From Bactericera cockerelli (lineage: Eukaryota > Arthropoda > Insecta > Hemiptera > Triozidae), in assembly GCA_024516035.1 (NCBI GenBank), contig CM044964.1, forward strand, positions 867,410 to 931,409: 64,000 nucleotides of DNA, read 5' to 3'. Position 1 is the first letter of the stretch, and each line of letters opens with the position of its first letter. Position numbers and translations under genes: made by a program. Under the pieces are notes generated by a model. It was not told the origin of the DNA and ran no database searches. It was given only the letters and a program-made list of their open reading frames with translations. This document shows, piece by piece, positions 1-64,000 of the stretch.

Positions 1-895
1 AGCACCTCAAAAATACTTGCATTTGTCATTGATTTTTTATTATGTTAGTCATATTAATTTTTAAAGTATGCTGGTTACAACAACAATAAATCCGACCTCA
101 GTAGCTTGATCGATAAGGCGGCGGACTTGTAACCTGGAGGTCGGTGGTTCTAGTCCCGGTTTCAGCGTAGATTTAGTAAAGCGAGTTTGAGTAGTTGTGA
201 TATCACGAAAGTGATTAACACAAATATGATAACTACAACAACAATAAATTATATTCTAATTTTCCAGATGGCCTGACCAAGGAAAACAAAAATACTTGCA
301 TTTTTCATTGATCTTTTATTTTGTTAGTCATTCTGATTTTTAAAGTATGCTGGTTACAACAACAATAAATTATATTCCATTTGTCCTTGATTTTTTATTT
401 TGTTAGTCATACTAATTTTTAAAGTATGCTGGTTACAAGAAGAATAAATTATATTCTAATTTTTCCAGATGGCCTGACCAAGGAAAGCAAAAATATGTAG
501 GTACTTGCATTTGTCACTGATTTTTTATTTTGTTAGTCATTCTGATTTTTTATTTTGTTTCTCATACTGATTTTTAAAGTATGCTGGTTACAACAACAAT
601 AAATTATATTCTATGAATATTCCAGATGGCCTGACCAAGGAAAGCAAAAATACTTGCATTTGTCATTGATTTTTTATTTTGTTAGTCATTCTGATTTTTT
701 ATTTTGTTTCTCATACTGATTTTTAAAGTATGCTGGTTACAACAGCAATAAATTACATTCTAATTGTCCAGATGGCCTCACCAAGGAAAGAAAAAATACT
801 TGCATTTGTCATTGAATTTTTATTTTGTTTCTCATACTGATTTTTAAAGTATGCTGGTTACAACAGCAATAAATTACATTCTATGAATATTCCAG
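1..895 (+). repeat. Tandem array of the intron 3' end and acceptor before transferrin exon T1
   Basis: Irregular tandem units of roughly 120-200 bp. Each holds a T-rich tract, a conserved 'aaagtatgctggttacaaca' segment, an acceptor-like TTCCAG or TCCAG, and the first about 20 bases of exon T1 (gatggcctgaccaagg). Ghost exon starts are visible near 266, 470, 624 and 770; the real one is at 893-911. After each ghost the exon breaks off into 'caaaaatacttgcatttgtc'. The ghosts read GAT and the real exon reads GAC, which is synonymous. The array probably extends left of the window. Confidence 0.85.
92..234 (+). mobile_element. tRNA-derived SINE, family A, with target-site duplication
   Basis: The head has Pol III box A-like (TAGCTTGATCGATAAGGC) and box B-like (GGTGGTTCTAGTCCC) segments. 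The body ends in 'gtgatatcacgaaagtgatt...cacaaatatgataac'. It is flanked by the 15-bp duplication ACAACAACAATAAAT at 77-91 and 235-249, so it inserted into an already formed array unit. Other copies are listed separately; a headless tail lies at 44460-44545 and a decayed head at 49728-49760. Confidence 0.85.
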
Positions 896-1111
896 ACGGC
901 CTGACCAAGGAAAGCTTCGAGCTCCTATGTCCGGACGGCACGCGCGCCCCCGTGGACAACTACCAGAGCTGCAGCTGGGGCCAGGCGCCCTCCAATGCCG
1001 TCATGACCACCTCGGCCAAGTCTGCGCAGACGCGGAAGCACTACCAGCAGTTCCTGATGAAGAGCGTGCAGCTGTTCGGGGGCCCCGTGCCGCCCGTGCA
1101 GAGACTACAGG
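896..1111 (+). CDS. Tsf: Transferrin exon T1 (end of N-lobe)
   Basis: 216 bases, phase 1 on both sides. It starts after TTCCAG and ends CTACAG|G before GTGAGT. It encodes (D)[19 protein letters not shown] followed by a segment with the [12 protein letters not shown] motif typical of the end of a transferrin lobe, then [19 protein letters not shown] content is far above the introns. The first donor is chosen because it gives the family-like length and joins T2 in frame (RLQ-DPNLLPQ). Nine further copies of its 3' end follow. Confidence 0.9.
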
Positions 1112-4100
1112 GTGAGTGTGTATACAATGAGTCTGGCTGGGGGACTATAAACAGCAAGCACTACCAGCAGTTCCTGATGAAGAGCGTGCAGCTGTTCGGG
1201 GGCCCCGTGCAGAGACTACAGGGTGAGTGTATATACAATGAGTCTGGCTGGGGGACTATAAACAGCAAGCACTACCAGCAGTTCCTGATGAAGAGCGTGC
1301 AGCTGTTTGGAGGCCCCGTGCCGCCCGTGCAGAGACTACAGGGTGAGGGACTGTTTTTTCTTCTTTGTATTTTCAGTATGTATATCAATATAATCAGTAT
1401 AAACAGAAAAGTGAGAAGTTGTACTAGATGTACATGAATATCAGAACATACCTGGACAGCTGTTTCGAGCTTATTTGCTCTCATCAGCAGGTAATAGTTC
1501 TGAATAATATCCATGTCACCAACTAACCTCTCTATTTTAATCAGTATAAACAGAAAATATACAATGAGTCTGGCTGGGGGACTATAAACAGGGAGTCGAC
1601 CAGCAGTCTAGCCTGGGGACTATAAACAGGGAGTAGACCAGCATTGGCTTGGTTCTGGGGGCCCTTGTCAATTATTAGCCTCCTTGTAAAGACAGTGGTA
1701 GAAGTGCTGAGTCATTCCTCCACTGTCTGGCTACCATCGTTCACGATGACGCCACCCTATGATGATGATGATATACAATGAGTCTGGCTGGGGGACTAGA
1801 TAGATAGATAGAAAAAATATTTGTATTTATTGTATAATAGTTACAAAGTGAGGATTGACAATAAGATATAGCTAAGTCTGCGCAGACGCGCAAGCACTAC
1901 CAGCAGTTCCTGATGAAGAGCGTGCAGCTGTTCGGGGGCCCCGTGCCGCCCGTGCAGAGACTACAGGGTGAGTGTGTATACAATGAGTCTGGCTGGGGGA
2001 CTATAAACAGCAAGCACTACCAGCAGTTCCTGATGAAGAGCGTGCAGCTGTTTGGTGGTCCCGTGCAGAGACTACAGGGTGAGTGTATATACAATGAGTC
2101 TGGCTGGGGGACTATAAACAGCAAGCACTACCAGCAGTTCCTGATGAAGAGCGTGCAGCTGTTCGGGGGCCCCGTGCAGAGACTACAGGTGAGTGTATAT
2201 ACAATGAGTCTGGCTGGGGGACTATAAACAGCAAGCTCTACCAGCAGTTCCTGATGAAGAGCGTGCAGCTGTTCGGGGGCCCCGTGCAGAGACTACAGGG
2301 TGAGTGTATATACAATGAGTCTGGCTGGGGGACTATAAACAGCAAGCTCTACCAGCAGTTCCTGATGAAGAGCGTGCAGCTGTTCGGGGGCCCCGTGCAG
2401 AGACTACAGGGTGAGTGTATATACAATGAGTCTGGCTGGGGGACTATAAACAGCAAGCTCTACCAGCAGTTCCTGATGAAGAGCGTGCAGCTGTTCGGGG
2501 GCCCCGTGCAGAGACTACAGGGTGAGTGTATATACAATGAGTCTGGCTGGGGGACTATAAACAGCAAGCACTACCAGCAGTTCCTGATGAAGAGCGTGCA
2601 GCTGTTCGGGGGCCCCGTGCCGCCCGTGCAGAGACTACAGGGTGAGTCACTTTTTTCTTCTTTGTATTTTCAGTATGTATGTATGGTTTTATTTGTGGTG
2701 AAGCACAAGGCCTCTTCACAATTTTTGTGGGTAGCTCAGCATTACTAAGAGCCTCCTGTACTTTTCGAATTATTCTATTACATCAATTTCTTTTTACTCT
2801 GGTAATGCCGCCACTGGTCGTTACTCATACAAGTAACTACTCATTTTTCCTCACGAGGTATGAGTGGACCCCGAACACCCAAGAACAGAGCAGAAAAAAT
2901 CCTGCTCCGCTGGGGATCGAACCCAGGTCACCGTGCGTGCAATGCCTAGCGCGCTAACTCACTCTGCCACGGTGACTTCTTTTTTTCAGTATGTATATAC
3001 AATGAGTCTGGCTGGGGGACTAGATAGATAGATAGATAGAAAAAATATTGTATTTATTGTATAATCCCAGACAGCACGGCAGTTGACTTCCAGTCTGGAT
3101 TTAAGGTGGAAATATCCAGGTGTATAAAGTCAACTGGACCTCCAACTGTCCCGACAGCTGGATTTTTCCATCATGGATTAAATCAGTTGACCAGCCACCT
3201 GGATATTTCCAACAAAAATCCATCTAGACTCAGTCACCTGGGCAGTCAGCTGGAAATATAACGACTCTCTCCAGCTAGGACATAACTAGAATTTAGTCAG
3301 TTGACCAGTCAGCTGGAAATGTTCCATATTTTTCCAGTTTACATAAAACGCGTCCTTTGTTGAAGACGCCATCTTTGATCTTTCGTAATTTCAGAATCAT
3401 TGTGATATTGGTGATATGGTGATTGTAAATTGTTTTAAATAATTAATATTTCTTTTAAATATTAGGTATTTCATTTAGTTTTGAACATTTTTAAATACAA
3501 ATATCATTTTAATTAGTTTTGATCTTTTTTATAACTACTGGAAGTGTTTAGATAAAACTCGTCCTTTAAAGGACGAGTTTTATCAACAATTGTTGAAGGA
3601 AATTCAGAAATTGTGATATTTTTGTGACAAATTGTGAATTGTTTTAAATAATTAATAATTCTCTTAAATATAATAGGTATTTCATTTATTTGAACATATT
3701 TTAAATACAAATAATATTTTAATTAGTTTTGAACATCTTTTTTATAACTATGAAAGTGTTTACTTTGTCATTTCTGAACTCCAAATTTGCTTTCGAGATG
3801 TTTCAAAAAATAGTTCTTAAGTTTGTCTAAATCGTGACAGAAGGAAAGGAGAGGACAAGAAGCAGTTAATACTGGATCACCTTTTTCATCTGACAATAAC
3901 CATCCATTTCTAGAGACATCCACTTGGACCCTAATGAACTTTCTGCACTCTGCTGTTCCTGGACCTTCAGTGGGATTAACACCTTCAGTTCACTTGGAAT
4001 CATACCAGCTACCCATATTAATCTCACCTAGCCTAGCCAAGCCAAAGCAGGACCATGAATGCTAGTCTCATGTGTTAAGGGAAACAGAATTTTTTATGCT

Positions 4101-7100
4101 CAAGATCTCTTGACCATAGGTTGGCTAAAAAAAGGTTCTGGTTCAAGCAAAGGAACAGCTGAATGCATAGTGCTAGATAGTGAAATTTTTCACTCTGTGG
4201 ATTTTATTTAGATGTACAATACTTTATAAAATATAAATATTCATTATAAAATGAATATTTCACTGATAGGTGGTTCTGCCACACTAAAAAATGATGTTTA
4301 CTTTGTGACATGCTTCCTGATTACTTGATTTAAAATTAATTGGCCAATTTACTGTGCACTGTTCATAATAACAATAATAACTATTGTGCTCTCTCTACCA
4401 CCTTATTACTATGAAGGCCCTTAAATTTTGAGTTAATTTTATATCTATTTAAAAAAAGTGTTCCACACTATTGTGTTTTATAATTTCACTAGTCTTAACA
4501 AGTCAATTTTGTTTTAATTTAAGTATAACAATGTTTTTTGGTAATAATTCTCAAAGCAAACAACCCAGCAATTCTAATTAGCCACAGCAGTATATAAATT
4601 GTCATGAAGGATTACAAATACATAATAACATTCACTAATCCATGTTCAACCCCGTTAGACATTGCTTAACTTTTGCAATTTCATGAAAACTGGTGTATTC
4701 CATGCCCCATCTTCATTTTCTGCTGGCTATTAGTTTATTTCTTTGTTATTTTTGGTTTCTCAAAAGAAATATATTTTAATTTACATAGTATTATTATTTT
4801 ATTGTGATTATGTACATGTTATGAGCATATTTTATAATTGGATATCATTATTTTATTTCTATACTAGCTAAAACCTGGCATTTTGTCACCATTAAGGTAT
4901 TTTCTCATGGCCGGTGTCCCAATAAAAATAATAATAACACTTTTAACTGGAAGGTAACCACCAGGTAAGGTTAAAGGTTATGCTCAAAGCATTTTCTACC
5001 ACCTAACCCTCAGAGTCTTATTATTATGTGGTCACAACCATAATGAGGAAAAAATTGAAACAACGGAACCCTACGCTAGGTTGATTATCTGACTAGCGCA
5101 TTAACCACTTGATTACCAGTGCACTTGAAAATTGTATTAGATATTTTAATTTTGATAATTTTCTAGTATGTTGAAGGTGGCTTAGGGGGGGTGAACTCTC
5201 AGTGAGAGTACCGTTTGGTATTGTAACCCCAAGAGGACATAGTTAGCCAGACATGCATAACTTTGAGTTTTATATATAGAGATTATACCTACTTAGAAAT
5301 ACTTGTGATACATTGGTACAAGGTCTTGTGACATGATGGAAATTTGATAGTGCATTTTACACTTTTGGGACAATTTTTTTAATAATAAACACTCTTATTG
5401 TAAAAATATAATAATGTTAAAGAGTCTTATTTGAATTGTGTTGTGTAAAACAGATTAGTTATTTTCTTTTTCTTTCCAACTTTCTATATAAAAAAAATTA
5501 TACTCAAAATTGTGTGTGTGTACGTGTTAAAAAAACCTATTTAAAATTTATTACTTTATTTTTATACAAAAAAAATATTCTTCATGAGATTTGAATGCAT
5601 GGCCTCTAAATTAAATAACTGAAATTGAATTTATGCCTAATATACATTTGTTTCTAGTATTTTTATTACTATTATTATTTGAAAAAAAAAATGCATATAA
5701 TGGGATTCGAACCCACGACCTCAAAACCAAGAGCGTAGCATTTGATTATTATGTAGTATAATGTACAGTATAGGTAAATAGGTATGTCAACATTGTGGTA
5801 GTGAGTTACTACCCATCCACTAGAGAGCGCTACAAGTAGCTGGAAATAAGTGGAACAAATCCAGTTGACTTTGGGCAACTGACTTCCAGTTAAAAGTTGG
5901 GTTACTTTCCAGTTCATTTCCAGTTGATTTCCAGGTGGAGGTCAGGTGGAAGGTGGAAATCTCCAGCTGATTTCCAGGTGGGCAAGTAGACTTTTTCCAC
6001 CTAACAGTATGGTATACATCCAGTTGACTGTGCTGTCTGGGATAGTTACAAAGTGAGGATTGACAATAAGATATAGCTATTGTGATACAATTAAATTTTC
6101 AAACATAAATAACACCTTGAAAATAAAAAACAAATTACCAACGATAGAAAATATTTCCGTACCTAAATATTATGATAAAAAATTTCCGACTAAATTTCTA
6201 ATATAAAGGAAAGTGGCTGGGGGACTCTAAACAGGGAGTAGACCAGCAGTCTGGCTGGGGGACTGTAAACAGGGAGTAGACCAGCAGTCTGGCTGGGGGA
6301 CTGTAAACAGGGAGTAGACCAGCAGTCTGGCTGGGGGACTATAAACAGGGCGTAGACCAGCAGTCTGGCTGGGGGACTATAAACAGGGAGTAGACCAGCA
6401 GTCTGGCTGGGGGACTATAAACATGAAGTAGACCAGCAGTCGGGCTAGGGACTATAAACAGGGCGTAGACCAGCAGTCTGGCTGGGGGACTATAAACAGG
6501 GAGTAGACCAGCAGTCTGGCTGGGGGACTATAAACAGGGAGTATATCAGCAGTCTGGCTGGGTCATAAATAGGGAGAAGACCAGCATTGGCTTGGTTCTG
6601 GAGGCCCTTGTCAATTATTAGCCTCCTTGTGAAGACAGTGGTAGAATTGGTGAGTCATTCCTCCACTGTCTGGCTACCATCGTTCACGATGACGCCACAA
6701 TATGATGATGATATACAATGTACATGTACATATACATATACTTATGCATGAAATGTTTCATTTAGTTTTATTAAATATAAAAAAAACTTGTCCCAGGGAC
6801 CATCGTTCCGGAAGGGAACCAATTATGCAAGAAGCATTTCCTCTTTGAATGGCTAGACCAATTTTTTGGTAAAGAAAAGAAAAGTAAAGAAATTTCCAAT
6901 CAATTTCTTTCCCAAATGGTCTAACCATTTCTTAGATTCAAATGTCGATGAAAAAAATTACAGGATGGATATTCAAGAAAAAATATAATCTGCTCATTGA
7001 GCACTTAGGTCTGACCTCCCTTCAGGATAGGACGAAAGAAGTGCAGTTAAAATTCCTGCAAAACATGTTAATCATGTCTATGTAAATGAGAGGGTGGGTT

Positions 7101-10100
7101 TTAGAGAACCATACCACAGGCTTAGATCTATAGGTGCAAAGAAACTACAAATGCCTAATAGGAGGGAAACCTACATGTTCAAATCGCCTATTATACACGC
7201 AATATCACTGTACAATGAGCTAGAGATCCATTCTGATGATGCTTGCTAATGCCATGAATAGATTTTCTCCTTTCTCTATTAATTTTGTTTTTTTTTTTAA
7301 AATATTCTTATTATTTTTTTTTCTCTATTTTCTTTTGTACCAAATTATTGTCAGAATTATTGCTGGATATTATGGTTGTCGGTAGTAATACTTGCAACCT
7401 CATCTCCAGTGTAGACATATGTGTGTAAAAAAGAAGAAAAAAACATTTGTTTCGATGATAATTAGTAAAAAATTGATTTTCACTGTCTGAAATCACAAAT
7501 AAGGTGTGGTTCTGTAAGGAATATATTATGTAAAAGTTTTCTACAAAAAAAAAAACTTTTTAAGCAGGAAACCTCTACAAGTAGGAACATATAGCTGATC
7601 CCTTGTGTTCATGGAGTTGGACATTATACCATAGCTAATTGTTATTCCAATGAATTTCAATGTGCCGATAGCTCAGTGGGAAAGGCGGCACTGTGTGAAT
7701 CCAGAGATTCCAGAGGTCGCGGGTTCGAAATCCAGCCGGGACAAGACAAGTTATCCTCCTATTTGGGATTTTCACCACATAATAATACGTCTTGGGCTTA
7801 CTGCTGGAGTAATGGGACTATATAGTTCTAATCGGGCAGTATAAATAAGGCGATATTATTATTATACATTCCATTTATATCTAGCTTCTAAGTTAGTAAA
7901 GAGGATACATTTATGTTTATCTCATTACAACTATATCTCTTATTTTAAACAATTCACACAGGATCACACTATTCTGGATATAATAAAAAGATAAATGTGT
8001 TTCTTTGTGTTATTGTATCACAATTTTAGTGGGTAGCGCAGAATTATAGGACTTTTCCATATCATTAATATCCCAATATCTTATTTTTGCCTATAATTTC
8101 GCCACTGGTCGCGCACACTAAATGAGCACACTAAAGCAGCTACTCATTTTTCCTCACGAGGTATGAGTGGACCCCGAACACCCAAGAACAGAGCAGAAAA
8201 AATCCTGTCGCTGGGGATCGATCCCAGGTCACCGTACGTGCAATGTGCCCAGCGCGCTAACTCACTCTGCCACGGTGACTTCTAATTCTGGATGTATTAT
8301 TATTTATTTATTTCGCAGACCCCAACCTGTTGCCTCAGAAGGACAAGCCGTCGTTCTACTACACGGACGAAACCAACTTCTCGCCTCTGAACAACAACAT
8401 CGACGGAAGCAGGCCGGTGTACAACGGGGTGGATGATCCCGACATTCAGTTCCGCAACCCCTACGAGAATCTGCCGTTCAAGCTGTTCGAGTCTGCTCCA
8501 CGGTTCGGAAAACGGCGCAATCTTATCTTCCAGGCGAGTGATATAGTGATACTGTTAGTAGGGAGGAATAAATAAATAAAAATAATAAATCACTGTGATC
8601 TATTGCAGCTGTAAATTTGTCTACTTGATTTTACCTTGTCTTTCATTCTATTATTTGATTTAGCCATTATCTTTACATTTATTTTTAACTACATTTTATT
8701 GACACTGTGATTAATATATATTTAATTTTATTGACATATTTTTTTACCTTTATTGTTGTGTTTATAATTATATTGACATTTGTAAATAGGACTAGCACCT
8801 TTAATAAACACCCGTTTACCGGGCTTATTATTAATATTATTAAATCTGTGCATTAGTAGTCAAGTGTTTAAGGTGCTAGTCTGTTTATCCATTTAAGGAT
8901 CCGATGGTTTGTATCTCACCCTATGCATAGTTTTTTCCTCATTTATTTGAGTAGGTACCTATATGACCACATAATAATAATAATGTGTTATTATACATTA
9001 TATAACATCTCATTCTCTTGTGTTCCTCTTTGAGTACAATTGGGGTTATTATTATAAAGACCATAACTATGACGTATAAACAGGTAATAATGTAAAAAAT
9101 TAAAATACAAAATTTAAAACAATATTTAAACAAGAAAAAAAAAGAGGATAAAAAACATAGATAACATGATGTCCTAACCAAAGGGCGGGGTTATTGCCTA
9201 ATGCTAATTTGGGATTTGTCCTAATTGGCACTTATCCGTCCTAATTGGGACTCATACATTCTTAATAGGATGATATTATTTTTATTCTGGGGGCCTTTGT
9301 CAATTATTAGCCTCCTTGTAAAGACAGTCATAGAAGTGCTGAGTCATTCCTCCACTGTCTGGCTACCATACTTCACGATGACGCCATCCTATGACGATTA
9401 TTTTTATTACTAACCAGTAGTCAGTATGACTTTATTTGTGGTGAAGCACAAGGCCTCTTCACAATTTTTGTGGGTAGCGCAGCATTACTAAGAGCCTCCT
9501 GTACTTTTCGAATTCTTTTAAATCGGGAGTGTCTGTGGAAAGGACACAACTGAACATTGATCGCTCTATCCTTTTTATTACTAACCATCTCTAACCAAAT
9601 ACCCCCACCCTTTCCACCTAACCATCTCTAACCAAATACCCCCACCCTTTCCACCTAACCATCTCTAACCAAATACCCCCACCCTTTCCACCTAACCATC
9701 TCTAACCAAATACCCCCACCCTTTCCACCTAACCATCTCTAACCAAATACCCCCACCCTTTCCACCTAACCATCTCTAACCAAATACCCCCCCCCCCCCC
9801 CCCCCCCTCTCCACAGGACACAGCGGATGGTCTCTTCCCCCTGGACGAAAGCAAGCAGACCTACTCGGGCTACCTCGGCTCCGCTCTCGACCAGATCCTC
9901 AACGTTCGGCAATGTCCGGTCGAGCGCATGACGCTCTGCGTGACGTCACACATGGAAATGGAGAAGTGCATCAAGATGCGCACGGCTCTGCGCGCGCAGC
10001 TACTGAAACCCGAGATGAGCTGTCACAAGGCACACAGTCACATCAACTGTATGCAGGTAAGGCTATGAGCTGTCACAAGGCACACAGTCACATCAACTGT

Positions 10101-13100
10101 ATGCAGGTAAGAGGCTATGAGCTGTCACAAGGCACACAGTCACATCAACTGTATGCAGGTAAGGCTATGAGCTGTCACAAGGCACACAGTCACATCAACT
10201 GTATGCAGTAAAGATGAGCTGTCACAAGGCCACAGTCACATCAACTGTATGCAGGTAAGAGAGATGAGCTGTCACAAGGCACACAGTCACATCAACTGTA
10301 TGCAGGTAAGAGAGATGAGCTGTCACAAGGCACACAGTCACATCAACTGTATGCAGGTAAGGAGATGAGCTGTCACAAGGCACACAGTCACATCAACTGT
10401 ATGCAGGTAAGGCTATGAGCTGTCACAAGGCACACAGTCACATCAACTGTATGCAGGTAAGAGATGAGCTGTCACAAGGCACACAGTCACATCAACTGTA
10501 TGCAGGTAAGAGAGATGAGCTGTCACAAGGCGCACAGTCACATCAACTGTATGCAGGTAAGGCTATGAGCTGTCACAAGGCACACAGTCACATCAACTGT
10601 ATGCAGGTAAGGGCTATGAGCTGTCACAAGGCACACAGTCACATCAACTGTATGCAGGTAAGGCTATGAGCTGTCACAAGGCGCACAGTCACATCAACTG
10701 TATGCAGGTAAGGGAGATGAGCTGTCACAAGGCACACAGTCACATCAACTGTATGCAGGTAAGGGAGATGAGCTGTCACAAGGCACACAGTCACATCAAC
10801 TGTATGCAGGTAAGGCTATGAGCTGTCACAAGGCACACAGTCACATCAACTGTATGCAGGTAAGAGAGATGAGCTGTCACAAGGCACACAGTCACATCAA
10901 CTGTATGCAGGTAAGGCTATGAGCTGTCACAAGGCACACAGTCACATCAACTGTATGCAGGTAAGACTATGAGCTGTCACAAGGCACACAGTCACATCAA
11001 CTGTATGCAGGTAAGGCTATGAGCTGTCACAAGGCACACAGTCACATCAACTGTATGCAGGTAAGAGAGATGAGCTGTCACAAGGCACACAGTCACATCA
11101 ACTGTATGCAGGTAAGGCTATGAGCTGTCACAAGGCGCACAGTCACATCAACTGTATGCAGGTAAGGGAGATGAGCTGTCACAAGGCGCACAGTCACATC
11201 AACTGTATGCAGGTAAGACTATGAGCTGTCACAAGGCACACAGTCACATCAACTGTATGCAGGTAAGGCTATGAGCTGTCACAAGGCACACAGTCACATC
11301 AACTGTATGCAGGTAAGAGAGATGAGCTGTCACAAGGCACACAGTCACATCAACTGTATGCAGGTAAGAGAGATGAGCTGTCACAAGGCACACAGTCACA
11401 TCAACTGTATGCAGGTAAGGCTATGAGCTGTCACAAGGCACACAGTCACATCAACTGTATGCAGGTAAGAGAGATGAGCTGTCACAAGGCACACAGTCAC
11501 ATCAACTGTATGCAGGTGAGGCTATGAGCTGTCACAAGGCACACAGTCACATCAACTGTATGCAGGTGAGGCTATGAGCTGTCACAAGGCACACAGTCAC
11601 ATCAACTGTATGCAGGTGAGGCTATGAGCCGTCACAAGGCACACAGTCACATCAACTGTATGCAGGTAAGAGAGATGAGCTGTCACAAGGCACACAGTCA
11701 CATCAACTGTATGCAGGTGAGGCTATGAGCTGTCACAAGGCACACAGTCACATCAACTGTATGCAGGTAAGAGAGATGAGCTGTCACAAGGCACACAGTC
11801 ACATCAACTGTATGCAGGTAAGAGAGATGAGCTGTCACAAGGCGCACAGTCACATCAACTGTATGCAGGTAAGGCTTAGAAGCTCTTCAAAGCTTAGGAG
11901 AAGTACCTTTGTATAAATGTTTCTTTATAAAGAAAATAAATAAATAAACTATTTAAAAAAAAGGCGTCGCTGTTGTAATCCAGTGGCCCTTTCCAGAGAC
12001 ACTTTCTACTCTCCGAATCCCCGTTTCAGCCGTCACACAACGCACTCTGATTGGTTTATTACGTTCAAAGTAACCAATCAGAGTGCGTTGTGAGACAGTT
12101 GATAGAGAGATTCAAGGATTTGGAGAATGGAAAGTGTCTTGAATGAGGTACAGGTAGCGTAGAAATCGATGGGTTCGAATCCCAGCTACCCACATTAAAC
12201 TCACCCAGCCTGAGTTGGGACGGAAACGCCCCAGCCGGAACGGAATTTTTTGTAAGAAAATTCTTCCCAACGCGGAAATCAAACTCAGAATCTCTCGACC
12301 ACAGACAGTAATCACAACCCTTACACCACGGAGGCTGGCTTTAGTGTTGATTGGACAGAATTACTAATTGAATACGTGTCTCGAAAACATGATACAAATT
12401 TTGGAAATGAGTTTTACTTAAAAATAATTATCTGAGGGACTGTATAATTCATAGCTTCAAAATTTTATTTAAAAAATGTTTTTTTTTTTAAGTTTCCATG
12501 TATTTAATTTTACAAATAAACATCTTCAACAAATAATAAGGGTATACCCACCTTCAAAAGATAAAAATCTTGTGCTGAAGTTTACAAGTTTACTGTCTTG
12601 AAGTGGGTAGCTGGTACGATTCCCAGCGAATGGAGGGTAAAACCCCCGTCCTGACTATCTCGAATCAGGTCGTTAAAATCGAATAGAATCAACTGGTCAC
12701 AATAGATCGCAGTGTTAATTGTAAGGGTTTCACTAAAACCCTGCAACCAGGCCAGATAATAATAATAATACTGTTTTGAAAACAACCTCCCCGCCCCCAA
12801 AAAACAAAAAATTGAAGCTATGTATTTTTTACACCACTCAGATTATTATTTTCAAGTAAACCCCATTTCCAAAATATAATCAATTGTATTTTACTGGTAC
12901 GATTCCCAGCAAATGGTTGGGTAAAACCTCCGTCCTAATCCAGGACGTTGAATCAAATAGAATCGTTGGCGTTAGGAAGGGCATCCAGCTGTAAAAATGT
13001 GCCAAAACCAACCAACCTCAACCATAATAACATTGAACATCGTCGACCCTGCTTAAGCGGGATAAGACGGAGTAAAAGAAGAAGACTGTCTATATCTCCC

Positions 13101-16100
13101 TTGCCTTTATGCCATGTTAGCTTATGTTGCTTTTGGGTCGGCATTGTTCAACCTCATGGTTGAGGTTGGTAGGGTGGAGCACGTTTTTTGTGGCTGGATG
13201 CCCTTCCTAACGCCGACGATTCTATTTGGTTTTAACGTCCTGGATCAGGACGGGGGTTTTACCCTCCATTCGCTGGGAATCGTACCATCTACCCACATTA
13301 ACCTCACCCAGCCTGGGTAGGGCCGGAAGTGCCAGCCTCACGTGTTTGGAGGGAACAGAATTTTCTTCGAAAAGTCTGCTCCAACCGGGATCAAGCTCGG
13401 GATCTCTGGACTACGGCAGTAGTCACAACCATTACGCCACGGAGACTGTCTATTTTTTGTATTTTTGTCTCTACTTCTGCAGGCCATTCAAAGCGGTCTG
13501 GCAGACGTCACAGTGCTGGATGCCGGAGATGTGTACACGGCCGGGCTCCAGTACAGTCTCATCCCATTCATATCTGAGGTCTACAACCTGGGGGTCCCTG
13601 AGTACTATGTCATAGCTGTGGCCAAGGAAGAAGACCCCTCTACGGAACTGACGTATCTCAAGGGTAAGTAGATTAATGTGTAGTGCATTCAGCCCTAATG
13701 TTTCATTTGGTGTTCATTCAACATAAAAGTTGAAGTAACAAGTCAAGGTACAAGCAGAAGTAATACAAATAAAACATAAAATACAAAAAATACAATACGG
13801 GAAGAGACACAATATGTATATCAGAGACAGTGAAAAGTGGGTATGCTAATAATACTTACTTTACTTTATTGTGACGACGGCCTTAATGACCATATTATGT
13901 CTGTTCTATAGCAGCCCTCCAAATGCTAAATAATAGTATCAGTATATCAGTATAAACAGAAAATAGTCATCGTAAATCTAACAGGGCACGTTTGCATCAA
14001 AATCCATCGAGAGGTACTCATTAATAGAGTAAAAAGTTTTTGTTTTTAGGACATTTTCAATATACATATAATTTGAATGCAGGAAAATGTAGGTCGCGTA
14101 CAGATGGTTGTAATTTATTAAAAAAATAATACCCCATAATGATTCATAGCGTTTTTGACCTTAGTCACCCGATGACGAATAGGTAGGTACCAAATTTTTT
14201 AATCAAGGTAATAATAATAATATCGCCTTATTTATACTGCCCGATTAAGACTACTTAAGTCTCATTATTCCAGAAGTAAGCCCAAGACGTATTATTATGT
14301 GGTAAAAATCCCAATGTGGTAAAAATCATGTCCCGGCTGGGTTTCGAACCCGCGACATCTAGAATCTCTGGATTCACAGAGTGCCGCCTTTACCACTGAA
14401 CGACCGTGACATTGAAATACATTAGAATAAAAATAAGCTATGGTATACTGTCCATTGTCCAACTCCATGAACAGGAACTGTTGGAATCCGTCCGTTCGAA
14501 TCCCACCCAGTGCATAAATTTTTATTATCATGCATGTATAGAATAACAATAAGCTATGGTACACTGTCCAAGTGTCCATTGTCCAACTCCATGGACAGGA
14601 ACTGTTGGAATCCGTCCGTTCGAATCCCACCCAGTGTTCGAATCCCATATAGTACGTGTAATTTTTATTATTATTATTATAACTATACCCTCAGGCAAGA
14701 ACACCTGCCACACGGGCCTGTACACCGCGCCGCTGGATTTTCCCCATGGCGTTTCTCCTCTCCAACGGCTGGATGCGGCCCTACGGCTGCGACAGTATCC
14801 GGGCGGCGGCTGAGTACTTCTCCAAGTCCTGCGTGCCGGGGGCCCTCAGCGCGGAGTACAACCCCGGCCTCCCCTATGACAACCTGTGTGACCTGTGCCA
14901 CGGGGCCAGCTATAGGTACTGTCGGCGAGACGCGAGTGAAGACTACTATGGCTACACAGGTGAGATACTGTTACTGTGAATATTATACTGTGTGACCTGT
15001 GTCATGGGGCCAGCTATCGGTACTGTCGGCGAGACGCGAGTGAGGACTACTATGGCTACACAGGTGAGATACTGTTACTGTGAATATTATACTGTGTGAC
15101 CTGTGTCATGGGGCCAGGTATCGGTACTGTCGGCGAGACGCGAGTGAAGACTACTATGGCTACACAGGTGAGATACTGTTGCTGCTACTACTGTGAATAT
15201 TATACTGTGTGACCTGTGTCACGGGGCCAGCTATCGGTACTGTCGTCGAGACGCGAGTGAAGACTACTATGGCTACACAGGTGAGATACTGTTACTGTGA
15301 ATATTATACTGTGTGACCTGTGTCATGGGGCCAGCTATCGGTACTGTCGTCGAGACGCGAGTGAAGACTACTATGGCTACACAGGTGAGATACTGTTACT
15401 GTGAATAGTATACTGTGTGACCTGTGTCATGGGGCCAGCTATAGGTACTGTCGGCGAGACGCGAGTGAAGACTACTATGGCTACACAGGTGAGACATCTA
15501 TGTTGGAACCGGGACTTGAACCACCGACCTCCAGGTTACAAGTCCGTTACAAGCCTTCCCGATTACAGGTTTCAAGCCCTATCGATAAAGCTACTGAGGT
15601 CGGATCCTTTTAATTTATTTTGGTTGAAAAATATATTAATTTATTTAGATCAAATTAAACCCTCTTTCCATTTATTATTATTATTATAGTAAGCTTTATT
15701 AGGTAGAACAAAAAATATATTCAGCAAAATACAATGAAATTATAGAGAAAAACAAAAAGATTGAATAAAGATACAAGAAAAAAAAATCTGGTGTAAACAT
15801 CACACGACTTTCCTTATCTCCCAAAAAGGAGTCGAATTCCGCCACTGGTGACTGAACGGTAACAGATAACTAAAAATCAATGCCAAATTCGTGATCAGCA
15901 CTTCAAAATCATTTAATTTGATATGTCACAACCCCCATCTTGGATGAATAATAAAAAAGTTAGTCCAATCGGGTCCCCCTACAATACCGGTAAATTGGGG
16001 CCGGTTTCCAAAAAGTTAAAGATATCAAAAAAATGATCAGAGTGAACCCCTATTATTTTTTTAATCTGAGAAAATGTTGTTCTCGAACTTTTTTTGTATC

Positions 16101-18253
16101 TTTAACCAATTCAAAGAAGCGGTGCTTGCGGCCAATTGAATTGAATATTTGCGAATAAAATTGAATTGAATTGAATATTTGCGGCCCTGCGGCCGCAGAA
16201 TGCGGCCGATTTCAACCAAAAGTTTCATGGTTCGTCTGGTGTATAAAATTAATTACCATATCAAATTTCAAGTCTCTAGCTCTTACCGTTCTTGAGATAT
16301 CCTGTTCACACACACACAGACACACAGACAGACACACAGACAGACACACAGACAGACGCACGGACCAATGGCTGAAAACCACTTTTTTGGTATCCTGAGG
16401 CTATGATTCGTCCAGAAATGTGAATAGCTGGGTAGGTCAAATTTTCGACGAATACAATACTTTCCTTATTATAGGATAAGGAAAGTAAAAAGAGAATGAA
16501 GTAAATGTACTACCTAAAGGGCGGGGCTATTGACTGTGGCAATCTCTTCCACCCAACCCTTTGGGTGGAAGAAATTACCGGTAAGGTGCCCAATACACTT
16601 GTCGCATTTCCTTTTGAATTGCTGTGGAAATTCGTTCGTTGAGATCATAATAATAATAATTACCTCTCGCTTGGTTTGCAGGAGCTTTCCGCTGTCTGAT
16701 AGAAGGCGGAGGTCACGTCGCCTTTGTGAAGCACACCACAGTTCTGGAGAATACAGACGGCAAGAGGAAAGACTGGTGGGCTCGCAATGCTCTGAAGGAG
16801 GACTTTGAGCTGCTGTGTCCTGACGGTAAGTTAGAGGAAGGAGTGGTGGAAGACTTTGAGCTACTGTGTCCTGATGGTAAGTTAGAGGAAGGAGTGGTGG
16901 AAGACTTTGAGCTGCTGTGTCCTGATGGTAAGTTAGAGGAAGGAGTGGTGGAAGACTTTGAGCTGCTGTGTCCTGATGGTAAGTTAGAGGAAGGAGTGGT
17001 GGAAGACTTTGAGCTGCTGTGTCCTGATGGTAAGTTAGAGGAAGGAGTGGTGGAAGACTTTGAGCTGCTGTGTCCTGATGGTAAGTTAGAGGAAGGAGTG
17101 GTGGGCTCTGAAGGAAGACTTTGAGCTGCTGTGTCCTGATGGTAAGTTAGAGGAAGGAGTGGTGGAAGACTTTGAGCTGCTGTGTCCTGATGGTAAGTTA
17201 GAGGAAGGAGTGGTGGTCTCTGAAGGAAGACTTTGAGCTGCTGTGTCCTGATGGTAAGTTAGAGGAAGGAGTGGTGGGCTTTGAAGGAGGACTTTGAGCT
17301 GCTGTGTCCTGATGGTAAGTTAGAGGAAGGAGTGGTGAGCTCGGAAGAAGACTTTGAGCTGCTGTGTCCTGATGGTAAGTTAGAGGAAGGAGTGGTGGTC
17401 TCTGAAGGAAGACTTTGAGCTGCTGTGTCCTGATGGTAAGTTAGAGGAAGGAGTGGTGGGCTTTGAAGGAAAACTTTGAGCTGCTGTGTCCTGATGGTAA
17501 GTTAGAGGAAGGAGTGGTGGAAGACTTTGAGCTGCTGTGTCCTGATGGTAAGTTAGAGGAAGGAGTGGTGGGCTCTGAAGGGGGACTTTGAGCTGCTGTG
17601 TCCTGATGGTAAGTTAGAGGAAGGAGTGGTGAAAGACTTTGTGCTGCTGTGTCCTGATGGTAAGTTAGAGGAAGGAGTGGTGGGCTCTGAAGGAGGACTT
17701 TGAGCTGCTGTGTCCTGATGGTAAGTTAGAGGAAGGAGTGGTGGGCTCTGAAGGAAGATTTTGAGCTGCTGTGTCCTGATGGTAAGTTAGAGGAAGGAGT
17801 GGTGGGCTCTGAAGGAAGATTTTGAGCTGCTGTGTCCTGATGGTAAGTAGTTGGACCAACTAAGAACAGCAAGAGCTATAGGAATAAGAGAAAGTGCTAA
17901 GCAAGTACATAAACAAAACCGGGTTTATCATTGAAAACGGGATCCACTGTTGTGGGATTACAGTACATCCTGAGAAAAAATGCAGGATTATGAAATAAAG
18001 CGCATATAATGTGTAACAAATTTGTAAATATTGATCATTACCTTCAGGAAAAATCACCGCTGATGAAATATTTAAAAAAGAACGCTTTTTGACGCCGCCA
18101 TTTTGTTTTCGTGTATTTTTAGTAAGGACCTCTCGAAGGAACATGCCAAATTTGTTGCTTTCCTCATGAAGTGCATTATTTCGGTATCTTAGTGACGTCT
18201 GACCAACGAGACTATATTATCTCCCTTGCCTGAATCCCATATTAGCTTATTAT

Positions 18254-18288
<35 letters not shown>

Positions 18289-21200
18289 TTTATTTTTTTT
18301 ACAAAACAATCAATCATCAAGAACAACAAAATATATAACAATAAATTAAAAAAACAATAAACTTAGAAATATGTACAAAAAGAAATATTATTTTTTATTA
18401 CAATTGTTTTGTAATCCGGGGCGAAGTTAATGCCTTAGGCATTCTCTGCCACTTAACCCCGGCTTTTGTTCAACCTCATGGTTGAGGTTTGTAGGGTGGA
18501 GCACGTTTTTTATGGCTGGATGCCCTTCCTAACGCCAACGATTCTATTTTGGTTTTAACGTCCTGATCTGGACGGGGTGTTACCCTCAATTCGCTGGGAA
18601 TCGTACCAGCTACCCACATTAACCTCACCTAGCCTGGGTAGGGCCGGAAATGCCAGCCTCACGTGTTTGGGGGGAACAGAATTTTCTTCGAAAAGTCTGC
18701 TCAAACCGGAGATCGAACTCGGGATCTCTGGACTACGGGCAGTAGTCACAACCATTACGCCACGGAGACTGGGTGCCTATTTTTATTTTTTCTTATTAAT
18801 TTTTTTAATCTTATCAATTTTATTAATGAATCTTATCAATTTTAATAATAGATTTTTTTCTTTACAATCAACAGAGATTAAAAAAAATATCAGTATTATT
18901 TACAAAATAAAATATAGAAAAAAAATATTTAAATTTAAATGTACAATTGTCTTGTAATCCGGGACGAAGTTAATGCCTTAGGCATTCTCTGCCACTTAAC
19001 CCCGGAGTTAGATTAACCAACTCCGGTCGAGAACTGAAGCACCCCTTCCGCATAGAAAAACCATACACTGCCTCAAAAGAAAATGGCGGACACCATGGTA
19101 ATAGCATATGATGTCCGCCATTTTCTTTTGATGAAGTGCTTCACAGAAGATGCCTAGTGAATATATATATATATATATATATTATTCACTAGGCATCTTC
19201 TGCCAAGATGCCTAGTGCCCAGAGAGCATTGGGAGTTCTTTATTCATTCATTGTTTTTAAAATCTTAGATTATTATCATAGGCGATGATGTTGATGGAAA
19301 TAATGATTATTATATACAAAAAGAAATAGAAATGTAAAGGCTAGTGTAATAATAATTAACACAGAAACTAGAACAAGTCTGCATCCCACGACACAAGGAC
19401 CATACTTCATAGGTATGGCCCTTATAGTGTGGGATGACGACAGCCAAAAGAAACTAGCATAAGTTCAGTAAATATATTAAAATATATATTTTTAAATATA
19501 TATATCTTAATTTAGTTCGTTAAAAAAAAAAGAAAAAAAAAGCATAAGTTCAGTTAAAAATATTATGAATTATGTAAACTGTCATTGTTATATAATTAAA
19601 TATTTGAACCATTTACTTGATATGTATTTAAAAAAAATGTATTATTTTGACTCGTATTTCCCAGGCACCCGCGCTCATCTACCGGACTACGCCCGATGCA
19701 ACCTCGGCCGTGTGAAAGCCAATGCTATCGTGGCAAGAGGTGGCGACCAGTACAACCTGACGCAACTCAATGCCTACATCAACCTATTTGTGTATGCCCA
19801 GCAGTTCTACGCTCGCAAGGATGTTGACGAGTTCAGGTAAGTGCATGCTCAGTTCATGTTCATGTATTTCAGTGCATGTAAAGTCCATGTTCATGTAGTT
19901 AAGTTCATGCTTATGTCACAAGCATGAGGTTAGTACAAACTCAATGCCTACATCAACCTGTTTGTGTATGCCCAGCAGTTCTACGCTCGCAAGGACGTTG
20001 ACGAGTTCAGGTAAGTGCATGCTAAGTTCATGTTCATGTATTTGAGTGCATGTAAAGTCCATGTTCATGTAGTTAAGTTCATGCTTATGTCACAAGCATG
20101 AGGTTAGTACAAACTCAATGCCTACATGAACCTGTTTGTGTATGCCCAGCAGTTCTACGCTCGCAAAGATGTTGACGAGTTCAGGTAAGTGCATGCTCAG
20201 TTCATGTTCATGTATTTCAGTGCATGTAAAGTTCATGTTCATGTAGTTAAGTCCATGTACCTAAGAGCGTGTAATTTTCATGTTCATGTAGTTAAGTTCA
20301 TGCTCATGTCACAAGCATGAAGTTAGTACAAACTCAGCCAACTCAATGCCTACATGAACCTGTTTGTGTATGCCCAGCAGTTCTACGCTCGCAAGGATGT
20401 TGACGAGTTCAGGTAAGTGCATGCTCAGTTCATGTTCGTGTATTTCAGTGCATGTAAAGTCCATGTTCATGTAGTTAAGTTCATGCTTATGTCACAAGCA
20501 TGAGGTTAGTACAAACTCAATGCCTACATCAACCTGTTTGTGTATGCCCAGCAGTTCTACGCTCGCAAGGATGTTGACGAGTTCAGGTAAGTGCATGCTT
20601 AGTTCATGTTCATGTATTTGAGTGCATGTAAAGTCCATGTTCATCTAGTTGAAGTCATGTTAAGCCCATGTAGTTAAGTGCGTGTAATGTTCATGTTCAT
20701 GTAGTTAAGTTCATGCTTATGTCAGTATGTCACAAGCATGAGATTAGTACATAATCACCCATCTCAATGCCTGTATCAATCTGTTTGTGAATGATAATTT
20801 TCTAGTCATGGTAGCTCAGTAGTCACGGTCTAGCAATCCAGAGGTAGCGGGTTCGAATCCCAGCCGGGACATGAATCCCAACAAAATGGGAGGATAACTT
20901 CCTCCCAATTGGAATTTTACATCATAATACATAATTATTGAGATTAGCGCTGGAATACTGTGAGTCTTTTAAAAATATGTGCTCATCGGGCAGTACAAAT
21001 AAGGCGATATTATTTTTATATTATTTTTTCAAAATAAATAAGTAGTCCTTACTTGTTTAATAATACATTATAATCGATTTTTTTTTTTTACAATTGATTT
21101 TCCAAATTCTTAGACAAAACAGTCACTGACTGAAACCTATTTTTGTTGTTTGGCATGCTAATATTTTAAAAAGGCTCTCTCATCTCACACTTTTTTTCTT

Positions 21201-21687
21201 GCACTCTCTCTCTCTCTCTTTCGCCATCTCTCTCGCGCCCAACACCAATTTTTATTTTGTAGTACAAAGTGACCGGTGGCCTCGCCCGAGGACAAACATT
21301 TTATGCTACTTGGTAGTATAAATTTTTAGCTTGGGCACTCAGGACTATAAAATGAATGTCCTCTTACGAGGACATTGGGCGCGAAGAGGCTATTATAACT
21401 TGTAATAATAATAGCTTCTATGATACGATCTATTATCTCTCTCTGGTTTCAGCTTCAGCATGTTCTCCTCCCCGGGCCCCTACTCGGATCTGATCTTCCA
21501 GGACGCCACCCGTCAGCTTCGGGTGATTCCGCCCGAGGCTCGGTGGTACTCGGACTACCTCGGCGAGGACTTCATGCGGGCTCGGCGCCTCGTAGACTGC
21601 CACTCCAGCGCTGTGACGTCATCGCTCTCGCTGGTTGCCTTGGTAACCAGTTTGTGCGTTGCGCTGTTGTTTATTACGCGTCCCTAG
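896..21687 (+). CDS. Tsf: Transferrin, 3' part of gene (end of N-lobe plus whole C-lobe), 8 exons
   Basis: Transferrins are secreted two-lobed iron-binding proteins; in insects they carry or sequester iron in haemolymph. Exons joined: 896-1111, 8319-8533, 9817-10056, 13483-13663, 14695-14959, 16682-16825, 19665-19836, 21453-21687. Intron phases are 1,0,0,1,1,1,2. Family hallmarks visible: [10 protein letters not shown] twice (end of N-lobe in T1, C-lobe across T6/T7), [29 protein letters not shown], and a cysteine-rich C-lobe. By alignment to the classical lobe, C-lobe ligand positions Asp (T4), Tyr (T4), Tyr (T5) and His (T6) appear retained. The anion-binding Arg after CHTG is replaced by Tyr/Thr. 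About 510 residues are seen; the missing part is the signal peptide and most of the N-lobe. Oddities: splice-junction arrays, a GC donor after T2, a 2-base deficit in T5, and a hydrophobic C-terminus. Confidence 0.95.
1018..2641 (+). repeat. Exon-end and donor tandem array at T1, 10 copies in two blocks
   Basis: The unit is the last 69-78 bases of T1 plus the donor G|GTGAGTGT plus about 40 intron bases ending in 'gggggactataaacag', giving 111 or 120 bp. Copies begin near 1040, 1157 and 1267 (block 1), then seven more from 1890 to 2641 (block 2). Block 2 opens with a longer exon piece (AAGTCTGCGCAGACGCGCAAG, 1875-1893), so block 2 arose from a larger duplication. The units come in +PPV and -PPV forms. 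Both lengths are multiples of 3 and the intron piece has no in-frame stop, so exon frame runs through. Confidence 0.93.
1565..1775 (+). mobile_element. Dispersed repeat G with internal minisatellite
   Basis: A short array of 'gtctggctgggggactataaa' units is followed by a unique part, from 'ttggcttggttctgg' through 'ccactgtctggctaccatcg' to a (gat)n tail. Other copies are at 6205-6715 (+), 9280-9405 (+) and 56640-56840 (-). The unit intron piece in the T1 array comes from the 5' end of this element. Confidence 0.7.
2670..2978 (-). mobile_element. tRNA-derived SINE, family C
   Basis: The tRNA-like head is at the right end (reverse complement GTCACCGTGGCAGAGTGAGT, box B GGTTCGATCCCCAG). The body includes 'ctcatacctcgtgaggaaaa' on the reverse strand. 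It sits in a short duplicated flank, TTCAGTATGTAT, on both sides. It lies in intron T1-T2. Confidence 0.8.
3551..3584. repeat. Perfect 34-bp palindrome
   Basis: GATAAAACTCGTCCTTT followed by its exact reverse complement, with no spacer. It lies between the two halves of a local duplication (about 3425-3550 and 3640-3770) inside the 2976-bp transposon. Confidence 0.9.
4636..4695 (-). mobile_element. 5S-rRNA-derived SINE remnant, family L
   Basis: The reverse strand reads 'acaccagttttcatgaaatt' then 'gcaaaagttaagcaatg', matching the 5S internal promoter region around AAGTTAAGCAACG. Very decayed. Confidence 0.4.
4940..5125 (-). mobile_element. tRNA-derived SINE, family F
   Basis: The reverse strand carries a head like 'ctggtaatcaagtggttaa', a tail piece 'ataataagactctgagggtt', then 'ggtggttaccttccagttaa'. 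Nested inside the 2976-bp transposon. Confidence 0.65.
6205..6715 (+). mobile_element. Repeat G with an expanded 38-bp minisatellite (about 9 units)
   Basis: Units of 'gtctggctgggggactataaacagggagtagaccagca' type run from 6205 to about 6580. The unique G body follows ('ttggcttggttctggaggcc' onward) and ends in a (gat)n tail. This is the longest array among the G copies. Confidence 0.75.
7010..7265 (+). pseudogene. Possible LINE reverse-transcriptase C-terminus remnant
   Basis: With frame changes, it yields a basic segment resembling the tail of non-LTR retrotransposon proteins: a [22 protein letters not shown] stretch, then [15 protein letters not shown] before a stop. This match is by eye only. 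The surrounding 6720-7650 is otherwise AT-rich unique sequence with no gene seen. Confidence 0.3.
7655..7865 (+). mobile_element. tRNA-derived SINE, family B
   Basis: The head 'gatagctcagtgggaaaggc' carries box B GGTTCGAAATCCAGCC. The body 'ataatacgtcttgggcttac' runs into 'cgggcagtataaataaggcg' and a (att)n tail. Other copies are at 14208-14415, 20810-21015, 24445-24635, 45050-45255 and 51195-51335. Confidence 0.8.
7975..8290 (-). mobile_element. tRNA-derived SINE, family C
   Basis: Full-length copy with its head at the right end. It is flanked by ATTCTGGAT on both sides (near 7971 and 8285). It ends about 30 bases before the T2 acceptor. Confidence 0.8.
8319..8533 (+). CDS. Tsf: Transferrin exon T2 (inter-lobe region)
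   Basis: 215 bases, entering in phase 1 and leaving in phase 0. The acceptor is TTTCGCAG at 8311-8318. It encodes [20 protein letters not shown] and then [18 protein letters not shown], ending NLIFQ. This is the variable linker before the C-lobe in insect transferrins; the Phe-rich FKLFESA part matches the FQLF(S/E) segment of the family. It joins T3 as [14 protein letters not shown]. It carries no tandem array on either side. Its donor is GC (see next entry). Confidence 0.9.
8531..8539 (+). other. Non-canonical GC splice donor of T2
   Basis: The junction reads CAG|GCGAGT. Apart from the C it is a perfect consensus donor. The next exon begins GACACAGCG in phase 0, and the only nearby GT (8538-8539) would break the frame, so a GC-AG intron is the best reading. 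Confidence 0.75.
8575..9560. other. Intron T2-T3: repeat fragments, no gene
   Basis: AT-rich. It holds a decayed F-type SINE (about 8845-8960), an H-type LINE tail (about 8960-9205), a G body (9280-9405) and a short headless piece of family C (9425-9510). Confidence 0.6.
9280..9405 (+). mobile_element. Repeat G, body only
   Basis: 'ctgggggcctttgtcaatta' through 'tcctccactgtctggctacc' to 'gacgccatcctatgacgatt'. The minisatellite part is absent. Confidence 0.65.
9575..9815 (+). repeat. 37-bp tandem array plus C21 run forming the T3 polypyrimidine tract
   Basis: Six units of 'accatctctaaccaaatacc' + 'cccaccctttccaccta'. The last is cut by an uninterrupted run of 21 C (9787-9807), then TCTCCACAG. 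The array abuts exon T3 and replaces a normal pyrimidine tract. Confidence 0.92.
9817..10056 (+). CDS. Tsf: Transferrin exon T3 (start of C-lobe)
   Basis: 240 bases, phase 0 on both sides, exactly 80 codons. It encodes a linker [20 protein letters not shown] and then the C-lobe opening [20 protein letters not shown], followed by [12 protein letters not shown] and [13 protein letters not shown]. This matches the family pattern (R-x-C-V-x-S-x-x-E-x-x-K-C ... C-x-K-A-x-S-x-x-D-C-M). The usual Asp before the last Cys is Asn here. The end is placed at the first CAG|GTAAG, which joins T4 as CMQ-AIQSG. 36 further copies of its last 44 bases follow. Confidence 0.93.
10013..11872 (+). repeat. Exon-end and donor tandem array at T3, 37 copies
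   Basis: The 50-51 bp unit is 'atgagctgtcacaaggcaca' + 'cagtcacatcaactgtatgc' + 'aggtaag' followed by a 3-4 base linker. I counted 37 copies, including the one in the true exon. Linkers are mostly 'gct' or 'agag', with ggag, act and ggct variants. Donors are GTAAG except a cluster of GTGAG at about 11514-11620 and 11717. A few copies carry GCGCACAG instead of GCACACAG. One copy (about 10209) has lost the GG of CAGG and reads CAGTAAAG. Confidence 0.95.
11986..12135. mobile_element. MITE family M, inverted-repeat element about 150 bp
   Basis: 'cagagacactttctactctc' at the left is matched by 'gagaatggaaagtgtctt' reversed at the right. The inner arms 'cacaacgcactctgattggt' and 'accaatcagagtgcgttgtg' are near perfect. 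A second copy at 39862-40250 is split by an insertion. Confidence 0.75.
12136..12350 (-). mobile_element. tRNA-derived SINE, family E, decayed
   Basis: 'cacattaaactcacccagcc' body and a tRNA-like head reading 'ccagcctccgtggtgtaagg' on the reverse strand. Confidence 0.6.
12590..12700 (+). mobile_element. SINE family E body fragment
   Basis: 'gggtagctggtacgattccc' + 'agcgaatggagggtaaaacc'. The flanks from 12350 to 12900 are otherwise AT-rich with no gene. Confidence 0.5.
12893..13090 (+). mobile_element. SINE family E body and tail, inverted relative to its neighbour
   Basis: From 'tggtacgattcccagcaaat' through 'cgttggcgttaggaagggca' to the tail 'cgggataagacggagtaaaa'. It lies tail to tail with the next copy. 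Confidence 0.7.
13100..13455 (-). mobile_element. tRNA-derived SINE, family E, full length
   Basis: The tail is at the left. The body includes 'ccctccattcgctgggaatc' and 'cacccagcctgggtagggcc'. The head at the right reads 'tccgtggcgtaatggttgtg' on the reverse strand. It ends about 30 bases before exon T4. Confidence 0.8.
13483..13663 (+). CDS. Tsf: Transferrin exon T4 (C-lobe)
   Basis: 181 bases, entering phase 0 and leaving phase 1. Acceptor CTTCTGCAG, donor AAG|GGTAAGT. It encodes [20 protein letters not shown] and then [23 protein letters not shown] carries the Asp ligand position and PEYY-V-x-AVAK the first Tyr ligand position of a transferrin lobe. No tandem array at either end. Confidence 0.93.
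13700..14207. other. Intron T4-T5: AT-rich, no gene
   Basis: No coding or structured element recognised apart from short fragments of the 'cagtataaacagaaaat' sequence also present in intron T1-T2. Confidence 0.5.
14208..14415 (-). mobile_element. tRNA-derived SINE, family B
   Basis: Its (ata)n tail is at the left and its head at the right (reverse 'acggtcgttcagtggtaaag'). A short local duplication of 'aactgttggaatccgtccgt' follows at 14477-14640. Confidence 0.8.
14695..14959 (+). CDS. Tsf: Transferrin exon T5 (C-lobe), with a 2-base deficit
   Basis: 265 bases between CCCTCAG and the first CACAG|GTGAG. It should be a multiple of 3 (phase 1 to phase 1). Before the lesion it reads [12 protein letters not shown]; after it, [20 protein letters not shown], then a Cys-rich stretch and [11 protein letters not shown]. 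The break lies at about 14725-14735, where two single-G losses (gcg-ccg-ctgg for gcggccggctgg) would explain it. CHTG is the anion-binding loop; the usual Arg is not there. The Tyr of GYTG sits at the second Tyr ligand position. Either a sequencing indel or a real lesion; the rest of the exon is clean. Confidence 0.9.
14884..15492 (+). repeat. Exon-end and donor tandem array at T5, 6 copies
   Basis: A unit of about 103-115 bp: the last about 75 bases of T5 (CTGTGTGACCTGTGYCAYGG ... GGCTACACAG), the donor GTGAGATACTG, and about 25 intron bases 'ttactgtgaatattata'. Copies are at 14884, 14990, 15095, 15205, 15310 and 15412. The third has GGTATCGG for GCTATCGG and the third unit's intron part is longer. 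The unit carries the second Tyr ligand codon. Confidence 0.93.
15505..15608 (-). mobile_element. tRNA-derived SINE, family A, rearranged
   Basis: 'gggacttgaaccaccgacct' begins the head. The centre has an internal partial duplication ('acaagtccgttacaagcctt') before 'ctactgaggtcgg'. Confidence 0.65.
15680..16570 (-). mobile_element. LINE 3' end H, split by a nested about 700-bp repeat O
   Basis: H reads, on the reverse strand, 'agggttgggtggaagagatt' ... 'cctaataaagcttact' ... (taa)n. Its halves are 15680-15793 and about 16490-16570, by comparison with the unbroken copy at 51890-52080. Between them lies O (about 15793-16490), with 'actttccttat' at both edges, 'cggtaaattggggccggttt', and a CA/CAGA microsatellite (16309-16360). 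Confidence 0.65.
16682..16825 (+). CDS. Tsf: Transferrin exon T6 (C-lobe)
   Basis: 144 bases, phase 1 both sides. Acceptor GGTTTGCAG, donor CCTGACG|GTAAG. It encodes (G)[20 protein letters not shown], then [15 protein letters not shown] and [13 protein letters not shown] carries the His ligand position. It joins T7 as CPDG-TRAHL. 18 further copies of its 3' end follow. Confidence 0.94.
16775..17850 (+). repeat. Exon-end and donor tandem array at T6, 19 copies
   Basis: The unit is 'gactttgagctgctgtgtcc' + 'tgatggtaagttagaggaag' + 'gagtggtg', with an optional 'ggctctgaagga' piece. The optional piece is exon-derived, since TGGGCTC..TCTGAAGGA precedes GACTTTGAG in the true exon. Two unit sizes therefore alternate (about 57 and 63-66 bp). 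I counted 19 copies including the exon's own. The true exon has GACGG; every other copy has GATGG (synonymous). One copy has TTTGTGCTG for TTTGAGCTG. Confidence 0.94.
17851..18470. other. Intron T6-T7: unique sequence and LINE tail I
   Basis: 17851-18230 has no gene. 18247-18284 is a T-run, and 18285-18465 is an I-type LINE 3' end on the reverse strand (reverse 'gccggggttaagtggcagag' ... 'aataaagtgtaaaa'). Confidence 0.5.
18470..18775 (-). mobile_element. tRNA-derived SINE, family E, full length
   Basis: Same layout as 13100-13455, including 'agcctgggtagggccggaaa' and a head reading 'tctccgtggcgtaatggttg' on the reverse strand. Confidence 0.8.
18790..19012 (-). mobile_element. LINE 3' end, family I
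   Basis: The reverse strand reads 'ccggggttaagtggcagaga' and then an AT-rich 3' end. The match to 18405-18465 and 36180-36345 is plain. Confidence 0.55.
19073..19131. repeat. 20-bp perfect inverted repeat
   Basis: TCAAAAGAAAATGGCGGACA at 19073-19092 pairs with its exact reverse complement at 19112-19131. Confidence 0.85.
19144..19202. repeat. 20-bp perfect inverted repeat around an AT run
   Basis: CAGAAGATGCCTAGTGAATA at 19144-19163 and its exact reverse complement at 19183-19202, with (AT)n between. A third half-copy, AGATGCCTAGTG, follows at 19206. Confidence 0.85.
19380..19436. repeat. Imperfect inverted repeat
   Basis: 'gcatcccacgacacaaggac' and 'gcccttatagtgtgggatg' pair with few mismatches around 'catacttcataggtatg'. 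No gene in 19203-19660. Confidence 0.6.
19665..19836 (+). CDS. Tsf: Transferrin exon T7 (C-lobe)
   Basis: 172 bases, entering phase 1 and leaving phase 2. Acceptor ATTTCCCAG, donor TTCAG|GTAAGT. It encodes (G)[20 protein letters not shown], then [10 protein letters not shown] and [18 protein letters not shown]. The C-N-L-G-x-V-K-A-N-A-I-V motif closes the lobe's iron-binding half. It joins T8 as DEFS-FSMFS. Four more copies of its 3' half follow. Confidence 0.94.
19760..20800 (+). repeat. Exon-end and donor tandem array at T7, 5 copies plus a decayed one
   Basis: A unit of about 173-230 bp: the last about 75 bases of T7 (ACTCAATGCCTACATSAACC ... GAGTTCAG), the donor GTAAGTGCATGC, and about 95 intron bases rich in 'agttcatgttcatgta'. 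Exon pieces start near 19763, 19938, 20114, 20344 and 20516. A decayed start 'ctcaatgcctgtatcaatct' is at 20763. The intron part is itself internally repetitive (tgttcatgt). Confidence 0.93.
20810..21015 (+). mobile_element. tRNA-derived SINE, family B
   Basis: Head 'catggtagctcagtagtcac' with box B GGTTCGAATCCCAGCC and tail 'gcagtacaaataaggcg' + (att)n. The following 21015-21452 is intron with a CT microsatellite (21196-21220) and no gene. Confidence 0.8.
21453..21687 (+). CDS. Tsf: Transferrin terminal exon T8 with stop codon
   Basis: 235 bases. Acceptor GGTTTCAG. It encodes (S)[19 protein letters not shown], then [20 protein letters not shown] and [10 protein letters not shown], the standard C-lobe ending. 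About 27 more residues follow: HSSAVTSS and a strongly hydrophobic [20 protein letters not shown], then TAG at 21685-21687. The hydrophobic tail after small residues resembles a GPI-anchor signal or a membrane anchor, unexpected for a haemolymph transferrin. The tail lies within the tandem unit that is repeated downstream. Confidence 0.92.
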
Positions 21688-22560
21688 ATTGTAAACAACG
21701 GTTGCTATGGAAACAAGCTCACTGGTACTCCATGTGAACTCGCCGCCTCACGACTGCCACTCCGGCGCTGTGACGTCATCGCTCTCGCTGGTTGCCTTGG
21801 TAACCAGTTTGTGCGTTGCGCTGTTGTTTATTACGCGTCCCTAGAATGTAAACAACGGTTGCTATGCAAACAAGCTCGCTGGTAATCCATGCGAGCTTGG
21901 CGCCTCGTAGACTGCCACTCCGGCGCTGTGACGTCATCGCACTCGCTGGTTGCCTTGGTAACCAGTTTGTGCGTTGCGCTGCTGTTGAATGCGCGTCACT
22001 AGAGCTAATTGTAAACAACAGTTGCTATGGAAACAAGCTCACTGGTACTCCATGTGAACTCGCCGCCTCACGACTGCCACTCCGGCGCTGTGACGTCATC
22101 GCTCTCGCTGGTTGCCTTGGTAACCAGTTTGTGCGTTGCGCTTTTGTTAAATACGCGTCCCTAGAATGTAAACAACGGTTGCTATGGAAACAAGCTCACT
22201 GGTACTCCATGTGAACTCGCCGCCTCACGACTGCCACTCCGGCGCTGTGACGTCATCGCTCTCGCTGGTTGCCTTGGTAACCAGTTTGTGCGATGTGCTG
22301 TTGTTTATTACGCGTCCCTAGAATGTAAACAACGGTTGCTATGGAAACAAGCTCGCTGGTAATCCATGCGAGCTTGGCGCCTCCTAGACTGCCATTTTCG
22401 GCGCTGTGACGTCATCACACTCGCTGGTTGCCTTGGTTACCATCTTGTGCGTTGTGCTGCAGTTGAATGCGCGTCACTAGAGCTAATTGTAAACAATGGT
22501 TGTCATGGAATCGAGTACTGGTTGCTATGCAACGCCTTCTACCTTGTACTATTGTTAAAC
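21590..22560 (+). repeat. Tandem array across the transferrin stop codon, 6 copies
   Basis: A unit of about 155-160 bp, from 'cctcgtagactgccactccg' through 'ctgtgacgtcatcgctctcg' and 'ctggttgccttggtaaccag' to 'gtaaacaacggttgctatgg'. The unit holds the coding tail, the stop and 3' UTR. CTGTGACGTCAT occurs near 21611, 21768, 21925, 22088, 22244 and 22402. Later copies decay; 22700-22990 retains recognisable pieces ('acgtcatgaatctcgcttgt', 'gtaaacaatggttgtcatag'). Confidence 0.92.
21614..21647 (+). promoter_or_regulatory. CRE palindrome and RFX X-box match, first of six repeats
   Basis: TGACGTCA (21614-21621) is the full CREB/ATF palindrome. GTTGCCTTGGTAAC (21634-21647) fits the RFX X-box consensus GTNRCC(N0-3)RGYAAC exactly. 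The pair recurs, mostly intact, in each downstream unit. In the first copy these bases are coding, so the match may be incidental. Confidence 0.35.
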
Positions 22561-22705
22561 TAGGGCTGAATTATAAGTAAAGGGACAATATCCTTTTACT
22601 CGGGCTATAGTGCGCTGTGATTGGTTGAAAATCCAAGTCAAGGGATAGTGTCTACCCATATTAAATCTAATGCTATTTTATAATTTGGCCCTTAGTGTCA
22701 CTAGA
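22560..22705. mobile_element. MITE family N
   Basis: 'ctcgggctatagtgcgctgt' + 'gattggttga' centre with inverted flanks ('ggctgaattataa' and 'ttataatttggccc'). A second copy is at 32945-33092. Confidence 0.6.
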
Positions 22706-22989
22706 TCTGAATGTAAACAATGGTTGTCATAGAAACAAGCTCATTTATCCAACAAGAACTGCAAAGACTTCATAAGATTTGCTTGTTGCCATAGTAGCAA
22801 TTTTGTTTACTTTATTTTTGTTAAATTTGGGTCACTAAAACATTGTTGACGTCATGAATCTCGCTTGTTGCTTGAGCAACCATTTTTCGTCTTATATTGT
22901 CCTTTAATTTGATTAAGGGGTCTTATGTTTTGTCTGTTGTCATGACAACGAGCCTTCTGATGTTTTTGCCAGAAATACTGTACATATAT

Positions 22990-23383
22990 ATTATATACAT
23001 ATGTTAGCTAAATGCTTATGAAATGGACGCCTACAATGATCTAATTCATAAACACTATAAATAGGCTCTTAAAAACCAACCATTGTTTGAAAAAATATCA
23101 GAAAAGGTTTTTCAATATCTTGTTAAAAAAGAAAACACCTTTTGTTGAGATAAAGAAAATTTCTTTCCTCAATTTTAGTGATTTCTTTTTTGTAATTTTT
23201 ATCTCTCATTTTTTTACATTCCGTCAAAAATCTTTGTTTTTTTCTCTCTATAGTTAATTATCTTTACACTTTTGTATTATAAATTATGGTTATTTTTAAA
23301 GTGTTATTTTTATATTATATTTTAGTGCCTTTTTAGATTTAGGTCTCGAAAATTCCAAATGGATTAGTGGCTCTGATTTTTTT
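22990..23383. other. Unique AT-rich flank, no gene
   Basis: Probable transferrin 3' flank. No clear poly(A) signal could be tied to the transcript end. Confidence 0.4.
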
Positions 23384-23397
23384 TATATACTAAAAAA

Positions 23398-23532
23398 CCG
23401 ACTTCAGTAGCTTGATCGATAAGGCAGCGGACTTGTAACCTGGAGGTCGGTGGTTCAAGTCCCAGTTTCAGTGTAGATATAAAGTGAGTTTGAGTAGTTG
23501 TGATATCACGAAAGTGATTAACACAAATATGA
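23398..23532 (+). mobile_element. tRNA-derived SINE, family A, with target-site duplication
   Basis: Flanked by TATATACTAAAAA at 23384-23396 and 23533-23545. Nearly intact. Confidence 0.88.
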
Positions 23533-23545
23533 TATATACTAAAAA

Positions 23546-24444
23546 GTTATAGTATTCATAAACAAAAATTGTTTTCTATAAGCTCAATATTACTAAGTAT
23601 TTGTAACAAAACAAAAATTTCTATTCATAAATTAACAGATTATTTGTAGTTAATTTTATTTATTAACCCATGATTTTTGTAATTAATACAGATTTTTTGT
23701 TTGTAAGACAATTTTTTTATAACTAAGACAATTTTTTTAGTTTATGAACATCTGGTTTTACATTTACAGCCATTAATCTATTTGGAATATCACTGTCCAA
23801 AGCACCATATCCATTTAATATTAATATCTGCAACACTTGTAATCTAATATTTTTACTTTTGATTATTGATTTTTCTCGTAGAATTATTGATCCGTCCATG
23901 TTTTTTTATTCATATTATATTTAGCTTAGTTAGTAAGATTTTTGCAATGCCTTGAGAATTCTATAGTATTATATTTTGATTCGGTTAGTAATTTAATGTT
24001 ATAGGCGTCCAAATTAAATAAAATATTAATAATTTTATAATATAGTATTATTAGGATTCTTTAATGTTTTGTTCATTCCTTTTTCATCCGGACAACATAC
24101 ATATGGTCTTCTCCCTAGTTATGTTATGTTTGGCTTTCAATGAGAAACTTGATTGAATCTGTTTTAATAAAAAACCATTTTAAGTGCCTTGGGTGTTGAG
24201 AAAATAATCTCTACAAAAAATGTATTTTGTTTTATTTTTGAAAATACTCCGTCCTTTTTCAAATAAATCTAAAGATCTGTTTTTTATCTCATGAAATTAA
24301 TTGTAAATTTTATATTTACTTATAAGAAAATTGACTGTCGTTCAATGAAATAAATTACTTTTATAATATTCAACCAGAGCATTTTTTTCTTATCAAACTA
24401 TCACTAGCTATATCTATGTAATTAAAAGTACCTATATTGAATAA
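23546..24444. other. AT-rich unique sequence, no gene
   Basis: No open frame, repeat or RNA gene recognised. Confidence 0.45.
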
Positions 24445-24635
24445 TTTCCCGGTAGCTCAGAGGTCAAGGCGCCGCGCGTCGGTCTGGTATTCCGGTGGTC
24501 GTGAGTTCGAATCCCAAATATTACATGACAATTTTTCCCCCACTGGGGAATACGTCCTAAGCTTACTGCTGGAATAATGGGACTCGGAGTTCTAATCGGG
24601 ACGTATGAATAAGGCGGTATTATATTATTATTCAA
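24445..24635 (+). mobile_element. tRNA-derived SINE, family B, decayed head
   Basis: 'ccggtagctcagaggtcaag' with a GC-rich D-arm, box B 'gagttcgaatcccaa', tail 'cgtatgaataaggcgg'. Confidence 0.7.
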
Positions 24636-24660
24636 CAATTGGAACAAGAATTGGGATCTC

Positions 24661-24800
24661 AGTGGATTGATGAGCTGGATCGATAAGGCGGCAGACTTGT
24701 AACCTGGAGGTTTGTGGTTCAAGTCCCAAGTTCAGAAAAAAAAAAAAAATACTAAAGCGAGTTTGAGTAGTTGTGATATCACGAAAGTGATTAACACACA
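24661..24800 (+). mobile_element. tRNA-derived SINE, family A
   Basis: 'gatcgataaggcggcagact' head and 'gtgatatcacgaaagtgatt' tail, with an A-run in the body (24737-24749). Confidence 0.8.
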
Positions 24801-24834
24801 AATTATTATTATTTTTTAAACTCGTTCAATCTTT

Positions 24835-25924
24835 GGGTTTCTAAATAGTCGTCTACAAAAATCAAACAAGTTGAACTCATCTTGACCCCAATTAAATCGG
24901 AACCTCCCATGGGGGATCGAACTTTTTGATAACTACCTATCGAATGATCTTGACCTGATAGACAAATTTGCTTTCAATAAAACTTTTTTGTTTATTTTAT
25001 ATTACACTAGCCGTTTGCCCGTGCTTTGCAACGGGACTAAATTTCAAATTTACTAAGGCATGGCCGTACTCCTGGACAGCAATGCCTTTTTGAACTTTTT
25101 ATAATTTTTCTGGACAAAGCGATAATGGTTCTGGGGGGGTCAATTCTGAGACATTTTTCGCTATCTCTTACCGTTTTGGCTAAACAACTCCGGACAAACA
25201 AACAAACATAGGTAGGTAGGTAGGTAGGTAGGTAGGTAGGTAGGTAGTCCTTTTTTCTGTTTTATATATAGAGATACATACAGCCTATGTATAATTTTTA
25301 TCTATAAGCTGTTGAAACATGACTTAAGTATAGGTGATCAATCGAAAACTCAATATCATTTCCTGATAGCGTTAGAACTGATAAACAAAAACAATTTTAG
25401 AGGTGTGAAATGTCTACATGATAATTTCGATAACCTTTATGTTATTTTGAAGGGCCAAGCAAGGACCTGTGATTGGTGGAAAGGCCGATTTGAGGGACGG
25501 TCTCACCTTAGCTCGTTGTAATCTTACTAGCTTGGCCCTTGGAAATAAGATAAAAGTTATGAAAATTAATTTGTGGACTTTGTAAACATTTAACACGTCT
25601 GGCCAAGCAAGGGCCAAAAAATAGTAAAGCGAGTTTGAGTAATTGTGATATCTTGACTGTCATCAATTTTTTAAATTAAATAATTATTAAAGTCGAACCA
25701 GGATATAAAATAAACTCAAGGTACCGGAAACTGATTATTCTTTTATATCCAGGTTTCTCCTATGAAGAGTACTTTTTTTCAATAACGAGAGGTAAATTGT
25801 ACCTGGAAATTGATCTCTTATTTCTAGGTTTTGATTTGATTTTATTATTTATTTAATACAATTTTGATTTACAATATATGACACCTCCAATATAATTATA
25901 CCTTATTGTTTCTCTATTTCTCTT
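24835..25924. other. Unique AT-rich sequence with a TAGG microsatellite and a small foldback
   Basis: (TAGG)n lies at 25209-25247. A foldback of 'aagggccaag' type spans 25450-25540, with a further copy of the motif at 25600-25618. No gene. Confidence 0.45.
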
Positions 25925-26585
25925 ATATCAGGTTTCTGTCATATCCAGGTTTCTGTCATATCCAGGTTGCTGTCATATCCAGGTTTCTGTCATATCCAGG
26001 TTTCTGTCATATCCAGGTTTCTATCATATCCAGGTTTCTGTCATATCCAGGTTTCTGTCATATCCAGGTTTCTGTCATATCCAGGTTTCTGTCATATCCA
26101 GGTTTCTATCATATCCAGGTTTCTGTCATATCTAGGTTTCTGTCATATCCAGGTTTCTGTCATATCCAGGTTTCTGTCATATCCAGGTTTCTGTCATATC
26201 CAGGTTTCTGTCATATCCAGGTTTCTGTCATATCCAGGTTTCTGTCATATCCAGGTTTCTATCATATCCAGGTTTCTGTCACATCCAGGTTTCTGTCATA
26301 TCCAGGTTTCTGTCATATCCAGGTTTCTCTTATATCCAGGTTTCTCTTATATCCAGGTTTCTCTTATATCCAGGTTTCTGTCATATCCAGGTTTCTGTCA
26401 TATCCAGGTTTCTCTTATATCCAGGTTTCTGTCATATCCAGGTTTCTGTCATATCCACGTTTCTGTCATATCCAGGTTTCTGTCATATCCAGGTTTCTAT
26501 CGAATCCAGGTTTCTGTCATATCCAGGTTTCTGTCATATCCAGGTTTCTGTCATATCCAGGTTTCTTTCATATCCAGGTTTGACT
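25925..26585 (+). repeat. 17-bp minisatellite, about 38 copies
   Basis: The unit is GTTTCTGTCATATCCAG with minor variants (CTATCAT, CTCTTAT, a single CTAG, TCACATCC). Since 17 is not a multiple of 3, the frame rotates and two frames stay open for over 220 codons. Every unit contains the string CCAG|GTTTCT. It lies about 4.2 kb past the transferrin stop. Confidence 0.93.
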
Positions 26586-27134
26586 GTATGTATTTAATAT
26601 TTTTGTTAATCAGAGGAGTGACTTCACAGTTATACTCTACTCCGCCTCACTAAAACTCTACACGTCAGGGACCCGAACCCTCGACCTCCAGGTTACGAGT
26701 CCGCTGCTAACTCTCCGTATCTGTTTCCTTCAACACGTTTACTGTGTTAAGTAAACGCTGCACGTGAGTGTCACTTTCACTCCAACTTCGAAAAAAAATA
26801 TCGTCATTTTTTTGCTATAACGCATGTTTTTTGCAGTCGGTCGTGGCGATGTAAATCTTTTCAAATACATAGTATAACGCGTATTTTGACTGTGCTTGCT
26901 ATCGGAAATGAGAAGTTTAGATATGTGCAAAGTGGGGTAGATTTTTTTTCACAGCCTTTTTTATTTCATAGCCATAAAACAGCAGCTATTGTAGACGTTT
27001 GTGGTCTGTGTTTTAGCTTACCCATCTCGTAGCATGGATCATTAACCTCGCCTGGTAATTGGTTACCTTCCAATAAAGATAATTATTAATTTTATCATTT
27101 TTGTGCATTTTTGTGCAATGCCAAATCGTACACT
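26586..27134. other. Unique sequence, fragments of SINE A and D, no gene
   Basis: A short A-head remnant is at 26665-26715 and a D-tail remnant at 26950-27030. Confidence 0.4.
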
Positions 27135-27262
27135 TATGATATTTGAGTTAATCACTTTCGTAATATCACAACTACTCAAACTCGTTTTACTAAATCTAAA
27201 ACGGACTTGAACCACCGATCCCCAGGTTACTAGTCCACTGCCTTATCGATCAAGCTACGATT
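27135..27262 (-). mobile_element. tRNA-derived SINE, family A
   Basis: Reverse 'gtgatattacgaaagtgatt' tail at the left, head 'gtagcttgatcgataaggca' on the reverse strand at the right. Confidence 0.75.
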
Positions 27263-27519
27263 TCATACAGTCAATTATTATCAAAACTACATAGTTCATA
27301 ACTTTATTAAATAGTTATTTATAGATATGTACCTAAGTATTTATGTACATTTTTAAATTTAGTGAGGAATTCTAATTTTTATGATCTTGTTATACAGTAG
27401 GTAGTAATAATTGATTGAAAAATGATATGGCACGAAAAATTAAATTTTCAAGTGCATCTTGGTACCTATAATAATATGTTCAAGTACATTAAACTAAACT
27501 GTAGCCAGCGTGGATATGA

Positions 27520-27640
27520 CAAGTTCAATACACCAGTTCTCGTTCTGGTCACAAAAGTTAAGCAACGTTTAGCGAGGCTTATAAATTCTGGAACCTTAGT
27601 ATTAGATGAGCACACATTAACTAAGTAGTTACTAAGCCTA
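27520..27640 (+). mobile_element. 5S-rRNA-derived SINE, family L
   Basis: 'ccagttctcgttctggtcac' + 'aaaagttaagcaacgtttag' + 'cgagg' follows the 5S order GTTCTCGTCCGATCACCGAAG-TTAAGCAACGTCGGGCG. The end is truncated. Confidence 0.6.
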
Positions 27641-27689
27641 AATCTATGTTTCATTTTAACTTTCCTAATTTTAATTTAGGTATCTACCT

Positions 27690-27930
27690 ATCCAGGTAGG
27701 GATCCGTTGGTTTGAGTCCCACCCAGTGCATTAATTTTTTCTCAATAATTTGAGTTTGTGACCACATAATAATAAGACTCTGAGGGTTAGGTGGTAGAAA
27801 ATGCTTTGAGCATTAACCTCACCTGGTGGTTACCTTCCATTAAAGAGTTTCATTATTATGGTATGATATGCAGGAATATGCAGTATTAACCTCGCCTTGT
27901 GGTTACCTTCCACTAAATAGTGTTGTGAAT
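27690..27930 (+). mobile_element. tRNA-derived SINE, family F, head truncated, tail duplicated
   Basis: 'gtttgagtcccacccagtgc' then 'gaccacataataataagact' and 'cacctggtggttaccttcca'. A second tail piece is at 27880-27920. Confidence 0.7.
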
Positions 27931-28365
27931 TTATTATTACCTATAATACATTTATTCCTAATATTTTTTGTAGGAACATTCCTAAATTGTTTTGTAATCT
28001 GGTGCGAATTTAAAGTACTCCCTGACATCTAACCCCGAATTAGAAGTGAAAAAAAATTGACCCCGCTGGAGTTAAAGGACCCCGCCTGAAGTACATCTGC
28101 TCTCTATCTCTTCGTATTCAAATAAATACTCGCCGTAAACTAGCAAAACTTGAGCAAATAAATAAAAAAACTACTTGAAAAATGTGATTGATATGTTGGA
28201 ATATTCATTAGTCAGGTTATCTCATTGACTTATCAGATAGAGAGGTGTTAGCTGTTTTGCCATAATATACAGGGTTAGTCTTGAATTATCAGATAGAGAG
28301 GTGTTAGCTCTTGAGCCATATACAGGGTGTGACTAAAGACTCCCGGGTATCTCGAGAACCACTTA

Positions 28366-28482
28366 AGTAGTGATGAACTCGAGGCGAGACTTATATTTTG
28401 TCTCGTCTTGTTCATGGCTAAAGTCTCGTCTCGAATTTCTGAGACAAGACGAGAATTGACCACGTCTTGAGTCCATCACTGG
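28366..28482. mobile_element. Small inverted-repeat element (MITE-like)
   Basis: 'agtgatgaactcgaggcgag' at the left, 'gtcttgagtccatcact' at the right. The centre holds two 'gtctcgtct' / 'agacgag' alternations. Confidence 0.5.
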
Positions 28483-28660
28483 ATTGGTAGTCAAGTGGTT
28501 AACGCGCTAGTCTCCTAATCCAAGTAGCGTAGGGATCTGTTGGTTCGAATCCCACCCAGTGTATGCATTTATCCTCATCAATTTGTGACCACATAATAAT
28601 AAGACTGAGTAGTTGCCATCACGAAAGTGATTCACACAAATATGATAACTACATTAATTT
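28483..28660 (+). mobile_element. Chimeric SINE: family F head with family A tail
   Basis: The F head and body run to 'gaccacataataataagact'. At about 28606 the sequence switches to the A tail, 'gagtagttgccatcacgaaa' + 'gtgattcacacaaatatgat'. Confidence 0.75.
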
Positions 28661-28734
28661 GAAGATTGCACAGAAATGTACACACCATTGAGATACTTCT
28701 GTGTTCTTTCCTAACGTTTCTATGGGGCATTACT

Positions 28735-29330
28735 CTTCATTGAATTGAATTGAATTTTATTGTGATAATATACAATATTGTATGAACACAATTGCTTAAA
28801 TCTAATATAATAATAACATTCCAATATAATTTGCTTAATACTAATATTATGATGATAAATTAAAAATTAAAAATTTGAGCGGTAGAGAAAAAGTAGAGAG
28901 AAAGAGTAGGAGGGGGATGTAGGATTGGTCACTCTTAATTGAAACAAGACTGGTAACGCGACTCCGTCTACCAATTCACTCCACTCCTGAAAATTTAGCC
29001 CAAAGAATCGGACACTTCCTGTAGGCTGTAGGGAGACAAATCAAGAAGAAATTTCTTGATTGCAGTTTTAAACTGCTCGGCATGTTCAATTTGTCGGATT
29101 TGGTTGGGTAATTTGTTGAACAGTTTTATTCCTGCACTCAAGTAAGACCTACAGAATAGTCTCACCCCACTAGCCACAATATCGTCCCTTCCCCTGGTGT
29201 TGTACCCATGGATGTCCCTGCTATAAAAGCTCACAAAGCAGCCACCCACACTCACTAGGCCACCCGGAATGGCGTGAATGCAAAAGCGAAGGACCCTGAA
29301 TTGATGCGAAAGGGGTCCGGGGCACAACTA
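28735..29330 (-). pseudogene. LINE 3' end with reverse-transcriptase C-terminus
   Basis: On the reverse strand an open stretch (29327 to 28995) contains IHGYNTRGRDDI, FCRSYLSAGIKLFNKLPNQI and QFKTAIKKFLLD, the classic C-terminal motif set of non-LTR retrotransposon polymerase proteins (YNTR ... G..LFN.LP..I ... FK..(K)..L). It ends in a 3' UTR and a (TTCAA)n-like tail at 28735-28750. It is 5'-truncated near 29330. Confidence 0.75.
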
Positions 29331-29419
29331 CCTGTAATACTTTACTTTCCTTTCTATGAGATAAGGAAAGTAAAAAACCCTCTGTTGGACTGAGAATAAC
29401 CACCATCACAACGGTTCAA

Positions 29420-29690
29420 ATTTGAGTTCGAACCCGCGCGCCGACAAAAATTTGTATTCATAATTTGGTTACAGTTCTTTGTAAGGTATACCTTGCGGTG
29501 CACTCGTGTTGAGTCAGCGCCTAAATGGGAAGTATTGTGTCACTTCTCGTCCATCAGAGGGGAGGCATACTACGGGATGGACAGGCTACAACACAGACTA
29601 CATCCGTTTACAGTAGCTCCTGTTTCATGGCTACGAAGTAAACAAAAACAAGGCTATAAAACACTCATTTTTTTTTTTTTTTTTTAAAGA
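29420..29690 (+). mobile_element. SINE family D, first arm of an inverted pair
   Basis: Head end 'gagttcgaacccgcgcgccg', then 'gacaaaaatttgtattcata' and 'gtcacttctcgtccatcaga' to 'gtttcatggctacgaagtaa' and a poly-T stretch. It faces the next copy tail to tail. Confidence 0.75.
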
Positions 29691-29692
29691 TA

Positions 29693-29985
29693 AGTGTTTC
29701 ACAGCCGTTTTTATTTCGTAGCCATGAAACAGGAGCTACTGTAGACGCTTGTGGTCTGTGTTGTAGCCTACCCATCCCGTAGTATGCCTCCCCTCCGATG
29801 GCGAGAAGTGACACAATACTTCCCAATTAGGTGCTGGGTCAACACGAGCGCACCGGGAAGGTATCCCTTACAAACAATTGTAACCAAATTAAGAATACAA
29901 ATTTTTGTCGGCACTGGGGATCGAACCCAGGACCTTCCGCATGGCAAGCGAGTGCTTAACCACTGAGCTAATCGCGCGCTCTGTT
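29693..29985 (-). mobile_element. SINE family D, second arm of an inverted pair, complete head
   Basis: The reverse strand opens with 'gcgcgattagctcagtggtt' and box B GGTTCGATCCCC; the anticodon-loop-like segment is CTTGCCATG. Other D copies: 32155-32345, 34815-35100, 39520-39795, 44680-45015. Confidence 0.82.
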
Positions 29986-30189
29986 TTTTTTTCTTTTCTT
30001 TTTTAAAGTAGTCACCCCACCAAGCCCTGTCCTTGCTGGACGTTCTTTAACATCAGTGATCTAACAAGAACTAATGTATTCAACAGGCCGGGCCGTATAC
30101 GATAGCTTAAAAAAGACTATTGGGACAGAATCAATGTCAAATAATTAGGCAGGAAAACCAAACTCTAAACCTATAAAATAATAATAATG

Positions 30190-30475
30190 TGTTTCTTTGT
30201 GTTATTATATCACAAGTTTAGTTGGTAGCACAGAATTGTAAGACTTTTCCATATCTTTAATATTCCAATATCTTATTATTTATTATAATTCCCCACTGGT
30301 CGCTGCTAACATTAAAGGAGCTATTCATTTTTCCTTACGAGGTATGAGTGAATCTCGAACACCCAAGTACCTACAGAGTAGAATAAATCCTGCCCGGCTG
30401 GGGATCGAACCCAGGTCACCGTGCGTGCAATGCCTAGCACGCTAACTCGCACTCTGCCACGGTGACTACTCCTAT
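30190..30475 (-). mobile_element. tRNA-derived SINE, family C
   Basis: Full-length layout with its head at the right (reverse 'gtcaccgtggcagagtgcga'). Confidence 0.8.
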
Positions 30476-30654
30476 TGAATAATATAAAACCGATAGTGTA
30501 CTATCTGAAGTACCTATCTGTCAAATTTGTAGGTTACCAATGTCTTGGTATGACGTGTGAAACAGTGAAATATGTGATAAGTAGGTAAAATGTGTATTTT
30601 TGGGACAGAAAGTATCATCCATGCAGGACCAATGGACAATGCATAATTTAATAA

Positions 30655-30920
30655 CATAAGGGTTGGGTGGAAGAGATTGCCATAGGCAATAACCCCGCCC
30701 CGTTAGTCAGGACATAATTTATGTATTTATAAATATTTATTTTTCTATTCTTTTTCCTTTTTATTGTGTATATTGTTTCCATTTTTTCATTGTTATACTT
30801 AATCATTATTTGTATTGTACCTACAATGTAGGTATAATACAAATAAGAAGACATAATAATTATGTAGGTCCTACATATTATGTCTTTTTGTCCAATAAAG
30901 TGTTTTATAATAATAATAAC
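30655..30920 (+). mobile_element. LINE 3' end, family H
   Basis: 'agggttgggtggaagagatt' + 'gccataggcaataaccccgc', an AT-rich 3' UTR with an internal inverted repeat (ctacaatgtagg ... aataatacaaat), then AATAAAG and (ATA)n. Other copies: 51395-51575 (-), 51890-52080 (-), 53190-53370 (+), 53935-54060 (+), 54060-54240 (+). Confidence 0.7.
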
Positions 30921-30924
30921 GCTC

Positions 30925-31110
30925 AATTAGCTTCAGTGGATCAGTGGTGAGATGTTCGCTAACCATGCGGTAGATACCCAAGTCGAATCTCAAATATCAC
31001 CATGTTAAGCTACGTCGAGCTAAGCTAGGGTTTGGATCAAAGTTTCTTTAAAACTGAAAAAAAATTGAATATCTTTAAAAATGTATCATATACGTTCAAA
31101 ATATGTTTAA
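30925..31110. other. tRNA-like relic and AT-rich sequence
   Basis: 'agcttcagtggatcagtggt' ... 'aagtcgaatctcaaat' looks like an old tRNA-SINE head with no recognisable body. Confidence 0.35.
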
Positions 31111-31112
31111 AA

Positions 31113-31151
31113 ACAGTTAAGAGCGCGTTTTTTTAAGGCGCTCTTAACTGT
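31113..31151. repeat. 14-bp perfect hairpin with T-rich loop
   Basis: ACAGTTAAGAGCGC and its reverse complement flank GTTTTTTTAAG. Confidence 0.85.
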
Positions 31152-31249
31152 TCTTTTTCCTTTTTCCAAAACATTTAAAATTGTTGTTTTTTTTTGGTGT
31201 TGTTGTTTTTTTTTGCAACAAACTCATCAATATATATATATAATATAAT

Positions 31250-31538
31250 TATAATGCTTTTTCTTTGTGTTATTATGTCACAATTTTAGTGGGTAGCGCA
31301 GAATCATAGGACTTTACCACGCTAATTTACAATATCTTGTATTATTTTTTTGCCTAAGATTCTGCCACTGGTCGCTGCTTCACATTAAAGCAGCTACTCA
31401 TTTTTCCTCACGAGGTATGAGTGGACCCCGAACATCCAAGTACAGAGCAGAAAAAATCCTCCCCCGCTGGGAATCGAACCCAGGTCACTATATGTGTGCA
31501 ATGCCTAGCGCGCTAACTCGCTCTGCCACAGTGACTAC
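31250..31538 (-). mobile_element. tRNA-derived SINE, family C, with target-site duplication
   Basis: CAAACTCATCA lies on both sides (about 31208 and 31540). Nearly identical to the copies at 41765, 43176 and 47901. Confidence 0.82.
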
Positions 31539-31559
31539 TCAAACTCATCATTAACTTCT

Positions 31560-32150
31560 ACGGAAGCGCATCCGAGAAATGGTCTGCTCCATAAAATTTA
31601 ATCCCTAAGGTCTTCAGGTTCGATTCTTGGCAGCCACCTGTCAAAAGGAATTTATGTGTTCCTCATGTAAATTTATGATCATCGAGTTTGACACATATAC
31701 ATGAATCGTGTGACAAAAGTGTAATTTTAAATCAAACAGTCCTCGATTTATCTCTTTTGATGCATGCTTTGAGATCGAGAAAACAAATAAAAATAAAATA
31801 GGTAAATAAAATTTACATAAAATATAAAAAAGATGAAGAAAATACGTTACCTAAACATGTCTATCTAGGTATCTATCTTTTATTAGATCTGATTATAGTG
31901 GTATTAGTGGTGTATGTCAACATCTAATATGGTCATACACACTACTCTTAATCATATAAATACATAATCTAGAAACAGAATGATTTCTAGTCAATCTAAA
32001 GCAAAAAAGTTGATGCCTCATTTGGCTTGCATTTTTTACCATATTATGTATGTGATCATTACGTGTCATCTAGTTAACTACTAGTGCCGTAATCCCATAA
32101 GTCAAGAATTTGATACTACAAAAAACCATGAGAAAAATCAGATTGTTTTT
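31560..32150. other. Unique AT-rich sequence, no gene
   Basis: No supported feature. Confidence 0.4.
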
Positions 32151-32154
32151 TGTT

Positions 32155-32345
32155 TTAACAGATGAGTGTTTCACAGCCTTTTATATTTCGTAGCCATGAA
32201 ATAGGAGCTACTGTAGACGCTTGTGGTCTATGGTGTAGCCTGCCCATCCCGTAGTATGCCTCCATTGCCTCCCCCTGATGTCCCCCCTGATGGGGGAGAG
32301 GTGACACAATGCTTCCCATTTAGGTGCTGCGTCAACAAATGGGAA
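32155..32345 (-). mobile_element. SINE family D, partial
   Basis: 'gtttcacagccttttatatt' through 'gaggtgacacaatgcttccc'. The head is missing. Confidence 0.65.
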
Positions 32346-32349
32346 GTAT

Positions 32350-32940
32350 TGTGTTTTTTGCCTAATAATAATGAAAATGATGTGCTTTGACGTTCATAAA
32401 GTCTATAAAAAGTTGAAGGAATTTTGTCAACGATTTGAGATGTGTAGTCTGGCAAATAGAAGAATCATGGTGCTATGGTTCCTTCAGTTTTTTTTTTTAA
32501 TTTAGGTGGTTCAACAACAATAGTCATTCATACCGTTTCCAAGTTTAGATCTTTCTAAATAAACCTGATCTCCTAAGGTATAACATAAGAGAGTTAATCC
32601 CCTCTTTGCTATCCTCAAGAGAAGGAGGAGTGGGTAAGGATGCGCAAATAGGGGCATGAACAGGCCAATCCAAGTTGTGTGAAACAGTGAGTAGCACTAC
32701 ACACTGACAATCAGGGGGAGGTTCTTTACGGAATAAGTGATCATGTGTTATCATATCAAAGTATATGTAATACGCATCAATCCGCATCATTCAGCTTTGA
32801 GAGATCAATTACTTCAATCTTAAATTCGGAAAATTAGACCAATTTGAAAATAGTAAAAATCTTTTAAAACACAATTCTGGGATTGAGTCTCTGGATAAGG
32901 GTCTATAAAGAGGAACTGAATCACTATTCTTCTGTGAGAG
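32350..32940. other. Unique sequence, no gene
   Basis: No supported feature. Confidence 0.4.
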
Positions 32941-32944
32941 AGGG

Positions 32945-33092
32945 GTCCGAATTATAATACAGGATTAAAGTTAAGATAAGCCAGACTGTCCCTCAACTCG
33001 GGCTATAGTGTGCTGTGATTGGTTGAAAGTCTGACTTGAGGGCGTGTCTGGCTTATCTTAAATTTAATCCTGTTTCATAATTAAGCCCTACG
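32945..33092. mobile_element. MITE family N
   Basis: The inverted ends contain 'ttaagataagccagac' and 'gtctggcttatctta', and further out 'acaggattaaa' and 'tttaatcctgt'. The centre is 'gggctatagtgtgctgtgat'. Confidence 0.75.
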
Positions 33093-33094
33093 TA

Positions 33095-34080
33095 GCCGTT
33101 TTATTGAAAAATTTATAGTTAAGTTGCTATATTTAAGGAATTGCGAAAATTTGGACCAAAAAGTTCAAAAATAAGGCCTATTACGACTTGCCCATATAGA
33201 ATTTTTAGGGACTTATATTTCAACGAAATTTAGACCAATCAAAAGCCTATTACTCGTCCTCTCGAGACTTGGTTAGGTCTTAAGAACCACCTGTCAAACC
33301 GAATGTATGCATTCCTTATTTAAATTTACGACCATCGGACACACTGTCGGTAAAATAATTTTATTGACAAGTTCAGCTACCGATGATTTTTACGATGGCT
33401 CACTTCTCAACCAGTATATTTGCAAACAAATCTGCAACTCTGCATTTTTTCCGTTTTCTAGGTCGTTTTTTACGAGTGAGGTGTCCTAGAAATGCACCTC
33501 ATAAATCTGGAGGGACCTTCTGATTCCGGTCATATTTATTTATTTATTAGGTATCTTTTTTTTAATTCGGTAAGTTGATTTATAGATCTTTTCACGGTGG
33601 GAAAGGGCGGGGCCAAAATAGAATTCAACAAACGAGGAAATTCTGAGAAATTTATAAAAGTGGCGTCGAAAGATTTCCGGAAATTCATAGCATGTTTTCG
33701 TTTGAATTCGTGAACTTCCCTTTTTGTACTTTCTGTGGGGGTTTGGAATTAATTGTAACAATTTTTTTTACAACTCACTCAAGAACAATAATAAATAAAA
33801 ATAATAAATCCATACTTTAGGTACATTGTAATATTCAACTTTTTACGATTCAATAATCTTTTTCAGTGAAATAATTCCATTGCAAGAAATGCCTTAAGAT
33901 TCGCTTCTCAGAAATCTACAACAAAAAATACCTTTGATTTTCCTTCTCCTTCTTCACAAGTAAAGTGTATTAAAAAAAAAAAAAAAAAAAATTAACATCG
34001 TGCCCTATGTTATTGGTGACAATATTTTTAGGTAAGTGGAAAAATCGGTGTGATAAAAATTGCCACACGCTTTTCAGATG
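33095..34080. other. Unique AT-rich sequence, no gene
   Basis: A-run at 33970-33990. No supported feature. Confidence 0.4.
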
Positions 34081-34084
34081 TTGA

Positions 34085-34282
34085 AAGCACGTAGTTCTCC
34101 CAGGATCACCGAAGTTGAGCAACTTCCAGCGAGGAGCAGACTTCGTGATGAAGGCATTCCGGCCCAATCCAGCTTGGGTGAGGTTAATGTGGGTAGAATT
34201 AATGTGAGTTTCCTGCGAATAGAGGGTAACACTCCCGTCGTGATTTGACCATGCAGTTGAAAGAGACCTAAAAACCAAATTA
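34085..34282 (+). mobile_element. 5S-rRNA-derived SINE, family L
   Basis: The head 'gttctcccaggatcaccgaa' + 'gttgagcaacttccagcgag' matches the 5S internal promoter region. The body 'gggtgaggttaatgtgggta' and 'gcgaatagagggtaacactc' is shared with tRNA-headed family E. Confidence 0.72.
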
Positions 34283-34384
34283 GAAAAAAAAACTTGGCCG
34301 CAAAAAAGATATCACTGATTTATGGGCTAAATTTTTTAAACAGGAATCGTGCAATTTGACTCTGTTTTCAACGATGGTTTTCTG

Positions 34385-34565
34385 AGAAGTTTTTTTTTTT
34401 CATTTGGGTTTAACGTCGCTTTCAGCTACCGGGTCATATCACGACGGGGTGTTACCCTCCATTCGCAGGAAACTCACAAACCTGCTACCCACATAAACCT
34501 CACACAGCCTGAGTGTAGCCTGGAATGGCCAGCATCACTAGGGTTCGAATTTGAATGGTCACCTC
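34385..34565 (-). mobile_element. 5S-SINE family L body, inverted relative to its neighbour
   Basis: The reverse strand reads 'ggtgaccattcaaattcgaa' (a 5S-derived GGGTGACC piece), then 'gcgaatggagggtaacaccc'. Confidence 0.65.
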
Positions 34566-34569
34566 AAGG

Positions 34570-34814
34570 CGGACAATAAAATATATACCTAGTAATAATT
34601 TAATCACCTAGTAATAATTTAATCACAGATGCTTGCAAAGGACACCTTCCCAGCAATCAAGCACCTAAATAGAAATGTGTTACTTATTACTCGCCAATTA
34701 GAGAGGAGGCATGCTACGATTACCACGAGCTGGGTAAGCTACATTGGTAGTGAAGTGATTCAGCCGCTAGTCTGCTAATACATTGGTTCGAGCCCCAACA
34801 AATGCATCAATTTT
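34570..34814. other. SINE debris
   Basis: D-like pieces at 34640-34730 and an F-like head at 34740-34805. Confidence 0.4.
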
Positions 34815-35100
34815 TCGTGTTTCACAGCCGTTTTTTATTTCGTAGACATGAAAAAGGAGCTACTTTAGACGCTTTTGGTCTGTGTTGTAGCTTGCCCATC
34901 CCGTAGTATGCCTCCCCTCTGATGGGTGAAAAGTGACACAATACTTTCCATTTAGGTGCTGGGTCAACCTAAATGGAAGGAATCCCTTACAAACATCTGT
35001 AACCAAATTAAGAATACAATTTTTTGTCGGCACGGGGGACTGAACCCGGGACCTTCCGCATGGCAAGCGAGTGCTTAACCACTGAGCTAATCACGCGCTG
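34815..35100 (-). mobile_element. SINE family D, full length
   Basis: The head at the right reads 'gattagctcagtggttaagc' on the reverse strand. The body resembles 29693-29985. Confidence 0.8.
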
Positions 35101-35104
35101 ATTA

Positions 35105-36170
35105 GCTTTTTTAACGAGCTGCATAGTAATAAAGGGCTCTAAGGTTAGGTGGTAGCAAATGCTTTAATTATTTATTAACCTCATCTAGAGGTTCTCCCAC
35201 TTTGTCGATGGTGTATTGAATATACATTTCGGCCCAACCCAGTCTGGGTGAGTCCAAGTGTTTGGTCTTTTTGTTACCCATCTAAAGAGTGTCTTATCCT
35301 CAGGTACTCCTAGAAAGCCCTTATTAAATTTCTCATTATAGACTACATAATAATATGTATTTAAACAGATTAGTGAAAGTTTATTAAAACTAAAATTCAA
35401 AGTGAGTGTTTGAGTGTACATAATAGGTACCTATATTTACAATTCTACAAATCCACTAAATTTCGTGCATTAAAAAAAACTCACACACATCAAATAACAA
35501 CATTATACTAAGTAGGTACATTACTGATGTGTTTGGCGGCACACATACATAGGTATACATAGGTTTTTTACATATAGAAACTTACTGTCAGTACTTGCAG
35601 TGGTACCAATGTAAAAAAAAACCAAAGCTACCTATATTTTTTTACGATCCCGAAACATGTTTTAAAGATTTATATCGCATGTAGAAATGTTAACACCTAT
35701 AACAAATACTTGATCTTTCTTTTTTAACACCTATTAACACTTAATATTTTTACATTCTATAAGGTAAACTTCGTTTCAATCTTCTTGAAACTTCATTTAG
35801 AATATAGGTGGTACAGTGGTACATAATAATATTTGTACATATATTATGTATTCTATATAATATAGTATAATATAGATTTTATGTAAATAATGTGTATAGA
35901 AAGTGTTGCAACATTCGTGTTTTGCATTTATTTTGCACCTTTCATCTCGCTGATCTCACCATTAAATTTGACCATTAAAAAAAGATCAAATACTTTTACC
36001 GGGTTCATAATTATATTTTATGAACCAACCAGGGGTATTTAATAATAATAATTTAAATGTTCATAATGTCGGTCATCCACATAACTATATTAGGTAAAAA
36101 AAGGGAAACAAGTCAAATTTTGGTATGAACGTTGGTATACTTACTTAATTAAGTATTTGGATGAATTGGA
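35105..36170. other. F-tail relic and unique AT-rich sequence, no gene
   Basis: An F-type tail lies at about 35130-35200. Nothing else is supported. Confidence 0.4.
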
Positions 36171-36174
36171 TGTT

Positions 36175-36345
36175 AATTTAAGTGGCAGAGAATGCCTATG
36201 GCCCGGTTTATAAGACAATTGTAAATTTAAATTAATTTTTTTCTCTATTTTATTTTGTAAATATTGTTAATTTTTTTTTCTCTGTTAATCATTTATTCTT
36301 GATTGTTTTGCATAAAAAATAAAGTGTAAATAAATAATTAAATTT
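36175..36345 (+). mobile_element. LINE 3' end, family I
   Basis: 'aagtggcagagaatgcctat' then AT-rich sequence to 'aataaagtgtaaataaataa'. Confidence 0.6.
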
Positions 36346-37364
36346 AAGAGATTAGGTATAGAAATACTAGTACAAAAAAAAAAAGAAAAAGGAAGTACAA
36401 AAAAAACATAAAAAAAAAAAAAAAAAAATTGCCCGGAAAAAACATCATTTTGTCGGATGTTCATAATATCGAGGTTCTATTGTAGCTGGATCTACAAGGT
36501 GGCGGGCGCATTCGTACTATGGAAGTCGTTGGTTCGAGTCTCAAGTAAAGCAAATATTTACTTCTAACTCTTTGGGAGATGTTCTCTCTCAGCGATATCG
36601 TAGAACTCCTATAATTCTGCGCTACCCACTAAAATTGTGATATAATAACACAAGAAAGACATTATTATCATTAAATTAAAATTTCCAAACAATAAAAAAT
36701 AGACATTAAAAAAATTATAAAATTTACCTTGCAATTAATAAAATATTAGTACAATAATTTTTGTTATTAAATTGCTGTATTCAATTTAACATGCTGCAGC
36801 CACATTCAGTATTCAATCCCTTCTCTTGTTCAATCAATGAAATTAAAGAAAATTTAAGAAAGATATTGGACACTTAAAATTTGTTTTAATTATAAGATAT
36901 AACTATATTTATAAGATCAAACAATTTTACTGTCTTTTTTCTATATACGTACCCATACATAACCTTATTGTAATTTGTTGTATCTTAACTATACATTTAT
37001 TTCAAATAAACATGGGTTTACCCCGTTAATTAATGAAAAAAAAAAATCTCTAATACAATTTATACATACAGGTAGGTACATTCAGTGTTTTATGTATACC
37101 TCGGTATTAAGTAGATATTGAGTAGCCACTTGAGCAATGCAGTAGTTGTGCTATTTACCTACTTATGTCTAAGAAACTGTCACCCGTCACAATTTTATTC
37201 ACGATGAGAGATAATAAAATAGATCAATCTATCTATGTACTTGTACATTGTGACTATATAATTAAACCTACTGATAAAAAAAAATTTCAGTGGATATAAT
37301 TTTATTAACTCTTTCATGCGTTCATGATCGACATAAAAAAAATGGCTAGGAAGGTATCCAGCAG
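36346..37364. other. AT-rich sequence with a tRNA-like relic, no gene
   Basis: 36480-36550 resembles an old A-type head joined to a C-type tail (36590-36660). The rest is unique. Confidence 0.4.
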
Positions 37365-37545
37365 TTGAGGTTATTACTCAATGCATTTTCTAACACCTAA
37401 CCCTCCGAGTCTTATTATTATGTTGTCACAAACTCAAAATCATGAGGAAAATTTCATGCACTGGGTAGGGGGATTCGAACCAACGAATCCCTACGCTACC
37501 TGGACAACCAGACTAGGGCCTTAACCACACCTATACCAGGTATTT
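37365..37545 (-). mobile_element. tRNA-derived SINE, family F
   Basis: The reverse strand carries 'gtagcgtagggattcgttgg' and 'aataataagactcggagggt'. Confidence 0.7.
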
Positions 37546-37739
37546 ATATATTATTATATTATACTTCTACTACATATATGAAAGTGGTACCTATCAAATA
37601 TATAGTTTTCTAGCATAATTATGTAGTTATAATCTGACCTTTGTGGATTGTTCTACACTACTAACTGTCTATTCGACCTTTGATTAAAACTAAATGAGTT
37701 TGACCTGATATCTAAAAAGAGAACTTATCGTCCTGATAA

Positions 37740-37900
37740 TAATTCTGCTCTGTACTCGGATGTTCGTGGTCCACTCATACCTCGTGAGGAAAAATGAGTA
37801 GCTTTAATGTGAACAACTGAACAGCGACCAGTGACGACATTATGCACAAAACAACAACCATTAAAGTTGTAATAAATATAATAACACAAAGAAACACAAT
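37740..37900 (+). mobile_element. SINE family C, head missing
   Basis: 'ctctgtactcggatgttcgt' + 'ggtccactcatacctcgtga' body and 'ataacacaaagaaacac' tail. Confidence 0.65.
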
Positions 37901-38040
37901 TACTTATTTATTATAATTATTTCTGATTCTTTCTCTCACTTTTCTTCAATCTCCCTCTCTTTTGCCTGTCTGTATATCCATCTCTCTTTTTTCTTTATAA
38001 GTAACTATGTATTTCTAGTATATCTTTCTTTCTTACAGGT

Positions 38041-38071
38041 ATAATAACTAAAGGGGGCCCTTTAGTTATTA
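38041..38071. repeat. Hairpin
   Basis: ATAATAACTAAAGGG and CCCTTTAGTTATTAT are exact reverse complements with one base (G) between them. The flanks 37900-38500 are CT- and GA-rich with no gene. Confidence 0.85.
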
Positions 38072-38501
38072 TATTGGAAATATATTTTTTTACAATGACA
38101 ATCACTTCCACCCAACTTTTTCTCGGTCTCATTCTATCACTTTTCAATTCCTTCTATATTTTCTCTCTTTTTTTTCTGTAATTCTTTCTGTATCTTTCAC
38201 CTCTTTTCGTCTTTCACACACACTCCTCTCTTGGTAGAGGTCACACGGGAGAAGCAGGTATATTTGGAGAGAGAAAAAAGGAGAGAGAAAGAAAAGAGGA
38301 GAGTGAGAAAAGAAAAGAGGTGAGAAAGAGAGAGAAGACGAGAGAGCTTATTAAAGGTTCCAGGTGCGTTTAGATAAGACCTTTCCTATTCCTGTTCACT
38401 ACCATAGAGATAACAAGTGTTATTAATAGATAATGGAAGAGCTGATAATAAAAAAACACCTATTTATGATTAAACTCAACACTTGTCTTGCTGGGGGGAC
38501 G

Positions 38502-39425
38502 TCAAACAGAGACAATACCAGCCATGTTAGGCCAGAAGACAACAGAGACAGTACCAGCCATGTTAGGCCAGAAGACAACAGAGACAGTACCAGCCATGTC
38601 AGACCAGAAGACAACAGAGACAGTACCAGCCATGTCAGACCAGAAGACAACAGAGACAGTACCAGCCATGTTAGGCCAGAAGACAACAGAGACAGTACCA
38701 GCCATGCCAGGCCAGAAGACAACAGAGACAGTACCAGCCATGTTAGGCCAGAAGACAACAGAGACAGTACCAGCCATGTCAGACCAGAAGACAACAGAGA
38801 CAGTACCAGCCATGCCAGGCCAGAAGACAACAGAGACAGTACCAGCCATGTCAGGCCAGAAGACAACAGAGACAGTACCAGCCATGTTAGACCAGAAGAC
38901 AACAGAGACAGTACCAGCCATGTCAGGCCAGAAGACAACAGAGACAGTACCAGCCATGTTAGGCCAGAAGACAACAGAGACAGTACCAGCCATGTTAGAC
39001 CAGAAGACAACAGAGACAGTACCAGCCATGCCAGGCCAGAAGACAACAGAGACAGTACCAGCCATGTCAGACCAGAAGACAACAGAGACAGTACCAGCCA
39101 TGTCAGGCCAGAAGACAACAGAGACAGTACCAGCCATGTTAGACCAGAAGACAACAGAGACAGTACCAGCCATGTTAGGCCAGAAGACAACAGAGACAGT
39201 ACCAGCCATGTCAGACCAGAAGACAACAGAGACAGTACCAGCCATGCCAGGCCAGAAGACAACAGAGACAGTACCAGCCATGCCAGGCCAGAAGACAACA
39301 GAGACAGTACCAGCCATGTCAGGCCAGAAGACAACAGAGACAGTACCAGCCATGTTAGGCCAGAAGACAACAGAGACAGTACCAGCCATGTCAGGCCAGA
39401 AGACACAACAGAGACACTACCAGTA
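38502..39425. repeat. 36-bp minisatellite, 25 copies, open in several frames
   Basis: The unit is ATGTTAGGCCAGAAGACAAC + AGAGACAGTACCAGCC. There is no length variation in 25 copies; a degenerate copy precedes the array and a frameshifted one ends it. Variable bases are confined to TTAG/TCAG/CCAG and the following G/A. At 36 bp, all stop-free frames remain open: long frames of about 300-345 codons exist on both strands. One + frame (HVRPEDNRDSTS) absorbs most of the variation as synonymous changes. No splice signals, start context or homology were recognised. Confidence 0.9.
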
Positions 39426-39519
39426 GGAGGGTCAGAACCAACCAACCTTTACTGTATGGAAGAGGTTTGAAAATGCCAACCCCGAAAAAATTGATAAAGG
39501 TGGGGTGAAAGAAAAGCGC

Positions 39520-39795
39520 AACAATAGCTCAGTGGTCAAGCACTCGCTTGCCATGCGAAAGGTCCCGGGTTTGAACCCCCGCGCCGCCAAAAAAAAATTG
39601 TATTCAAAATTTGGTTACAGATGTTTGTAAGGGATTCCTTCCATTTAGGTTGACCCAGCACCTAAATGGATAGTATAGTGTCACTTCTCGCCCATCAGAG
39701 AGGGGGCATATACTACAGGATGGGCAATGAAGCGTCTACAGTAACTCCTGTTTCATAGCTACAAAATAAAAAAGGCTGTGAAATACTCATCATTG
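39520..39795 (+). mobile_element. SINE family D, full length
   Basis: Head 'agctcagtggtcaagcactc' + 'gcttgccatgcgaaaggtcc', body to 'tcctgtttcatagctacaaa'. Confidence 0.8.
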
Positions 39796-39861
39796 AAAAA
39801 GAAAATAAAAAAAAGAAAAAGGAGAATAAAAAGCCAGGATCGATGGCACGTTGAGTACACC

Positions 39862-40250
39862 TGCAGCCCATTCCAGAAACACTCTTTACTGTCGAAATCC
39901 CCAGACTTCCGTTTTATTCGTCACACAGCGCAGTCGAATAAGTGATTCCGTTCTAATTAACCAATTTATTTATTTATTTTATTTATTTAGAAACATTTTA
40001 TCAGTAGAACATATATACAGACAAATAATGGTAAAAATTAAATATAAAAATTGATAATATTAATAATATAAACAAGAAAAAAATAAACAAAATATATACA
40101 CATGTCCTAACAAAAGGGCGGGGTTGTTGCCTATGGCGATCTCTTCCACCCAACCAATCAGAGTGCGCTGTGTGACAGTTGAAAGGGAGCTTTAAAATGG
40201 AAATTATGAGAGTGGAGAGGTGGAGACTGTTTCTGGAACGGGCCACAATT
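39862..40250. mobile_element. MITE family M split by a nested insertion
   Basis: The outer arms are 'cccattccagaaacactctt' and 'gactgtttctggaacgggcc'; the inner arms are 'cgtcacacagcgcagtcgaa' and 'caatcagagtgcgctgtgtg'. The insert (about 39966-40152) is an H/LINE-type tail on the reverse strand. Confidence 0.7.
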
Positions 40251-40425
40251 CTCGTTCTGTCACCAAAGTTTAGCAACTTCCGGTGAGGTTAGTATACTTG
40301 AATGGGTGACCATTCAAATTCGAATACTCGTAATGAAAAATTTTCAACCCTACTCAGGCTGAATGAAGTTAATTTGAGTTAACTGTTTTATGAGTTCCCA
40401 GCCAATGGAATGTGAAACCCCCTTA
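40251..40425 (+). mobile_element. 5S-rRNA-derived SINE, family L
   Basis: 'attctcgttctgtcaccaaa' + 'gtttagcaacttccggtgag' + 'gttagtatacttgaatgggt' + 'gacc' follows the second half of 5S rRNA closely. The body is shared with family E. This is the best 5S match in the window. Confidence 0.8.
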
Positions 40426-40754
40426 TCGATAGGAAAGGGACCATAGGAAAGCACTTAAAAGGGACAACTTATCGGTTATCAATAGGACCAGAGCACTTAA
40501 AAGGGACGTTTGCAAAAAAAAACACTAATTATTTCAATCATGGAACTTTCGGGAAAGCAATTGTTATGGCTCTTTTAAGATTTTAAGCTCGGTACTACGG
40601 AGGTCAAGCTATCTCTCTTTGACTTTACTACAACGATATCTTTTTGACCTTTCCTGTCTATATGATAATATTGACCTCTCTAGAATACCCCTCATACTGA
40701 TAACATTAATGAACTAAAAGGTATGGCTTATCAGGGATAAGGTCAAAATATAAA
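40426..40754. other. Unique sequence, no gene
   Basis: Short direct repeats of 'gcacttaaaagggac' at about 40451 and 40495. Confidence 0.4.
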
Positions 40755-40868
40755 CCAACCTGAGTAGCTTGATCGATAAGGCGCCGGATATGTAACCTGG
40801 AGGTCAATGGTTCGAATCCCAAGCTTAATAATGCAAGTTTGAGTTATTGTGATCTATCACGATTTTGA
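40755..40868 (+). mobile_element. tRNA-derived SINE, family A
   Basis: 'gagtagcttgatcgataagg' head, box B 'atggttcgaatccca', decayed tail. Confidence 0.7.
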
Positions 40869-40934
40869 TATAATTCTTAGGGTCAAATATTTTTTTGAAA
40901 CAGTATTAAATATCTAGGATTTGTTAATCCAAGC

Positions 40935-41320
40935 CATTATCACTGCTTAACAGCACTGTGATTAGGACGCGGGTTTTACCCTTCATTCGCTGGGAATCGT
41001 ACCCACATTAACCTCATCCAGCCTAGGTAGGACCGGAAATCTTCCTCAAGATAATCCAGGTAAATATTCAGTTACAAAAATACTCATTTCTTAAAATCAT
41101 CAGGATCTAACTAACAGATTCAGAGTCTTGAGGTGTAAATACGTATTACGAAACAGGATTAGTAAATCTAAGCCTGGGTAGGGCCGGAAAAGCCAGCCTC
41201 ACATGCACTGAGGGAACAGAATTTTCCGTTTGAAAAGTCTGCTCCGACCGGGGATCGGACTCAGGATCTCTGGACTACGGGCAATACTCACAAGCGTTAC
41301 GCCACGGAGTGGAGGCTGGC
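40935..41320 (-). mobile_element. SINE family E interrupted by about 125 bases
   Basis: The body is at 40935-41040 and the head part at 41172-41320 (reverse 'tccgtggcgtaacgcttgtg'). The string 'agcct(a/g)ggtagg(a/g)ccggaaa' occurs on both sides of the insert, like a target duplication or a second partial copy. Confidence 0.65.
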
Positions 41321-41464
41321 AGGATAGTGTAGTTTTCTTTATTCCTTATATACTTCCGATAATTTTCTAATATTAAAATTCGGACGTTTTGAGTTCGTTT
41401 ATGTAAAAATAATAATACTTTTTGCTCCGAGTTCCATTTTCTTTTCATTTCTGGACGTTTTTTC

Positions 41465-41490
41465 TCCGTCTCTCTCTCTCTCTGTCTCTC

Positions 41491-41524
<34 letters not shown>
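41465..41524 (+). repeat. CT microsatellite
   Basis: (TC)n with a few interruptions. The flanks 41321-41764 show no gene. Confidence 0.9.
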
Positions 41525-41764
41525 ATTCATCCCTCTCTTTTTCCACCCCTTTTGTTCTATCTATGTACTTTATTTATAACACACTTGAGGAATTGGCGCG
41601 AACGACCTGTCTAGTGACAGAGTTAAAGCCCCTAAATGAAATAACAAACAAATTGGTAGGTGTTTTCTACTGAGTAGTTGTCTAGACTTACTTACACGTA
41701 GTGCTGAGCTACCCACTAAAGTTATATAATAACACTGAAAACACATACTTATTTACTTATTATG

Positions 41765-42065
41765 TTTAGTCACTGTGGCAGAGTGAGTTAGCGCGCTAGG
41801 CATTGCACACATGGTGACCTGGGTTCGATTCCCAGCGGGGGAGGATTTTTTTTGCTCTGTACTTGGATGTTCGGGGTCCACTCATACCTCATGAGGAAAA
41901 ATGAGTAGCTGCTTTGATGTGAAGCAGCGACCAGTGGCAGAATCATAGGCAAAAAAAATAATACAAGATATTGTAAATTAAAGTGGTAGTGGTAAAGTCC
42001 TATGATTCTGCGCTACCCACTAACATTGTGACATAATAACACAAAGAAAAAGCATTATTATTATT
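41765..42065 (+). mobile_element. tRNA-derived SINE, family C, forward orientation
   Basis: Head 'gtcactgtggcagagtgagt' + 'tagcgcgctaggcattgcac', box B 'ggttcgattcccagc', body and 'ataataacacaaagaaaaag' tail ending in (att)n. Confidence 0.85.
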
Positions 42066-42267
42066 ATTATATATATCTGAAAGCATTAGATATGTATAGT
42101 ACCTTTAAAATCATTATGAGTACCTACACTACCTATACAATAGAAAGCTAAGTACATTAGGTACATACGATTTATTAACACTAATATTCTGAAAGCACTT
42201 CCAGTATGTTAAGTATAAGAGTAATGTGATATGAAACATAATTATTATACCGGATTTCTCCATAAGG

Positions 42268-42645
42268 TCATGCACTGGTAGTCAAGTGGTTAAAGCGCTA
42301 GTCTGGTAATCCAGGTAGCGTAGGGATCCCGTGGTTAGAATCCCACCCAGTGCATGAATTTTTCCTCATTACTTTGACAATGAAATATATAAGTTCTCAG
42401 GAAAAACTTATAATTATACACAACTCTTGGTAAAACAAATAAACATCGAAATAATTTGAAGATAGATAACACTTGGCTTTTTTTGTTTTACTTAATAATT
42501 TATTTTCAGATGGCCATTTCGCCAGTTACGATATTAGTTTTAAATTAAGTCTTTAGTTCACCGACGATGCCGTAACTGGATTAGGTGGTATAGAAAATGC
42601 TTTGAGCATCAACCTCACCTGATGGTTACCTTCCACTACAAGTGT
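42268..42645 (+). mobile_element. SINE family F, body interrupted
   Basis: The head and box B are at 42268-42375 and the tail ('tgctttgagcatcaacctca') at 42575-42645. About 200 unrelated bases lie between. Confidence 0.6.
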
Positions 42646-42663
42646 GTATATACATTATACACT

Positions 42664-43082
42664 GTATACAGGGTGGTCCAAAAAGTTTGCACCAAAATGA
42701 CAGGGGTAATGAAAGAGACCATTTCCAATAAAAATGTTCCCGGACATTTTCCATTATTTTTTGTCGTTTTCAAAATGGCGGCCAAAACTTTGACAGTCTA
42801 AATGAGCATTAAAACATTAAAAGGGTTAATTTAATTTATTTTAACTAGAATTTTATTATCAATTCAAAAATGCAATCCGTTTTTTTTTCTAGGTGGTACA
42901 GAAAAAATTAAAAAAAATCAAAAGCCAAACCAAAGTCGGAATATTTGAAAAACTCACGTTTTGGCCGCCATTTTGAAAACGACAAAAAATAATGGAAAAT
43001 GTCCGGGAATATTTTTGTTGGAAATGGTCTCTTATATTACCCCTATCATTTTGGTGCAAACTTTTTGGACCACCCTGTATAC
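42664..43082. mobile_element. Mariner-type foldback MITE, 419 bp, with about 125-bp terminal inverted repeats
   Basis: The left arm starts GTATACAGGGTGGTCCAAAA and the right arm ends in its reverse complement. The arms match for about 125 bases with few mismatches, including 'gtcgttttcaaaatggcggc'. The TA-flanked CAGGGTGGTCCAAAAAGT end resembles Tc1/mariner/IS630-type termini. No transposase. Confidence 0.88.
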
Positions 43083-43175
43083 AAGTACATACTAATTTCA
43101 TACATACTCGTATGTCTCCAAAGAATCATCATACTCCAGGAAACAATAGGTAGTAAAACGTAAAATTACTATTAA

Positions 43176-43451
43176 TGCTTTTTCTTTGTGTTATTATGAC
43201 ACAATTTTAGTGGGTAGCGCAGAATCATAGGACTTTACCACTTTAATTTACAATATCTTGTATTATTTTTTTTGCCTAAGATTCTGCCACTTATCGCTGC
43301 TTCACATTGAAGCAGCTACTCATTTTTCCTCACGAGTTTATGAGTGGACCCCGAACATCCAAGTTTAGAGCAGAAAAAATCCCCCCCCGCTGGTAATCGA
43401 AACCAGGTCACCATGTGTGCAATGCCTAGCGCGCTAACTCGCTCTGCCACA
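43176..43451 (-). mobile_element. tRNA-derived SINE, family C, with target-site duplication
   Basis: GTAAAATTACTATTAA at 43160-43175 and 43452-43467. Very similar to 47901-48194. Confidence 0.88.
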
Positions 43452-43469
43452 GTAAAATTACTATTAAAT

Positions 43470-44460
43470 ACCATACAGGTTCTTCGTTCAGTAAGTATAA
43501 AATTTTTTTTTACAATATTGTATAATAAAATCACGCACTCTACAATTATTACCTACTGTCTCTTTGCCAAAATTTCGCGAGTGCCAAAATGGTAAAAAAA
43601 AGAAACCAAAATTTGATTCAAAGCGTCGGCATTGTTGGTCATTTTTTATTATAGTAATATCTAATCTAAGACCATCTCTACAATCGTTAGTCAAGGACTA
43701 TAAATTGTAACTACATATTAAATTACCCACTTATTGTAAATGTATTATGGAAATACTTTATAAATTATTATTAAAGTTAAGATATGGCTGGACTGTTCTT
43801 CAAGTTGTGGGATCTCCATTAACCAATCGCCATTTTGGCGATCAAACAATCATTGCCATCAGATTTCCTGATCAAGTTTGTTACTTTGTTTGTAGCCGGT
43901 ACGATTCCCAGCAAATGGAGGTTAAAACCCCGGTCCTGACTATCTCAAATCAGGACGTTATAACCAAATAGAATCAATGGACATGAAAGGAGCCTAGACA
44001 TTGGATCTGGGCGTCCATATAATCCTCTCACCACCGTGATTTAGCTGATGTCTATGCATATCTCACGGACAAGGAATTATTGGTTATTTATTAATTAAAG
44101 TTATTCAAGATGGTAATTCCCAAGCTTGGCAAACATTTTTTCTGGGACTAATGTCAAATCATTCTTTCCCACAGAGACACTTTTTAAGAAACTTTTACTG
44201 CACCACATCGAGGTCTTTCAGAACGGGGGTTTACCCCTTTTTTTTGAAGGCGAACGGGAATGAGATTGCGATGACAGTTTGGGTTTTTTGACTTTTGAGG
44301 TGAACACAATTTTTTTGTAATTTAGGGTAATACCCCACTAACACCTTTTATGATCTCAATGCAGAGACATTAAAATACTCCCACGCATGGTGTAACAGGT
44401 AAATTAGTCATAATGGAACTTAGTCGAACCGACTCACCTCAGCTACGTTCGAGTCCCAAG
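43470..44460. other. Mostly unique; short E-body fragment
   Basis: The E fragment is at 43885-43985 ('cggtacgattcccagcaaat'). No gene. Confidence 0.4.
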
Positions 44461-44679
44461 TTCGGTAAAAATTTAGCAGCGGGAGTTTCAGAGTAGTTGT
44501 GATATCACGAAAGTGATTAACACAAATATGATAAGTTTTAAAAAAAAACCCATTCAAATCATTCATTCAATATAAAAAAACCGTCAATTCGATCGGTTGA
44601 TCGACAAGGCTGTGATTTCCAGAGTTTGATCAAAGCAGTCGACCAGATGAGATTATTGGCCTTGGAGGAGGTCTCGGGG

Positions 44680-45015
44680 CCAAACCCAGAGCCGACAAAA
44701 AATTCTACTCGAAATTGGGTACAGTCTGTTGTTCTTTGTAAGACTGTAAGGGATACTCCGGTGCTCTCGTGTTGACCCAGCAGGCCAGCATCCGATGGGA
44801 AAATACTGTGTTACTTCTCGTTCATCAGAGGAGAGGCGAAGGGAGGCATACTACGATTTTTTTTTTAAATTGAATTGAATAAAATTGTTCTTTTTATTTG
44901 TACAATAATAGTATTTCTATTACCTCCTAAGCTTATGCAAACTTCTGTGAGGAGTTGGGAAAGCTACAACACGGACCACAAGCGTCTACACTTCTACAGT
45001 AGCTGCTGTTTTATG
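44680..45015 (+). mobile_element. SINE family D with an internal insertion
   Basis: The body 'gtgttgacccagcaggccag' to 'gaggcatactacgat' is broken at about 44857 by T-rich 'aaattgaattgaataaaatt' sequence and resumes at about 44955 ('gggaaagctacaacacggac'). Confidence 0.6.
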
Positions 45016-45049
45016 GCTACAATATACAATCGCCTTAATTATAAGTATA

Positions 45050-45258
45050 AGTAGTGCTGTATTTAAACTGTCAGCGCAAGACAGGTAGTCCCATTATACC
45101 AACAGTAAGCCCAAGACGTATTCACGTATTAGTATGCGGTAAAAATCTCAAATGGGAGGATAACTTGTCATGTCCCGGCTTGGCTTCGAACTGAAGTTCT
45201 CTGGAATCCATGGATTCACAGATTGCCGCATTTACCACTGAGCTACCGGGATAGACCA
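45050..45258 (-). mobile_element. tRNA-derived SINE, family B
   Basis: Tail at left, head at right (reverse 'cccggtagctcagtggtaaa'). Confidence 0.75.
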
Positions 45259-45351
45259 ATGCAGGCGTCGAGAATCAAATTTCAAAAATTCACCTGAGCC
45301 CGTTTTCATTGATAATAATTCATATATGTTCTTTTATTCTCTTTTTTAGTG

Positions 45352-45540
45352 TATAGCTGGTACATTCCCTGCGAATGGAGGGTAAAACCCCCGTCCTAAT
45401 CCAGGACGTTAAATCAAATAAAACTGTTGGCGTTGGGAAGGGCATCCAGCGTAAAAAATGTGCCATAACCAATTGACCTCAAGCATGAGGTTGAACAACG
45501 TCGACCTTACTTGAGTGGGATAAGTTAAAGTAAAAGAAGA
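45352..45540 (+). mobile_element. SINE family E body and tail
   Basis: 'gcgaatggagggtaaaaccc' to 'gggataagttaaagtaaaag'. Confidence 0.7.
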
Positions 45541-45544
45541 ATAT

Positions 45545-46345
45545 ATGACCTTTGAAAACTCCCACTGTCCAAAGTAGAGATAGGTCAAGGTCAAGGCTCC
45601 TCACCACATCATATAATATATGTAGGTATAGGCAGTAGTTAGTAAGGGCACTATCATTAACAACACATCAGCGATATTGAAAAATCCCATATCACCCAAA
45701 ATAATGATGTGTGGACAGTTCCTAGAATTTTTTCATCCATTGGGAGGAAATATTTCATGAGTGATGGAATAGATTAATACAAAAATCGATTTTTCCTCAA
45801 CCGACACAGGCGCATGGCGGAATTGTATACGTTTTTATTTTGAATGAAAAATGATATCGTGATTGTATTCGATTTCTTTCAAAATCGATTTAAGAATCGA
45901 TTAGTTTAAAATAGCTCTTTCCTGGATTTTTAGATAACGGAAAGTTGTAAATAATATGGTTAGAATGAAGATTTCAAGCAATTTGAGAATCCTGCCATTG
46001 AAGCCTTAAAAAATCAATAAAATATTATAATTTTAAAGAATTGACAAGGCCTTTCGTAAGGTCATTCAGAAGAGGCTAAATAATACCCTCTCAAGGCTCC
46101 TCAGAGGGTAATCTTTGGGGCAGGAAATAGTAGCCCTACCTGTGAGACGCAGCAATGTAGATTTCAGACGGCCTGTTGGAACTAGAGGTTGGTGGTTCCA
46201 GCACCCATCAATGATTTTGTTGCATTGCAACTAGGTGTCCAGTTTGGGTTTGAAAAGAAAAGAAAAATCAAGCGAAACGGTCGTTTCGTGGGTGAACGCC
46301 TCCCAGACACTGCAGTGCTTCTATATAAATAATCACATACTATTT
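45545..46345. other. Unique sequence, no gene
   Basis: A decayed box-B-like piece is at 46180-46210. Nothing else supported. Confidence 0.4.
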
Positions 46346-46349
46346 ACAT

Positions 46350-46530
46350 GGCCGACCTCCATGGCTCAGTGGTTAAGAGCAGTGGTTACTGACCCGGAGG
46401 TTGCGGGTTCGAATCCGACCGGAGCGGAAATTTCTGACCAAAATTTTCAGTTTCCGGAATGGCATGGTTGTAAAGGTAAAGTGCCCTGAAGTAAGGCGAA
46501 AGCGGTTCCGGGCACACAAAAAAAAAACTA
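46350..46530 (+). mobile_element. tRNA-derived SINE, family J
   Basis: Head 'cctccatggctcagtggtta' + 'agagcagtggttactgaccc', box B GGGTTCGAATCCGACC, body 'gtaaagtgccctgaagtaag' + 'gcgaaagcggttccgggcac'. A second copy is at 56930-57095 (-). Confidence 0.78.
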
Positions 46531-46559
46531 CCTACATAGTCTTTGCTATACATAAGTAC

Positions 46560-46790
46560 TCTCATTATCATGAGTGGTGGTGCGTACTTACACAAAAACA
46601 AAGCCAACCCTCGCGGCCTCGCCCTCGCCGTGATGCAACCCAGGGTGTGCTTATTTTGGGTAACTGATTTGTAAGTTTCCAGTGAATAAAGGGTTAAACC
46701 TCTCTCTTGAATGACCTGAATTTTGAAAAGACCACACGGCAAAAAATAATTTGGACCTATTCTTGTCAATTGTCATGGGTCCAAACAACA
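46560..46790 (-). mobile_element. 5S/E-type SINE body, decayed
   Basis: 'gtgaataaagggttaaacct' and the neighbouring bases resemble the shared L/E body in reverse. Confidence 0.35.
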
Positions 46791-47059
46791 GTCGGGTCCT
46801 TTTTTTGATGATCGATAAGGTTCCTTATATCGAAAAAAATCGATTCCTGCTATCGATAACTGATTAGAAATCGGAATCCCTCGGTAGATTTACGGTAATG
46901 TACCTACTTGATTAATATTCCATTAAGGGTACCTGTATAATCTATTCTAATTTCTATTTCAATATTCCACGCTCTCTATACTAACGCTGTGGGTCGGAAT
47001 AATAAAGTTTCTGGAGGCTCGATTGCCAAATTTCCTGTTTATATTCATATTTCGCGCTA

Positions 47060-47355
47060 GGAGGATGGAAATATAATATTTCGCGATACCAAGTGTTGGA
47101 AGTTGGATGTTAGTTGGATTTAAGCGATTTTTTGATCTTGCTCCAAAGATCGACGTGAATTTTTTGAAACTCGTGTTGAAATTTGCGTGTTTTGTAGTGA
47201 AAAGTTTGTACTTTTAATTTATTTATTGACCCGCGGAATCTTTTATTGTGAATAAAAAGTGTTTGATTTTTGTGCTATCAAAGTTTGGTGTTTGGTTTCG
47301 GCAGAGAGTTTGGATTTTGATTTTGCCTACTTCTGAAGATTTAATATAGCTTTTG
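47060..47355 (+). promoter_or_regulatory. Possible promoter and non-coding first exon
   Basis: A stretch of about 300 unique bases, free of repeats, with short insect-UTR-like phrases (gtgaaaagtttgtac, tttgtgctatcaaag), ending at a good donor TTTTG|GTAAGT (47355/47356). The next unique candidate exon downstream is that of the sugar transporter. Speculative. Confidence 0.25.
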
Positions 47356-47781
47356 GTAAGTTCTATTATTATTATGGAAAATGGATATCGGCAGAGATAT
47401 AAGTGCTTGTGTAAAAAAAAATAGGGTCAAGAGCATGTTTTTATCTCCAGGATCCGCTGATTTGAAGTTGATGAATTTTAAATGGACCATCTGCAATACT
47501 TTACCTATGAAAAAAATCCGATTTCTTATATGAGAAAATTATCGGAAGTAAAATGAAGACAGTTAACAGGGTAAAAATTAAAATGACAGTAAAGTTTGAG
47601 AAACAAACAAGAGACATAATAAATAAATTATTATCTAAATTGTAATAAGTTAAAATGAATATAAGAATAGGATAACTTGAAAGTGTGTATATTAAAAATG
47701 ATATGTATATGTATTTTTTTGGTACGTCAGTAAAATTATTCTTTTAAAAAAATACTATTAATTTGCTACCAAGTAAACATA

Positions 47782-47883
47782 ACCGACCTCAGTGGCTCGA
47801 TCGATAAGGCGGCGGACTTGTAATCCGGAGTTCGGTGGTTCAAGCCCCCGTTTTCAGCGTAGATTTAGTAAAGATGGTAAGAT
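47782..47883 (+). mobile_element. tRNA-derived SINE, family A
   Basis: 'tcgatcgataaggcggcgga' head, body cut at 'agatttagtaaagatgg'. Confidence 0.75.
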
Positions 47884-47900
47884 TGATAAGTTTTTACTAA

Positions 47901-48194
47901 TATATAATGTATATAATGCTTTTCTTTGTGTTATTATGTCACAATTTTAGTGGGTAGCGCAGAATCATAGGACTTTAACCACTTTTATTTACAATATCTT
48001 GTATTATTTTTTTTGCCTAAGATTCTGCCACTGGTCGCTGCTTCACATTAAAGCAGCTACTCATTTTTCCTCACGAGGTATGAGTGGACCCCGAACATCC
48101 AAGTACAGAGCAGAAAAAATCCTCCCCCGCTGGGAATCGAACCCAGGTCACCATGTGTGCAATGCCTACGCGCTAACTCGCTCTGCCACAGTGA
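47901..48194 (-). mobile_element. tRNA-derived SINE, family C, with a 17-bp target-site duplication
   Basis: TGATAAGTTTTTACTAA flanks it (47884-47900 and about 48197-48213). Head at right, (at)n tail at left. Confidence 0.9.
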
Positions 48195-48454
48195 CTGATA
48201 AGTTTTTACTAAATAAACATCAAAACTCTGTTTTATGACTGTATATCTGTAAGGTTAACATCATGAAAGCTGGAATTTTTTCATGGAGTTGTAAAAACGA
48301 CCAATGAAAGATGATTTATTGTAACTCTAAAATAATATGCCATCGACGGGGAATGAACTGTAGAAATTCCGACACTTCGAGTATGCTTAATACGTACCTA
48401 GTGAGGGACAGTTCGAAATAATTTTGTTTTGATTAGTAATTATACCTATTGTGC

Positions 48455-48660
48455 ATTGGTGATCAAGTGGTTAAGGCGCTAGTCTGGTAATTCAGGTAGC
48501 GTAGGGATCCGTTGGTTTGAATCCCTCCCAGTGCATGCATTTTTCCTCATTAATTTGAGTTTGTGACCACATAATAATAAGACACTGAGGGTTAGGTGGT
48601 AAAAAATGCTTTGAGCACTCACCTCGCTTGGTGATTACCTTCCACTAAAGAGTCTCGTTG
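48455..48660 (+). mobile_element. tRNA-derived SINE, family F, full length
   Basis: Head 'tggtgatcaagtggttaagg' + 'cgctagtctggtaattcagg', tail 'ggtgattaccttccactaaa'. Confidence 0.78.
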
Positions 48661-48664
48661 TTTG

Positions 48665-49145
48665 TCTAATTTATCGAACTTAAAGGTCAAAGTACCTACC
48701 CTTGATTTTTAGAAAACAACACCATGATAACCAAAGGCTTTATGATAACTCTTAATCAGGTTTTGTTTTGATGGAATTTGTTTGTAAACTACATGTTTAC
48801 AAAACCTTATCCCGTACCTAACCTAAAATATGGTCCCTCTGTACCAAATTTCAAGGAAAAAACAGCAATCACTCTAAAAATTATAACTAGGTTAGGTACC
48901 TAATTCATTCATTTTCAGGGTGGAATTAATAGACTTTTCTGTAACATCTCTAATAATGTTTTCAAATGCTTCAGTTTATTTAAAAAAAGACACTTGAAAA
49001 AGACTTTTCAAGTGTTAAAAAAAAAAAAAACAAACAAACAAACAACTACCAACGAGAAGGTAGTAATAGGTATACCTACCTACCTATTAGTATAACTTAA
49101 AAAAGACATGTTCCGATATTTTAAAGATAACTAGAGGTTTTTTTA
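48665..49145. other. Unique sequence, no gene
   Basis: No supported feature. Confidence 0.4.
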
Positions 49146-49149
49146 TCTG

Positions 49150-49358
49150 GTGTTTAACATCGCTTTCAACTGCATGGTGATATCACAACGGGGATATTAC
49201 TCTCCATGCGCAGGAAAACCTGCTACCTACATTAACCTCACCCAGCCTGGGTTCGGAATGTCAGCATCACGAAATCTTCACTACGCTGAACGTTGCTTAA
49301 CTTCAGTAATTCTACGAGAACCGGTGAATTCAACGCGCAATCGACGCTGACACTAGTC
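49150..49358 (-). mobile_element. 5S-rRNA-derived SINE, family L
   Basis: The reverse strand reads 'accggttctcgtagaattac' + 'tgaagttaagcaacgttcag' + 'cg', a good 5S internal-promoter match, followed by the body shared with E ('gaggttaatgtaggtagcag'). Confidence 0.75.
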
Positions 49359-49359
49359 A

Positions 49360-50400
49360 CTAGATGTTTGGTAACAGAACTTATGTATCTATCAATTATG
49401 ATTATTATGAATCAAACAATTTTTTTTTTTTTTTATAGCATTATTGAATTTCCTCTATCCTAATACATAACAGCAAGTTTGGTATGTAGAAATTTGTTAT
49501 TGTTTTTCTGTAATAAATATTTCATCATTAATAATCTCATGCACAATACTGATGGCATGAGTGAATTTCAGTGCTCTAATTCCTTGTGACAGCTTTGTGG
49601 GCGGGTCAGCTCGCCTGTGTCACTTTATCTGATGATCAAGAGTAGATAGGTAATATATTATGATGTACCTGATGAAGTGATGTAGATTTTGTGGACATCT
49701 GCACTTGTGAATATCTGATATCTGATGACCGACCTCAGTAGTTTGATCGATAAGCGTTAGTGAAACGAGTTTTCAACATTAAGTTTTCAATTTTGTGATC
49801 ATGAAAAATAAGAGGGCCTTGTTACTTTATTATTATTTTAGAAAAAGACAATTATAAATCTTGTACGTAAGTATTTTGCTGGGAAAAAACGCCCAAAAAT
49901 ACTACTTTCTATTTCAATTTGTATGTAGTAGGTATGATCTTCGTAAATGTAATTATGAATGTGTATATGTATGTATTGTATTGTATTGTGTACCCATCCT
50001 TTGTCATTTATTGCATGTTGGCGTAGTTACCTTACTGTGCCAGCATGTGTAGACAGTACCTTTAAAAAGAAAGAAAAAAAAAGTATCTAATAGAGAGTAA
50101 TAATTTACCACACAATCTACACGTAGGTACTATTCGAGGTCTATACAGTTCACAGGACCACTAGTGTATAGGATAACGTCACAGTATTGTACTTGTCATA
50201 CGTGATATAATTTATGTATTTTATGTTTATATAAATTTCATTTCCAAATTGTTTGTAACTAGTGCCATAAACTAGTTTTGTGTCATTTTCAATGACAGAA
50301 GTCAATGATCCGGTATCTGACTAAATAAATAATGTGACATTAATTACTACTCGTAACTTAGGTACTCCAGTGTATGCCTATGCATTGATATTATTAAAAA
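49360..50400. other. Unique AT-rich sequence, no gene
   Basis: An A-type head relic lies at 49725-49760. Nothing else supported. Confidence 0.4.
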
Positions 50401-50404
50401 ATAT

Positions 50405-50690
50405 TAATAATAATATTCTTTAGTGGAAGGCAACCACCGGCGAGGTTAATACTCGAAGCATTTTATACCACCTAACCCTCAGAGTCTTCTCGCCCATCAG
50501 ATTGAGGCATACTACATTCATTCACAGGCTTAACCAACTCACTCACTAAATATTGGCAAATTCCAAACTCACCAACCTCTGTAGCTTGATCGATAAGGCG
50601 GCGGACTTGTAACCTGGAGGTCTTTGGTTCAAGTCTAAAGTTCGGTGAAAATTTAGCAGCTTGAGTTTCAGTAATTTTGACTTTTGTGTC
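50405..50690. mobile_element. Mosaic of SINE F tail (-), D piece and A copy (+)
   Basis: F tail reversed at 50410-50488, joined directly to a D piece 'cttctcgcccatcagattga' (50488-50515), then the A head at 50565-50635. Another F/D junction, comparable to 54245-54550. Confidence 0.6.
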
Positions 50691-50699
50691 ATGCATTTC

Positions 50700-51190
50700 G
50701 TTTGTGTTAATAATTGGTAATTTGTTCGTATCTGTAAAAAGAAGAAGAAAAAAAATCTTATATTTTGTTAATGTTTGTTTCTTGTAAATTGGTCGTGTAT
50801 CGTAAAATAAACAATACTTAACGGTATTTATTATTATTATTATTAATCAATCTTAATTGTGATGTCATCACAAAAGTGATAAACACATAGATGATGATAA
50901 AAATCCCAAACACTACACGATTTACGAATAAGAAAATTGTAAAAAGAAACTATTAGCAACCTACATACATAAATAATAGCTATGTAAACCTACATATAGA
51001 TAATAATAGCTATGTAAATTTGCCACTGTCGAGTTTAAAATACGCATTATACCCACCGGACGGTCAAAGGTCAGAATAGATGTGACGTCATACCTATGTA
51101 ATAGATCATGTACCTACAATAGATTTACAGGGTGTAACAAAAAAGTGAACCTTGAAAATGCCGTGCTGATAATATAACCCGGCCAATGTG
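50700..51190. other. Unique AT-rich sequence, no gene
   Basis: A-tail relic at 50855-50895; duplicated 'aataatagctatgtaaa' at 50970 and 51002. Confidence 0.4.
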
Positions 51191-51194
51191 TAAA

Positions 51195-51335
51195 CAATCT
51201 AGCGATCCGTGATCTGTTAATCCAATCCAACACAATGCTATCCTCCCAATTGGGTTTTAGAATGGGCTTACTGCTGGGCTCATTAGTCTCATTATTCCTT
51301 ATCGGGTAGTATAAAAAAGCGATATTATCATTATT
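51195..51335 (+). mobile_element. SINE family B body, decayed
   Basis: 'gggcttactgctgggctcat' and 'atcgggtagtataaaaaagc' + (att)n. Confidence 0.55.
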
Positions 51336-51394
51336 ATTATTATAAACCACAAAAGGTAATTATCTAAATTTTTGTAAAAAATATTACTATTGTT

Positions 51395-51575
51395 AGTATA
51401 CACTTTATTAGATATAAAAAGACGAATGTACAGTACAAATAATTATTATAACAACTAAAAAATGAAAACAATAAATATACAACAAAAAGGAAAAAACTAT
51501 ATATAAACATATGTTCTAACTAAAGGGCGGGGTTATTGCCTTGTGCAAACTTTTCCATTCAACCCTAAGATACCT
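51395..51575 (-). mobile_element. LINE 3' end, family H
   Basis: Reverse of 'acactttattagatataaaa' ... 'aaagggcggggttattgcct'. Confidence 0.6.
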
Positions 51576-51889
51576 ATTGCGTCGGCTTTCTTTTCACATC
51601 CTGTATTCCTGTATATGTAATGTCTTATCTACGCCTCTTTCGACACCAGCGCACTAGGGTCAGCCTGATCTATTTGTTTGTCTTATGCCTGTGAGACATG
51701 CCGAGTAGGATAAACAGCCGTCGGTTGAAAGCTAGGTGGTTTAGGAGTGGGTGGTTTAACGTAAACATTACACCCACACATGTAGGATACGGAAGGAAGT
51801 TTACTTCTGTGCGTCCGCAGGGTTAATACCCTCCTGAGCCTTTCATCAACATGACACTCATGGATTAGGAATCTAAATTAGAATTATTA

Positions 51890-52080
51890 ATATTATTACA
51901 GTATGCTTTATTAGGTAAGACAAAAATATATACAGTAAAATACAATAAAATTATAAAGAAAAAATAAATAGATTGATCAAAGGAACAAGAAAAAAAAAGA
52001 TAGGTAATAAAGTAAAGTTAATGTCCTACCTTTAGGGCGGGGTTCTTGCCTGTGGCAATCTCTTCCACCCAACCCTTATG
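51890..52080 (-). mobile_element. LINE 3' end, family H, unbroken
   Basis: 'gtatgctttattaggtaaga' to 'ggcaatctcttccacccaac'. It serves as the reference for the split copy at 15680-16570. Confidence 0.65.
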
Positions 52081-52286
52081 AACGGACTTGTCACTAAGAG
52101 ACGAACTATGAAACAGGGTTAGTTAATCTAAGCCGACCCTTAGATTTTATCAGCTGATCGATAGATATTTTCAACCCTTCTATTCGTAATTATGATGTCC
52201 TTAATTATTGTAGAAAGCAGTTAGGTAATTATTACTAACCAGGGCTAATTAGACCTGTACAGACCTATCATGGTTCATAAATGTGT

Positions 52287-52355
<69 letters not shown>

Positions 52356-53040
52356 AAAAAAGAGAGATAGAGAAAGACAAAAATAAAGGGTTGTATTTAA
52401 AAAAAGCTCGAAAGTTTGCAAGTGAATTGAAAATAAGTTCAAGGTAGGCTTTTTATTTCTAAAGACATTGTCGAGGGGAGGTCGAAAAAAGAAGAAGGAG
52501 AGAGAATAAATTCATTGTCAATGAATGGAATAGGAAAAGAAAGCGAAGAAGAAGAAGATAAGGAAGAAAAAGAAGAAGAAGTTGGCACAATTACCTACCT
52601 AACAATCACCCACTTATCAGGGTTTAAAATTACTATCGCAGCTTTCATCAGCACTCTACATTACTCTAGAAGCTGTCAAAGTTGTAAAAGCAGTTTCAGT
52701 CAACCTTTTAAAAAAGGAACTCGTATATATTAAAATTTTATTTCAAACTTAAGCTGGATGTAAATATTGTATATCGGCAATAAACAGAATTCTTTGTGGT
52801 TTTTGAACTTCCTGATCGGTGATCAACATTTTTTTTTTAAAATCATTTGCTTTAACATTATTGGTTATTGACACCTATTACCTTTAACCAACATTCTTTC
52901 GGTTACGAATAATGAGATTTCGAATTCATAAATGCCATTTTTTCATAACAAAATGAGCTCCTTGCGGTGAAAAAAATACCTTCCTACGTTCAAACTATGT
53001 GTGTAATTTTTTGTAAAATAATCAACACTCGTTTTTGAGA
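52081..53040. other. Unique sequence with a GA microsatellite, no gene
   Basis: (GA)n at 52291-52371; a GAA-rich stretch at 52480-52580. Confidence 0.5.
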
Positions 53041-53125
53041 GGTGATTTTCGCGAGAAGGTCGTTTCTCTGTTGTGTCCTCCTGTTCTTTAGTTTGAATTT
53101 GAGTTGAATTTGAGCCCTAGTCAAC

Positions 53126-53140
53126 ATGTTTTGCTACGAT
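53126..53140 (+). CDS. Candidate first coding exon of the sugar transporter
   Basis: CAAC-ATG TTT TGC TAC GAT followed by the strong donor GTAAGT, phase 0. The start context CAAC is good for insects. Upstream, about 53040-53125 is repeat-free and could be 5' UTR. It joins the next exon as MFCYD-ILPTT. Very short, so the call rests on signal quality and phase. Confidence 0.4.
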
Positions 53141-56100
53141 GTAAGTTCATTTCCCGAATGGTTTTTCCTAGCTTGGAAACAACATCCATGTATTGGGTTG
53201 GGTGGAAGAGATTGCCACAGGCAATAACCCCGCCTTTTAGTTAGTAGGACATGTATATCTATTTTCATCTTTTTATTTTGCATACTATCTTTCATTTGTT
53301 TATTTTCCTTAATTTTATATTGTAAATATTGTACTTTGTACTCCTAATAAATATTTAAATAATAATAATCTATACTTATAAAAGATAGTTTTACTGACTG
53401 ACTGACTCACTGATTCATCACTGTTTCTCCGAACTGGTAAGTCCTAGGAAGCTGAAATTTGGTAGGGACTGGAACCACCGGCCTCCAGGTTACAAGTCCG
53501 TCGCCTTATCGATCAAGCTACTAAGGTCGGTAATTTTTTTTTTTATAAATAGAGAAGGGGAAAAATTGCATCAAAACAGGTAAGTTCCTGTGAGCCAACG
53601 AGAAGGTTTTTTTACCGTCTAAAAACCCCTTCATTTATCAGTTCTTTTCTTATTTATGCCCTGGAACCGCCGTATGGCATTACTTCAGGGACTGAGGTCG
53701 GTAATACTCCAATATAAGAATCCAATAATAATATATTGTTCATTGTTCAGTTACCAGAAATAAACGTATCACCATTTCGACCGACTGCCAACCGGTTTCC
53801 GTTCTTGTATTCCAGATCCTACCGACCACCATCAATCAGTTGGCACTGCCGGACGGAAGTGAAGGCTACGAGATCAAATACTGCGAAACCAGGACCGTCT
53901 CCATAATAGTAAGTGGAAACCCCCGTCCCAATCGGAAGGGTTGGGTGGAAGAGATTGCTACAGGCAATACCGCCCTTTAGTAAGGACATCTGTATAATTA
54001 TATATTTTGTTTATTTTTTTCCTGTTTATATTCATTTTGTCAATGTTGTGTTTAAATTTTTACCATGGAAGAGATTGCCATAAGCAGTAACCCCACCGTT
54101 TAGTTAGGACATCTGTATAGTTAAATATTTTATCTATGTTATTAATCTTTTTTTTTTGTTTAAAGTGTTCATTACTTTTATCATTACTTTTGTTTTTATA
54201 TATTTCCTATTAATAAAGTATTGAATAATAATAATAATTCCATGAGAGTGCACTGCTAATCAAGTAATTCACGCGCTAGTCTGGTAATTCAAGTAGCGTA
54301 GAGATTCGTTGGTTCGAATGAGCTACAATCTGTTGTTTGTAAGGGGTAGGTATAGGTATACAGAATACCTTCCGGTGTGCTCGTGTTGACCCAGCACCTA
54401 AATGGGAAGTATTGTGTCACCTCTCACCCATCAGAGGGAGACATTGGTACTACTGGATGGGCAAACTACAACACAGACCACAAGAGTCTACAATAGCTCC
54501 TGTTTCATGGCTATGAAATAAAAAAGCACAGTTCTCATCTTTAAAAAAAAAAAAAAAATACAAAAACGAACTCAATACTTCCAATTTCTAATAAAAGAAA
54601 TTTGTTGATTCCTGTTTCAAATAAAAAACGACACAGCCCTCATCTTAAAAAAAATTCAAGTAGCGTATTAGGAAAGCCTTAACGCTGTAATTACATTCTT
54701 GTAAATTTTATAGTTTAAATTCTTGTAAATAAAACTACAATCTTGTAAATAGTTTAAATTTCTTCATAGTACCTGCCTTTGCCCGAAGGAATTTTCTCTT
54801 TCTAACGCACTCATTTATATTTTCTACTTTGACATACAATCACAAGATTACCTGCGCACTGATAAGCCTTCAGCATTGAGGATGAATGACATGAATGAAA
54901 AAGATGAATTCCTAAGTAGGTGTGAATAATAAATGGTCAACTTGTCAAATGTAGATCTAATTATAGGTACAGATTTTATATGAACATTGTAATGCCATTC
55001 AAATTTTATAAATATACGTACATAATAGGTAGGTAGGTAGTTTATGTTAACAGCTTAAATCAAAGAAGGTGTTAAACACTCCAGGCAATATTTTGATTTC
55101 GAATGTATGAATTCCTGGGTAGGTTAATACCTGAATTATAATAAAGTAAATAGCTTCTAATGTAGATCTAATACGTTATTCCCTATGTTTCTGATTTCAA
55201 AAATAACCTTATTATCAGCTAAGAATAGGTTCTGAACCTTAGACCTAGTTCTAATTAGGTTTTAAATGCACTGATTGGATATTTTGTTGATTCTAGGAAT
55301 ATTATACTTCAAATTTTATTCAAATACCTATGTACTATACACCAGTTATCATTTTTATATGAATCACTTTCGTGTTAATTATATCACAAGTACTCAAACT
55401 CGGTTTGATAAATCCACGCTGAAACCGGGACTTGAACCACCGACCTCCAGGTTACAAGTGTGCCACCTTATCGATCAAGCTACTGTGGTCAGCTATGTAG
55501 GACGAAGCTAATAATCAAGATCAAAATCAACCAAAATAGCTAGGTACATTAATTATTTCTTGCGCCGGTGCAATGAGCCGGTGCAAATATATTAACTTTC
55601 TGAAACAAACAACAAGCAAACCAAGCGAACACTGGAACAAACCATATTCCCAAACACTTAGGATGGTTGAGGGTTAAAGTCCAGATATCAGAGCTGTGTC
55701 AATAAGAATGAGGGGGATGAGGAAGAAAGTGCGGGGTGTTGAGTGTGAAGATGGGGCGGGAACGTTGATATTTGAAAGTCGTTAAATAAAAAATAAGATA
55801 GTCACTATCAAAAAAAAACCAAAATAGCTACTCAGAGTACTCATCCAGCGAAAATAGCACATTATTTCCTGATTTATTGAGTCCCTCATTCCCAAAAGCA
55901 CTCTCACTCTCAATATAATAATAATCACATGGTGAGGTTAATACTTAAAACATTTCTTTCCACCTAACCCTTAGAGTCTTATTATGATGTGTCACAAACT
56001 CTAGCTCAAACTCCAATATAGCTACTTTGTGTCCGATGTTTTGCAAAACGCTGCACTGAGCCCGAACAAGATAAACTTCTGCGACACAGCAAACATGTAG

Positions 56101-59100
56101 ACATTTCCCATTATCCTCAGAGCTCTATTAGAAAGATACACTCACCGTGTCATTTATTCTGTGCTAAGGAAAGATGCGTCCATTTCAATTGAGTTTTATT
56201 TTACAGGGTACAATGGGTACATGTATGAATAATAATAATTCCGTGTCCTTGAGATAGGTATTGAAACCTAATTCACGGTGGTGAGAGGATTATATGGACG
56301 CCCAAATCCAATGTCTATTAGGCTCCTTTCATGTCCATTGATTCTATTTGGTTTTAGCGTCCTGACTTGAGGTAGACAGGACGGGGGTTTTACCCTCCAT
56401 TCGCTGGGAATCGTACCAGCTACCCACATTAACCTCACCCAGCCTGGGTAGGTCCGGAATTGCCAGCCTCACATGTTCAGAGGGAACAGAATTTCCTGCG
56501 CGAAAAGTCTGCTCCAATTAACCGGGAATCGAACTCAGGATATCTGGACTACGGGCAGTAGTACCAATTATTCGACTGTGAAAAAAATGCGACCATAAGT
56601 TTCGACACTTTTTCTTCTTAACCCACATGAAATTTTCATCATCATAGGGTGGCGTCATCGTGAACGATGGTAGCCACACAGTGGAGGAGTGACTCAGCAC
56701 TTCTACCACTGTTTTTACAAGGAGGCTAATAATTGTCAAGGGCCCACAGAACCAAGCCAATGCTTGTCTACTCCCTGTTTATAGTCCCTCAATCAGACTG
56801 CTGGTCTACTCCCTGTTTATAGTAGCCCCAGCCAGACATGAAATTTTACACGATAAAAATACAAAGTCACTCGATCCCTGAGTTGATAAACTGTATTACT
56901 ACTATGTATTATTTTAAAAGTAGTTGTGCCACGGAACCGCTTTCGTATTACTTCAGGGCACTTTACCTTTACATCCATGCCATTCCAGAAACAGAAAACT
57001 CGGTCAGAATTTTCCAATCCGGCCGGGATTTGAACCCGCAACCTTCGGGTGAGCAACCATTGCTCTTAATCATTGTGCCACGGAGGTCAGCAAATTTGGT
57101 GGTTAAGTGGTTTGAACATCACATTTTGAGTTTCTACTGTTCTTTTCCCCTTTGTGTATGAATTTATCCTCGGTTATTTGAGATCTAGGACCGAATACGT
57201 TATTATATCACAATTTTAGTAGGAAGCCCAGAATTATAGACCTTTTCTTTGTTTTTAATTTTCTTACGTATTATTTGCCCATTCTGCCAATGATCGCTGC
57301 TTATATTAAAACAGCTAGTTTTTCCTCACGAGGTATGAATGTATTCCTTAGCCATACAGTATATTATACACAGATATTATCCTGTATATTATTTGCATAC
57401 ATACTGTCATAGGTCACCAGAGAGAGACAATATTAGCACTACTTGAGCAAATTATAAGAAGAGTTGACTGTTTGTGATTCCTAGTTTCCTAGAACTAGCG
57501 AGGATGCGTGACGTCACACAGGACATGTCAATCTTGCGACCTTACAGAGTGTCTCCAAAGAAGTGACACTCTCAAGTAGTAGAAATCTACCGACCATAAG
57601 AACAACTTCGAATCCCGGAGTAGTTCGATTTTTTTCGGCTCTGTACTTTGGTTGTTTCGGGGTCCACTCATAACTCGCGAGGAAAAATGAGTAGCTGTTT
57701 TAATCCGAGCAGCGACCAGTGGCGGAATTACCGGGTAAAAATAAGGAAAACAATATTCAAGGAAAATACAAAGCCCTATAGGTAATGCTGCGCCACCCAC
57801 AAATTGTGATATAATTACTAATTACACAAAGAAACATAATTGTTAATTTTGATAGCATTCTGTTAGAAATAGTTCTTGCGCACTGGAATTGAACCTACGA
57901 TTTTTCTGTTGAGCTTTCGAGACTATCAAGAGATATAAGGTCTATGAGAGACACCTATACAAAATAAACTGACCCTAAGTTTACCTAATAAAAATTTACT
58001 TATCGTTCCTCCCTTGATAATAATTTTATCGCAAATTGGCATTGTCGCATGCTATCAATTCGCACATATTATTATTACTTCTTATTGCCACTTTGACCTT
58101 ATTGCCCATATAGAGTATAGGTACTTAGCTACCTAGGTGCTGAGATCAATATCTGCAAATAGCCAAACAAGTAGCTACTTATCATCTTGCAAAATAGAAA
58201 ACATGATTATGTTGTTGTTGTTATTATATTATTTTCTGGTAATAGATCTCATTAGCTAGATCGATGTCGGTGGTTCTAGTCCCAAGTTTGGTATAAGAAA
58301 AAAATGAATGCGAGTTATGAATTGTAGATAATATTATGATTTTGATTTGTAATAATAATAGAATAATAACTCTTTATTGACAAAAATAATATTGACAAAG
58401 AGCGTGATTATTGCCTGAGGCAATCTCTGTCATCAAACCCATACGGTTACCACTTATTAGATATCAGAGGAGCAAAGTGTTACTAATGTTTTATATTGTA
58501 AAATATATATAAAAGTATGTATAATAAATGAATACCTATATAACAAACCTATTGTTGGTTTTGTTTTTGGATGAATTTTGTTCTTGTTGTCAACGATGGA
58601 ATTAATGCTGTTTTTCACTATCAACAACATGTCAATAAAGAATTTCTTAGTATTATATATTTTAGTTGTTGTTGTTATTATCACCAAATGTCACCTACAC
58701 TTTGTTAAACTGTTGACATAATGGTACTACCTGTCTTGCGTTGACAGTCTGTATAAAGCACTACTTATACTTATACACCAAATTTGTAGGAAGCATGAAG
58801 CACGTAAGTAGGTTCCATCGATTTGGCAACTGATTCGCCAGATTACCGACCACTTATCTATTACGAACTAATATGGACAAATTACCTCGAATTTGGCACT
58901 GCAAAAAAAAAATAAAAAAAAATTGGCATAGACTCTAATTGCTACAATAAACAATTTATTTTTATATTATTTTTTCTTTCGAGTAGAGGTTTTCAGTCTG
59001 AGGTACCTATAAGACCCAGGTAGGTATCTTAGTGGACAATGTTTTAACTAGTAATATTCTAATATCAACTGTTACATCTAACTCAGAACTTTGGGTTTTA

Positions 59101-62100
59101 AAAAAGCAATTAGCAAATTTTTGATAATTATTTAAAAAAGATATTCTCAAACCTTGCAAAAAATGTTCAAAAGTAAAAGAGCTCAATATAATAGGCTGAA
59201 TTTTCTAACCATTTGAAATTTCAATTAGTTCATAGTAATTTTATGAAAATACACCGTACTATAAAAACCATTCAGGTGCAATAATACTGAATAATGGACG
59301 CAGCACAGGAATTTATTTTTAGAAAAGACCCACAGAATTACCGAAATATAAAAGTTAAAACCTAATACAATAAGAAAAAACTCCGATCTTTTTTGAAAAC
59401 CACTTGGTCAATTTTACGACAGAACTAGACGATAGGTCATTAAATCTTCGCAGGTATTTCGCGAGCTCCTAATGACATGATCGTGGAGAATATTAAGCAC
59501 CTTTAATTTTTTTACGCAGATACCTAGGTCCTAAAAAAAATAAGAAGAATCAGTAATAACTAGGTATTCTCTTCTGCAATTGACCTGTATTTTTTTACGT
59601 CAAAGTTAAAATAAAACGTAAATAGGTTTATTTATTAAAAAAAAGAAGAAAATAAAATTAGTAAAAGAAAACCCAAATAATATAAAACTCCTACAATTTA
59701 TATTAAAATATTACGTTACTTCATGTGAGTACTCAGTAGGTAGATATTTCCTGGAAACAATTAATTTATTCAATAACAGACTGCTGTACCCAATGGATAA
59801 ATGGCATACTTTCATCCTATGTAAGTTGAATAATTACAAAAAAAGGGTTTTAATAATAAGCCATAATTTGATTTTCAAACTTGGTGCTTTTTTCTTCTTC
59901 TTTATTTCTAAGCAAAAAACTCTCTACTTAATTCCAGAAATAAACTCTCTACTTAATTCCAGCAATAAACTCTCCAGTTAATTCCTCCAAGTAAATTTCC
60001 CTACTCAATTCTAGCAATAAACTTTCTAATTAATTCCGGCAATAAACTCTCTACGTAATTTTTTCATGTAGATTTCCCTACTTAATTCCAGTGATAAACT
60101 CCCTACTTAATTCCAGCAATAAACTCCCAACTCAATTCCAGGAATAAAATCTCCAGTTAATTCCTCCAATTATTATTCCCTACAATCGTAAATTCCAGCA
60201 ATATACTTTCTACTTAATTCCGGCAATAAACTCTCAGCGTAATTCTTCCAAGCAGATTTCCCTACTTAATTCCAGCAAAAAACTCTCTACTTAATTCCAG
60301 AAATAAACTCTCTACTTAATTCTAGCAATAAACTCTCCAGTTAATTCCTCCAAGTAAATTTCCCTACTCAATTCTAGCAATAAACTTTCTAATTCATTCC
60401 GGCAATAAACTCTCTACGTAATTTTTTCATGTAGATTTCCCTACTTAATTCCAGTGATAAACTCCCTACTTAATTCCAGCAATAAACTCCCAACTCAATT
60501 CCAGGAATAAACTCTCCAGTTAATTCCTCCAATTATTATTCCCTACAATCGTAAATTCCAGCAATATACTTTCTACTTAATTCCGGCAATAAACTCTCAG
60601 CGTAATTCTTCCAAGCAGATTTCCCTACTTAATTCCAGCAATAAACTCTCTTCTTAATTTCAGCAATAAACTCTCTACTTATAATTCCAGCAATAAACTC
60701 TCTAGATATTTCCTCCAAGTAATTTTCCCTACTCAATTCTAGCAATAAACTTTCTACTTAATTCTAGCAATAAACTCTCTACTTAATTTTAGCAATAAAC
60801 TTTCTACTCAATTCCGGGAATAAACTCTCTAGTTAATTCTTCCAATTATTTTTCCCTACTTCTCGTAAATTCCAGCAATAAACTTTGTACTTAATTCCAG
60901 CAATAAAATTTCTACTTAATTCTAGCAATAAACTCTCCACTTAATTCTAGCAATAAACTTTCTACTTAATTCCAGCAATAAACTCTCTACGTAATTTTTC
61001 CAAGTACATTTCCCTACTTAATTCCAGCAATAAACTCCCAACTCAATTCCGGGAATAAACTCTCTAGTTAATTCTTCCAATTATTTTTCCCTACTTCTCG
61101 TAAATTCCAGCAATAAACTTTGTACTTAATTCCAGCAATAAACTTTCTACTTAACTCCAGCAATAATATTTCTACCTGATTCTAGCAATAAACTCTCCAC
61201 TTAATTCTAGCAATAAACTTTCTACTTAATTCCGGCAATAAACTCTCTACGTAATTCTTCTAAGTAGATTTCCCTACTTAATTCCAGCAATAAACTCCCA
61301 ACTCAATTCCGGGAATAAACTCTCTAGTTAATTCCTCCAATTATTTTTTCCTACTTCTCGTAAATTCTAGCAATAAACTCTCTACTGAATTCCAGCAATA
61401 AACTCTCAACTCAATTCTGGGAATAAACTCTCTAGTTAATTCCTCCAATTATTTTTCCCTACCACTCTTTAATTCCAGCAATAAACACTCTACTTAATTC
61501 CAGCGATAAACTCTCTACTTCATTCCAGCAATAAACTCTCTAGTTAATTCTTCCACGTAATTTTCCCTACTCAATTCTAGCAATAAACTTTCTACTTAAT
61601 TTCAGCAATAAACTCCCTACTTAATTCCAGCAATAAACTCTCAACTCCATTCCGGGAATAAACTCTCTAGTTAATTCCTCCAATTATTTTTTCCCTACTT
61701 CTCGTAAATTCCAGCAATAAACTCTCTAGTTAATTCCAGCACTAAACTATCTACTTAATTCCAGCAATAAAATCTCTAGTTAGTTCCTCCAATTATTATT
61801 CCCTACTTCTCGTAAATTCCAGCAATAAACTTTCTACTTAATTCCAGCAATAAACTTTCTACTTAATTCCAGCAATAAACTTTCTACTTAATTCCAGCAA
61901 TAAACTTTCTACTTAATTCCAGCAATAAACTCTCTACTTAATTCCAGCAATAAACTTTCTACTTAATTCCAGCAATAAACTCTCTACTTAATTCCAGCAA
62001 TAAACTTTCTACTTAATTCCAGGTGACCCCAGCCGTCGCCATGGCGTCTGACGAGAGAGATAACGTGGCCATGAATATGCTGCAGACCAAGGAGTCGGGC

Positions 62101-63588
62101 GGAGGACAGGCCGAGGGCCGAAAATTCAATCAGTATCTGGCCGCGGTTATTGGTAAGTTGAAATATTATTTATTCAATGAGACACCTCGGCCGAGGTGTG
62201 AACAACGCCCTATACAAAGAATAGAGACAAATAATATTAAGGTATTTAGGGTAGGTTATAATCATCAACTCATAATGTTGGTGATTATAACCAAGACCTA
62301 TAAATAGAACTAAATTTATTCAGGATTTGGGTACAAAAGATGAAACAAGGTAGCATTTAGTTTTACTTTCCGATAAAGTTCTAAGGTCAGAATTCGGAAA
62401 CATTTTTTTTTCTCTTTGCAAAAAAGACCTTTTTTTTGAAGCGCCAAAACTCGATAACGAATTATTATAGAAACAAACTAGTTATCATTGTGTTAATAAC
62501 AGTTGTGATATCAAAATAATTTCTCAAACTATAGCTACTCGTATGCTAAAATTTTGTTTGCGACTTGAATCACCGACCTCTAAGTTACAAGTCTACCGCC
62601 TTATCGATCAAGCTACTGAGGTCGGTACTTAATATAAACACATGTTCGAATACTTTTTATTTTCGTTTTTCCATTTTTTTTTTACCATCGTTAATCTATT
62701 TTACTTTTTTACTTTCTATTAGGTACCTTTAAGGTATAGAAAGTGTTGTGGTCGGTCGGTTTATTCGCAATTGAGCTGATAATTTTTGGTTTGTTTTTAT
62801 TTTCCTATCGTTTATTAATTTTTTATCCATTTCAGCGGCCCATGGTGCTGTCGCTATAGGAACGGCGCTAGCGTGGACCTCCCCGATTTTACCGCTTCTC
62901 TCCAAAGCTGAAACCACCATATTCGATGAACCTGTGAATGATGGACAAGCCTCTCTGATTGGGTCCCTGATTGCGATAGGGGCCATTGCCGGCGCCCTTC
63001 CTGCCGGTAAGTAAATGCAGGCCCAACTCATGCAGGTGGTGAGTTGAGATAGAGCGATGGTCCGCATGCTGAAGATCCTGGGTTCGCTTCCCGGCCGGGG
63101 CAATTTTTTTTCAAGCCGAGACTTCTTTCTCATTTAACATCATACTTGTTCTTATTGTTATTGTGATGGGTAACCATTCAAATTCGAACGCTTGTGATGA
63201 CGGCTATTCTCAACCCCACTCAGGATGGGTGAGGTTAATTTGAGTGGCTGGTTTAAAAGTGTCCACTTAATGGACGGTAAGACCCTGAGTCGTGTTATGA
63301 TCATGAAGTTGAAAGAGACGTTATAACTAATTTGAAAATACATAAAAATAATACCTTATAACGTAAACATCATTTATCTAACACCAGGATCATTGGCGGA
63401 CAAATTCGGACGGAAACCAGTCATCCTCGCGTTCACCATTCCCTTCATCATCAGCTGGCTCCTTGTACTGTTCGCCCAGAACGTCTCATGGCTGTTTGTC
63501 GCCCGCTTTGTGCAGGGGGTGGCGACGGGAGGCGTTTCGGCCCTGGTGCCAATGTTCATCGGTGAAATCGCTGAGAGTTCTATTCGGG
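53126..63588 (+). CDS. Tret1/GLUT-like sugar transporter, 5' part (five exons, continues past the window)
   Basis: MFS sugar porters of this kind carry trehalose or glucose across the plasma membrane. Exons: 53126-53140, 53816-53908, 62023-62152, 62836-63006, 63388-63588, with phases 0,0,1,1,1. A cytoplasmic N-terminus (MASDERDNVAMNMLQTKESG and on) leads to TM1 (HGAVAIGTALAW), TM2 ending in the loop signature GSLADKFGRK (consensus GxxxD(R/K)xGR), TM3 (PFIISWLLVLFAQ) and TM4 (FVARFVQGVATGG). It then reaches PMFIGEIAESSIRG, the sugar-porter motif PxYxxE...RG with Phe for Tyr. Family members have about 460-520 residues; about 203 are seen. The first two exons are inferred from phase-matched junctions alone; translation could instead start at the ATG at 62041. 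Confidence 0.85.
53190..53372 (+). mobile_element. LINE 3' end, family H
   Basis: 'gggttgggtggaagagattg' + 'ccacaggcaataaccccgcc' to 'cctaataaatatttaaataa'. Confidence 0.65.
53466..53532 (-). mobile_element. SINE family A, head only
   Basis: Reverse of 'gactggaaccaccggcctcc' ... 'cgatcaagctactaaggtcg'. The remaining gap to 53815 is unique. Confidence 0.65.
53816..53908 (+). CDS. Candidate second coding exon of the sugar transporter
   Basis: 93 bases, 31 codons, phase 0 on both sides, acceptor GTATTCCAG and donor ATAATA|GTAAGT. Its base composition is clearly higher in GC than the flanks. One frame is open (ILPTTINQLALPDGSEGYEI ...), the other two contain stops. It joins 62023 as TVSII-VTPAVAMASDE in frame. 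It could alternatively be a 5' UTR exon or belong to another gene. Confidence 0.55.
53935..54240 (+). mobile_element. Two LINE 3' ends, family H, in tandem
   Basis: 53935-54060 ('gggttgggtggaagagattg') and 54060-54240 ('ggaagagattgccataagca' to 'aataaagtattgaataataa'). Confidence 0.6.
54245..54552 (+). mobile_element. Chimeric SINE: family F head with family D body
   Basis: The F head 'gctaatcaagtaattcacgc' to 'agagattcgttggttcgaat' switches at about 54320 to the D body 'agctacaatctgttgtttgt' and on to 'tcctgtttcatggctatgaa'. Confidence 0.75.
54553..55360. other. Unique AT-rich sequence, no gene
   Basis: A-run at 54542-54556; nothing else supported. Confidence 0.4.
55365..55495 (-). mobile_element. 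tRNA-derived SINE, family A
   Basis: Tail at left, head at right (reverse 'agtagcttgatcgataaggt'). Confidence 0.75.
55500..56315. other. Unique sequence and an F tail, no gene
   Basis: F tail reversed at 55920-56000. Confidence 0.45.
56320..56580 (-). mobile_element. tRNA-derived SINE, family E
   Basis: Body 'ccctccattcgctgggaatc' + 'gtaccagctacccacattaa', head 'gggaatcgaactcaggatat' at right. The matching piece 'catgtccattgattctattt' also occurs at 43970-43990. Confidence 0.75.
56638..56840 (-). mobile_element. Repeat G with two minisatellite units
   Basis: Reverse orientation: '(atc)n atagggtggcgtcatcg' at left, 'ctgctggtctactccctgtt' units at right. Confidence 0.75.
56930..57095 (-). 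mobile_element. tRNA-derived SINE, family J
   Basis: The head at the right reads 'gacctccgtggcacaatgat' on the reverse strand; box B reversed 'gggatttgaacccgc'. Confidence 0.75.
57190..57370 (-). mobile_element. SINE family C, decayed
   Basis: 'acgttattatatcacaattt' to 'cctcacgaggtatgaatgta'; no head. Confidence 0.5.
57590..57840 (+). mobile_element. SINE family C, partial
   Basis: 'gctctgtactttggttgttt' + 'cggggtccactcataactcg' and 'ataattactaattacacaaa' tail. Confidence 0.6.
57845..59920. other. Unique AT-rich sequence, no gene
   Basis: An A-type head relic is at 58250-58290 and an H-like relic at 58345-58440. No exon candidate was found. Confidence 0.45.
59925..62022 (+). repeat. Acceptor-like monomer array, about 2.1 kb, with higher-order structure
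   Basis: The basic monomer of 22-26 bp is 'caataaactctctacttaattccag'-like (AATAAACTCTCTAC + TTAATTCCAG). Roughly 80-90 diverged monomers end directly at exon 62023. Larger units recur: about 363 bp (59940-60300 against 60303-60650) and about 230-250 bp with 'cctccaattatttttcccta' from 60800 to 61800. The last 200 bp are near-identical monomers, showing recent expansion next to the exon. Most monomers carry AATAAA and an acceptor-like TTCCAG. Confidence 0.92.
62023..62152 (+). CDS. Sugar transporter exon, N-terminal cytoplasmic region
   Basis: 130 bases, phase 0 in, phase 1 out (ATTG|GTAAGT). It encodes VTPAVAMASDERDNVAMNML then QTKESGGGQAEGRKFNQYLA and AVI. An ATG in good context (CCGTCGCC-ATG) at 62041 is a plausible alternative start. 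It is preceded directly by the monomer array, whose last TTCCAG is its acceptor. Confidence 0.85.
62480..62628 (-). mobile_element. tRNA-derived SINE, family A, diverged tail
   Basis: Head at right (reverse 'gtagcttgatcgataaggcg'); the tail is decayed. Confidence 0.65.
62836..63006 (+). CDS. Sugar transporter exon, TM1-TM2
   Basis: 171 bases, phase 1 both sides; acceptor CCATTTCAG, donor GCCG|GTAAGT. It encodes (A)AHGAVAIGTALAWTSPILPL, then the extracellular loop LLSKAETTIFDEPVNDGQ and TM2 ASLIGSLIAIGAIAGALPAG. Confidence 0.92.
63035..63115 (+). mobile_element. tRNA-like SINE relic
   Basis: 'gtggtgagttgagatagagc' + 'gatggtccgcatgctgaaga' with box B CCTGGGTTCGCTTCCCGG. A single copy in this window, so its family is not defined. 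Confidence 0.45.
63160..63335 (+). mobile_element. 5S-rRNA-derived SINE, family L, head truncated
   Basis: 'gatgggtaaccattcaaatt' (5S-derived GATGGGTGACC), then 'ggatgggtgaggttaatttg' and 'catgaagttgaaagagacgt'. Lies in the intron before the next exon. Confidence 0.65.
63388..63588 (+). CDS. Sugar transporter exon, TM3-TM4
   Basis: 201 bases, phase 1 both sides; acceptor ACACCAG, donor CGGG|GTAAGT. It encodes (G)SLADKFGRKPVILAFTIPF, IISWLLVLFAQNVSWLFVAR, FVQGVATGGVSALVPMFIGE, IAESSIR. It contains both the TM2-TM3 loop signature and the start of the PxYxxE...RG signature. Followed by a decayed copy of its own end. Confidence 0.94.
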
Positions 63589-63745
63589 GTAAGTTGGGCG
63601 ACTAGGGGTAAGATGTGCATTGGATTTAAGATGTGTTTCTTTCGGGGTAAGTTACGCCTTTGAGGGGTCAGATGGTGGAAATGTTCATCGAGGAAATGGC
63701 TTATTCGGGTAACTTGGGCCGTTAAGGGTAAGATGGAGAGAGTGT
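63589..63745 (+). repeat. Decayed tandem copies of the exon end and donor
   Basis: After the true donor ('attcggggtaagttgggcga' + 'ctaggggtaagatg'), related strings recur: 'ttcggggtaagttacgcctt' + 'tgaggggtcagatg' at about 63642, then 'atgttcatcgaggaaatggc' + 'ttattcgggtaacttgggcc' + 'gttaagggtaagatgg' at about 63680. The last contains a shortened version of the exon end (ATGTTCATCG...TTCGG). Confidence 0.7.
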
Positions 63746-63764
63746 CAATCAATTTCCGGCCCTA

Positions 63765-64000
63765 CCCAGGCTTTCCGGCCTTACCCAGGCTGGGTCAGGT
63801 TAATGTGGGTAGCTGGTACGATTCCCAGCTAATGGAGGGTAAAACCCCCGTCCTAATCTAGGACGTTAAATCAAATAGAATCGTTGGCGTTAGGAAGGGC
63901 ATCCAGCCGTAAAAAATGTGCCAAAACCAATGAACCTCAACCATGAGGTTGAACAACGTTGACCCTGCTTGAGCGGGATAAGACAGAGTAAAAGAAGAAT
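63765..64000 (+). mobile_element. SINE family E body and tail, reaching the window edge
   Basis: 'ccttacccaggctgggtcag' + 'gttaatgtgggtagctggta' to 'gcgggataagacagagtaaa'. No tRNA head. Confidence 0.75.

Follow-up and report, generated by a model that had tools for sequence, protein, structure and literature searches.

Tandem arrays at exon edges of a transferrin gene and a neighbouring sugar-transporter gene in the psyllid Bactericera cockerelli

Tandem arrays lie across many exon edges of a transferrin gene, and recur in a neighbouring sugar-transporter gene, within a 64,000-nucleotide window of the Bactericera cockerelli genome (GCA_024516035.1, contig CM044964.1, positions 867,410 to 931,409). 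In the transferrin gene they cross the donors of exons T1, T3, T5, T6 and T7 and the acceptor of T1, and they overlap the stop codon; in the sugar transporter the S3 donor is crossed by decayed copies. We regard these arrays as probable 'mirage' minisatellites, generated by tandem duplication that favours exons and surviving where an array crosses an exon edge. Positions below are counted from the first nucleotide of the window, and all features lie on the forward strand.

Results

The gene formed by exons T1 to T8 is predicted to encode transferrin 2/melanotransferrin, with 81% to Cacopsylla. Its exons are T1 (896–1111, from the exon-proximal acceptor to the first donor), T2 (8319–8533), T3 (9817–10056), T4 (13483–13663), T5 (14695–14959), T6 (16682–16825), T7 (19665–19836) and T8 (21453–21687, through the stop codon). 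Joined at the first donors and the exon-proximal acceptors, these exons give a protein that is collinear with its aligned relatives, of which P0001 (Cacopsylla) and P0002 span all of the T junctions with no inserts there. Judged from the sequence, the donor and the acceptor nearest the exon are most likely the sites used in splicing. The assembled exon T5 has no single open frame through ~14721–14740, and this disturbance points to a consensus error or a lesion within the exon.

The five donor arrays differ in unit length and copy number. The T1 donor array (1036–2646) contains 10 donor copies in 110-, 111- and 120-bp units, split into two blocks (1036–1347 and about 1880–2646) by an interruption at ~1350–1880. 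At T3 (10015–11876), 37 exon ends, 36 of them with GTRAG, are arranged in 46–52-bp units, each made of 42 nt of exon with 5–10 nt between. The T5 array (14884–15494) holds 6 copies in 104/113-bp units, and the T6 array (16763–17848) holds 19 copies in 51- and 60/61-bp units, each of which has about 7 intronic bases and an otherwise exon-derived sequence (by eye). The T7 array (19764–20793) has 5 copies at 174/228-bp spacing, followed by a decayed sixth exon fragment (about 20762–20793). These counts reproduce those of the initial annotation at every donor. The search patterns that recovered the T1, T5, T6 and T7 copies contain the donor itself; the copies are evenly spaced, showing that no donor-less unit was missed, the T1 interruption aside. 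Exon T2, whose GC donor reads CAG/GCGAGT, and exon T4 carry arrays at neither edge. As first described, their donors have none: no downstream copy exceeds the shuffle maximum within about 1.5 kb for T2 or about 1 kb for T4.

Splice signals are kept in many units, both at T3 (36 of 37) and among the T1, T5, T6 and T7 copies. Scored decoy donors match 8–9 of 9 consensus positions, with the exception of one T1 copy (7), and the mean pairwise identity of array units is 0.86–0.95. Use of these donors would have different effects on the reading frame. Every donor but the first loses the open frame into the following exon at T3 and at T5, and T7 donors 2–5 run into a stop at codon 57. The frame stays open from T1 donors 1–3 and T6 donors 1–6, so later donors could be used at T1 (2–3) and at T6 (2–6). 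A protein search with translated 898–1341 (exon T1 and the first two further T1 units) for array-derived gene models returned 0 of 88 candidates at E 0.001.

Unit variation at T3 is concentrated in a seam, where 7 seam types beyond the first fall within about 4 nt, compared with 5 changes in 47 nt (P = 1e-5, with types counted by hand); the 8 seam types all follow an intact GTAAG. At T6, a block 16 columns wide, out of 61, contains 15 of the 18 variable columns (P = 1.7e-10, with the block picked post hoc). The T6 seam is located in exon-derived sequence about 20 nt past the donor, not at the donor. Seam hypervariability was rejected as a general rule, as column counts and inspection by eye reveal it at T3 and T6 and not at T1, T5 or T7. 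A test at T3 and T6 for recurring runs of identical units, which would signal the exchange of several units at once, was not significant (P = 0.60 and 0.10, respectively).

Arrays also occupy the acceptor side and the end of the transferrin gene. The T1 acceptor-side array (1–895), for which TRF reports a 149-bp unit over 388–845, contains four decoy 3′ splice sites together with roughly 20 nt from the start of exon T1. Its decoy exon starts are at 268, 469, 626 and 772, and the real one is at 896. The unit includes more than 100 intronic bases, and the array may extend to the left beyond the window. A piece that appears SINE-like by eye is located inside this array, at about 92–235. Ahead of exon T3, a 37-bp array of 5.8 copies (9581–9795) ends about 20 nt before the exon and carries pyrimidine runs and CTAAC, which we take to be branch-point-like; the T3 acceptor is marginal in the local-copy test (score 11.0, shuffle maximum 9.5). 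The array that overlaps the T8 stop (21573–22540, right end approximate) has the stop codon in its first copy, and its 6 copies, spaced at 157–162 bp, match the number reported earlier. The acceptors of T2, T4–T8, S2 and S3 show no strong local copy in the local-copy test.

The second gene in the window with edge arrays is a sugar transporter with exons S1 (62023–62152), S2 (62836–63006) and S3 (63388–63588). A 25-bp array (59911–62022) stops precisely at the S1 acceptor AG. This array is 2.1 kb long and contains 38 occurrences of TTCCAG, and TRF also gives periods of 50, 77, 260 and 363 bp. Two decayed copies of the S3 exon end and donor lie downstream of S3 (63615–63735). Edge arrays were not found at S2, and the S1 donor yields a marginal match (15.0 against a shuffle maximum of 14.0); the donors of T2, T4, S1 and S2 are without arrays. 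The initial annotation had placed the arrays at the donors and stop end of one transferrin gene. Its donor and stop arrays stand, as does the transferrin identity, but the arrays are confined neither to donors, given those at the T1 acceptor and near the T3 acceptor, nor to that gene, given those at S1 and S3. The mechanism tied to the donor itself that it proposed is not supported, since comparable arrays cross the T1 acceptor, end at or near the S1 and T3 acceptors and overlap the T8 stop. Together, the acceptor arrays and the sugar-transporter arrays indicate a process that is neither donor-specific nor limited to one gene.

Local-copy scores reach 40–50 for the arrays at the five donors and at the stop, against shuffle maxima of 10–12. 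A strong local copy is present at 8 of 22 edges, compared with 29 of 520 positions drawn at random from non-exonic sequence outside the edge arrays (Fisher P = 3.5e-5), where local copies were sought downstream only. When all 600 random positions are used, edge arrays included, the comparison becomes 8 of 22 to 98 of 600 and P is only 0.02. A model in which breakpoints are uniform and only protein-preserving arrays survive predicts that 0.26 of the 13 arrays listed by hand should cross an exon edge; 8 are observed to do so, in a list that omits very-short-period TRF rows, low-copy rows and a 28-bp row at 28216. With 18 further TRF arrays (period at least 10; mono-, di- and tetranucleotide rows left out) counted as non-crossing, the expectation is 0.31 of 31 and the probability of 8 or more is 1e-10. 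The decayed S3 array is counted among the 8, and with 7 crossing arrays P = 5.5e-9. These values uphold the view that random placement fails to explain the arrays, for a sample of two genes in one window chosen for its edge arrays. None of 72 TRF rows lies wholly within any of the 11 exons.

The arrays share a register relative to the exon border, which had been read as five coincidences calling for a special cause. This reading does not hold, as an edge-overlapping array in a protein-collinear gene can have a single exonic copy, and that copy has to come first. The common register is largely forced, because an intact protein leaves the exon-side copy as the sole one able to serve as exon; no such constraint fixes how often arrays occur at edges. 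GC content is 0.54–0.66 in exons and 0.376 in the window. It was rejected as the sole cause: 110 of 993 100-bp windows outside exons and listed arrays reach a GC of 0.48 without an array, and the exons lacking a donor array are not clearly set apart by GC (T2, 0.54; T4, 0.54; S1, 0.58; S2, 0.57).

Discussion

If the arrays are mirage minisatellites, short tandem duplications would start preferentially in or beside exonic DNA and would then grow as ordinary minisatellites. An array across an exon edge would survive because its exon-side copy still provides an intact exon end, while the other copies would turn into intron or 3′ untranslated sequence. A donor unit would need little of the intron, no more than about its first 6 bases, for a working first donor (the T3 and T6 units have 5–10). 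An acceptor unit would have to include the branch point and pyrimidine tract for the exon-nearest copy to work, and a unit at the gene end would have to include the stop. The occurrence of arrays at donors, acceptors and a stop, in two genes, supports this reading. Survival alone falls well short of the number of crossing arrays, so a mutational bias towards exons or exon edges must be added; we infer this bias of initiation, along with the mode of array growth and the choice of splice sites.

The strong enrichment at edges would also fit a transcription- or splicing-coupled process, in which R-loops, exon pausing or nicking near spliceosome assembly sites cause recurrent breakage at the edge and so build arrays. 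The packing of T3 and T6 unit variation into a short seam, as from repeated imprecise joins, points the same way. We nevertheless consider such a process unlikely, as the T8 array sits at a stop codon where there is no splice site, no such seam is seen by eye in T1, T5 or T7, and the position of the T6 seam, past the donor in exon-derived sequence, is not the one expected. That selection maintains the arrays, either to keep redundant donors, as also raised at the outset, or to allow regulated use of alternative ones, seems highly improbable. Such selection would account for the core consensus kept in the decoys and for the open frames of the T1 and T6 donors, but units copied recently would be expected to show the consensus in any case, the later donors at T3, T5 and T7 lead to frameshifts or stops, and acceptors and a stop also bear arrays.

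Repeats are often collapsed or expanded in assemblies, and the frame disturbance of exon T5 marks base errors or a lesion in the consensus. That the assembler invented or multiplied the copies is still very hard to credit: the units differ by substitutions and by distinct joins (the T3 seam types, and two main unit lengths at both T6 and T1), clearly decayed copies exist (the S3 decoys and the trailing T7 fragment), and independent arrays at separate edges would all need inventing. A transposon-linked origin, in which minisatellite-bearing repeats inserted beside exons seeded the arrays, gains some support from the intronic part of the T1 donor unit, which shares sequence with a 38-bp minisatellite at 1567–1643 and 6214–6586 (score 25.5, shuffle maximum 11.5), and from sequence that is SINE-like by eye after the last T5 donor (at about +7) and inside the T1 acceptor array. 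This origin has little probability in our view, as the T3 and T6 units are an exon end plus 5–10 bases in which foreign sequence is not seen. Moreover, in a pairwise comparison of 12 arrays (one unit each) only the T1/38-bp pair is clearly above shuffles, with T3–T5 and T3–T6 above them by 1.5 and 0.5 only, and no mobile sequence common to these arrays, of the kind of introner-like transposon-borne introns, was found. A 36-bp array at 38505 resembled the 38-bp minisatellite by eye, and the one-unit comparison did not bear out this kinship.

The closest known arrays are the amphioxus mirage minisatellites of Adh3, the globins BflGb6 and BflGb9, TnC and PGBD5 (PMC3087553, PMC3902484). As the available text of these reports describes them, amphioxus mirages and the arrays here are both tandem repeats across exon–intron boundaries, 5′ and 3′ (here the donor arrays and the T1 acceptor array). 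In both, unit length runs from tens of bp to about 160 bp, many units contain splice signals, and a functional exon stands at one end. Amphioxus mirages are further characterized by undisturbed regular mRNA splicing and by length instability, between haplotypes or somatically; for the arrays here, the collinearity of the protein with its relatives bears on the former, and one assembled haplotype was covered. Unlike the amphioxus mirages, the arrays here belong to an insect and occupy 8 of the 16 T-exon edges in the window (the T1, T3, T5, T6 and T7 donors, the T8 stop, the T1 acceptor and, less clearly, the T3 acceptor) as well as edges of the neighbouring gene. T3 reaches 37 copies against 3–6 units in BflGb6, and the overlap of one array (T8) with a stop codon is a further difference from the mirages in that available text.

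Introns gained through tandem genomic duplication (PMC4974935; in Drosophila, PMC2891723) are similar in that, in the accessible parts of these reports, a duplication with splice signals can make exon copies into intron. There, an exonic duplication with a proto-splice site yields a new intron, whereas the edges here already bordered introns and the copies run to dozens. In human segmental duplications, internal tandem repeats alter gene structure, and minisatellite expansion at exon–intron boundaries changes exon or intron length, as here (PMC2812944). The human cases are paralogues in segmental duplications, and the portion of that report available to us does not describe a single gene with repeats clustered at many of its edges. 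Among the matches listed from the open-access literature, in the text available for them, edge arrays are absent for psyllids and other insects, with only intron gain through tandem duplication in Drosophila (PMC2891723) coming near.

A broader proposal, that tandem duplication is targeted at exon edges throughout psyllid genomes, coupled to transcription or exon chromatin, building arrays of functional splice sites at a sizeable fraction of edges and continually reshaping introns, is one we put forward tentatively and think somewhat doubtful. If the same density held genome-wide, psyllids would offer a natural laboratory in which to study both splice-site choice among dozens of near-identical copies and the making or shifting of introns by tandem duplication at edges, and mirages would not be peculiar to lancelets. 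Exon-edge arrays may reveal how exons and introns get reshaped, the pattern being already known in lancelets, and they should mislead gene prediction and assembly.

Two gene models of Diaphorina citri touch on the same exon ends: P0022 has a stray T1 exon-end copy at its start, and P0003 is without the T5 exon end. These models are suggestive of similar arrays in that species, and misassembly or annotation error explains both equally well. Within the window, Rfam at gathering thresholds gives two tRNA matches, at 29914 and 42272, both distant from the arrays.

Results

T1–T8 are eight coding exons from the 3′ portion of a transferrin 2/melanotransferrin gene. Translated together, they match Pfam Transferrin (E 2.5e-81), and among the best 120 of 856 protein matches the top named relatives are psyllid proteins, from Cacopsylla melanoneura (81%) and Diaphorina citri (77%), which makes a psyllid the most probable source. 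Joining each first donor to the exon-proximal acceptor yields a protein collinear with seven aligned relatives, two of which (P0001 from Cacopsylla and P0002) span all T junctions without inserts there. Two D. citri models are odd at T1 and T5, and the remaining three relatives are more distant, with gaps around T1/T2. As assembled, the T5 reading frame shifts relative to the relatives near 14721–14740, reflecting either a consensus error or a real lesion.

Tandem arrays lie across five donors of this gene, with the copy numbers of the initial annotation reproduced: 10 at T1, 37 at T3 (36 intact), 6 at T5, 19 at T6 and 5 at T7. The other features it described hold as well: each donor unit runs from exonic sequence through the donor into the intron, and six copies form an array over the T8 stop. 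A local-copy search likewise finds no donor array at T2 (which has a GC donor) or T4. Units carry 5–10 intronic bases at T3, about 7 at T6, 28 at T5, 43 at T1 and about 100 at T7, and their mean identity is 0.95 (T1), 0.91 (T3), 0.93 (T5), 0.89 (T6) and 0.86 (T7).

Further arrays, missed by the initial annotation, occupy acceptors and a second gene. Upstream of the T1 acceptor, the 3′ splice site recurs as four decoys, each with about the first 20 exon bases, and an array of 37-bp units containing CTAAC and stretches of pyrimidines stops about 20 nt upstream of exon T3. The window's right end carries a sugar transporter (Pfam Sugar_tr match; 73% to a Cacopsylla protein over 49% of the query). 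A 2.1-kb array built of 25-bp units (59911–62022; TTCCAG x38) runs up to its exon S1, stopping precisely at the AG of the acceptor. Many units of this array end in TTCCAG, and many resemble 3′ splice sites. The end of exon S3 and its donor are followed by two decayed tandem copies (63549–63735). Taken with the donor and stop arrays described above, these show that donors, acceptors and a stop codon are affected, in two genes.

We compared 50-base segments over the 22 edges of 11 exons (11 acceptors, 10 donors and 1 stop) with the next or previous 600 bases, taking a score of at least 20 as a strong copy. Eight edges reach it: the T1, T3, T5, T6 and T7 donors, the T8 stop, and the T1 and S1 acceptors. 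The S3 donor falls below the threshold (score 16, z 6.7), and the T3 acceptor is marginal (score 11, z 3.5). Random non-exonic positions outside edge arrays reach it in 29/520 cases, 18 of them within three arrays at 6214, 25917 and 38505; with edge arrays included, 98/600 random positions do so. The corresponding Fisher P values, 3.5e-5 and 0.02, describe this window rather than the genome, since they come from two genes in one window picked for this feature.

At 25917–26581, 39 copies of the 17-bp unit TTTCTGTCATATCCAGG are acceptor-like, with no exon recognised close by. The 36-bp unit at 38505–39423 (x25) leaves several frames open in each orientation; no gene was recognised in this region.

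At T3 and T5, the frame stays open into the next exon with the first donor only, and T7 donors 2–5 meet a stop at codon 57. Donors 1–3 of T1 and 1–6 of T6 are in frame and open. The decoy donors mostly keep the consensus, as expected of recently copied units (mean identity 0.86–0.95). How the exon-proximal site would be chosen among up to 36 similar ones is the most interesting functional question.

Discussion

The register shared by the donor arrays had been read as a sign of a donor-tied mechanism or of selection for redundant donors. Where an array straddles an exon edge without altering the protein, every unit but the exon-side one must be non-exonic, and survival that preserves the protein leaves units that start within the exon and hold the splice signal. 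The register follows from survival, no donor-specific mechanism is needed, and the donor-specific interpretation is not supported. Survival alone with uniform breakpoints, however, predicts mostly arrays confined to introns, with 0.26 edge-crossing arrays expected against 8 observed among 13 hand-listed arrays, and 0.49 against 7 among the nine at the transferrin locus. Adding 18 TRF arrays (n=31) gives an expectation of 0.31. From this excess we infer a mutational bias toward exonic DNA or exon edges. Exons are GC-rich (0.54–0.66, compared with 0.376 for the whole stretch), yet GC content is also high in 110 of 993 windows sampled away from exons and listed arrays, and these carry no array.

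Tandem repeats across either exon-intron boundary, termed mirages, are described in amphioxus Adh3, globin, TnC and PGBD5, with units from 10–72 bp (Adh3) up to 150–160 bp (BflGb6); there, RT-PCR suggested normal splicing, and length instability was reported (PMC3087553, PMC3902484). In anatomy, the arrays described here share every mirage feature that was compared. They differ from the mirages of those reports in their insect host, their density in one gene and its neighbour, their copy numbers and the array over a stop codon. The arrays are real and striking, and most likely represent a new, unusually dense case of this known type of structure.

Two D. citri gene models hint that similar arrays may exist in that species: residues 1–21 of P0022 are a stray T1 exon end at its start, and P0003 lacks the T5 exon end. 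The stray end may reflect either such an array or misassembly. A protein search with the translation of positions 898–1341 found no further array-derived gene models (0/88 candidates at E 0.001).

Variation among the units of T3, and among those of T6, is clustered in a short seam, a pattern that may stem from recurrent imprecise joining. No such seam is present in the units of T1, T5 and T7, and exact repeated unit blocks are not in excess. A 38-bp minisatellite stands alone in intron 1 (1567–1643 and 6214–6586), and part of it lies within the T1 donor unit, so at least one array formed with a repeat already in the intron. Apart from this pair, unit comparison found no clear likeness between different arrays. 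By eye, SINE-like elements with tRNA-like heads lie at 92–235, 15495–15600 and 23400–23520; one such element is within the T1 acceptor array and another immediately follows the T5 array.
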